Virus record (IMG/VR): IMGVR_UViG_3300001838_000149
Span: 1 to 35,324 of that record
Source: a virus
Direction: 5' to 3' (one strand)
DNA: 35,324 bases
Shown: piece by piece, positions 1 to 35,324 of the stretch
How positions within the stretch are numbered: the stretch's first letter is position 1
How the letters are laid out: each line of letters opens with the position of its first letter
Made by a program: the position numbers and the translations under genes
Notes under the pieces: generated by a model
What the model was told of the DNA's origin: nothing
The model's database searches: none
Seen by the model: only the letters and a program-made list of their open reading frames with translations

Positions 1-132
1 TTCGTGTAACATTTCCGCTATAACCCAGTACTCCCCGTAGGCTACTGTGCCATAGTCCTCAATTGCTTCGTCTGTCTTTTCGTCTGCCCGGGCGTTATAG
101 TCATGAGGAAACCAAAGTGTATCTTTTGCCAT
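1..132 (-). CDS. N-terminal part of DUF4373-type replication protein (continues at 35324)
   Basis: Reading the minus strand from the ATG at 132..130 gives 44 codons that run off position 1. They continue in frame at 35324 and end at the TAA at 34668, giving a 262-residue protein. This part holds the start of the DUF4373 (Lin1244/Lin1753-like N-terminal) domain: an initial WFPHDYNARADEKTDEAI segment, followed by a GEYWVIAEMLHEE helix. The other half carries the rest of the domain. Neither half alone has a sensible end, since the second half would otherwise need a TTG start in mid-domain. This is the key evidence that the two window ends join. Proteins of this type usually sit next to a DnaB helicase in Bacteroidota and Firmicutes phages and are thought to help start replication. 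That placement holds here, with dnaB three bases downstream. Confidence 0.85.
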   Translation of the reverse strand, partial: MAKDTLWFPHDYNARADEKTDEAIEDYGTVAYGEYWVIAEMLHE

Positions 133-152
133 GCTTTAACTTTTTCTTTTAG

Positions 153-308
153 TCAACTGGCATAGACTTTGAAGTATATATGCTCAGTTGTGTTATTGTA
201 TTGCGGTACGGACTGCCATCCTGCCGCTTTTTTATTTAAAATCACCGTCTTTCCGATGTGTCCCGATTTTACTTGCTTCTGACTATTGGTTAGCCGCGAT
301 AAGCTCAC
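153..308 (-). CDS. Small hypothetical protein, 51 aa, GTG start
   Basis: The 238-bp gap between the winged-helix gene and the DUF4373 gene contains an open frame from a GTG at 308 to a TGA at 153. The product is a 51-residue basic peptide with a plausible composition (GKTVILNKKAAGW in the middle, EHIYFKVYAS at the end). Its codon use resembles its neighbours. It lies in the same direction as the early operon and fills an otherwise empty gap. There is no ATG upstream in frame before a stop, so the start is uncertain. I do not recognise the family. It may be a chance frame. Confidence 0.4.
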   Translation of the reverse strand: MSLSRLTNSQKQVKSGHIGKTVILNKKAAGWQSVPQYNNTTEHIYFKVYAS

Positions 309-370
309 AAGTTTTGCCGCCGTCCTACCTGATTACTCCGTGCGATTCCTACCAGCAGGGGAATATTTCT

Positions 371-703
371 TTACTCAAACATTGTTAATTGCCCTGATAC
401 TACATGCACATACAACCTCCAAACATGCTCCCTGCGACCATATACGCCTTTCTTCTGCTCTTTGGTCATTTCGAGTATATTCGCATCGGTCAGGCTGCTA
501 ATTGACCTCCTGATGCTTGTAAGCGGCGTTAACCTGTCTATCTTGCCCAGTATTATCAGATTTTGCCAAACCTGAGACGGAGTGTAACCACTGTTATAGG
601 TCTTGAAAAACCATATTACAAGCTCGTCTTGAGTAGTTGCAGCTTTCGCCGCTTCGTTTAGCTCTTGGAGTGGCAATTGAGTTGTGTCGTAGTATGTTAC
701 CAT
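371..703 (-). CDS. Winged-helix-like small phage protein
   Basis: A 110-residue protein. Residues about 35-100 look like a winged helix-turn-helix: a helical PSQVWQNLIILGK segment, then a TPLTSIRRSISSLTDANILEM helix pair, then a basic GVYGRREHVWRLYV wing. This pattern, with a 'sort the rules then test' MarR-like fold, is common in small phage DNA-binding proteins. No catalytic residues are seen. The gene begins 11 bp after the ancestral end of the methyltransferase gene at 715, so both belong to the early operon. A role in regulating or assisting DNA replication is inferred from fold and place only. Confidence 0.65.
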   Translation of the reverse strand: MVTYYDTTQLPLQELNEAAKAATTQDELVIWFFKTYNSGYTPSQVWQNLIILGKIDRLTPLTSIRRSISSLTDANILEMTKEQKKGVYGRREHVWRLYVHVVSGQLTMFE

Positions 704-714
704 GTCGGTTAGTT

Positions 715-879
715 TTATATGGTTATTCCGTGTTTTCTTAATAAGTCTATAAATGCTATTTCTGCTGTTTGTTCCACGACTCCATTACCATAGGCACGAA
801 GAAGGTCTTCTCTAAAGTTGTACCCATTAATTGTGCTACCCATGCATGGTTTAACTGTTCTCGGTTCTTCCCATTCGTA
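715..879 (-). pseudogene. Severed C-terminal segment of the cytosine methyltransferase
   Basis: Directly after the TAA at 882..880, the same reading frame continues for 54 more codons to a TAA at 717..715. The encoded segment is the normal end of a C5 methyltransferase. It runs from YEWEEPRTVKPCMGSTING to REDLLRAYGNGVVEQTAEIA, and the GNGVVEQ part corresponds to conserved motif X, which packs against the AdoMet site. The next gene starts 11 bp later, as expected if 715 was the original end. One base change (TAA to CAA) would restore a full 335-residue enzyme. Confidence 0.7.
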
Positions 880-1722
880 TTACGGTTCTCCTGGTCTTGC
901 CGGCCATAAATTGCTACCGCCTCTAATGTATCCATCCTGCTCTTGCCATCCTTTCTGTCTATCGCATTCCCGCATCCTTTGTAATCCCTCGTTGTTGCTG
1001 TCGGCCAGTTTGTATTTAATTTCGGATTTACTACTTGTTCTCCTAAATTCGTTTTTCCCCTGTCGAATGAGGCATCTTTGTACATAAAAACTCTTGGAGT
1101 CGCCCAGTTCTTTACCACATTGCTCAGGCCCTGTTGCTGGCTGTTCGATGATCTGCGGTCGCTGCAATCCGGCGTCGGCCAGCCAATCCTTTCGTATTGC
1201 GAGGATGAATAACCGTTCCCGTTCATGTGGCGCGCCAACTTCCGCCGCTGTGTACAATCCTGCCTCAACTGCATAGCCCATACCTGATAGGCTTCTGTAA
1301 ACCGTGTCGAATCCAAGTGTAAGGTGTCCTGAGACGTTTTCGAAGAAGCACCAAATAGGCTTAATTGCTTCGATGTCTCGCTCCAGATATGGGTAAAGGT
1401 GTCGTGGATCATCGGTTCCTTTTCTGTTTCCGGCGTTACTGAATGGCTGGCAGGGATAACCGCCCATAATGCCGTGTATCTTTCCACGAAATGGTTTTGC
1501 ATCGAAGGTTTTAAGATTCGCCCAGATAGGGCACGGAACCACCATACCCGATTCCATGCCGGCCACCAGGTTCGCGATGATAAAGGCTTCGATTTCCACA
1601 ATAACAGCGGTTCTGAATGTCCCAATCGCTCGTTCAACTCCTCTTTCGAGGCCGCGTAGTCCTGTGCAATAGCTAATGATGGCAGGAGATTGGAAGGGAT
1701 TACCCACATATTGATTGTTCAT
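880..1722 (-). CDS. C5 cytosine-specific DNA methyltransferase, truncated by a nonsense codon
   Basis: An AdoMet-dependent DNA cytosine-C5 methyltransferase, 280 residues as read. Visible motifs are motif I near residues 17-31 (SYCTGLRGLERGVE), motif IV GGYPCQPFSNAG at 87-98 with catalytic Cys91, motif VI ENV at 128-130, and motif VIII near 163-173 (GAPHERERLFI). The frame stops at a TAA (882..880) where relatives of this type continue, and motif X lies beyond the stop in the same frame. The truncated product is therefore probably inactive or weak unless the stop is read through. Phage methyltransferases usually protect DNA from host restriction. An overlapping 317-codon frame (756..1709) is a shadow. 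The gene lies in the early operon after the recombination pair. Confidence 0.88.
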   Translation of the reverse strand: MNNQYVGNPFQSPAIISYCTGLRGLERGVERAIGTFRTAVIVEIEAFIIANLVAGMESGMVVPCPIWANLKTFDAKPFRGKIHGIMGGYPCQPFSNAGNRKGTDDPRHLYPYLERDIEAIKPIWCFFENVSGHLTLGFDTVYRSLSGMGYAVEAGLYTAAEVGAPHERERLFILAIRKDWLADAGLQRPQIIEQPATGPEQCGKELGDSKSFYVQRCLIRQGKNEFRRTSSKSEIKYKLADSNNEGLQRMRECDRQKGWQEQDGYIRGGSNLWPARPGEP

Positions 1723-1754
1723 TTAATTATCTGTTATTGCAAATATTTGTTTCA

Positions 1755-1817
1755 TTACCTGTAAGCCTCAGCTACAAGGATATTTATGTCGTTAACATTG
1801 TCGCTTTTAATTATCAT
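1755..1817 (-). CDS. Possible 20-residue peptide
   Basis: Three bases after the exonuclease stop codon there is an ATG (1817..1815) and a 20-codon frame ending at a TAA at 1755. The peptide (MIIKSDNVNDIN then ILVAEAYR) has an ordinary composition, and the tight spacing resembles the rest of the operon. A frame this short can easily arise by chance. No function can be suggested. Confidence 0.22.
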   Translation of the reverse strand: MIIKSDNVNDINILVAEAYR

Positions 1818-1820
1818 GGT

Positions 1821-2594
1821 TTATAATCTATTTATAAGCATACCTGAGGCTTTTTTTACCGCATCTGTGAGCATGCGCTTATCATCCAGCGGAACTTCAA
1901 ACTGATGGATATACAGGTTATTGAGCGCACCGCCGTTGGGTAAATAAGGGATAGCATTATCCTCTATGAAATTCATCCAGTGTACAGATGGGTTACCGTC
2001 TGCGAGTTTCTTAATATCCAGCAATTCTGATTGATAAGGCATGTATATTATAAGCTCCGCATGATCGAGGCCGGTAAGTATCGCATTACTAACAAGCTGC
2101 CAATAGTATGTATCTCCCTCAGCATGCGCTGGGTATTTTATTCCCTCATGCTCAAAGCCATTGCGCACATCATTGATAGCATCCATGCCTGTCTTTCCAA
2201 AATAAAGTGGTAGCACCAGTGAGCAGAATGATTTAATGGTCATTGGACATTTTATGTCCATAACTGAAACCGGCTTACTTTCAATGCCATATCTTACCCC
2301 ATCAGGACTACCGGCCCAGCAGTCTATTGTAGGATGTATTATTGTTTCTGTGGCCATATACTGATAGTCGAGCCCAAGCAGGTCGAATACCCGCGGCTCC
2401 AGCAGTTTGCCCCATGATGTAGGCCTGCTGTCTGTTTCTGTTTTTAGTGCTCGGCCTATAATGCGCTCCATGTTCTTCTCCGCGATATATTTAATAGCCG
2501 GTGCGCCAAAGTCTATTTTATTTTTAGCTACCGTTAATAGATCGCTGATGCACGAGCTTGTGAAGTTGCCGATGCGCAATTCGTTATTTATCAT
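1821..2594 (-). CDS. YqaJ-family viral recombinase / exonuclease
   Basis: A 257-residue PD-(D/E)XK nuclease of the YqaJ/lambda-exonuclease type. Visible are the acidic WGKLLEPRVF helix (Glu67), the core GSPDGV at 95-100 (Asp98), and VMDIKCP at 111-117 (Asp113, Lys115). In this superfamily the Asp, the acidic residue and the Lys bind metal and cut DNA. The family digests one strand from double-strand ends to give single strands for an annealing partner. Its start overlaps the end of the upstream gene by 4 bp (ATGA). That pairing supports a two-gene recombination module like lambda exo/bet. The gene is in the early operon. Confidence 0.85.
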   Translation of the reverse strand: MINNELRIGNFTSSCISDLLTVAKNKIDFGAPAIKYIAEKNMERIIGRALKTETDSRPTSWGKLLEPRVFDLLGLDYQYMATETIIHPTIDCWAGSPDGVRYGIESKPVSVMDIKCPMTIKSFCSLVLPLYFGKTGMDAINDVRNGFEHEGIKYPAHAEGDTYYWQLVSNAILTGLDHAELIIYMPYQSELLDIKKLADGNPSVHWMNFIEDNAIPYLPNGGALNNLYIHQFEVPLDDKRMLTDAVKKASGMLINRL

Positions 2595-3484
2595 AATTCA
2601 GAGAGTGTTTTTTGCAGTTTGGAATAGCTTTGTTCTTCTTTGTTTTTTATGATGCGCTCAGCATTTGCCACCTGGTCAGGCGTCATAGCTACTTTTTTCA
2701 TGTCAAATAGCAGCTGTAGGTCTGAAAGTGATGCGCTCGAATCTACTGGCTCAAAAAGGCTTTGTATGGTAGCCTCTCCATTTTTAATAGCGGCCTTCAT
2801 GCCGGTAAGTGTCTCCAGTTTATCAATATCAATATCCCCAACTTTTTGTATCTCCAAAGCATCACACAACTGCTTATCCGTAACACATATGCTTTTGAAG
2901 TAGGCTACAGCTTTGTCTCTTCGAGATACAAGCGTCTCTGCTGTACCCCTGGCCACCTCTTTTGCCTTATCCTGTATTGCAGATACTAAAGCGCCGGGTA
3001 TTACTTTAAATATCGCGTTGCGCACTGCTATTGCTATTGCGGCATTGCCGGTCATCACCTGCATATCCTGATTAAAAGTTTTACCTGATTTATCGGTTAT
3101 TTTACGGCTTACCTCTACTGTTGCTTTAACATTGTTTTCGAGGTCTATACAAACACCCTGCGCAGTAATCATCTTATTATCATTGGCGATAACCCGTCCA
3201 CCATATTGAATATTAGTGTATGCTGCCGCCACAATCTCTGCCAGCCTTATACTTGGGCCTTCGAGTTTAGACCCACCCCTGGGAAGTGCATATGTGCATG
3301 CTGCAGCTATATCCTCGCTGAATGTTGCCATACTTAGTGCGTTATCCCTGAATTTTGTAAGGCTGCGCGGATAAGCCTTTGCAGTGGATATTTGCGTGTC
3401 TATTTCCGCTTTCGTGAGCAGGTAAAGAGCCGTTTCATTATTTTCAGGCTGTAGAACCTCTATTTCATTAGTTTTGTTTTCCAT
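2591..3484 (-). CDS. Candidate single-strand annealing / recombination protein
   Basis: A 297-residue protein that I cannot place in RecT, Erf or Rad52 by eye. It has a central conserved-looking block, about residues 66-190: YALPRGGSKLEGPSIRLAEI, then VEVSRKITDKSGKTFNQDMQ, then GNAAIAIAVRNAIFKVIPG. Its C-terminal third is helical and charged. There is no Walker motif or nuclease signature. It sits directly upstream of, and overlaps by 4 bp, a YqaJ exonuclease, which is the normal place for an annealing partner. The annealing role is therefore inferred from context. Alternatively it could be an exonuclease accessory protein. A 17-bp overlap with the preceding small membrane gene shows they are co-translated. 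Confidence 0.6.
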   Translation of the reverse strand: MENKTNEIEVLQPENNETALYLLTKAEIDTQISTAKAYPRSLTKFRDNALSMATFSEDIAAACTYALPRGGSKLEGPSIRLAEIVAAAYTNIQYGGRVIANDNKMITAQGVCIDLENNVKATVEVSRKITDKSGKTFNQDMQVMTGNAAIAIAVRNAIFKVIPGALVSAIQDKAKEVARGTAETLVSRRDKAVAYFKSICVTDKQLCDALEIQKVGDIDIDKLETLTGMKAAIKNGEATIQSLFEPVDSSASLSDLQLLFDMKKVAMTPDQVANAERIIKNKEEQSYSKLQKTLSEL

Positions 3485-3719
3485 TACTATTATTTTTGTG
3501 TTTTATTGCCTGTTGGCAGTTAAAAAGAAAATTGAGTAACAAATCGTGTTTTAATTCCCGTTTAGTTTTTTTGGGGTATCTAATTGCGAATAGTTTAGGT
3601 TTTGTGAGCATGGAGTTATCGTTTTTTTTTGTGAGTTTATTAAACTGTCGTTTTGTTTTTATAAGTTCGATTGAAACGGCTGCGATTATCACCGCTACGG
3701 GTATTAGTAGAAGTATCAT
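3468..3719 (-). CDS. Small single-pass membrane protein with basic tail
   Basis: An 83-residue protein. Residues 2-19 (ILLLIPVAVIIAAVSIEL) form one hydrophobic transmembrane helix. The rest is strongly basic (KKTKRELKHD, QQAIKHKNNS) and should face the cytoplasm. It starts within the stop of the upstream small membrane gene (ATGA overlap) and its end overlaps the next gene by 17 bp, so it is clearly operonic. Function unknown. Paired small membrane proteins in an early region could act in superinfection exclusion or host takeover, but nothing in the sequence shows this. Confidence 0.6.
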   Translation of the reverse strand: MILLLIPVAVIIAAVSIELIKTKRQFNKLTKKNDNSMLTKPKLFAIRYPKKTKRELKHDLLLNFLFNCQQAIKHKNNSNGKQN

Positions 3720-3868
3720 TTATACTGTTTAGAAAGCATTTTATCTGCTATTACCATTGTTGCAAAAACTCCTATACTTATTAACCCAACTATACCAATG
3801 CTATGGTTATACTGAAAGAAGTGTATAGCATCGGTAATTACGTTGGCGACTGATTGAGCGAATTGCAT
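3716..3868 (-). CDS. Small membrane protein, 50 aa
   Basis: An ATG at 3868 opens a 50-codon frame ending in a TGA that overlaps the ATG of the next gene (ATGA at 3719..3716). The N-terminal half is amphipathic (MQFAQSVANVITDAIHFF). Residues about 24-42 are a hydrophobic helix (IGIVGLISIGVFATMVIA), followed by a short basic end (DKMLSKQYK). The perfect overlap, the gap of only 10 bp to the upstream gene and the membrane-protein pattern make a real gene likely despite its size. Function unknown. Confidence 0.65.
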   Translation of the reverse strand: MQFAQSVANVITDAIHFFQYNHSIGIVGLISIGVFATMVIADKMLSKQYK

Positions 3869-3878
3869 AATTGTTGAT

Positions 3879-4118
3879 TTAGCACCCTTCTACTGATTGA
3901 TGAGGGTTGGTTTGAGGATAAACTGATGAGTATATAGCTCTCGTTTTGGATACTCCATCATCATACGCACTGCTGCGAACTTTTGATGCTTTTTTTAAAA
4001 GCTCAAGATATAATTCGATGTCTTTTACTTTGGCAATGGATTGAAGTAATGACTTATAATCATCCAGCCATACTTCCTTTTCTACCTGCCCGAATACGGG
4101 TATATTTGCGTTGTCCAT
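3879..4118 (-). CDS. Hypothetical early-operon protein, 79 aa
   Basis: A small soluble, mainly helical protein: WLDDYKSLLQSIAKVKDIEL followed by a YLELLKKASKVRSS helix. Its last 25 residues are polar and probably unstructured. It starts 1 bp after the stop codon of the upstream 124-residue gene and is followed 10 bp later by a small membrane gene. I do not recognise the family. Helix pairs of this kind are common in phage early regulators or inhibitors, but no function is claimed. Confidence 0.6.
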   Translation of the reverse strand: MDNANIPVFGQVEKEVWLDDYKSLLQSIAKVKDIELYLELLKKASKVRSSAYDDGVSKTRAIYSSVYPQTNPHQSVEGC

Positions 4119-4119
4119 G

Positions 4120-4494
4120 TTATGCTGTTTTGTTTAAGTTGTTATCAAATATGTGTGTCCTGTTTTCGCGCCTGTTGATTACCTCTGCACAAAAGCTATC
4201 TATTGTATCGCTATCGCACATGGCTAAGTATGTATCAAATGATACAGAGTATCCATTCTCATTGTCTGTGCATACATGTACGTTACCGTCGCCATCGGAA
4301 ATATGATCCTTCAGCTCATTATAGGTTACCGTTTTAACCAGGTATTCAGGCTCTATGTCAATAGTTGCGCCGGGGGTAAAGCATGAGCATATGAACAGGG
4401 TGCCGTCATTATGCTGCCGGTTATGGTCAACCGATAATTTTGAAGTTTGATAATGTTGTATTATTTTTGCCATGTCTTTGGGTGTTTTATACAT
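4120..4494 (-). CDS. Hypothetical early-operon protein, 124 aa
   Basis: A 124-residue acidic to neutral protein with several cysteines (ICSCF near 35, VHVCTD near 74, AMCDSD near 92, SFCAEV near 101). Predicted strands in the middle (FICSCFTPGATIDI, EYLVKTVTY) suggest a compact alpha/beta fold. The cysteines are not spaced like a classic zinc finger. The gene lies between hypothetical genes in the early operon, one base upstream of the next coding start. I do not recognise a family. Confidence 0.6.
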   Translation of the reverse strand: MYKTPKDMAKIIQHYQTSKLSVDHNRQHNDGTLFICSCFTPGATIDIEPEYLVKTVTYNELKDHISDGDGNVHVCTDNENGYSVSFDTYLAMCDSDTIDSFCAEVINRRENRTHIFDNNLNKTA

Positions 4495-4504
4495 CTGAAT
4501 AATT

Positions 4505-4526
4505 AGCAGCTGCCCTCACAGCTGCT
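4505..4526 (+). terminator. Hairpin with T-run, plus-strand terminator-like
   Basis: Arms AGCAGCTG (4505-4512) and CAGCTGCT (4519-4526) pair fully around a 6-nt loop and are followed on the plus strand by six T residues (4526-4531). It fits the 35-bp space between two minus-strand genes. The T-run faces the plus strand, so it would stop transcription entering against the early operon. On the minus strand the same hairpin sits just before the 124-residue gene start and could affect its translation. Confidence 0.5.
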
Positions 4527-4529
4527 TTT

Positions 4530-4730
4530 TTATGCCATTTTTTTACGAGTTACCGACTTCTGCAAACCGATAGACAACTTAACCCTTTGATCTTCATTGA
4601 GCCCCTTTTGGGGGGCTGGAGGGGTTTTACCCTCCAGCCTCTTTCTTAGGAGTGTAGCGCGGTCATAACCAGCCTTGAAGTAGGCCTCAAGGCTGATAAC
4701 TTCGTTTAGTATCGTTTGCTGCTCGGTCAT
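4530..4730 (-). CDS. Hypothetical early-operon protein, 66 aa
   Basis: A 66-residue, mainly helical, basic protein. An N-terminal helix (TILNEVISLEAYFKAGYD) is followed by a basic linker (RKRLEGKTPPAPQKGLN) and a basic C-terminus (KSVTRKKMA). The ATG overlaps the stop of an upstream 47-codon membrane gene as ATGA. The linker is encoded by DNA that forms two competing perfect hairpins (4601-4639). Function unknown. Confidence 0.6.
   Translation of the reverse strand: MTEQQTILNEVISLEAYFKAGYDRATLLRKRLEGKTPPAPQKGLNEDQRVKLSIGLQKSVTRKKMA
4601..4639. repeat. Two mutually exclusive hairpins inside a coding sequence
   Basis: GCCCC (4601-4605) can pair with GGGGC (4612-4616). GGCTGGAGGG (4614-4623) pairs perfectly with CCCTCCAGCC (4630-4639) across a 6-nt loop. 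The two structures share 4614-4616, so only one can form at a time. They encode the Pro/Lys-rich linker of the 66-residue protein. Ten perfect base pairs in a coding region is unusual and could be a switch, an attenuator or a protein binding site. Confidence 0.5.
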
Positions 4731-4870
4731 TTGTTAAAAAATATTATTGTGAAAGTGCTTATGATGTTTATCGCTATTGCGCTGATTCCGAGTATTGTTA
4801 TGAAGCGTGGTACCCAGTCGTAGTTGTTAAACTGTTTGCGCTTACATGGCTTTTTAATGACATTTGGCAC
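4727..4870 (-). CDS. Small membrane protein, 47 aa, GTG start
   Basis: A GTG at 4870, 12 bp after the upstream HTH gene stop, opens a 47-codon frame whose TGA overlaps the next ATG (ATGA at 4730..4727). The peptide begins basic (KKPCKRKQFNNYDWVPRF). It then has a strongly hydrophobic stretch (ITILGISAIAINIISTFT), a single transmembrane helix with the basic end inside by the positive-inside rule. The exact overlap and gap fit favour a real gene. The ATG-started frame over the same bases has no such pattern. Function unknown. Confidence 0.6.
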   Translation of the reverse strand: MPNVIKKPCKRKQFNNYDWVPRFITILGISAIAINIISTFTIIFFNK

Positions 4871-4882
4871 AAAATGTGCGGT

Positions 4883-5113
4883 TCAAGCTGCTGTACCAAT
4901 CTTAATGGTGATCTTATCACGTATGATAGCGATAGTGGCAGGCTTACCCGAGCCTTTGAGTAGTACTGCGTCCAATGTGACGGTCGAGAAGCCGAGAAAT
5001 TCGGCTGCATCTACCTTTGTGTCGAATGAGGCTACAAGCTTTTCGTATGCCTTTCTTTCTGTAGTGGTGAGCTTTTCGCTCCTGCGCACTCTTGTTTTTA
5101 CTGCTGTTTCCAT
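4883..5113 (-). CDS. Small helix-turn-helix protein, first gene of the early operon
   Basis: A 76-residue basic protein from the ATG at 5113. Residues about 18-62 form an HTH: TTERKAYEKLVASF, then TKVDAAEFLGFSTVTLDAVL as the turn and recognition region, then a lysine-rich end. The open frame extends far upstream, but only through the structured leader and without ATG or codon logic, so I choose 5113. As the first gene under the promoter at 5441, facing away from the repressor, its place is that of a Cro-like repressor or an early activator. The HTH is visible; the exact role is inferred. It may also be the unknown late activator. Confidence 0.7.
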   Translation of the reverse strand: METAVKTRVRRSEKLTTTERKAYEKLVASFDTKVDAAEFLGFSTVTLDAVLLKGSGKPATIAIIRDKITIKIGTAA

Positions 5114-5440
5114 TTTTCTATTTTTTAATAACACCTTTGTTTTTATCTTTACTAATTCAGGGCGGCCTATAGACCCGAGAAAACCGTTACAGATGTCCAA
5201 ATTCTGTATGGTGAGTACCACTCTGAATGGTGGGCCTCCAAAGTCTGCCTCGGCCGCTCCTGTTTTTAAAAACCGCAATTCCCGCTTAACCGATATTGCT
5301 CTCGGGTGCCTTCCGGCCCTCGGTAGTAGTTTCGGACTTGCGGATTTGGACTCCAGCCTCCACTTTCGGGAAACACCCGCGAGTAAGACTGTGTCTTTTG
5401 CGGCTTTATTTGAAAGAACTTGTTATTTGCTTTGCGAATA
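5114..5440 (-). ncRNA. Structured, non-coding leader of the early operon (candidate RNA element)
   Basis: About 325 nt lie between the promoter at 5441 and the first convincing ATG at 5113. The stretch is clearly richer in G and C than its AT-rich surroundings and stays open in several frames on both strands, typical of structured RNA that is read as false genes. On the minus strand CGGGTG (5379..5374) can pair with CACCCG (5308..5303), enclosing a 65-nt domain. Other local pairings are CCGA/TCGG near 5305-5290, GGCC/GGCC near 5255-5234, and ACCA/TGGT near 5231-5217. It ends with an AT-rich unpaired run before the gene. It could be an antitermination or attenuation leader, a small RNA, or a cis-regulatory element. 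I cannot name an Rfam family. Confidence 0.4.
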
Positions 5441-5472
5441 CAAAGATAACAACTAAAGTTTCAAAAATGCAA
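5441..5472 (-). promoter_or_regulatory. Early minus-strand promoter
   Basis: On the minus strand TATCTTTG (5448..5441) matches the Bacteroidota -7 consensus TAnnTTTG. It lies 21 nt downstream of a TTG (5472..5470), within the 17-23 nt spacing reported for Flavobacterium promoters. It points into the leader and the HTH gene, so it should start the early operon. The inverted repeat at 5452-5479 overlaps its spacer and upstream element, which would let a bound repressor block it. Confidence 0.6.
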
Positions 5473-5479
5473 CTTTAGT
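5441..5479. promoter_or_regulatory. Operator copy A
   Basis: Positions 5441-5466 are identical over 26 bases to 5906-5931. Within and beside this copy, ACTAAAGTT (5452-5460) and AACTTTAGT (5471-5479) form a perfect 9-bp inverted repeat with a 10-bp spacer. Two-fold symmetric repeats repeated at both promoters of an immunity region are the normal signature of repressor operators. The S24-type repressor at 5931 is the likely ligand. Confidence 0.65.
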
Positions 5480-5528
5480 AATTAATATTTCTTTATTTAA
5501 ACTATTTTTTATTGATAATTAGCGTACA

Positions 5529-5738
5529 ATGACAGAAAATGACTTTAAAGAAGGTATGACTGTATGGTTGAACGAGGGGAGCGTACCAATGTCGCTGAAA
5601 CTGAAGACACCTAACAATATGTGGCGGTGTACATGGTTTATCGGTGCTAACGTGAAGGAGTGGGACTTCTTGCCGTCTCAATTAACGAACGAAGCCCCAA
5701 AAGGGGCTTCTGTAAAGGATGAAAGCGATCCCTTTTAA
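5529..5738 (+). CDS. Small DUF2158-like protein, 69 aa
   Basis: A 69-residue protein resembling the YodC/DUF2158 small-protein type. An N-terminal DFKEGMTVWLNEGSVPMSLK segment (a 'pushed-strand' beta start) is followed by CTWFIGANVKEWDFLPSQL. Most of that last motif is shared with the convergent neighbour (CNYFIGSDVFEGHYKVADL). It is the first plus-strand gene downstream of operator A. Its stop codon overlaps the neighbour's stop on the other strand within one TTAA. A GAAGCCCC/GGGGCTTC hairpin (5692-5711) lies near its end. Function of the family is not established; a small regulatory or DNA-associated role is possible. Confidence 0.6.
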   Translation: MTENDFKEGMTVWLNEGSVPMSLKLKTPNNMWRCTWFIGANVKEWDFLPSQLTNEAPKGASVKDESDPF

Positions 5739-5887
5739 TCGACCAGCGTTAAATCGGCTACTTTGTAGTGGCCCTCGAAAACGTCACTACCAATGAAGTA
5801 GTTACAGATGGCTAAATCGCCATCGATGATTTTCACGCTCATCTTGTAGGGATGCTGCGTCGTGGTAACAGATGATCCTGATTGCAT
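5735..5887 (-). CDS. Small DUF2158-like paralogue, 50 aa
   Basis: I choose the ATG at 5887, 18 nt downstream of the -7 element of its own promoter. A longer start at 5917 would lie inside that promoter. The 50-residue product shares the pattern C-[YW]-F-I-G-x2-V-x-E and a final hydrophobic strand with the 69-residue gene facing it. The two genes are therefore probably paralogues that now converge tail to tail, with stops overlapping at 5735-5738. Because its promoter carries operator B, it should be switched off by the repressor. Function unknown. Confidence 0.55.
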   Translation of the reverse strand: MQSGSSVTTTQHPYKMSVKIIDGDLAICNYFIGSDVFEGHYKVADLTLVD

Positions 5888-5905
5888 AAAATGAAGTTTA
5901 GAATG

Positions 5906-5939
5906 CAAAGATAACAACTAAAGTTTCAAAATGGAAACT
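5906..5939. promoter_or_regulatory. Operator copy B and second repressible promoter
   Basis: Bases 5906-5931 repeat operator A exactly. On the minus strand TATCTTTG (5913..5906) lies 20 nt from TTTC (5937..5934), a promoter for the 50-residue gene. AGTTTC (5922-5927) and GAAACT (5934-5939) form an inverted repeat that covers the repressor ATG at 5931. Binding here would both block the minus-strand promoter and allow the repressor to limit its own expression. Confidence 0.6.
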
Positions 5940-6620
5940 AAAAATATACACGAGGGTAAAGCGGCAAAAAACTATCTGAAAGGAAAGGGATATGCTATGA
6001 AAGATGTAGCTGATAAGCTTGAAATGACAGAGCAAGGTCTTAGTAAGAATTTTAGAATGGAAAAGCTGACAAAGGTCTTTATTCTCAAGATTAACGCAGC
6101 TCTTAACATCGATATAGACAAGGCTATTCATACACCATCGCAACGCGGTTCCGTACGTTATAAGAAGCGAGTTCCATTGATCGGCGATGCGGTGGCTGGC
6201 ACGCATATGGAAGTAGTAGTAGATGATACCCCCGCAGAGATGGAGTACATAGACGTTGGCGATATGCTCCGTGACAGCGAAGCGGCATTTACGGTCTATG
6301 GCAATAGCATGACTCCCGGATATCCAAGTGGCTGCATTCTGGGCATCAGGCGCAACTATGATAACTTTATTCAACCAGGGGAGATATACCTGCTCGTAAC
6401 CCGCAGCAACAGGGTATTCAAGCGGCTATATTACAATGAAGATAAGACAGGTTTTATGTGCTATTCGGACAATACTATAGAGTATGATAAAGGCTCGTTG
6501 AAGGGTAGGCCATATTACCCGCCCTTTGAGGTTAAGGCAACAGATGTTGTGAGCGTCTATGATGTTGTCGGTCTTATCAAAAGAACCCGCAATTCAGCGG
6601 TAATAATGAGACAAACGTAA
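5931..6620 (+). CDS. S24/LexA-like phage repressor
   Basis: A 229-residue CI/LexA-type repressor. Residues about 10-60 are an HTH domain (YAMKDVADKLEMTEQGLSKN). Residues about 80-225 are the S24 peptidase fold. The predicted self-cleavage bond is Ala89-Gly90 in GDAVAGT, the catalytic Ser is Ser126 in GNSMTPG, and the general-base Lys is Lys164 in RVFKRLYY. This family binds operators as a dimer to hold the prophage silent and cuts itself when RecA signals DNA damage. The start codon lies inside operator B, suggesting autoregulation. The gene leads a plus-strand lysogeny transcript with the secreted protein and XRE gene downstream. Confidence 0.9.
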   Translation: METKNIHEGKAAKNYLKGKGYAMKDVADKLEMTEQGLSKNFRMEKLTKVFILKINAALNIDIDKAIHTPSQRGSVRYKKRVPLIGDAVAGTHMEVVVDDTPAEMEYIDVGDMLRDSEAAFTVYGNSMTPGYPSGCILGIRRNYDNFIQPGEIYLLVTRSNRVFKRLYYNEDKTGFMCYSDNTIEYDKGSLKGRPYYPPFEVKATDVVSVYDVVGLIKRTRNSAVIMRQT

Positions 6621-6644
6621 ATTTCACCCGTAAAAATAAAGGCC

Positions 6645-7463
6645 ATGAAACGATTGCCGCATTTATTATTTTTGCTGCTCTCATATAAGACATCAGCTCA
6701 GGATTATAAGTTAATCCATATTACGAGACCCGCATTGATTTACTCTCAACCAACATTGGAAAATCAATTCGTCATTGACACATTATTAGAAAATACCGTT
6801 TGCTATGCGTCATCACTGATTACGATAAATACCAAATACGGCCCGGCAGACTTCTGGCATATCTCAACTTCATTAAAATGGGTTTATATACAAGACTCCC
6901 CTATTAATATTGACTACGACGATAGTGATAAGCAATTATTTAGAGAATGGGTATTGAATAGCAAAGGTGATTCTGTCAGAATGAAGTTAATAGAAGATCA
7001 TTTAAACAATGCTCTCAAGGATCAGAACAATTTAGCCATCGATACCTTGGATTATGCCCTTTTGTCTAGACAAATAAAAGCCAAGGTAGGCATTGATTAT
7101 TTCGTTTATTGGTACCCCAAATATTCAGAAGCGGTTGATTTAGAATTTGCTGTAAAAAACTACAACAAAGCGCCTATTAAATATATTACCGTATACATTG
7201 GTGCACTTGATGCTGTCGGCGGAAGCCTACTTAGTATGGATCGCCAGAAGGTGGTTAAACTTAAATGCGTCGGCCCGGTAAGGTCATGTGAAAGAGGCGT
7301 GTATCAGTTTGGCCACGCTTTTTGGAGTCCGGTCATTGATAGTATTTACATAAGCAAATTGGAGGTAGAATATATGTCTGGGGAAAAAAAGACAATGATT
7401 ACACCGAACAGTTTAATTGGAAGACACGAAATGACAAAAGATTTGAGTGATTATCTTCATTGA
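6645..7463 (+). CDS. Secreted accessory protein, likely lysogeny-expressed moron
   Basis: A 272-residue protein with a classic N-terminal signal peptide: basic start MKRLPH, hydrophobic LLFLLLSY, cleavage after KTSAQ, the Bacteroidota style. The mature part is mostly beta-like with Cys residues near 212 and 219 (KCVGPVRSCERG). No phage structural motif is seen. Its base composition is more AT-rich than the phage core. It sits 24 bp after the repressor in the same direction, so it would be expressed in lysogens. Such genes often change the host surface or protect against other phages. The exact function is unknown. Confidence 0.7.
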   Translation: MKRLPHLLFLLLSYKTSAQDYKLIHITRPALIYSQPTLENQFVIDTLLENTVCYASSLITINTKYGPADFWHISTSLKWVYIQDSPINIDYDDSDKQLFREWVLNSKGDSVRMKLIEDHLNNALKDQNNLAIDTLDYALLSRQIKAKVGIDYFVYWYPKYSEAVDLEFAVKNYNKAPIKYITVYIGALDAVGGSLLSMDRQKVVKLKCVGPVRSCERGVYQFGHAFWSPVIDSIYISKLEVEYMSGEKKTMITPNSLIGRHEMTKDLSDYLH

Positions 7464-7538
7464 CCATACATTAAACTAACGATAACCGAGTCGGAGTATC
7501 AGGCCCAGAAGATGAAGTTATTAGAGAAATAGCCGTTT

Positions 7539-7889
7539 ATGACAAAAAAGAAACATGCCCAGCTGGTGGCCGGCCGATTCGTTAAAGCAATGAAGCAGAT
7601 CATTGCTAACGAGATAAAGGACGTAACCAACCGGTCCCAGTTCGCTGAGAAAGTGGGGGAGTACAAACAGAATATTTCGAAGATTGAGTCCGGAGAAAGG
7701 TACCCGACCATTGAAACCATCTGCACGATGTGTTTAGTGTTCGGTGTCGATCCGGGGTGGATACTGCTGGAGCGGGGCGAAATGTTCGGGGGCGGGCAGA
7801 CGATCCCGGGCGATTTCCTCCAGCGGTTAAATAACCTGGAAAAGATCGTCGGGAAGTCAAAAAAGCAAGTTGTAAAGAAAGTAAGCTGA
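7539..7889 (+). CDS. XRE-family helix-turn-helix regulator
   Basis: A 116-residue DNA-binding protein. Residues about 30-80 fit the XRE/Cro HTH: SQFAEKVGEYKQNISKIESG with a recognition helix, then RYPTIETICTMCLVFGV. A hydrophobic PGWILLERGEMF segment and a basic tail (KSKKQVVKKVS) follow. This is the second regulator in the lysogeny block and sits between the repressor pair and the integrase. It could control integration or excision. It starts 75 bp after the secreted gene with no clear promoter, so it probably shares its transcript. Confidence 0.75.
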   Translation: MTKKKHAQLVAGRFVKAMKQIIANEIKDVTNRSQFAEKVGEYKQNISKIESGERYPTIETICTMCLVFGVDPGWILLERGEMFGGGQTIPGDFLQRLNNLEKIVGKSKKQVVKKVS

Positions 7890-8010
7890 AATCCGCTATA
7901 GGAAAGGAATTGAGCCGAAAACGGGCAGGATAACGAAATCGTTCACGGCGGTGTACAATCAGCTACCCTATATTAAAATAAACTATTTCAAAAACCGCTA
8001 CAGTCGCAGG

Positions 8011-8117
8011 TTTCAGGATATCAGGAGGCAAACGTGTTCCCTCTTAATCAGCGGGCCCAGGGTTCGAGTCCCTGCGGAACCACAAACCTGAAATCCCTTG
8101 TAGCAGGGGCTTTCAGG
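8011..8117. repeat. TTTCAGG arm-type repeats around the att core
   Basis: TTTCAGG occurs at 8011-8017 and 8111-8117 in direct orientation and as CCTGAAA at 8087-8093, flanking the tRNA-derived core on both sides. Lambda-type integrases bind short repeated arm sites around the crossover. The placement of these heptamers suits that role. A heptamer is short, so chance is not excluded. Confidence 0.4.
8041..8082 (+). other. attP core: 3' part of a tRNA-Lys(CTT) gene
   Basis: These 42 bases match a tRNA from the anticodon loop (CTCTTAA, anticodon CTT = Lys) to the discriminator A. They comprise the 3' anticodon strand TCAGC, a variable loop, the T arm CAGGG-TTCGAGT-CCCTG, and the acceptor strand CGGAACC. 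The 5' half is absent; the bases before 8041 do not pair with the anticodon stem. A 3' tRNA fragment next to an integrase is the standard phage half of an integration site. It restores the host tRNA after insertion. Since the window is circular this is attP, and the host target should be a tRNA-Lys(CTT) gene. Confidence 0.85.
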
Positions 8118-8142
8118 GGATTTTGAAACTTTCTTAGGACTG

Positions 8143-8187
8143 TAGCTATTGTTTAATAGTTCACGGAAAAGTGAACGAAAATAGCTA
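8143..8187. promoter_or_regulatory. Nested inverted repeat before the integrase
   Basis: Outer arms TAGCTATT (8143-8150) and AATAGCTA (8180-8187) and inner arms GTTCAC (8159-8164) and GTGAAC (8171-8176) form a symmetric structure ending 4 bp before the integrase ATG. A TTTTG (8121-8125) lies about 18 nt upstream of TAGCTATTG, a weak Bacteroidota-like promoter. The repeat would overlap it. This could be an operator for an excision or XRE protein, or a hairpin that limits integrase translation. Confidence 0.45.
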
Positions 8188-8191
8188 ACAG

Positions 8192-9517
8192 ATGAAAATT
8201 AGACTGAAAAACGGCTGCTCATGCAGCACCCCATCGGTATACCCCACCGGCTGGGAACGGAAGAACGCGTCCGTAAAAAAACCGTGGTATATTCATTTCA
8301 GATTTTATGATCCGGCATTCCGGGATAGATACCCCGACGGCTTCCAGAAGAAGATAAAGCGTATGAACGAATACTGTACGCTTGAAGAACGGCAGGACGC
8401 CACAAGGGTATTGCTGGATGGGTTACTCGATTTGCTAAAAAACAGGGACTACAATCCCGTTACCGGCTATATATCGGAGCCCGCGCCACAACTCCCTGCC
8501 GGAGCTATTTCCCCGGATAGCGGACTTATGGAGGCCCTGCAGGCGGCATATGTAAAAAAGAAGGGCACAAAAGGAGTAAAAAAAGACCTGCGCTCGATAT
8601 TGAAGTATTTAGCTATGGCAGCAAAGGAATTGCGCCTCGATGATACGCCGGTTATAGATATACGCCGCAGGCATGTTAAAATGCTTCTGGAGCAGTGTGG
8701 AATCGTTAAGAACCGTATAGAGGACATGCGCTATAAACAGGCCAAAAAGAACCCTTCAGCGCGGCCATATGAGCTGAAAAGAAAGGAGGTTTGGAGTGCA
8801 AATAATTACAACTTCTATCGCTCATACCTGATGATGCTTTTTGAGGAGCTCTGCGATTGGGAAACTATCGAGAATAACCCGGTGGAGAAGGTAAAGAAAC
8901 AAAAGCATGCTGTGTCCAGGAGGAAAACCTTAACCCCGGAGCAGAGGGAGGCTATAAATGAAGGATTATATATAGATAATTACCGTTTATGGCGGTTAAT
9001 GCACCTGTTTTTCTCGTCCGGCGCGCGCGAGACCGAAATGGTACTATTAAAGCCGGAGCACGTTAATATCAGGAGCCAGGAGGTATTATTCTCTATTTTT
9101 AAGGGCCATTCATACAGGCAGGAGGTCAGGCCCATGCCATTGGATGCTATACCGTTATGGCAAGAGGTTATTTCAGAGGCGTTGCCGGGCCAGTTCCTGT
9201 TCTCAAAAGACCTTAAGCCGGGTGATGTATCCATTAGCGCCAACAATGCATTTACGCGGCGCTGGAAGCGATGGGTTAAGAATAAGAAGAACGATCAGGG
9301 GGAGAGCAAATACGGTGATGCGGTGGCTGATATTTACAGCCTTAAGCATTCGCATACAACGGAGCTAAAGAAGCGGGTAGGGGCTAAGCTGGCCGCTATT
9401 CATAACCGGCATACAGAAGCGGTGCTCAACAAGCATTATGATACAGATGGGGCAGACAGGGAAATGAACATATTAAAGGGCATGGTGATACCATTTGTAC
9501 CTGCAAGTACGGGCTAA
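8192..9517 (+). CDS. int: Tyrosine recombinase integrase
   Basis: A 441-residue site-specific recombinase. Residues about 1-90 are an N-terminal arm-binding region, about 105-235 the SAM-like core-binding domain, and about 245-425 the catalytic domain. Visible catalytic residues are Arg279 (SSGARETE), Lys304 (FKGHSYRQ) and the nucleophile Tyr416 (NKHYD). The second box reads YSLKH (382-386) instead of the usual HxLRH, a variant often seen in Bacteroidota integrases. It should insert the phage into the tRNA-Lys gene at the att core 110 bp upstream. Its end overlaps by 4 bp the end of the convergent DnaA-C-like gene. Confidence 0.93.
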   Translation: MKIRLKNGCSCSTPSVYPTGWERKNASVKKPWYIHFRFYDPAFRDRYPDGFQKKIKRMNEYCTLEERQDATRVLLDGLLDLLKNRDYNPVTGYISEPAPQLPAGAISPDSGLMEALQAAYVKKKGTKGVKKDLRSILKYLAMAAKELRLDDTPVIDIRRRHVKMLLEQCGIVKNRIEDMRYKQAKKNPSARPYELKRKEVWSANNYNFYRSYLMMLFEELCDWETIENNPVEKVKKQKHAVSRRKTLTPEQREAINEGLYIDNYRLWRLMHLFFSSGARETEMVLLKPEHVNIRSQEVLFSIFKGHSYRQEVRPMPLDAIPLWQEVISEALPGQFLFSKDLKPGDVSISANNAFTRRWKRWVKNKKNDQGESKYGDAVADIYSLKHSHTTELKKRVGAKLAAIHNRHTEAVLNKHYDTDGADREMNILKGMVIPFVPASTG

Positions 9518-9807
9518 TTCCTTAAAAACTGTTTTTCCATCTCGGCTATTTCCTCTCGGTAGCTTCTGTTTACCGATTGTACCTCTTTGGATGCCATGCG
9601 GGCCTCATATAATGCCTGTTTGCTTCTATATGCCAGCAGTGAGGCTATTTCGTTTGCTCTCAGGTCAGTATATCGCCACAGGAAGTATGCGGCAGCCTGC
9701 TTTGCCTCTACTATCTGCTGTCGGTCGCGTAATTTTGCGCGGGTGCCTATTTCAATCCTATCTACTTGGAAATGCTTGGCAACAACTCCGATTATTTTTT
9801 CGGTCAT
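9514..9807 (-). CDS. Small protein resembling DnaA domain IV / Trp-repressor-like HTH
   Basis: A 97-residue protein whose middle reads KLRDRQQIVEAKQAAAYFLW followed by YTDLRANEIASLLAYRSKQA. This helix order is like the DnaA C-terminal DNA-binding domain (basic loop, VEARQ helix, turn, recognition helix). No AAA+ part is present. It has its own canonical promoter (9825-9857) and faces the integrase. It could be an origin or att-binding accessory protein, an excisionase-like factor, or the late activator. The similarity is partial: the usual DHTT after the turn is RSKQA here. Confidence 0.55.
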   Translation of the reverse strand: MTEKIIGVVAKHFQVDRIEIGTRAKLRDRQQIVEAKQAAAYFLWRYTDLRANEIASLLAYRSKQALYEARMASKEVQSVNRSYREEIAEMEKQFLRN

Positions 9808-9824
9808 AGTAAATGATTTGCTTA

Positions 9825-9857
9825 CAAAGTTATCATATAAATTTATACTTTACCAAA
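9825..9857 (-). promoter_or_regulatory. Canonical Bacteroidota promoter for the DnaA-IV-like gene
   Basis: On the minus strand TTTG (9857..9854), a 21-nt spacer and TAACTTTG (9832..9825) match the Bacteroidota -33/-7 consensus closely. The gene start is 17 nt beyond. The spacer begins GTAAAGTATA, one base from the late 11-mer core, but its distance to the -7 (11 nt) differs from the late promoters, so I do not count it as one of them. Confidence 0.6.
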
Positions 9858-9898
9858 GTAAATTAACCAATATTAACAGGATGTTCAGGGCATAAATA

Positions 9899-9916
9899 AG
9901 CCCCTTGATAGGGGCT
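9899..9916 (-). terminator. Hairpin at the end of the late operon
   Basis: AGCCCC (9899-9904) and GGGGCT (9911-9916) form a 6-bp GC-rich stem. On the minus strand it is followed by TTATTTAT, a weak U-rich tail. It lies at the stop of the last small late gene, so it probably ends late transcription before the convergent lysogeny block. The U-run is imperfect, so strength is uncertain. Confidence 0.45.
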
Positions 9917-9974
9917 ACCCCATGAGCACAAACAATCCGAGCCATGACAGTAATATGAAAATGGCTTTGGGCAT
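9915..9974 (-). CDS. Possible 19-residue membrane peptide
   Basis: The ATG shares a base with the stop codon of the 48-residue gene (TAATG). The 19-residue product (MPKAIFILLSWLGLFVLMG) is almost entirely hydrophobic. Translational coupling and the terminator overlapping its stop favour a real last cistron of the late operon, perhaps a tiny lysis-assisting peptide. At this length it remains uncertain. Confidence 0.35.
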   Translation of the reverse strand: MPKAIFILLSWLGLFVLMG

Positions 9975-10120
9975 TAGTCCATTGTGTGAAGGTCATTCCA
10001 TCCTATAATGCCGTCCTCTGTTTCGTTTGGTGTTACCGTATGGTCTTTATTGGCTATGTACACTGCAAAAAATCCACAGCATATAAAAATGGATGTAGTA
10101 ACATACAATATAACTTCCAT
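9974..10120 (-). CDS. Small membrane protein, 48 aa
   Basis: An ATG at 10120 opens a 48-codon frame. Residues 2-23 (EVILYVTTSIFICCGFFAVY) are a transmembrane helix, followed by a polar, acidic tail (NKDHTVTPNETEDGIIGW). It follows the tRNA in the late operon and is coupled by TAATG to the next peptide. It may be a lysis or membrane-modifying protein. No family is recognised. Confidence 0.55.
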   Translation of the reverse strand: MEVILYVTTSIFICCGFFAVYIANKDHTVTPNETEDGIIGWNDLHTMD

Positions 10121-10192
10121 AATATTACTTTTAATCAGTTTACAAAAAGCCTTGCGTAGAAACGCAAAGCCGAAATATCACACACAAAAAAG

Positions 10193-10266
10193 TAGCGGGT
10201 GGGGGACTTGAACCCCCGACCTGTGGATTATGAAACCACCGCGCTAACCAACTGCGCCAACCCGCG
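10193..10266 (-). tRNA. tRNA with CAT anticodon (Met, or Ile2 reading AUA)
   Basis: A complete 74-nt cloverleaf on the minus strand: acceptor CGCGGGT/ACCCGCT, D stem GCGC/GCGC, anticodon stem GTGGT/TCCAC with loop TTCATAA (anticodon CAT), variable AGGTC, T arm GGGGG-TTCAAGT-CCCCC, discriminator A73. CCA is not encoded. Two mismatches are seen: C1-T72 at the acceptor end and T31-T39 in the anticodon stem. The stem lacks the three G-C pairs of initiator tRNA. The CAT anticodon fits elongator Met, or tRNA-Ile2 after lysidine modification. It lies in the late operon between endolysin and the last small genes. Confidence 0.9.
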
Positions 10267-10349
10267 ATATAAAAAGAACTTCAGAAAAAGCCAGCCTGAG
10301 AACAAGCCAGCCACATTTTGCTTGTCCCTATCAATTCAGCAATGATCAT

Positions 10350-10790
10350 TTAACTACTATACATTTCTGCCTCTGCCTCCCTTCGTTTCGTTAGCCCGGC
10401 AAGCACTTTACCTGCCGCTTTATTCCACATTTCAAAAGCCATCTTTATATCACCTTCGCCGGATACTATCCGCTTCTTTAGGGTAGATGTGGCAAAATTG
10501 CCGCCTCCCACATTATACACGAAAGAGCAAAGCGCATCAAATTGGTTTTGGTTAAGCTCCAATCCTGATAAGGCAGGGTACACATGCTTTGCCAAATGAG
10601 CCTCTAAGTATTCGTGGGCCTGCTGCTCCGTAATAATTTCACCTAACCGTACTTTACTGCCATCGGGCTTTAATGTGCTCCCTATGCCGATAGTATAAGG
10701 CTCTGCTCCAGTTGCCGGGTCTGGATAGGCTATGAGCTTACACCCCTCAAATTGCTTTATAAACTCTATTCCGTTTTGCGATATGGTCAT
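10350..10790 (-). CDS. Endolysin, GH24 (T4/P22-type) lysozyme
   Basis: A 146-residue muramidase from the ATG at 10790. The longer start at 10811 overlaps the spanin gene and adds nothing. Catalytic residues by family logic are Glu15 (FEG), Asp24 (YPD) and Thr33 (YTIGIG). The Asp-Thr distance is longer than the usual five because of an ATGAEP insertion. The helical part contains NQFDALCSFVYNVGGGNF, typical of the family, and ends LTKRREAEAEMY. There is no signal peptide or SAR helix, so release needs a holin. It cuts the glycan strands of peptidoglycan at the end of infection. Confidence 0.92.
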   Translation of the reverse strand: MTISQNGIEFIKQFEGCKLIAYPDPATGAEPYTIGIGSTLKPDGSKVRLGEIITEQQAHEYLEAHLAKHVYPALSGLELNQNQFDALCSFVYNVGGGNFATSTLKKRIVSGEGDIKMAFEMWNKAAGKVLAGLTKRREAEAEMYSS

Positions 10791-10794
10791 AATT

Positions 10795-11367
10795 CTACTT
10801 TTTAAGTACAAACTTCTTTACCGCCCACCATGCGACAATAATAATAGCAACCCAAAACAGGCACGTTTTCAGCTCATCGAATAACCTGCCGAACCACGTC
10901 TTTTGCTCCTGCTTGATAACCGTTTCTACGTGCTGGCTCCGTATCTCATTTATCACATTACTCAGGCTGTCATTGCTCTGCTTTTCACGGTGTACAACCA
11001 CCCTTAAATCCTCGATAAGTATATCTTTCTCGCCACAGTCCACATGCGTAGTCCTCACGCCATTGTGAACAGTAGATATTATACGAAGGGAGCCTTTCTT
11101 TATGATTGTGTCTACGTCAGAGTTGAATGGCAGTGCAAAGTCTTGTACATCGCCCATGACAGTTACCAGGCTATCCCGGAGCACAACACTATCTTTTGTA
11201 TTGGTAACGGTTGTGTATATAGTTGAGTCATGCGTCCTGATAACAACGCTATCCCTTGTGTTGTGCCCGATAGTTTTAAGCGTGTGGCACGATGAAGCCA
11301 TGATAAGCACGGTGGATACTGCGATGGCTGCTAAAAAAATAAGTAGGTGTTTGAATTTTGGTTCCAT
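10795..11367 (-). CDS. Unimolecular spanin (u-spanin)
   Basis: A 190-residue protein with an N-terminal lipoprotein signal (MEPKFKHLLIFLAAIAV..MASSC, acylated Cys27) and a C-terminal transmembrane helix (residues about 168-186, CLFWVAIIIVAWWAVKK). Between them lies a periplasmic, mostly beta then helical region (EKQSNDSLSNVINEIRSQHV). One protein with an outer-membrane lipid anchor and an inner-membrane helix is the defining layout of a u-spanin, which fuses the two membranes in the last step of lysis. It sits between the holin-like genes and endolysin, as expected. Confidence 0.75.
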   Translation of the reverse strand: MEPKFKHLLIFLAAIAVSTVLIMASSCHTLKTIGHNTRDSVVIRTHDSTIYTTVTNTKDSVVLRDSLVTVMGDVQDFALPFNSDVDTIIKKGSLRIISTVHNGVRTTHVDCGEKDILIEDLRVVVHREKQSNDSLSNVINEIRSQHVETVIKQEQKTWFGRLFDELKTCLFWVAIIIVAWWAVKKFVLKK

Positions 11368-11378
11368 AAAAGTTGTGC

Positions 11379-11474
11379 TTATTTCTTATCCCTGCCCCAC
11401 AAAAGCCAAAAGCATATATAGGTGGCGATTATGCCCGCAGCTATTATCCATATGGGGTTAGGCATGTCGTACAT
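11379..11474 (-). CDS. Mini membrane protein, 31 aa
   Basis: It starts 3 bp after the holin-like gene stop and ends 11 bp before the spanin ATG. The 31 residues contain one helix (IWIIAAGIIATYICFWLLWG) and a basic end (RDKK). It is a typical small class-III-holin-like or lysis-cassette peptide. The place and composition make it likely real. Its role may be as holin partner or antiholin. Confidence 0.55.
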   Translation of the reverse strand: MYDMPNPIWIIAAGIIATYICFWLLWGRDKK

Positions 11475-11477
11475 TAG

Positions 11478-11810
11478 TTATGGATTTGCCGGTGTATCTG
11501 TTGAGTCGCTACCTAATGCTTTGTTTGCCCTACCCATGAATTTAATGAACAAGGACTGCCCCATATAACCGATAGTTACAAAGGCGAAACCAAGCCATTT
11601 ACCCGCCTGCTCCAGTTGCGAAACTTCTTTCTTTCCGAGTACGCACATGAAAAGGATAATGACACTTATAGCTATCGCTGGCCATTCAACAGCAAAGTAC
11701 TTCTCTGTCTTGAACTTGTTTGCTTTTTTCAGTTCATTTATCTTGGTCAGATTGTGTATAAGCACACCTCCAAGACCGAAGCAGAAAAGCGTAAAATCTG
11801 TGTAGTTCAT
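11478..11810 (-). CDS. Holin-like membrane protein
   Basis: A 110-residue protein with three hydrophobic segments: about 5-20 (DFTLFCFGLGGVLIHN), 43-60 (WPAIAISVIILFMCVLG) and 70-92 (GKWLGFAFVTIGYMGQSLF). The linkers are basic and the tail polar. Three helices and about 110 residues match class I holins. It lies directly upstream of the spanin and lysozyme. It should form the inner-membrane lesion that lets the lysozyme reach the wall. I identify it by topology and place, not by a named family. Confidence 0.65.
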   Translation of the reverse strand: MNYTDFTLFCFGLGGVLIHNLTKINELKKANKFKTEKYFAVEWPAIAISVIILFMCVLGKKEVSQLEQAGKWLGFAFVTIGYMGQSLFIKFMGRANKALGSDSTDTPANP

Positions 11811-11815
11811 ATTTG

Positions 11816-12031
11816 TTAGTTTTTATTGTTGTTAAATATCCATTTAATGAATTTGTAACTATAACTGATGATGCCAAAACAGCCAAGCAGAACGGTAAAG
11901 AAGAAGGATATATCGTCGTGGGAAAAGTGATTTATATATCCTCCTGTCGCTGTACCGCAGACAAACAATATGTTGTGCTTTTTGGGTAGCGGTATATTAA
12001 ATAAGTCGTGTATGTTCATGGTTTTGGGCAT
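11816..12031 (-). CDS. Small lysis-region membrane protein
   Basis: A 71-residue protein with one clear transmembrane helix (ISFFFTVLLGCFGIISYSY, about residues 40-60) and a second weaker hydrophobic stretch near 20-30. It ends in a basic IKWIFNNNKN. It precedes the holin-like gene by 5 bp. It could be an antiholin or second holin. No family is recognised. Confidence 0.55.
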   Translation of the reverse strand: MPKTMNIHDLFNIPLPKKHNILFVCGTATGGYINHFSHDDISFFFTVLLGCFGIISYSYKFIKWIFNNNKN

Positions 12032-12102
12032 TGTTTACCTATTATTTACAGTTTTTAAGTATTAGATCGTTGTTTACAGAATTAGATATACATCCATTCT
12101 TA

Positions 12103-12633
12103 TCAGTAACCGTGTTGTATTACTACTCCTTTGAATGAATAACAGCCGTTACCACGGGTATAATAAAGTGTTTCATACCCTGCGGATACAGGGTGTAAGG
12201 TCATAAGGGCGGTTACGCTGCCATTAGTGAATGTAGCTATCGTTGTGTCTGATAAAGACCACGTACCTGTGGCTATACCGTAAGCTGAGTAAATAAATGA
12301 GTCGGTAGAACCGATATAAGCGGTATTCGCACCACTTATAGTAGGTGCGCTACCGTCAACCGTTACTATTACAGTCGCAGAGCCTACGCCTGCCACGGTG
12401 TAAGTTACATTGCTCGATATGTTGTTGCTACTCACCACATGGCTCGTAACAACACCGCCAGAGGTAACAGATAGATACCTGCCGTTGCTCACAGACCACG
12501 TACCGCCCGTTGGCGTACCCGTTAGCGTTATGGATGTGTTATTGCACATATGCAATGTGCTGTAACCGATTGATACCTGTGCTTTTGATATAAGGGAGAA
12601 AAGCATAAAAGCCGCTGTGAGTAATGTTTTCAT
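12103..12633 (-). CDS. Secreted Ig-like (BIG2-type) protein in the fibre region
   Basis: A 176-residue protein with an N-terminal signal peptide (MKTLLTAAFMLFSLISKAQ, Bacteroidota-type AQ end). The body has repeated bacterial Ig-like features: TLTGTPTGGTWSVSNGRY, TVAGVGSATVIVTVDG, then GIATGTWSLSDTTIATFTNG. These folds help phage proteins stick to sugars. It is the last tail-side gene before the lysis cassette, 5 bp after the long fibre gene. A signal peptide is not expected on a virion part, so it may be an adhesin made for the host surface or a recently captured host gene. Confidence 0.65.
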   Translation of the reverse strand: MKTLLTAAFMLFSLISKAQVSIGYSTLHMCNNTSITLTGTPTGGTWSVSNGRYLSVTSGGVVTSHVVSSNNISSNVTYTVAGVGSATVIVTVDGSAPTISGANTAYIGSTDSFIYSAYGIATGTWSLSDTTIATFTNGSVTALMTLHPVSAGYETLYYTRGNGCYSFKGVVIQHGY

Positions 12634-12638
12634 GATTA

Positions 12639-14147
12639 TTAATATTGACCTGAGGTAAGTACATAATAATATATGGTTACATGAATTGTCCCGTTCCCCG
12701 TGGTGGGATTTATGGAAGCTGGGCCTAATAACAATGGAGCATTAATAGCATATTGTTGCCCCACATTTGCGTTAGCAAACATATTCATGCCTGATATTAT
12801 AGATGTAGTAGAATTTAATTTAGTCCACACACCACAAACAGCAGTAGAAGAAACGGGAGTAAATGTATATGCGTATAGACTTGTCGCGCTATATGTTGTA
12901 CTGACATACGTATAATTCATGATTATATTTATGGGAACAATAATTGTTCCTGCACCCTTAGCTGATACAAGCGTTATGGGAGATGTGAACGAATTGAGTA
13001 TTTGCGATGACGATATAGTAAGGCTGTCCGAATACATTGTTAGTAGACTGCCGCCGCCGCCGCCGCCGCCAGAAGGGGTAGTCCAGTTACCTTGCCCATC
13101 CATATAGTGAGCAGAGTTGTTATCAAGTTTTTTAAGGTATCCATGCTTTGATGTACTTGAATTGTTTGTGGTGTTGTCGGATAGTGTCTGCCCTGTTTCT
13201 GTGAGTCCTGTACCATTTGTAAGAATAATAGATGTTGGGGTGCCTAATGCGTTACTCCATGTTCCATCACCACGCCAGAATGTAGCCGAACTCGCAGATG
13301 TGCCGCTGTTTAAATTTGTAACAGGTATGTTACCTGTGAGAGATACCGTATATGAAGGCGTAGAGGCTAATGCCTGCGATGCGTTACCTGTAATAGCAAT
13401 GTTAGTACCTGCCGTAACATTCATGCTACCTGTGGGAGTCGCTGTTATCGTATTGTTTGCCCCATAAGTTATAGGTGTAGTGTTTACACTTGTTGTCGTA
13501 GTTGCCCCTGTTCCACCGTAGGAAGTTCCTATTGTTGTACCATTCCATGTACCCGATGTTATTGTACCTGTCTTTGTCAAAGAAGAATAAACTACCGTTG
13601 GGTTTAATGTAGTAGTAGTAAGGGTATTAGCTGATGCCGCCACCGTATTATCAGAACCGTATGTTATAGGTGTTGTATTAACGCTTGTGGTAGTAGTTGC
13701 TCCCGTACCGCCATTTAATTTGGCTATAGTACCAGTAACACTAACCGTTGGCGTAGTCGTACCTGCTATGGATATATTTGTACCCGCAGCAACAGAAGAT
13801 ACGCCACTCAGGCCTACAATAGTATCCGGCTTCGGCTCACCATTTGTTCTCCACCAGGTTTGCCACGATGCGAAAGATGCAAATGCCGCATTCGCATTAT
13901 CTCCATCCTTATAAAAGATTGATAGCCTGCCGGGTCTTAATGGATTACTTGTATTGTAGTTCCTATTCAACTCGATAAGCGTATCGCCGCTGGACAGGTA
14001 CCAGCGGTAGGTAATATACCCCCGCTCGTAATCCTGCCCATCTATTGTAACATAGCCAGCAGAGCCAATCTTAAGAATTACATTTGATTGAGCCTGACCT
14101 GCAAGGCCGGAGAGCATAAGTAGTGCAATTAGTATGATCTTTTTCAT
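12639..14147 (-). CDS. Repeat-rich tail-fibre-like protein with signal peptide
   Basis: A 502-residue Thr/Ser/Gly/Asn-rich protein. Tail-fibre features are two copies of GGTGATTTTSVNTTPITYG (146-164 and 211-229), FWRGDGTWS near 290, MDGQGNWTTP near 349, and a run of seven Gly (360-366) encoded by a CCG-type trinucleotide repeat. The C-terminal 130 residues look like a compact knob. The start MKKIILIALLMLSGLAGQAQ is a signal peptide. It is probably a receptor-binding fibre, or an exported decoy. The repeated DNA makes it prone to recombination, a common way to change host range. Confidence 0.7.
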   Translation of the reverse strand: MKKIILIALLMLSGLAGQAQSNVILKIGSAGYVTIDGQDYERGYITYRWYLSSGDTLIELNRNYNTSNPLRPGRLSIFYKDGDNANAAFASFASWQTWWRTNGEPKPDTIVGLSGVSSVAAGTNISIAGTTTPTVSVTGTIAKLNGGTGATTTTSVNTTPITYGSDNTVAASANTLTTTTLNPTVVYSSLTKTGTITSGTWNGTTIGTSYGGTGATTTTSVNTTPITYGANNTITATPTGSMNVTAGTNIAITGNASQALASTPSYTVSLTGNIPVTNLNSGTSASSATFWRGDGTWSNALGTPTSIILTNGTGLTETGQTLSDNTTNNSSTSKHGYLKKLDNNSAHYMDGQGNWTTPSGGGGGGGSLLTMYSDSLTISSSQILNSFTSPITLVSAKGAGTIIVPINIIMNYTYVSTTYSATSLYAYTFTPVSSTAVCGVWTKLNSTTSIISGMNMFANANVGQQYAINAPLLLGPASINPTTGNGTIHVTIYYYVLTSGQY

Positions 14148-14152
14148 GTTTT

Positions 14153-14770
14153 TTATTGGAATGCCTGCCAGTCAATAACCGCAGTGCCGGTGAACGATGC
14201 ATTAAAAGTTACTGTTATTGTAGTGGCCGATATGCCGGTTACCTTGCATGCGGCAGGGCCAGAGAATGCGTTAGCAAAGGCCCGCGAAGGTGTCCATCCG
14301 AGTCCATGCGTTATGGTCATGGTGGTTTGAGCGGACAGCGACTGTGTATCTGTGCCTCCGCTATTGGTTACGATAGTGCCACCGTTAATAGGCGGATAAA
14401 GGTTTACATCTGCTGTCAGTGAGCCGGAATATGGTGTACCGTGATATTTTGTATAGAAGTTATCGGCGCCGTCCCTGAGTTTAAGTATAGCGTCAACCGC
14501 ATTTAAAAGCTCGGCCACAACAACGGAGCCGTTTTTTAGCTTTATGGTATCTGAGGTTAGGTCTATACGTAGGTGAGTTGTAGAAGGATCACCGATGATA
14601 ACGCTACCATCAGTATCCGTATTCAAATACATATTTGTAAAACAGGCGATAACCTCCTCTATGCTAAGTCCAACATTATCAGGGGTTATAGAGTTAGGTG
14701 TTGTTTTACTCGTTACATTAGTATGAGTATTGGTATTAGCAGTCGCAAGAGCCGTCTGTAATGTAGCCAT
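14153..14770 (-). CDS. Tail fibre / tip protein, first gene of the fibre-lysis unit
   Basis: A 205-residue Thr/Asn-rich protein. It has an N-terminal repetitive part (ALATANTNTHTNVTSKTT), a beta-helix-like middle (TDGSVIIGDPSTTHLRIDL) and a C-terminal H-type motif (MTITHGLGWTPSRAFANAF). That motif resembles the 'HGLG.TP' ends of phage fibre domains. No signal peptide. It starts 18 nt after a late promoter (14788-14834), so it heads the transcript for fibres, lysis genes and tRNA. Confidence 0.6.
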   Translation of the reverse strand: MATLQTALATANTNTHTNVTSKTTPNSITPDNVGLSIEEVIACFTNMYLNTDTDGSVIIGDPSTTHLRIDLTSDTIKLKNGSVVVAELLNAVDAILKLRDGADNFYTKYHGTPYSGSLTADVNLYPPINGGTIVTNSGGTDTQSLSAQTTMTITHGLGWTPSRAFANAFSGPAACKVTGISATTITVTFNASFTGTAVIDWQAFQ

Positions 14771-14787
14771 ATCTTTTGCTTTGATTT

Positions 14788-14834
14788 CAAAAGTATATAG
14801 CTGTTATATGTCTATGAAATTGTTATATTTTACT
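14788..14834 (-). promoter_or_regulatory. Late promoter 4 (fibre-lysis unit)
   Basis: On the minus strand AGTAAAATATA (14834..14824) is followed after exactly 28 nt by TACTTTTG (14795..14788), a perfect TAnnTTTG. The gene ATG is 17 nt further. The same 11-mer and 28-nt spacing occur before three other late units. The -33 TTTG is poor (TTTC), as in an activator-dependent promoter. Confidence 0.7.
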
Positions 14835-14835
14835 T

Positions 14836-15783
14836 TTAGCTAAAAACCAATGAATAAGGCGATGTGAATATTCTGGCCGTCCCCATATCGTCAGAATTAT
14901 TCCATTCCCAGCCCGATTGGTTGTCATGCTCCCGTAGCTGTATGGTGCCGGACATGAGATTTGTTACCTCGTTCTTTGTCAGGTTCCAGTTTGCGCCGTT
15001 GTTCTTGATATACCGAACCCCATCTATGAATATATAGCTGCAGGACAGTATTCGGTTAACTTTATCCATAACCCAATCAGGAGCGCCGTACGGAGCGCCC
15101 ACAATAAGCTTAAATACCCGGTATGGAATGGAGTTCAGGTTCACAAGGTCGGAGTTCATATCACTGAAGCCGGTATCATCGGAGGCAAAATCATCTGGTA
15201 ACAGGATCATTTCAGTCCTGAAATTGAACAAGTAACCGGCCGTAATACCCTCGAACAGTATATCATAGTTGTTTATGTCATGGCTGTACTCCAATAGCAT
15301 GGTCTTTTTAAAGGTTCCATTCTTTACGAGCAGGCATTCCGATACCACAAATGTATTCTCAGTGTCGCCGGTATCGCCATACAGCTCCTCTATGACAATA
15401 TAATAGTACCCATCGGCCAGCTCCAGCGTTTCCGGGTTAAAATTGTACATAAAAGTGTTATATATGTCCCCGTAGTAGCTATCTACGTTTCCGGGTAGCA
15501 CAATAGCCGGTATCATGGCCGAAATTAGCACCGTTACTACATTCCCGTTATCATCGAATAGGGTAATGTCTATTTTAGGGGCCAGTGAGTCAATATATAG
15601 CAGTATATCATCTCCATAGCTCACTTTCTGTACATAGTTGCTATCCCCCTGGAAAAACTGCCTTGTTTTTTGCCAGAAAAAGCCTTTATCAAAGCCGAAA
15701 GTGTTGTATTTATCGGGTAAAATATCGTTAGCTTTTATCATGCGTAAAGCTCCGAGCGGCGGTATGCGTGTACTTTTATTCAT
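14836..15783 (-). CDS. Tail tip / baseplate protein
   Basis: A 315-residue beta-rich protein with many aromatic residues (FWQKTRQFFQGDSNYVQKV, GYYYIVIEELYGDTGDTENT). It follows the 764-residue tail gene and precedes the fibres, a place for a receptor-tip or baseplate protein. No enzyme motif is seen. It starts within a 46-bp space shared with the divergent lipoprotein gene. Identified by position and composition; I do not recognise a named family. Confidence 0.55.
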   Translation of the reverse strand: MNKSTRIPPLGALRMIKANDILPDKYNTFGFDKGFFWQKTRQFFQGDSNYVQKVSYGDDILLYIDSLAPKIDITLFDDNGNVVTVLISAMIPAIVLPGNVDSYYGDIYNTFMYNFNPETLELADGYYYIVIEELYGDTGDTENTFVVSECLLVKNGTFKKTMLLEYSHDINNYDILFEGITAGYLFNFRTEMILLPDDFASDDTGFSDMNSDLVNLNSIPYRVFKLIVGAPYGAPDWVMDKVNRILSCSYIFIDGVRYIKNNGANWNLTKNEVTNLMSGTIQLREHDNQSGWEWNNSDDMGTARIFTSPYSLVFS

Positions 15784-15829
15784 TTTTTATAATATTATTT
15801 GTTAATATTGTTGTTTAATTCTATTCATT

Positions 15830-16150
15830 ATGAAGTACTTTTTACTTGTTGCCTGTCTTTCCCTCATTTCGTGTACCAAGAGCTCCGGCCCGTCTGCTAA
15901 GTATGATTTTTCATGCTTTGTAGAGATTAACTACGCATACAGGTCTATAGATACCGCATATTATCATGCACATGGCGCTTATCATTATTCGACTATCAAC
16001 CGCCACGATACCATATACGGGTATGACAGCGCATCTATGCTCAGTTATATAGCCTCTCGCCGGCTGTTCCCGGCTGTTCTTGATCACATCATCCTCGACA
16101 CCGCCGTATACGTCGACAGTGGTACAGATTGCCATCGTTACATTCACTAA
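15830..16150 (+). CDS. Lipoprotein moron on the opposite strand
   Basis: A 106-residue protein with a lipoprotein signal: MKYFLLVACLSLISC, lipobox LISC, acylated Cys15. The mature part is small and His/Tyr-rich (YHAHGAYHYSTINRHD) with two more Cys (28, 101 region). It is the only plus-strand gene in 20 kb of late minus-strand genes, wedged between two tail genes, ending 5 bp from the convergent tail gene. This is the usual look of a 'moron'. Phage lipoproteins of this size often block superinfection at the cell surface. The exact function is inferred. Confidence 0.7.
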   Translation: MKYFLLVACLSLISCTKSSGPSAKYDFSCFVEINYAYRSIDTAYYHAHGAYHYSTINRHDTIYGYDSASMLSYIASRRLFPAVLDHIILDTAVYVDSGTDCHRYIH

Positions 16151-16155
16151 AAGAG

Positions 16156-18450
16156 CTACAGGTAGTCCGGTATCACCGTATCCGGGCTACACAATAATTT
16201 GAACGTGAACACATCGTTCACACCGTCCTTTATCCCCGCCTCGAGCACAAAGCCATCCAGTTCTATACCCTGGTATGTATGCCTGAACACACCATAGGGA
16301 TTGGTGGCCATCAGGTCGGGCAGGTCAAGCGGCACCTGCGCGTCGAACTCGAATACTAACGGCTTGAATAGTATATCCTCGCCTGTTCCGTCCGGTGCAA
16401 GGTCAACATCCGCATTCTCGGTAACGGTAGGGCCGGTATACATGCTGCTGACTACATCCGCGTTCTTGGTTGCTGAAGTAAACTCAAGGCCCGGGCTCAG
16501 CATATCGCCGTAGACAGACCGGAGCCATTTCATCAGCCTGCCTATGCACCGGGCAGGGGAGAATGGCATGTTATAGACCGTGGGCCATACAGATGCAGGA
16601 AGGCCGGCGGTTACCGTCTGCGCCTTTTCCACCTGGTATGGGTTGGGCGTAATGCCATCTATCTCCATCCGGTCGCCGTTCGACTGGATAATAAACGTAT
16701 CGTTATCGCTGCCGCTGTCCGTGGTCTGCTTATTGGCAAGGTTGGCCCGGGTATATTCTATGCCATAGCAGTCGGTTCGCAATGGTGCGGTATAATCGAT
16801 GTCTTTATTGAGACTCTTTACCGGCGTCTTATGCGTTACCTCCGAATTATACTCATAGCGGCCGTTCACCTCGTCATAGCTCTGGTCATGGTAGCCTGAC
16901 TTTATGGAGTTCGCCTTATAATCTGCGTATGCGTACATTTTCCAGTTTGCGATGCGGTCGCCGAGGTGGGCGATCAGCACATCCTTTTGGTAGAAATACC
17001 CTAAATCCTCAAGCCGCAATACCTCGTTACCATCATCGTCCTTTTCGATGCCTATTCCCGCCGCGCACCTGCTGAATGCATCCTTTGCGAAGTCCGCGAA
17101 GTTGATCTTTATAACCGGGTCGATGGTAGTACCGTCTGCGGACACATACAACTGCCGGAGCGCATCACCGGAAGTAAAGAAGGTATACAAATTGTTGAGG
17201 TTGTATACATCCGGGCCCGGGAAAGTATCGGTTGTCAGCAGATCACTCACGGGATCGACGGATGTAGAGCCGGTTATCTTGTAAAACAATTGCTTGAACA
17301 GGTTGTAGTGGCTCAGTACACGGCAAGGTGTATCCGGCTGCCGGAACTCGAAAGAAAGCCTGATGGCAGACGCTACACTGCCGAGTTTTATATCAAGGTC
17401 TGAGTGATTTACACCCGTCTCCGCCGCTGAAGTAGTGGCCCTGAATACCAGCACCAGGGCATCACCGGCGTTAAATGTGAGCGATGTAGGCGCTATGGTA
17501 GCCGTAGTGGTTGGGCTGCTACCGCCCGGCGCTATTGCTCCAGCGGGATCTGTCCACAGTGGAGTGTCAGAAACTAACGTCCCGAATCCGCCATTGTATA
17601 TTTTAGCGTGCAGAGATACTTCAATATTCTGATCACTGCCGCCCAGGTTCATTATATGCCCGAAATTGATATCATCAAACGTCAGGACTCCCGAAAATGG
17701 TTGTACCGACTTGGACATGATAGCGTTCTCGAATATGCCCGCAGGTACATTGATACCCATGAGCGGAGATGTGGGCGTAATGACCGAATATGCGCCCTCC
17801 TCGTTGATAAATACCACTCCCATCGTCATTTCCTGCTGAGTACCACCAACAGACCCGGCAGACACGGATATGAGCGCCGCACCGTCCTGTTGCGTCTGGT
17901 AGTTGTACTGACCAAGCAGGGTAACGCCGCCGGGATCAGAGCCGGGCGGGTTACCGCTTACCCATAACCACTGAGTATCGGTATCATCATCCGGCACCTC
18001 CAGCGGTATCTCGAAGTCCGTAGTATCGTAAGAGTTGAGCTTGGCAGACAGCCCGCCTTCCATCAGGGCCTCGCTGACATAGTTCTTGGTGTTGTTATGC
18101 TGCGAGAAGTTGACCGTACACAGGCACCGAGGCTCATAATCCTGCGTCGCATCATTCAACTTATACACCTCCAGCTCGCAAACCGCCTCAGTACCTCCCT
18201 GCCTATTAAAGAGATAGCGCAATATCTGCGCTGCATCATTGGCAAATCTCGCAGCTTCCGGGGCATAGTGCCGGAAAACACCGACATATACATTGTGCCT
18301 GCGGTATAGTATCTGTAATTTATTCCAGTCAACAACTCCTTTCTTGATATTAATAGGTGTTGGCGATGTGACTACTGCGCGGCTTGAGTCCACATAGTAG
18401 TAAGTGGAGCTGTCCTTCCTGAATCTGAATTGAAATACCGGCTTTCCCAT
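16156..18450 (-). CDS. Large tail tip / hub protein
   Basis: A 764-residue protein whose ATG shares one base with the tape-measure stop (TAATG at 18450). The N-terminal 150 residues begin FQFRFRKDSSTYYYVDSS with LQILYRRHNVYVGVFRHY. The middle is a long beta region with SGVLTFDDINFGHIMNLGG. The end has YTRANLANKQTTDSGSDND and VFRHTYQGIELDGFVLEAG. Being directly after the tape measure it should be a distal-tail or tail-hub protein that links the tube to the fibres. No lytic-enzyme motif is seen. Large hub proteins of this kind are usual in Bacteroidota siphophages. Confidence 0.65.
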   Translation of the reverse strand: MGKPVFQFRFRKDSSTYYYVDSSRAVVTSPTPINIKKGVVDWNKLQILYRRHNVYVGVFRHYAPEAARFANDAAQILRYLFNRQGGTEAVCELEVYKLNDATQDYEPRCLCTVNFSQHNNTKNYVSEALMEGGLSAKLNSYDTTDFEIPLEVPDDDTDTQWLWVSGNPPGSDPGGVTLLGQYNYQTQQDGAALISVSAGSVGGTQQEMTMGVVFINEEGAYSVITPTSPLMGINVPAGIFENAIMSKSVQPFSGVLTFDDINFGHIMNLGGSDQNIEVSLHAKIYNGGFGTLVSDTPLWTDPAGAIAPGGSSPTTTATIAPTSLTFNAGDALVLVFRATTSAAETGVNHSDLDIKLGSVASAIRLSFEFRQPDTPCRVLSHYNLFKQLFYKITGSTSVDPVSDLLTTDTFPGPDVYNLNNLYTFFTSGDALRQLYVSADGTTIDPVIKINFADFAKDAFSRCAAGIGIEKDDDGNEVLRLEDLGYFYQKDVLIAHLGDRIANWKMYAYADYKANSIKSGYHDQSYDEVNGRYEYNSEVTHKTPVKSLNKDIDYTAPLRTDCYGIEYTRANLANKQTTDSGSDNDTFIIQSNGDRMEIDGITPNPYQVEKAQTVTAGLPASVWPTVYNMPFSPARCIGRLMKWLRSVYGDMLSPGLEFTSATKNADVVSSMYTGPTVTENADVDLAPDGTGEDILFKPLVFEFDAQVPLDLPDLMATNPYGVFRHTYQGIELDGFVLEAGIKDGVNDVFTFKLLCSPDTVIPDYL

Positions 18451-21400
18451 TAGCTGAAATGATTATTTAAGTAGGTTGTCCAATTATTACCGCGCTTTAC
18501 CCTCTTAACGAGCTGTCCGTCGTCCCACGAGAAATGCACCTCCTGCTTTTTTATGATGGCCTGCTTCAGGTCACCCACCTCCGCTTTTATAGTCCCCTGA
18601 AGGGCCGAGAAATCATTATTAACGATATTCAGGCTCTTGAGCAGTGAGGGTGTCATTAATCCCATACTTCCGGCGATCATATCCTCCTCTGGTATTACCC
18701 TTGTGCCTCTTTTGAGGTCAGCAATATGCGCGCTGTCGGTGAAGTATGGGTCTTTACCGGGCTCAAGCACATACTCCGGCCTGTCACCGATCACCGCAAG
18801 CCCTCCCGGGTGCGTAGGATCGCCGTCTTTTATACCGATACCCTGGCCGTATACCGGTAGTGGCTGGGCAAGTATTGCCGCCACCTGCGCCGCGCCAATG
18901 GCCGCATCTATTCCGGCAAGCACCTGCCCATAGCCCGGGATAGCCAAAGCGGCTGTTATCGCAATGGCCGTGTTCTCAACAACCCTAAGAATAGATGCTA
19001 CACGGTCGGCAATGGCCTGCTCACGCTTGATGCGCTTCATCTCGTTCTGTATCTGCTTCTCCTGCTGGTGAGTCTGCGCATTCAGCGCCCTGATGGCCTC
19101 CTGTTTTTTCTTGTCAGACATCATCGAGCCGTTGATAGCGTCCTCTTCGGCCTGTCTGCGCTGTTCTATTCCGTCCAGTAGTTGCTGCTGGTAGTCGAGC
19201 TGCTTCTGGTAGAATGAGTCCACTATGGATTGCCCAACTTCAAGCCCTGTAGTAATGGCTTCGTTTATCTTTTGATGTATCGCCTTGGTTTTCTCCGCCT
19301 TCGCTTTATCTTTATCCTCGAAGTTCTTGAGGTCGGCGTCATACAGGTGCTTCTTGGCCGCGTTCAACTGCTCCAGCAATGCAGATACATTGACGCCCTG
19401 AGCAGATAAGGCGTTTATCTCTTCCGTGAGATAGTCTACAAGCTGCTGATACTTCTCTTTCTGGAATTTATCCTCGATCAGCTGCTTTTCCTTCGTGTAT
19501 TGCTTGTACTTTATAGTACCGGCAAGCAGTTTATCAGACAGCACCTTGAGCTGTTCGCCTTCCTGAATGTCCACGTTAGCGGTCAGGTCTTTTATGGCGT
19601 CAATTCGCTTCTTTACCTCGTTCTGCTGTAGCGCCACTATGGCCTGTGCGGTCTTCTCGATATGCTGCTGCTCCTTCAGGTCGTATTCTGCGGAGATATT
19701 ATTGTATTGCTGTTGTAATACCGCCTTTTTGGCCAGCAACTCCTTCTCCTGCTGCGTCCGTTTGTCTGCTGACTTCTTTTCGATCTTATCTATTTCTTTC
19801 AGGTCATTATCCACTATGTCCATACGGGCAGATAAACCCTCCGCCTCTGCCTGAAAAGATAACTCCGCATATTGCCGGTAAGCGGTCAGGCGCTCCTCCA
19901 GCGACTTCTTCTCATCGTCCGCGATAGCCTTCTGACCGGCAGCCTCTATTTCCAGTCGTTTGGCGTATTCATCATACAGCTCTTTGGTGAGCTCATCCTT
20001 ATTTTTTAGGGTGTAGTCCTTCTGCTCCTTACCTTTTTTACCATCTTTCTTATCCAATGCCAGCGCACCGGCTTTTACCGCCTCCTGGTTAACTATCTTC
20101 AGGAATTGATTACGCTCAATCTCTGCCTGTACGATCTGCTCCTGTATTTTCCCAAGCGCCTCCCGGTCTTGTGATATTTGGCTGACCAAACCGCTGTAAT
20201 ATGAAGGAACAAGCTGTTTAGCCCCGAACTTATCAGTAGATTTATTGTCAATTATCCCCTGATTTTTATTAATATCCTCCTGTAAATCGAGTTCCTTCTT
20301 TTTTAGGTCAAGTATTATTTTTTGAGCCTCCGCTACCTTATCAATCCCCGCCTCCATTGTAGCCTTTGCTAACAAAGCAGTATTCAAACGCTCCACCGCA
20401 TCCGCTGTCTGTCCCGTTAATATCGCCTCTTTACTTAGGCTGCCGAGGTAATCGGGATACTTTTCCTGTAATTGCTCAACAGCGCGCAGGCGTATGGTCA
20501 TAGAAACAGATGCATTTTTCGCTATTTCAAGTAAAGACTGCGCATGCGTTATCTCCTTAGCCGCATTTGATGATAGCGACTCGTCGATCTGCTTTATCGC
20601 ATCATTGTATTTTTTTGTAGCATCCACCGCCTGCTCGGTTGCATTCTTTGACATAGCCATACGGGCAGTTAATATCGTTACTGCCGCAACGGCTATGGAT
20701 AAAATACCGCTGAATGAAAACAGCTCTTTACCGAGTATCTTCCACACCGGCACCGTCTCCTGTCCGCTTTCTTTCAGTACCTTGTTGGCATCAGATATTT
20801 TCTTTATCGCATCATATAGCGGCCCTATGTTGTTGGATATGGCGAGTATTCCCGTTGCTGTACTGTATGCAAATGCCGGTGTATCGCGTAATATCTGAGA
20901 TAATGCAAGTGCGGCGCTGGCGTAATTACCAACGTTCCTGTTATGCTGTCCGACAGACTTTTCTATCTCCAGCAGCTTTATATTGAGCGCGGATGCCTTC
21001 TCTGTCATATCCGCAGCCTCTTTGCTGTTTATTCCAAATTCAGCACTCAGCCTCTTTGCTTCGTTTGCTGTTTCCCTGTACTCCTTTTTCAGTATCTCAT
21101 ATGCATTGGCGGCTTTTTCTGCCTGTGCGGCCTCTTTTGCCGCCTCCCTGGTTAACCTGTTCTTCTCGTCGCTCACATACTTTGCCGCCCTTGCATTTGC
21201 CTCATGGGCCTTTGCTTCCTTCTCCGTAATATCTGCCACTCCCTGAGCTACCTTTATATACTTTTCGGATGTGCCGTTATAGTTTTTAATAATAGCATCA
21301 GCAACAGAGTATGTATGTCCGAGTTTCTGAACGGAAGTAATCAGCCCGTTATTTGCCGATACGGCCTGCTTTGTGTTATCAGATACCTGCTTCAATGTGC

Positions 21401-21551
21401 TGGAATTGCCGAGTCCATCATAAGCCTGCTTTGCCTGCTGTGATAGCTTTACTATCTCCTCCGTTGTTGCCTTAGCATCCTCCCGCAGTTGCTTCAATTG
21501 GTCATAGGCCGCCTGCCCGACTATCTGATCAATCATTTCATTTTGTGCCAT
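18450..21551 (-). CDS. Tail tape measure protein
   Basis: A 1033-residue protein, the longest gene in the genome. The N-terminus is a coiled coil (QLREDAKATTEEIVKLSQQA). It has hydrophobic patches near 215-240 and 270-295 (GILSIAVAAVTILTARMAMS), a long charged helical region (about 480-860, many K/E/Q), and a hydrophobic Ala/Ile segment near 885-925 (AIAITAALAIPGYGQVLAGI). It ends with GGLAVIGDRPEYVLEPGKDP, seen in tape measures of this host group. It sets tail length and leaves with the DNA. By the usual 0.15 nm per residue the tail would be near 150 nm. Confidence 0.9.
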   Translation of the reverse strand: MAQNEMIDQIVGQAAYDQLKQLREDAKATTEEIVKLSQQAKQAYDGLGNSSTLKQVSDNTKQAVSANNGLITSVQKLGHTYSVADAIIKNYNGTSEKYIKVAQGVADITEKEAKAHEANARAAKYVSDEKNRLTREAAKEAAQAEKAANAYEILKKEYRETANEAKRLSAEFGINSKEAADMTEKASALNIKLLEIEKSVGQHNRNVGNYASAALALSQILRDTPAFAYSTATGILAISNNIGPLYDAIKKISDANKVLKESGQETVPVWKILGKELFSFSGILSIAVAAVTILTARMAMSKNATEQAVDATKKYNDAIKQIDESLSSNAAKEITHAQSLLEIAKNASVSMTIRLRAVEQLQEKYPDYLGSLSKEAILTGQTADAVERLNTALLAKATMEAGIDKVAEAQKIILDLKKKELDLQEDINKNQGIIDNKSTDKFGAKQLVPSYYSGLVSQISQDREALGKIQEQIVQAEIERNQFLKIVNQEAVKAGALALDKKDGKKGKEQKDYTLKNKDELTKELYDEYAKRLEIEAAGQKAIADDEKKSLEERLTAYRQYAELSFQAEAEGLSARMDIVDNDLKEIDKIEKKSADKRTQQEKELLAKKAVLQQQYNNISAEYDLKEQQHIEKTAQAIVALQQNEVKKRIDAIKDLTANVDIQEGEQLKVLSDKLLAGTIKYKQYTKEKQLIEDKFQKEKYQQLVDYLTEEINALSAQGVNVSALLEQLNAAKKHLYDADLKNFEDKDKAKAEKTKAIHQKINEAITTGLEVGQSIVDSFYQKQLDYQQQLLDGIEQRRQAEEDAINGSMMSDKKKQEAIRALNAQTHQQEKQIQNEMKRIKREQAIADRVASILRVVENTAIAITAALAIPGYGQVLAGIDAAIGAAQVAAILAQPLPVYGQGIGIKDGDPTHPGGLAVIGDRPEYVLEPGKDPYFTDSAHIADLKRGTRVIPEEDMIAGSMGLMTPSLLKSLNIVNNDFSALQGTIKAEVGDLKQAIIKKQEVHFSWDDGQLVKRVKRGNNWTTYLNNHFS

Positions 21552-22260
21552 GTCCTTTGTACTTTTTATTTACGTGATCATAATATTTTTTATACTCACC
21601 AACCCTGATGGCAAACTCATACGCGCTTAATTTATTGGCATCGAGGTTTATACTATGTCCTTTGTAGTCGCTGAGCTGTATAAGCAGCCGGTAGTAGTCG
21701 TCCTCCGACTGTTTCTGCCCCTCTGTCTCCGGCTGTTCCTTTTTATACGCAATACGGGCCATTTCAAGCCTCATATGCTCATTTTTAAGGTTTACCTCTA
21801 CTTTTTTCAGGTCTTTTTCTATGCTTTCAGGCGTAAATGCATGACCGTATTCCCATGTATCACGCAATTCAGCGACCAAAGACTCGTTATATTCCAGCCG
21901 TAGGGCCTCAATTATGGCCGTTACAGCAACTATTTTTGTGTTATGGCGCTCCAGTTTTGCCATGTCCTCGTTGCGTTTTTCAACATCTGAGGCGCCCGAA
22001 AGACGGTAAAACTCACTTAATAGACCTATCCAGCAGTCCATAAGCTGCTCCTCAGACGGTACACCCTGCCTGATAAGCACCTCATACTCCTGGTTGCATG
22101 CGCATTTTATAAAATCAATGAGCAGCAGGTCATGTAAAGAAGTACAGAGTATCAATAATGCGGAGTCTGTCGAGGCTTTCATCTCCGGGTTTCCTGTAGG
22201 CGGATATTCCGTTGACCGTTTCCACGATAACCATTTTTTCCAGTTTATTTTTTTCAGCAT
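21538..22260 (-). CDS. Tail assembly chaperone-like protein
   Basis: A 240-residue helical, charged protein. Residues about 27-100 (KASTDSALLILCTSLHDLLL, then EEQLMDCWIGLLSEFYRLSG) are a pattern I associate with genes preceding the tape measure in Bacteroidota phages. The start overlaps the small Cys gene by 131 bp, and its end overlaps the tape measure start by 14 bp. Met27 (22182) is an alternative start that reduces the overlap. By place it should hold the tape measure and tail tube during assembly. Confidence 0.55.
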   Translation of the reverse strand: MLKKINWKKWLSWKRSTEYPPTGNPEMKASTDSALLILCTSLHDLLLIDFIKCACNQEYEVLIRQGVPSEEQLMDCWIGLLSEFYRLSGASDVEKRNEDMAKLERHNTKIVAVTAIIEALRLEYNESLVAELRDTWEYGHAFTPESIEKDLKKVEVNLKNEHMRLEMARIAYKKEQPETEGQKQSEDDYYRLLIQLSDYKGHSINLDANKLSAYEFAIRVGEYKKYYDHVNKKYKGHGTK

Positions 22261-22342
22261 GTCGCTTCGCTTCTTCTTTTGCTTTTGTCAATCGAGCGTT
22301 ATATTGCTCCTTTTTCTTCTTTTCACATTCAGGGCATCCCAT
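22130..22342 (-). CDS. Small basic CxxC protein before the tape measure
   Basis: A 70-residue, strongly basic, helical protein with a CPEC motif at residues 3-6 (MGCPECEKKKKEQYN) and a charged helix (KAKEEAKRHAEKNKLEK). Its last third overlaps the next gene, which lies in the +1 (or -2) frame. The place matches the first of the two overlapping tail chaperone genes of siphophages, which in many phages are joined by a frameshift. No classic slippery sequence is seen. A simple overlap is therefore equally possible. Confidence 0.55.
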   Translation of the reverse strand: MGCPECEKKKKEQYNARLTKAKEEAKRHAEKNKLEKMVIVETVNGISAYRKPGDESLDRLRIIDTLYFFT

Positions 22343-22344
22343 AA

Positions 22345-22815
22345 CTATCTTCCGTTTATTTTTTCCCGCATTGCCGCTACCAATTCGGGCTTTACTATCT
22401 CCCTGTATGCTTTTTGCTTGCTGTCGGGACTCAGGCCCAGCTCAGTACCACCGTATTTTGCCGCAACAGAGCCGGAAAATGAGGCCTTACCTTCAAATCG
22501 CAGCTGCTCACCGGCCCTGCTTACCGTTATGCCGGCATGAAATACACCGGTAATGATAAGGTTTGGCGTATCAAAAGGTGTGTCAGGGAATAACTTTTGC
22601 TTCCACCTGGCATACCGAAGTGCGCTTTCCCGGCTTTTGAAATATGGGTCTTCTGAGTATTTAGGGCTCAAAGGCTTACCTTCCGCATTGATACCGGCCA
22701 TTAACTGCGCTATATTTAACTGCCGAACCTCATCTTTATGACGATCAAGACTATCACCGGCTATATCGGTGATATTTATTTTCAGTAACCGCCTTTCAAG
22801 TTCCGCAGCTGTCAT
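22345..22815 (-). CDS. Minor tail protein candidate
   Basis: A 156-residue alpha/beta protein (QLMAGINAEGKPLSPKYSED; RYARWKQKLFPDTPFDTPNL; ITGVFHAGITVSRAGEQL). It follows the terminator after the tail tube region and precedes the chaperone-like genes. The place corresponds to small tail-completion proteins of HK97-type phages, but I do not recognise the family. Confidence 0.5.
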   Translation of the reverse strand: MTAAELERRLLKINITDIAGDSLDRHKDEVRQLNIAQLMAGINAEGKPLSPKYSEDPYFKSRESALRYARWKQKLFPDTPFDTPNLIITGVFHAGITVSRAGEQLRFEGKASFSGSVAAKYGGTELGLSPDSKQKAYREIVKPELVAAMREKINGR

Positions 22816-22832
22816 ATTGCGTTTATTTTAAA

Positions 22833-22866
22833 AAAGGGTTAACCGTATCGCTACAGTTAACCCTTT
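22833..22866 (-). terminator. Strong intrinsic terminator inside the tail operon
   Basis: On the minus strand AAAGGGTTAAC and GTTAACCCTTT form an 11-bp perfect stem around a 12-nt loop (arms 22866..22856 and 22843..22833), followed by a further run of T residues (six T in all). Two smaller hairpins precede it: TCCGC/GCGGA at 22876-22889 and CTCA/TGAG at 22901-22911. It sits in a 101-bp gap between the 76- and 156-residue tail genes. It should reduce expression of downstream tail genes relative to head and tube. Confidence 0.75.
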
Positions 22867-22916
22867 CAAGTTTCCTCCGCTATTGCGGATTGTGCCGAGC
22901 CTCAGGCTGAGATATG

Positions 22917-23147
22917 TTAGTTACCCGCTTCCGGCGCAGTTGCACCCTTGCTGGCTGGCTTTTTATCTGCCGGTTTAGGTGTTACCGCGTCTTTACATGC
23001 CTGATACACCTGGCGAAGTGCCGCCTCATTTGCTTTTGCATCGAGGCCGGGTATAGATGCCGGTGATTTAATGAACTCATCAACCGTCTTAGCGGCGATA
23101 AGCTCAGCATTCCAGCTGATACCATTTATTTTTATTGATATTGGCAT
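22917..23147 (-). CDS. Small tail-region protein, 76 aa
   Basis: A 76-residue protein with a beta start (MPISIKINGISWNAELI), a helical middle (KANEAALRQVYQACKDAV) and an Ala/Lys/Pro-rich flexible tail (KPADKKPASKGATAPEAGN). It stands alone between two hairpins just after the tail tube gene, so its level is probably set separately. Unknown role; it could be a tube or head accessory protein. Confidence 0.5.
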   Translation of the reverse strand: MPISIKINGISWNAELIAAKTVDEFIKSPASIPGLDAKANEAALRQVYQACKDAVTPKPADKKPASKGATAPEAGN

Positions 23148-23176
23148 TTTAGATCGTTTAAAAAAGTGATAAAATA

Positions 23177-23196
23177 GCAGGCCCCATAGAGCCTGC
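23177..23196 (-). terminator. Terminator-like hairpin after the tail tube gene
   Basis: GCAGGC (23177-23182) pairs with GCCTGC (23191-23196) around an 8-nt loop, and on the minus strand TATTTTATC then six T follow. It begins about 10 bp after the tail tube stop. A partial terminator here would leave much tube mRNA and less mRNA for minor tail genes, or protect the tube mRNA 3' end. Confidence 0.55.
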
Positions 23197-23205
23197 CGTT
23201 AAATA

Positions 23206-24204
23206 TTAGTCGTCGAGCATCGTGATCTTTATAGACTTACGGATGCGGTAGTAATCCGCATCCAGCCCATGAAGAACCGAAGTAGATGCGAATGTCAGTG
23301 TTGCTACCTGTCCATGCACATAACCACCGCCGGAGTCGAATACGAGGATATATTTCTTCGTTCCCGCATTGTAGGAAACAGAGAGTAAGTCGAGGTCGAG
23401 TCCAGATAAGTCGTTTGTGGCCGTCGCTATCAGGTCTGTATCAGCGAGTATATCACCGAGCGTATCCCCTACATTAAGCGTTCCGTCCTCTGTCTCTATC
23501 ATTATCGGGTGCGTGAAATTGGAAGTAGCCGAGAAAGGTATCGCCTTAAGGTCAACAACCGCGAAAGGCTCCAGCTCACTGTACACGTTAAGGCTGGTAC
23601 CTACTACAAATGTGTCCTCGTTCAGCTCGGATGCATTTGCATATATGAGCATCCACTTGAACTCAGATATAGTTTCAGGTGTGCCGTCCTTCATATCCAG
23701 CGTATTAATCTTGTCCAGCTCGATACCCGCAAAAGCTGTCAGTATTCCGTTGGTGTCGGTAACTTTTACACCGCGTATGATACCGCCGTTCTCTATGATA
23801 ACAGCCTTGTACATATCCTCCTTACCGTCGAGCGTGAGCAGGACGTTGTGATAGTCCAAGCCCCTGTCGTGCTGGTACTCATGCATGTACTTTTTGCGCT
23901 GTACTTTAGTGGTCTTCTGGAGGTTGAACTTCTGCATAACCTGCTCCTCGCTCTTGTCCTCGAAGTTGATATACTTACCTACCAGCTGTCCGCATGATGT
24001 GTACAGGTCTGCGTGTATCACCTCTTTTAATGCGGCCATCACATTAGCTGCGATAGTTTCATCGCTGTCTGTTGGTGATACCTCAACAGACCAATCAAAA
24101 GGCACCATTACGTGCGCTTTTGCGTTTTGAGGGAAGAATTTACATCCCCTTTGCCCGGTGCTTCGGCCATTTGTGAAGCACTGCAAGCCTTTGATTTCTG
24201 CCAT
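23206..24204 (-). CDS. Major tail tube protein (probable)
   Basis: A 332-residue protein. It lies after the connector genes, is followed by a terminator-like hairpin, and has the size and beta-rich content of a tube protein (MAEIKGLQCFTNGRSTGQRG start; DMYKAVIIENGGIIRGVKVT in the middle). The C-terminal 100 residues (PIMIETEDGTLNVGDTLGDI ... KSIKITMLDD) may be an added Ig-like surface domain, as in several siphophages. I infer the role from order and shape rather than from a recognised signature. Confidence 0.65.
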   Translation of the reverse strand: MAEIKGLQCFTNGRSTGQRGCKFFPQNAKAHVMVPFDWSVEVSPTDSDETIAANVMAALKEVIHADLYTSCGQLVGKYINFEDKSEEQVMQKFNLQKTTKVQRKKYMHEYQHDRGLDYHNVLLTLDGKEDMYKAVIIENGGIIRGVKVTDTNGILTAFAGIELDKINTLDMKDGTPETISEFKWMLIYANASELNEDTFVVGTSLNVYSELEPFAVVDLKAIPFSATSNFTHPIMIETEDGTLNVGDTLGDILADTDLIATATNDLSGLDLDLLSVSYNAGTKKYILVFDSGGGYVHGQVATLTFASTSVLHGLDADYYRIRKSIKITMLDD

Positions 24205-24222
24205 TTTTGTTGAATTAAAAAG

Positions 24223-24825
24223 TTAGTTAATATAACATTTTGGAATGTTTGTTGTTAATACGAGATTTTGTACTTCAATAGCATCTACCGTGTCCGCAAA
24301 GACATTGCCGGCAGTATCAGAAAGGCCTCCCTTACCGTAGAATGGATGGTCTATCTTGGTATGTTTTATAAAGCGCATTCCTTTGGAAACGAACTCGGCA
24401 GATGCTTCTATCTGATTAAGCAGCTCATAATAAATGGGCAGAAGGATAGGCTCAAAAACCTTTGTATATCGTTCCTCGGCTTTAAATGTGGGCTCTGTTA
24501 CATACGCAATAAGAACCTGCAACGTTACCTCGCTATAATACCCGCCGTTGTCGCCGTTTCGCTCCGGGAAATCCATAAGAAGGGCCACAAGAGGGTACTT
24601 TTTAGTGCGGTAGTCGGGCGCTGACTCCCATTCTTTCATAGTAGTGATAAGCTCCTTCAGGTGTCCGAACTGATAATTTATCTGCTCAATATTACTTACG
24701 GCCATATCGGGTATTACCTCCTGCGCCAGCGCAAGCTCATTTGCCTGTATAGTAGATAGAATATTGTCGCTCACAGCCGAAACTATGTCGCCAAATATCC
24801 TTACTATGGCTCTTGGATCGCTCAT
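24223..24825 (-). CDS. Head-tail connector / tail terminator-like protein
   Basis: A 200-residue alpha/beta protein (FGDIVSAVSDNILSTIQANE; YPLVALLMDFPERNGDNGGY; VTLQVLIAYVTEPTFKAEER). The strand-strand-helix pattern and place between the adaptor and tube resemble tail terminator or neck proteins. It overlaps the upstream gene by 4 bp. No named family can be assigned. Confidence 0.55.
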   Translation of the reverse strand: MSDPRAIVRIFGDIVSAVSDNILSTIQANELALAQEVIPDMAVSNIEQINYQFGHLKELITTMKEWESAPDYRTKKYPLVALLMDFPERNGDNGGYYSEVTLQVLIAYVTEPTFKAEERYTKVFEPILLPIYYELLNQIEASAEFVSKGMRFIKHTKIDHPFYGKGGLSDTAGNVFADTVDAIEVQNLVLTTNIPKCYIN

Positions 24826-25373
24826 AAATTGTATAGATATACTTTTTTAGTCAGTTCATTACACTCCACCTCATCATAGTTAAAGTCGTCATAAACAAGA
24901 TTGCCATCATCATCCTTCTTATTCAGCAGGAAGTCGTATAAAACACACGTTTGATCCACCATTTCATTCCATGCCCGGCGCATCTTTCCTGCACTGCTGG
25001 CATTATCCGCATTCTCGCCCTTTCCTTCCTTCTCGCCTGTACTTGTGGTGAAGGTGACATTATCACGCTGCATCCAGTAATAGACGTAGTTAGCTATCGG
25101 GCTTTGTTTTCCTGCGTTTTGAAATCCTGTCCATTGGCGTGTTATACCGTCGGCATCCTCGTATTCGGCCCCTGTTCTGAGGTCATACCATTTACCCGAT
25201 GTGTCCGTGATAGCTGCGATAAATAACTTGTAGAAGGCATAGCCCAGCGCTTTCTTAAGATATTCAGTCTCCCGCTTTGTGATGAACAATGCGATAGTTT
25301 GCTGAACAGCTACGGATTGCGTCTGTGCTATGTTTATTTCCCCTACGAGGTAATCTTTATCTATCAGTGACAT
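24822..25373 (-). CDS. Head-tail adaptor-like protein
   Basis: A 183-residue, mainly helical protein: QTQSVAVQQTIALFITKRET, LGYAFYKLFIAAITDTSGKW, then IANYVYYWMQRDNVTF. Helical proteins of about 100-180 residues following the capsid in tailed phages are usually the gp6/gp15-type adaptors that dock under the portal. I believe a DUF6712-type family in Bacteroidota phages looks like this. It overlaps the next gene by ATGA. Confidence 0.55.
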   Translation of the reverse strand: MSLIDKDYLVGEINIAQTQSVAVQQTIALFITKRETEYLKKALGYAFYKLFIAAITDTSGKWYDLRTGAEYEDADGITRQWTGFQNAGKQSPIANYVYYWMQRDNVTFTTSTGEKEGKGENADNASSAGKMRRAWNEMVDQTCVLYDFLLNKKDDDGNLVYDDFNYDEVECNELTKKVYLYNL

Positions 25374-25399
25374 TTGTAAATGCTATTATTTTATTACTA

Positions 25400-25588
25400 C
25401 TATTTGCCTTTTCCGGCAGGTTTATCGGGGCCTTGTGCATGCCCTGTCGCTATCAGGTTCTCAGCTGTCAGAGGATGTACCATGTATTTCTTACCCGGTA
25501 CAAGCTTCTGCTTTTTCTCGTCTGCATGCTTTATGGCTGTTATTTCAACTTTGTCGCGTGTGTTGATCACTGTTCCGGCCTGTGCCAT
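25400..25588 (-). CDS. Small head-region protein, 62 aa
   Basis: A 62-residue basic protein (MAQAGTVINTRDKVEITAIK; KKQKLVPGKKYMVHPLTAEN). It has a short beta core and a Lys/Gly-rich tail. Located 42 bp after the capsid gene. Possible decoration or head-completion protein, or a tiny regulatory factor. Not recognised. Confidence 0.5.
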   Translation of the reverse strand: MAQAGTVINTRDKVEITAIKHADEKKQKLVPGKKYMVHPLTAENLIATGHAQGPDKPAGKGK

Positions 25589-25630
25589 ATATTTCGTTTT
25601 TTTTGGTTAACGTTTGTTTTTAGTTCGCAA

Positions 25631-26920
25631 TTATGCTGACTCCAGGTCTGCCATGATGGTTGCCAGGTCGTCGTACACGAATGCCGATGTTTCCACGTCG
25701 CGCACAAAGTGTGCAAGGCGGGCCTCCATGATGAATGTCAGCTTGTTGTACCTAAAATCGTCGCCGCTATAGCCTATACGCATAGTTATGTCCATGTAAA
25801 AACGTACGTGGCTCTTTTTGAAGTCACCGATAAGGATGCTACCTGCATCTATTTGGTTTTTTGCGATGATCGGCAGGCCATCCACGTTTGTAGCATTGCT
25901 GTCCGCTGATGGAGGGATCACATATGCGCCCTGGTCTGTCTTGGTAGTGCGCAGCTTGAAGCGTGTAACCGGGTTAACAAATGCCGCATTCGGTTTGAAA
26001 TTCAGCGTCTCCAGCATGGTATTGATAGCCAGGATAGAGTCGTATTCGTTGGCGCGGAATACGGTATTTGACAGGGCCGGCAATGTATAGCCGCCTGCAT
26101 ATACTGTTATGCCTTTCAGGTTGTTGCCTGTTCCGTCACCGTTGAGTATCTGATCTTCTATCTGCAATTTCAGGCTGTCCATGCCTTCACCTTCAATCTC
26201 TGATTGCAGCAGCGGTATATCCTTCAGGCTTTCCTCCGATACATTGAAAGCGTGCGCTATTTTGCGCGCTGTTGCTGTTTCACCATGTACATCAAAGTCG
26301 GAGAGTGGTTTCAGGCCGCTTTCAGCTACTATCGCTGTGCCATTTTCGCGGTTTACTTTGTTGAACCACTGGATAGTTGGTGTGCTCATTGAGCCGTTAT
26401 CCACAAAATCGAGTATAAAAGGCATATTACGCGGAGCACCTACAATACCTGGTACTACTGTGGCAGGGTTGCCCGGCATGTTTGATACTGTATTTGCAGA
26501 AACATTGCCAGTGCTCATGGCAGCGGCAGCCTTAAAGCTGAACTGGAGCTCCTGCTTGTGGTTGCCCTTCAGGTTGGCAATCGCTTCTTTGTTTTCATTG
26601 AGGGCCTTTGCGAGTGCATGAGGGAATGACTGTACTTCGTATGCCTCGAAGCCGGCGTCTTTCAGCTTCTGTATCTCTGTGGCCATAGCCTTTACAGATG
26701 TTTCCATTTCGCCGAATGATTTTACCTGCTCGGCATTGAGCATGCCTGCCTTAACGCCATCAATGGCGGTAGTCAATTCTGATGCATCTGCTTTGTTTGT
26801 CGCCATCTTAACGAGTACGGCATCCAGGCCGGTAGCAAACTGCTTTAACTGAGCATCCATAGTATCCCATGTGCCCGCCTCTTTGTACTGCTGTACAAGA
26901 CTGAAATTTTTTGGTTCCAT
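25631..26920 (-). CDS. Major capsid protein, HK97 fold
   Basis: A 429-residue protein. Residues about 1-120 are a charged helical delta/scaffold domain (AVLVKMATNKADASELTTAI; LKDAGFEAYEVQSFPHALAK), to be cut by the protease. From about 125 the HK97-type shell begins: PATVVPGIVGAPRNMPFI, then MSTPTIQWFNKVNRENGTAI, later ILNGDGTGNNLKGITVYAGG, a GDF..V-type P loop (ILIGDFKKSHVRFYMDITMR) and an E-loop/A-domain end. It starts directly after the protease stop. A complete size for a phage with T=7 head. Confidence 0.9.
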   Translation of the reverse strand: MEPKNFSLVQQYKEAGTWDTMDAQLKQFATGLDAVLVKMATNKADASELTTAIDGVKAGMLNAEQVKSFGEMETSVKAMATEIQKLKDAGFEAYEVQSFPHALAKALNENKEAIANLKGNHKQELQFSFKAAAAMSTGNVSANTVSNMPGNPATVVPGIVGAPRNMPFILDFVDNGSMSTPTIQWFNKVNRENGTAIVAESGLKPLSDFDVHGETATARKIAHAFNVSEESLKDIPLLQSEIEGEGMDSLKLQIEDQILNGDGTGNNLKGITVYAGGYTLPALSNTVFRANEYDSILAINTMLETLNFKPNAAFVNPVTRFKLRTTKTDQGAYVIPPSADSNATNVDGLPIIAKNQIDAGSILIGDFKKSHVRFYMDITMRIGYSGDDFRYNKLTFIMEARLAHFVRDVETSAFVYDDLATIMADLESA

Positions 26921-27697
26921 TTAATTGTTTTTAACTGTTAGTAATAATTTTCCGTAATCAACTGACTTACTTTCTTGCGGGTCGCCTAATCCAAGTGGTT
27001 TGTCCGGGTTGTGCTCAGCGAGTGCTATATGTTTAGTTATCAATTGCCTTATTTGATATTCCATTTCTGCCGGCAGCTGCTTTAATACCTGCTCCGTATC
27101 GCGCAGTAGCTGGTTTTTATGGCTGAGCACCTGGCTATCTTTCATGCCCAGGTACTCCGTTTCCTCATTGCATCCGAATGTCACGACAGAAACCTCGAAT
27201 AGCTCTATCTCCTTACATTCGAGCACATACATCATTTTCCCCTTATTATCTGGATCGGGAACCTCTACCCATTGGCATTTGTCCCATACATAGTTATACC
27301 CGATAGAGAACTGATTAAGGGTGCCCGATTTAAGCTGCACAAGCGTATCGTCTCCGAGCGGTATCTGATCAATTGGCGACTCAACATACAGGCCCTTATT
27401 ATCCTCCTTAAGTACCAATGGCTTACCGAGCGGTTGCTTTACGTTATGCTGATAGAGAAATACTATCTTTCGGTTCGTCTTTGACTCCGGGCCGCGGGCA
27501 TCTATTGACCGGGCGCAGCATCCTTTACGCAGTACATCTCCGGCATCGTCTATGTTATCCCATATGGCCGCGTAAAACTTAACGACCCGGCTTTCCTCAT
27601 CTACCGAAATAGACGAAGCATCCACACTTTTGTAGTAGATAGGCCGTGAACTATCCCTTTTTGTTGCCGCTACCGGCTTTAGTGTATGAGTTGCCAT
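26921..27697 (-). CDS. Prohead protease (peptidase U35 type)
   Basis: A 258-residue maturation protease. The conserved patches are VKFYAAIWDNIDDAGDVLRK, then FLYQHNVKQPLGKPL (catalytic His in the QHN), then LKSGTLNQFSIGYNYVWD (catalytic Ser in FSIGY), and IELFEVSVVTFGCNEET. Those are the strands of the herpes-like S14/U35 prohead protease fold. It cleaves the capsid N-terminal domain and then itself. Ends one base before the capsid ATG, so the two are translationally coupled. A C-terminal 60 residues may be a scaffold tail. Confidence 0.88.
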   Translation of the reverse strand: MATHTLKPVAATKRDSSRPIYYKSVDASSISVDEESRVVKFYAAIWDNIDDAGDVLRKGCCARSIDARGPESKTNRKIVFLYQHNVKQPLGKPLVLKEDNKGLYVESPIDQIPLGDDTLVQLKSGTLNQFSIGYNYVWDKCQWVEVPDPDNKGKMMYVLECKEIELFEVSVVTFGCNEETEYLGMKDSQVLSHKNQLLRDTEQVLKQLPAEMEYQIRQLITKHIALAEHNPDKPLGLGDPQESKSVDYGKLLLTVKNN

Positions 27698-27818
27698 TGT
27701 TTTTGTTCCGTTTTATGTTTTTTGATGGTTTACCGGCTATAGTGTTATCCACCGGCCGCATACCCTTGTTTTCATACTTACTGCCATTAATTGCCTTGTT
27801 GCTGAGTTCCCGCATCAT
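27651..27818 (-). CDS. Possible nested basic peptide, 55 aa
   Basis: From the ATG at 27818, in a frame different from the portal, a 55-codon frame crosses the 89-bp portal-protease gap and ends in the protease gene at a TAG at 27651. The peptide is Lys/Asn/Gly-rich (GKPSKNIKRNKNNGNSYTK). It overlaps the portal by 32 bp and the protease by 47 bp. Low complexity and double overlap keep confidence low, but nothing else explains the gap. Confidence 0.28.
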   Translation of the reverse strand: MMRELSNKAINGSKYENKGMRPVDNTIAGKPSKNIKRNKNNGNSYTKAGSGNKKG

Positions 27819-29223
27819 TGTTTTGAACATTTTGATTGTTACCTGAACTGCCGCCTTTGAGCAACTTTGATATTGTCTCCACTATTGATAATTCCTCCGG
27901 GGTCATGTCGTAGAGTAGTTTGTCGTACATCTTATTGCCGGTTACCTTCTCCGCACCCATGTTTACGCGCCAGTCGTTTAGGGTTATTACACCACTGAGG
28001 AATTGCTTATGCCATGAGTCGGTATTAGCCTTATCCACCTCTGCCTTTTCCTTCTTATTCTCCTGTAATACCTCTATATGTTCGAATGTTACATCTATGT
28101 AAAGTCCGGCCTCATCTAACTTGAAGAAGTTAGTTATAGACTGCGCTATACTCAATGCTTCGGGTATCACTATATTGCGATAGAATGACACCTCGTCCTG
28201 CTTTGCGTTCTCATAAGTAGCGCCTTCTTTCCGTGGCATCAGTGAGCGCGGCACATTAAGAACGGCATATACAGCCGATGCTGCCGCCTCTGTCTCATCG
28301 AATGGCTGCAGCTCCTGTATGCTGGCGCCTATCTTGGTGTATCTCACCGGGGCCTTAACCACCCCTACTGCGGTCTTTGTCCCATCCAGTCCATAGGTGT
28401 CCGAATAGTGCTTATTGATTTCAGATACCTCATCAGGGGTTAGTGACGCGGTGCCGTCTGCATCGCTTTTATCGCTGGATATGAAGCCAAGAGCTCCGCC
28501 TTTAGTATATACCACATTACGGGCTTTCCATACCGCCTTAAGGTTATCATGCGCCGGTGATGCACCCTGAAGCGGAGATATGCCCCTTAGTTTCAGATCG
28601 GATGCGTTAAGGTTGGCATATTTGATGTGTAATACCTTGTTAGAGGGGATATTCACTCCATTAACCTCATACCCGTTTATCAGGTCGTCTATGGTTGTGG
28701 CTGATAACCACTTTATTACACTTTTTTGCTTTATCATTACCACATCAGCAAACAGGTTCCATATGGTGCTTATGTTCTTATAGTTGAACGCCAGCAGGTC
28801 TGGAGCATTGGCGTATAAGAAATTGTTGCCGGTAACGCATTTATAGGCCACCATTTCATATATCAGCTCTTGCCAGTTCTGCATGGGGTTGGGCCTGGAC
28901 ATAAGTGCATTTAGGTACTTATTGTCATAAACAACCTCATCATTTGATGATTTACGCACGATCCACCTGCCATTGCTTACCCTGAATGCCCGCTGATGCA
29001 CAGCCGAATACACCTCAGGGGTATTGTGGTACAGGCCGACAAGCATAGACTCAGTGTACTTAGACCAGCTAACGGAGTTCATCAGCTGCGACAGGAAAGT
29101 ATCGGTTAGTTTAAAAGTGTAGTTTCCGTAGGTAGTATCTATGTTAACATAGCTTTTGCGGCCGGAGAACGCCACCGCTGCCTTTATGAGTACCCTTGCT
29201 GCATATTGCCTTAATGACGCCAT
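27787..29223 (-). CDS. Portal protein, HK97 type
   Basis: A 478-residue portal. Characteristic stretches are VGLYHNTPEVYSAVHQRAFR with RVSNGRWIVRK, then MSRPNPMQNWQELIYEMVAY, then VTGNNFLYANAPDLLAFNY, IPSNKVLHIKYANLN, and LRGISPLQGASPAHDNL. The C-terminus is a long helix and a Gln/Asn-rich tail (NNQNVQNNDAGTQQQGN). It forms the dodecameric vertex through which DNA enters and leaves. It begins 7 nt after a late promoter -7 element, so it heads the head-tail transcript, which seems almost leaderless. Confidence 0.9.
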   Translation of the reverse strand: MASLRQYAARVLIKAAVAFSGRKSYVNIDTTYGNYTFKLTDTFLSQLMNSVSWSKYTESMLVGLYHNTPEVYSAVHQRAFRVSNGRWIVRKSSNDEVVYDNKYLNALMSRPNPMQNWQELIYEMVAYKCVTGNNFLYANAPDLLAFNYKNISTIWNLFADVVMIKQKSVIKWLSATTIDDLINGYEVNGVNIPSNKVLHIKYANLNASDLKLRGISPLQGASPAHDNLKAVWKARNVVYTKGGALGFISSDKSDADGTASLTPDEVSEINKHYSDTYGLDGTKTAVGVVKAPVRYTKIGASIQELQPFDETEAAASAVYAVLNVPRSLMPRKEGATYENAKQDEVSFYRNIVIPEALSIAQSITNFFKLDEAGLYIDVTFEHIEVLQENKKEKAEVDKANTDSWHKQFLSGVITLNDWRVNMGAEKVTGNKMYDKLLYDMTPEELSIVETISKLLKGGSSGNNQNVQNNDAGTQQQGN

Positions 29224-29393
29224 TGCAGAACAAAAATCAGCAAGACAATTATGATATAAAAAAAGTTATATTTTACTTTTCCGATAATCCGTTACAGGTG
29301 CGACATGCGGGTGTAATTATGAATATTACCCTCAAGTTGACGGTTATGGGTATGAAGTACTTATAGGTATGGATACATTATCTTTGGGGAAAA
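29224..29393. other. Portal-terminase intergenic region
   Basis: 170 bp between the large terminase stop and the portal start. It contains late promoter 3 (29231-29277) and otherwise only short frames below 20 codons on either strand. Repeated ATACC/GTATG tracts near 29330-29370 are visible but make no perfect hairpin. No gene seen. Confidence 0.6.
29231..29277 (-). promoter_or_regulatory. Late promoter 3 (portal and head-tail unit)
   Basis: AGTAAAATATA (29277..29267) and, after exactly 28 nt, GATTTTTG (29238..29231) on the minus strand, a one-base variant of TAnnTTTG. The portal ATG starts 7 nt downstream, so the transcript may be leaderless or nearly so. Same architecture as the other three late promoters. 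Confidence 0.65.
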
Positions 29394-30818
29394 CTACGCC
29401 GCATTACTAACCAACTGCCATAACCTCGTAAAATGATTGCGGAAATACTTAGCCATACCGGCGCAGCTATCGGGCGCATCATCATGGGCGCTCTTACCGC
29501 TATCCATACGCATATACGATGTGAGGTTCTCGAAGAACTTACGATACTGCGGTAATTGCCGCCAATCCTCCCGAAATACAAAATTATGCTTGATAAATGC
29601 GGACTGAGCCAATATGCGGGTGTGCTTATTCGTCGTGTTCTTTATGCTACGTATATCACAATAGTTACCCATACGCTCCAACGCCGCCTTTACAGCCTTG
29701 CGGAATAATATCCACGCCGAATTACTCTCTATCTCCGCAGCATCGCATTTATGCCGGTTTATAAGGTCAACACATCCGGGCTCATTCACATCCGTCCCCT
29801 CGTTATTGTATATAACATCCACTATATATATCTTGTCGCCAATAAGGTAACCAACAGGGGCAGACAGATCATCACCTCCCTCATCTGCCGGGTCTATGAA
29901 TGTGAATCTATACTCAGCCAGCTTTTCAACATCAACAGTCGCCGGGTTGTAATAATGGAGCTCTGACTTCGGGAATAACAGGCCCTTAAGGTCAATGGGC
30001 TGCTGCATATACTCAGCCATCCATATAGCCTCGTCTATATCGTTCATGGTCTCCAGGTATTCCTCCGTCGTCCTCACATCCTCACAAAATGAACGGCCCT
30101 GCTCATTGAGCGCGGCTATTGATATTTCCATATCTATCTTACCGTCGTCTATCGCCTTGCCTATAATATCACCTTTGCGCCACCGGGTGCCAATATACAG
30201 CTCAGGGCATCCAGACTCCTTACGGCTGTCCGCGGTGCCCTCCTTCCATTCTATAACCTTCTCATTATATCCCGGACTCAGTGCATGCGTTATGCCCGGA
30301 TAGAGGTCATCATTTATGGCAAGGTTGGCGCCATTACCTATGATGTTGGTACCTACACCACCGCCATAGTACGATCCATTACGCGCCGCAGTAACGCTCC
30401 AGTTCTCCAGCGCCTGGTTATCATCGGACAGTTTTATTTTCGGAAATACCCGTTTATATCGCGGGTCTTCTATCATATTACGCACATGCCGGCTTAGCTT
30501 CTTATATAGAGTTGCTGTACAGCTGTTGCGCATAATGCATAACTCAGGCAGCTTACCTATCCACCATGCACAGAAAAGGGAAGTTATATAGCTCTTTCCG
30601 GCCCTCGGTGGCATAGATACGGATATACGCCTGCTACGGCCATCAATATACTCGTCGTAAAGCCATTGGAACTTACCGGCCACATGCTTAAGGAATGGGC
30701 GCCTGGTGAAGAATGCATTATCATAATACAGGCAGAACTCCCAAAAGTTAAGGTTTGCCAGTCGCCGGTTAATAGACTCGTCCAGCTCCTCAACTGTCGG
30801 CATCTGGTGATTTGCCAT
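29394..30818 (-). CDS. terL: Terminase large subunit
   Basis: A 474-residue packaging motor. The ATPase domain has Walker A PPRAGKS (70-76) and Walker B NLAINDD (165-171, with Asp170/Asp171 at the catalytic place). The nuclease domain has FIDPADEGGDD (from 307, first Asp309), a central EIESNSAW and the C-terminal SAHDDAPDS acidic triplet. It pumps DNA into the prohead and cuts the concatemer. It overlaps the small subunit by 29 bp and is co-transcribed from late promoter 2. Confidence 0.93.
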   Translation of the reverse strand: MANHQMPTVEELDESINRRLANLNFWEFCLYYDNAFFTRRPFLKHVAGKFQWLYDEYIDGRSRRISVSMPPRAGKSYITSLFCAWWIGKLPELCIMRNSCTATLYKKLSRHVRNMIEDPRYKRVFPKIKLSDDNQALENWSVTAARNGSYYGGGVGTNIIGNGANLAINDDLYPGITHALSPGYNEKVIEWKEGTADSRKESGCPELYIGTRWRKGDIIGKAIDDGKIDMEISIAALNEQGRSFCEDVRTTEEYLETMNDIDEAIWMAEYMQQPIDLKGLLFPKSELHYYNPATVDVEKLAEYRFTFIDPADEGGDDLSAPVGYLIGDKIYIVDVIYNNEGTDVNEPGCVDLINRHKCDAAEIESNSAWILFRKAVKAALERMGNYCDIRSIKNTTNKHTRILAQSAFIKHNFVFREDWRQLPQYRKFFENLTSYMRMDSGKSAHDDAPDSCAGMAKYFRNHFTRLWQLVSNAA

Positions 30819-31281
30819 ATTTCAGCTTGTATAGTTCTTCAAATGACAGGTTCTCTATGGAGCTATTCATAGGCAGACCGTCGGTAGTATGATCTACATC
30901 ATGCTTATCACGCCACTGCTTAGGCCTCCTGTTTTTGAGCCAAAATATCAATGATGTGGCATTTGGTGGGTAATACTTAATAATGGGGGTTTCAACTATC
31001 TCGTTATCACAAACACGAATATCTGTATCCGGGTGCTCATATCCCATCGCTGATTTATACAGGCTTTCAACTACATGGCCATCAGCAATATCCTTCCCGG
31101 ATTTTATGGACTCGGAAAATGATATGTGTACTTTTTTCCATTCGTGTATAGTATCTTCGTTTACTTCGAAATACTTAGCCAACTCAGCATCTGTGTGACC
31201 TAACAGGCAGAGTTTATAAGCCTGCTGATCATATTCAGGTTTATACTTCGTCGGTCTGCCTACACGCTTATTTGCTTCCAT
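30790..31281 (-). CDS. terS: Terminase small subunit
   Basis: A 163-residue DNA-recognition subunit. The N-terminal HTH (RVGRPTKYKPEYDQQ, then LCLLGHTDAELAKYFEVNED with the recognition helix TIHEWKKVH) binds the packaging site. The middle (SIKSGKDIADGHVVESLYKS) forms the oligomer ring, and FWLKNRRPKQWRDKHDVDH is the C-terminal motif typical of phage small terminases. The GC-rich repeats 130 bp upstream are a possible target. It begins 4 nt after a late promoter -7 element. Confidence 0.88.
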   Translation of the reverse strand: MEANKRVGRPTKYKPEYDQQAYKLCLLGHTDAELAKYFEVNEDTIHEWKKVHISFSESIKSGKDIADGHVVESLYKSAMGYEHPDTDIRVCDNEIVETPIIKYYPPNATSLIFWLKNRRPKQWRDKHDVDHTTDGLPMNSSIENLSFEELYKLKYGKSPDADS

Positions 31282-31285
31282 GAAG

Positions 31286-31332
31286 TAAAGCTATTATTTA
31301 CACCCTCAATGAAAAAACAGATATATTTTACT
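31286..31332 (-). promoter_or_regulatory. Late promoter 2 (terminase unit)
   Basis: AGTAAAATATA (31332..31322), 28 nt, then TAGCTTTA (31293..31286) on the minus strand, matching seven of the eight-mer's pattern TAnnTTTG except the last base. The terS ATG is 4 nt beyond the -7, so the transcript may begin at or near the ATG. Same layout as the other late promoters. Confidence 0.65.
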
Positions 31333-31410
31333 ATTCTGTTTATTGGGCTGAAACCCGCTACTGTATTGGGTTTTGAGTGTTTTTGTCCCGGTTTGTGCTA
31401 ATGTATGTAT

Positions 31411-31447
31411 CGAAGCCGTCCGCTCTGCTCCCGCTTAACCCGCTTCG
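31411..31447. repeat. GC-rich repeats upstream of the terminase (possible cos/pac)
   Basis: In the 245-bp non-coding gap before terS, CCCGCTT occurs at 31430-31436 and 31439-31445 with 9-bp spacing, followed by a related GCGG-type unit (31417-31423 region). CGAAGC (31411-31416) and GCTTCG (31442-31447) pair around them. Iterated short repeats in a non-coding gap beside the small terminase are a usual form of a packaging recognition site. Direct proof is missing. The rest of the gap shows only late promoter 2 and an AAACCC/GGGTTT hairpin at 31348-31375. Confidence 0.4.
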
Positions 31448-31526
31448 CTATCAAGGATGGAGTATATTTTATTACAAAGTTCGGGAAAAATTTGAGTAAT
31501 CCAAATGCTGACTGAGAATGTTGATT

Positions 31527-32033
31527 TTATTGGTATTCCCACGGCTTTTTCTCTTTAAATAAACTACTAATATGGTGTAAGTCTTTATTGTCGGGTATTT
31601 TCTGTGGGTCAGCCTTGCCGGTTGGCTTATTTGTAAGGGGTTTCAGCCTATTTTTTTCTTCTGCATTCAGTCTCGGCTGGCGCAACCGTTTAGGACATTT
31701 ATCTGATTTCTGCTTCTTTCTTTGGGTTAATCGTGACAGGTCGAAGTATGCTACATTTTCATTACGTATCCTAATAACGGTATATCCAAGACTTTCGAGG
31801 TAAGAAGTACGCTCTTTATCGTATTGATGCTGGTATGTCTCATAGTGGCTTGCTCCATCTATTTCCACTATGATCTTGCCAATACAAAAATCAACGATAT
31901 AATTCCCTATAACCTTTTGACAGGTAAGCAATAGCCCAGCCAGTTCGAGGCGCTCCTTAAACTTAGCCTCATGATATGTAGGCTTTTTTCGCATGTCTTC
32001 AGCACGCTCTTTGAGTACTTCTATTCTTCGCAT
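31527..32033 (-). CDS. DUF559-type (Vsr-like) endonuclease
   Basis: A 168-residue protein from the ATG at 32033. The earlier TTG (32057) lies inside the promoter and is rejected. The N-terminal 110 residues are the DUF559 fold: KPTYHEAKFKERLELAGLLL (Glu22), YIVDFCIGKIIVEIDGASHY (Asp48, Glu57), LGYTVIRIRNENV. These are the PD-(D/E)XK acidic residues of the Vsr superfamily. A 60-residue basic tail (KKQKSDKCPKRLRQPRLN) probably binds DNA. It precedes the terminase, has its own late promoter, and may help packaging or process branched DNA. Confidence 0.75.
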   Translation of the reverse strand: MRRIEVLKERAEDMRKKPTYHEAKFKERLELAGLLLTCQKVIGNYIVDFCIGKIIVEIDGASHYETYQHQYDKERTSYLESLGYTVIRIRNENVAYFDLSRLTQRKKQKSDKCPKRLRQPRLNAEEKNRLKPLTNKPTGKADPQKIPDNKDLHHISSLFKEKKPWEYQ

Positions 32034-32054
32034 AACATCGGTCAGGGATCGGCA

Positions 32055-32101
32055 CAAATGTATTTATGAGAAATGAAGGATAGGATATTTTATATTTTAC
32101 T
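32055..32101 (-). promoter_or_regulatory. Late promoter 1 (DUF559 nuclease)
   Basis: AGTAAAATATA (32101..32091), exactly 28 nt, then TACATTTG (32062..32055), a perfect TAnnTTTG on the minus strand. The ATG at 32033 is 21 nt beyond. No TTG occurs in the -33 region, so the 11-mer probably replaces it as the activator-contact site. Confidence 0.7.
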
Positions 32102-32109
32102 CCTTTGTA

Positions 32110-32499
32110 TTAAATTTCCTTTATAATTATTCCCAATTCATTTTCCATCAGCTTCTTTTTGAGCCGATAGACGGGCAGCTTTCGGGTGTGTGTGGACTTC
32201 ACATCCTCGACCACCACCTCCCCGTCGCATAAGTACACGAAATCGGCTATATACTCACAGACAGATAACTTGAAGCGTACCTGAACATTAATGAAGTGTA
32301 CGGCGCCCATCTGCTGAAACTGCATGAGTTCTGAGAACCTGCAAGCCTCTTTTTTGCTGTCGAACCTTATGCCTGCCATTTCTGTCTTCTGGCTGCGGTA
32401 TTTACTATTTTTGGTGCTGTTACGTTTGCCGGTGAAGTTATAGCCCTTTATTTTGCCCTCCTGTGCCAGTTTCTCGATATGTTCTATGCTCCATGTCAT
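32110..32499 (-). CDS. DUF1064 nuclease-like protein
   Basis: A 129-residue protein. NSKYRSQKTEMAGIRFDSKK then EACRFSELMQFQQMGAV (Glu51) and YIADFVYLCDGEVVVEDVKS (Asp86, Glu98-Asp99, Lys101) match DUF1064, which has a PD-(D/E)XK core, and LPVYRLKKKLMENELG follows as usual. Members sit in phage replication modules and are thought to resolve branched DNA, in the role filled by RusA elsewhere. It starts 12 bp after the DnaA-IV gene. Confidence 0.8.
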   Translation of the reverse strand: MTWSIEHIEKLAQEGKIKGYNFTGKRNSTKNSKYRSQKTEMAGIRFDSKKEACRFSELMQFQQMGAVHFINVQVRFKLSVCEYIADFVYLCDGEVVVEDVKSTHTRKLPVYRLKKKLMENELGIIIKEI

Positions 32500-32511
32500 T
32501 ACTTTTAAAAG

Positions 32512-32931
32512 TTAATTTTTATTTGAAAAAGCATTTACACGGTCTATTATCTTATAGAGCAGCGCCCGGTATTCAGGGTCTGTTTCTATGCGATTATTAA
32601 CGGCATTTACAGAGTGTATGACCGTAGTATGATCCAGATCGAAAAACCTTCCTATATCAACCGTTAGCAACTTTTTTGACTTCAGGATGTACATACATAT
32701 CTGCCTTGCTTCCACCCGCTTTGTGCGCCGGTTCTTCTCTATCAGCTGCTCAGGCGTAAAACCATACAGCTCAGATACCTGGTTAGCAACATCCCTGCAT
32801 ACGCCATCGCTATTGGCAAACTTTATCCTATGAACGATAAGGCCCTCTGTCATGCCTGGATATGCGTATGGTGATATTACTCTTGGCTTTATCAGTAAAT
32901 CTTCGGTTATGTTGTCTTTATTCTTTCCCAT
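32512..32931 (-). CDS. Orphan DnaA domain IV protein
   Basis: A 139-residue protein from the ATG at 32931 (the ATG at 32988 would overlap the previous gene). The C-terminal 85 residues are DnaA domain IV: RTKRVEARQICMYILKSKK, LLTVDIGRFFDLDHTTVIHS (the DHTTV signature) and AVNNRIETDPEYR. The AAA+ and DnaB-binding domains are missing. It could mark a phage origin with DnaA boxes, recruit or compete with host DnaA, or act as a regulator. It lies after dnaB and a small basic gene. Confidence 0.85.
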   Translation of the reverse strand: MGKNKDNITEDLLIKPRVISPYAYPGMTEGLIVHRIKFANSDGVCRDVANQVSELYGFTPEQLIEKNRRTKRVEARQICMYILKSKKLLTVDIGRFFDLDHTTVIHSVNAVNNRIETDPEYRALLYKIIDRVNAFSNKN

Positions 32932-32944
32932 GATGATTGATTTT

Positions 32945-33136
32945 TTAATAGTCTGTTGAGCAAATGAAAATATCGCCGTTGTAATCACGCCAGTCGAAGC
33001 AAGGCTCTGAAACCTCCTGTTTTTTCTTATGATTATTCTTAGCCCATAACCGTGATCGCTGCTTATATGCCTCTTTATTTTTGAGGTAGTGATTATGCTT
33101 CTTTATCTGCATAGGTGTACGTACTTTTGTTTTCAT
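32945..33136 (-). CDS. Small basic protein, 63 aa
   Basis: A 63-residue Lys/Arg/Asn-rich protein (MQIKKHNHYLKNKEAYKQRS; AKNNHKKKQEVSEPCFDWRD). The N-terminal half is a positively charged helix that could bind nucleic acid. It sits between dnaB and the DnaA-IV gene, with a 46-bp AT-rich gap before it. No family is recognised. Confidence 0.6.
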   Translation of the reverse strand: MKTKVRTPMQIKKHNHYLKNKEAYKQRSRLWAKNNHKKKQEVSEPCFDWRDYNGDIFICSTDY

Positions 33137-33182
33137 TGCTGTTGATTTATTTACTTTTTATCTGGGTTTTTATTTTATTTAG

Positions 33183-34664
33183 TTAAAATGGCCCATCATC
33201 GTCTTTGTACGGCAATGAAACCGATTGATAATTATTCCTTATTCCAGACCGCGGATTATCAACCGCAATAGACTCATCGAATATGTTACTTGAATAATCA
33301 ACCCATTTCTGATACTTACCTGAAAACTTAACCTTTATCGCATTGGTGCCGGTAGCTGTTTGTCCATTCCTGTTTTTAGCTACGGACAAAAAACTTTCAT
33401 TATCCTTATGCCAGGGGAAGATTATAATATCCGCATCCTGCTCTATTGCTCCCGACTCACGGAGGTCTGCCGGCGTTGGCTCAGGTACAGACCGGCTCTC
33501 TACATTTCTGTTAAGCTGTGATAGTAGAATAACGGGAATATCCAGTTCTTTGGCCAATTCCTTACAATCGGCAGTTATCCCCGCCACTTCCTGCTCCCGG
33601 TTGTCATTCCTGTTGCGTATAGTCCTTATCAGTTGCAGGTAGTCAATGATCAACAAACCTATATTGTTCTTTTCCTTCCATCTTTTTGCCTGCGCCTTTA
33701 GTTTTGTCCAATTCCGAGTTTTGTCGGCTATCCTTACAGGTAGTTTATGGAAATAGGACATATACTCGCTTATTCGGGAAAATTCATCGTCTGTTAGGTT
33801 TCCAGAGTACACTTTATCGAACGGTATCCGCGATGCAGTGGCAGCCATACGCCTCACTAATTGCTTAGCTCCCATCTCCAAAGACAAAAATCCTACGCTC
33901 ACCCCATGAGATATGGCCGAATTTGCCGCAGATTCGGCGAAATTTAAGGCGATCGCCGTCTTTCCTTTACCTGGCCTTGCTGCAAGTATTATAAGGTCTG
34001 TTTTCTGCCAACCACACAATATGTTATTTAATTCATATATTCCTGTATCCAACCCGGTGAGCGCTGATTTATTATGCCGTTGGATATTAAGGTCTTCGAG
34101 TACTTTCTGGAATATTGAACCTACCGGCGCATCACCGGCTCCGCTGATATTCTTTGTAATGGATGTTAACTCCGTTTCTGCCCGTTCCAGCAGTTCAAAA
34201 GCATCTGTTTGGTCTTCATATGCGGCACCTATGATCGAGCCGGATATTCTTATCAACTCCCTCTGTATAAATTTCTCATATATTATCGCGGCATGTGCCA
34301 TCGCATGCGCAGAACTTATTACCGACCTTGTTAGTGTAGTCAGGTAGGCAGCGCCGCCTATCAATTCCAGCTCATTTACCTTCCGCAGTTGCTCTGTAAC
34401 GGTCAAAAGGTCAACTGGCATGCCTGTGTTTATGCACTCGGACATAGCCTGCCATATCTTTTGGTGAGCATCCACATAAAATATCTCCGGGGATGTGATC
34501 AGGCCCAGCACCGAATTGTAGGTACCGCGCTCTATCAGGCATGCGGCAAGTACCGCCTCCTCCATTTCCGGGGCCTGTGGGGGAACATTTCCAAAAATCA
34601 GCGTAGTCATGTCTGGCTTTCTGCTGCGGCTGTTTCCGAAGTTTTTTTTAATGTTTAGCGTCAT
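33183..34664 (-). CDS. dnaB: Replicative DNA helicase (DnaB type)
   Basis: A 493-residue hexameric helicase. Residues 30-150 are the N-terminal domain (VLAACLIERGTYNSVLGLI; LIGGAAYLTTLTRSV). Residues 185-460 are the RecA-like motor: Walker A AARPGKGKTA (228-237), H1a-type FLSLEMGAKQLVRRM, Walker B IGLLIIDYLQLIR, PVILLSQLNRNVESR with the polar sensor and DLRESGAIEQDADIIIF. Its ATG is 3 bp after the DUF4373 protein stop, so the loader and helicase are made together. It drives phage DNA replication. Confidence 0.93.
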   Translation of the reverse strand: MTLNIKKNFGNSRSRKPDMTTLIFGNVPPQAPEMEEAVLAACLIERGTYNSVLGLITSPEIFYVDAHQKIWQAMSECINTGMPVDLLTVTEQLRKVNELELIGGAAYLTTLTRSVISSAHAMAHAAIIYEKFIQRELIRISGSIIGAAYEDQTDAFELLERAETELTSITKNISGAGDAPVGSIFQKVLEDLNIQRHNKSALTGLDTGIYELNNILCGWQKTDLIILAARPGKGKTAIALNFAESAANSAISHGVSVGFLSLEMGAKQLVRRMAATASRIPFDKVYSGNLTDDEFSRISEYMSYFHKLPVRIADKTRNWTKLKAQAKRWKEKNNIGLLIIDYLQLIRTIRNRNDNREQEVAGITADCKELAKELDIPVILLSQLNRNVESRSVPEPTPADLRESGAIEQDADIIIFPWHKDNESFLSVAKNRNGQTATGTNAIKVKFSGKYQKWVDYSSNIFDESIAVDNPRSGIRNNYQSVSLPYKDDDGPF

Positions 34665-34667
34665 AGG

Positions 34668-35324
34668 TTATTTGCTTTTGTTGTTGTTCCTGAAAGTCCT
34701 CAGTCGTGCGTCGATGTCGAATTTCTTTTCCAATTCCCACGCTATTTTTCCGCTTTTGTTAGTTTGTGGCTGTGTCCAATAGTACCAAAAGTCATTGCAT
34801 AGGTCAGCGCCGTATTTTTCAACGAATGGCTTGATCTTGTCTTTGAAGGCCTCTTTACTGCGGATGATTGTATCGGCACATTTCCATTTAAACCACTCGT
34901 TTTTTTCATATTTCTTTTTAAGTTCATCTGATATATATATATCTTCTTTAGAAGATACTATACTATTATCCTGTCCTGTCTTGTCCTGTCCTGTGCTATC
35001 GTTTGCCATTTTGCCATTAGCATTTGCTATCGTTTCTTTAGCATTTGCCATAGTTTTAGCTTCTTTTTCATGGCATTTGCTATTTTCCCATCTTTTAGCT
35101 GCCCCTTCCTTTCCGGCCTGCGCTCGCTTGTTCCTTATCGCCTGCCTGCTGTCTTTATTCCGTTCTACCCGCTCTGAAGTGATATATCCGTCCTTCAATT
35201 TGAAGAGCATGTATTTATTGATACAGTCCTCAATGAATTGCTTATAAGTCGCTATGTCCATCCTTGCCGCCTTCGACCTAACCCTGTAAAACCTGTCTGT
35301 CAATTCAATTTTCCCTTCTAATTC
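34668..35324 (-). CDS. C-terminal part of DUF4373-type replication protein (continues at 132..1)
   Basis: The frame enters at 35324 with EELEGKIELTDRFYR, continues the DUF4373 domain (KYMLFKLKDGYITSERVER; RNKRAQAGKEGAAKRW) and then a low-complexity Asn/Ala/Lys/Gly linker (35060-34950) encoded by repeated CCTGT and GCCAT tracts. The C-terminal 80 residues (KYEKNEWFKWKCADTIIRS; DLCNDFWYYWTQPQTNKSGK) resemble the DnaD-like module of replication initiators. Joined with 132..1 it gives 262 residues. The role is probably helicase loading or origin binding. Confidence 0.85.
   Translation of the reverse strand, partial: ELEGKIELTDRFYRVRSKAARMDIATYKQFIEDCINKYMLFKLKDGYITSERVERNKDSRQAIRNKRAQAGKEGAAKRWENSKCHEKEAKTMANAKETIANANGKMANDSTGQDKTGQDNSIVSSKEDIYISDELKKKYEKNEWFKWKCADTIIRSKEAFKDKIKPFVEKYGADLCNDFWYYWTQPQTNKSGKIAWELEKKFDIDARLRTFRNNNKSK

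Follow-up and report, generated by a model that had tools for sequence, protein, structure and literature searches.

Does an invariant 11-mer, AGTAAAATATA, that recurs before the late transcription units of a viral genome mark a class of late promoters, and if so, what would recognize it? The DNA analysed here, which we call the window, comprises 35,324 nt, positions 1 to 35,324 of the IMG/VR virus record IMGVR_UViG_3300001838_000149. Its ends join in frame, MAKDTLWFPHDYNARADEKTDEAIEDYGTVAYGEYWVIAEMLHE running directly into ELEGKIELTDRFYRV inside one replication-protein-like gene (window 1-130 and 34668-35324), so that the record appears to represent a circularly permuted genome, complete or nearly so, of a probable temperate phage of about 35.3 kb. 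Besides the genes in Table 1, Pfam and PHROGs scans identified a DnaB helicase, both terminase subunits, an S78 prohead protease and an HK97-type capsid protein. The closest terminase relative lies on an 8.3-kb metagenomic contig (L072, 53% identity), and further relatives are phages or prophages at about 38-45% identity, several of them in Bacteroidales; on the strength of these relatives and of the promoter type, the host probably belongs to the Bacteroidota. Searches with the portal and capsid proteins in IMG/VR, and with the portal protein in 395 Bacteroidota genomes (a genome search run without a positive control), returned no closer relatives. Amid the tail genes but on the opposite strand lies a 106-aa lipoprotein-like ORF (window 15830-16150, plus strand), possibly a lysogeny gene (moron).

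All four exact copies of the 11-mer lie on the minus strand, to the base where the initial annotation had placed them, and at 4/4 sites exactly 28 nt separate the word from an octamer resembling the Bacteroidota -7 box, TAnnTTTG (Table 1). That annotation had read the box at every site; it is intact (6/6) before the DUF559 gene and the last unit, whereas TAGCTTTA and GATTTTTG each match at 5/6 positions. Every site is intergenic, 40-75 nt before a minus-strand start codon, and, as had been claimed, each stands just 5' of a late unit: the DUF559 gene, the terminase, the portal/protease/capsid genes, and the last structural/lysis unit with its endolysin. The TTG start of the DUF559 ORF falls within the TTTG of the -7 box, so the downstream ATG is the likelier start. 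The four copies are identical at 11/11 bases, including the G, while neither the flanks nor the sequence between the elements is conserved. Copies with one mismatch occur at 22711 and 31463; the latter has GCGGGAGC at the -7 offset, and the former, tried at spacings of 26-30, gave no composite score near those of the four sites.

Table 1. Promoter elements and genes discussed in the text. Positions are those of the window unless a locus is named.
Feature	Position	Strand	Remarks
Upstream element, copy 1, AGTAAAATATA	32091..32101	-	exact
-7 box TACATTTG (6/6)	32055..32062	-	before DUF559 gene, likely ATG at 32033
Upstream element, copy 2, AGTAAAATATA	31322..31332	-	exact
-7 box TAGCTTTA (5/6)	31286..31293	-	4 nt before TerS ATG (31281); predicted leaderless
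Upstream element, copy 3, AGTAAAATATA	29267..29277	-	exact
-7 box GATTTTTG (5/6)	29231..29238	-	before portal gene 27787-29223
Upstream element, copy 4, AGTAAAATATA	14824..14834	-	exact
-7 box TACTTTTG (6/6)	14788..14795	-	before 14153-14770 / tail-fibre-like / endolysin unit
Probable early promoter, host type, TTG-N21-TATCTTTG	5441..5472	-	opposite S24/CI-like repressor gene 5931-6620
Second host-type promoter	9825-9856		18 nt before 97-aa DnaA_C-like gene 9514-9807
S24/CI-like repressor gene	5931-6620		Peptidase_S24 (Pfam)
Integrase	8192-9517		Pfam match below curated cut-off
DnaA_C-like HTH protein, 97 aa, pI 9.7	9514..9807	-	Bac_DnaA_C E=8e-7, just below curated cut-off
Endolysin	10350-10811		Pfam/PHROGs scans
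Unit 14153-14770 / tail-fibre-like / endolysin		-	last structural/lysis unit
Portal gene	27787-29223	-	Phage_portal E=5e-33
Terminase small subunit (TerS)	ATG at 31281	-	phrog_309 E=2.9e-55
DUF1064 gene	32110-32499		
DnaA domain-IV-like protein, 158 aa, pI 9.5	32512..32988	-	near early-unit end; Bac_DnaA_C E=2e-16
TTATATTTTAA examples	L074:7369, 9438, 12520, 16121	late strand	Bacteroides ihuae

The initial annotation judged this arrangement very unlikely by chance, a judgement that holds for the composite with its spacing and overstates the case for the repeated word, which by itself is only mildly surprising. An order-3 Markov model predicts 0.05 copies of this 11-mer per strand, and some 11-mer reached at least four copies in 25 of 300 model genomes (8%), so the number of copies does not settle the matter by itself, and we rejected it as stand-alone proof. 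When a composite site was defined as the 11-mer, 28 nt and TAnnTTTG with at least 16/17 matches, the window contained four on the minus strand and none on the plus strand, against none in 200 model genomes, the comparison that the annotation had proposed. With the 11-mers held fixed, the summed -7 score was 22/24 at offset 28; the next best of 80 offsets reached 13, and the null maximum over 3000 trials was 17. Nor do composites recur inside genes at a similar rate: the next best in the genome, which is intragenic, scores 14, and there are no intermediate sites. Only 1.8% of positions on the minus strand share the setting of the four, between genes and 40-75 nt 5' of a start codon on that strand. 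An unbiased scan of the fetched loci for words at the same offset upstream of -7 boxes returned the window's word as three of the five longest matches. Within this genome the composite is real and all-or-none.

Canonical sigma-ABfr promoters pair a -33 TTTG with a -7 TAnnTTTG; the composites share the -7 box, far above the null expectation, and differ in placing the 11-mer near -45 with no TTTG at -33. At none of the four did a scan for TTG-N18-21-TAnnTTTG find a TTG or TTTG 18-21 nt before the -7 box. The two intact intergenic matches to TTG-N20/21-TAnnTTTG both lie elsewhere, one at the probable early promoter and the other ahead of a small regulator-like gene; the early signals thus differ from the late ones. 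A dyad read by eye, CTAAAGTT...AACTTTAG, spans the early promoter (window 5441-5480) and is a probable repressor operator. Transcripts from the early promoter would extend from 5278 to position 1, cross the join and continue to DUF1064, with an early/late border consistent with the position of the first composite directly after that gene. The missing -33 TTTG had led the initial annotation to an activator: the absence stands, and the inference from it is weakened because the -33 element can barely be made out in F. johnsoniae (PMC6847099), although B. thetaiotaomicron shows it (PMC7366714). With transcript starts 4-5 nt after the -7 box (PMC6847099), the predicted leaders measure 17, 0, 3 and 13 nt for DUF559, terminase, portal and the last unit, respectively. 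Leaders shorter than 10 nt occur in about 3.7% of B. thetaiotaomicron mRNAs (PMC7366714) and leaderless mRNAs make up 5.5% in F. psychrophilum (PMC9723704); either the late mRNAs here are near-leaderless or their transcripts start slightly elsewhere.

The reading that we favor, and think reasonably probable, is that the four composites are late promoters at which host polymerase acts together with a phage activator near -45. That they are promoters is likely, and a phage activator is plausible; we infer promoter activity, the host sigma factor, the activator with its phage origin, and the timing from sequence. Host RNA polymerase carrying the phylum's primary sigma factor would read the TAnnTTTG-like -7 box, while a sequence-specific DNA-binding protein, most likely encoded by the phage and produced early, would bind the 11-mer, which spans about -50 to -40 if transcripts start 4-5 nt after the box. 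The bound protein would replace the anchoring role of the -33 contact, and the DUF559 nuclease, packaging, head and final structural/lysis units would be switched on together. Such a contact offsetting the absent -33 element would be the simplest model, with precedents in T4 MotA, Mu C and Ltr, and the sub-consensus -7 boxes at two of the four sites fit promoters that receive help. Counted against this reading are the leaders predicted at two sites, which at 0 and 3 nt are unusual for the phylum, the lack of conservation of the composite in relatives, and the fact that no protein has been linked to the 11-mer. If it is right, the window supplies four promoters that could go straight into reporters and offers quick access to a phage activator working with the phylum's unusual sigma factor; gut Bacteroidota would also gain an orthogonal expression switch.

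An unlikely alternative that nonetheless merits serious weight is that these are strong host-type promoters in which the 11-mer serves as a fixed A/T-rich UP-like element for the host alpha subunits, or as a site for a host regulator, lateness arising from read-through or copy number. UP elements sit at -50 to -40, where the 11-mer lies, ten of its 11 positions are A or T, T-rich DNA follows at some sites, and a missing -33 element is common in F. johnsoniae (PMC6847099). UP elements, however, tolerate many A/T words, whereas here every base is the same four times over in flanks that differ, and no graded series of weaker sites accompanies them. The rigid spacing and all-or-none occurrence would suit an alternative specificity factor, of phage or host, for which the two elements together form a single, unusual bipartite promoter. 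We regard this as improbable: the downstream element is the box of the primary sigma factor, the 39 bp from the start of the word to the box is long for a single sigma, and no sigma-like protein emerged among those phage proteins that were compared with Pfam or PHROGs.

The short predicted leaders at two sites would be less puzzling if the repeats had another role near late starts, as repressor or nucleoid-protein sites or as recent duplications, and their likeness to a -7 box were incidental. A -7 match at the single offset of 28, above every null trial, argues against this, as does the unconserved sequence around and between the elements against recent duplication, and promoters would be implied even if a repressor bound at -45; we consider this alternative very improbable. 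Chance alignment of A/T-rich words could draw on the 8% of model genomes with some four-copy 11-mer, but it leaves the shared strand, the intergenic positions and the fixed spacing to a -7 box unexplained, and we give it almost no credence.

Several phage systems resemble the activator-dependent late promoters proposed here. In phage T4, the MotA box replaces the -35 element at a fixed 12+/-1 bp from the -10 (PMC2988021), and T4 middle promoters thus share with the composites a phage word that takes the place of the upstream sigma contact at a fixed distance from a host -10-type element (PMC2988021), here 28 nt at all four sites. The MotA box is, however, centred at -30 and varies between promoters, whereas the window's word is centred near -45 and invariant, and it precedes late genes of a small temperate phage rather than middle genes; the Pfam and PHROGs family scans gave no match to a MotA/AsiA-like protein. 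Phage Mu also has four late promoters, Plys, PI, PP and Pmom, with poor core elements (PMC4461284), and its activator C has its site upstream of -35 (PMC4461284). Unlike Mu, this phage carries an integrase in place of a transposase, along with a terminase and HK97-type head genes, and its host sigma factor is of another type; none of the proteins compared with Pfam and PHROGs matched a C/Mor-family activator. The Ltr regulators provide a precedent for an activator contact that compensates for a core element (PMC13123087), although in the RinA/Ltr systems of Gram-positive temperate phages the repeats cluster before one promoter, whereas here one copy stands at each of four, and no Ltr/RinA homologue was detected. 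The literature searched yielded no paper describing late-promoter recognition in Bacteroidota phages; the hankyphage report, as far as its accessible text goes, presents repressor control and no late promoter element (PMC12135933).

Which phage protein might bind the 11-mer? Two encoded proteins resemble DnaA domain IV (Table 1). The 158-aa protein keeps the DHTTV DnaA signature, which speaks for binding to DnaA boxes over the 11-mer, and the 11-mer contains no DnaA-box half, so we rejected this protein as a direct binder; DnaA-box-like sites occur in the window at chance level (40 found, 41 expected). The 97-aa protein has no DHTTV signature and possesses its own host-type promoter, and for both reasons it may be somewhat the stronger candidate where a new specificity is concerned. 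Single-sequence AlphaFold predictions for the two, made without an alignment, gave a pLDDT of 37 for one and one long helix for the other, neither of them informative. Between the 97-aa gene and the endolysin lies a phage-borne tRNA-Met (CAT; window 10192-10266, minus strand). By gene position, basic proteins of 63, 158 and 129 aa (pI 9.4-9.7) resemble the products of Ltr/RinA genes; one of them has the DnaA-like HTH, and no RinA/Ltr homology was seen among these candidates. We raise as a tentative and rather doubtful proposal that an undescribed phage-encoded activator, possibly a diverged DnaA domain-IV protein, acts on AGTAAAATATA to recruit the primary sigma factor from -45, yielding late mRNAs that are partly leaderless or near-leaderless; if true, no known Bacteroidota phage would have a comparable late-gene switch.

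The initial annotation spoke of a promoter class and suggested that related phages would carry the same motif before orthologous units. The class holds for this genome only, and wider generality is not supported. As scanned, the composite is absent from L072, and the scans done of the other terminase relatives found neither the composite nor such a shared word; with L072 included, the relatives compared cover 40-53% terminase identity. Across the 2.9 million viral contigs of IMG/VR, exact composites at spacing 28 number 49, mostly inside long open frames, against 55 at the control spacing of 25; with no excess over this chance rate, we rejected these matches as evidence of conservation. One match, in L044, is intergenic, but its -7 box is preceded by an ordinary TTTTG. 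Relaxing the pattern raised the number of single matches to 113, and none of the fetched stretches held two sites.

Prophages with terminases related to the window's carry a separate element. In Bacteroides ihuae, a Tannerellaceae genome, B. graminisolvens, Dysgonomonas hofstadii and Phocaeicola plebeius (L074-L078, in that order), as well as the faecal record L146, TTATATTTTAA occurs with GAAAA-like A-runs directly after it, typically 12-13 nt before the start codons of TerS, portal and other units, and has no upstream partner. Across the B. ihuae and B. graminisolvens genomes, the extended form of this pattern falls largely within the neighbourhood of the prophage, and the element is probably a single-element late promoter of these phages, suggesting several late-promoter designs among them. 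Reverse-complementing the window core TAAAATATA gives the TATATTTTA of the Bacteroidales prophages; because the latter occupies the -7 position, and in the opposite orientation, we rejected it as the same element. In another locus, L057, a different 13-mer, AATTAGATAAAAA, stands at 1265 and 3918 at equal distance before two TATATTTG boxes, a lead of two sites that is possibly a second example of the architecture.
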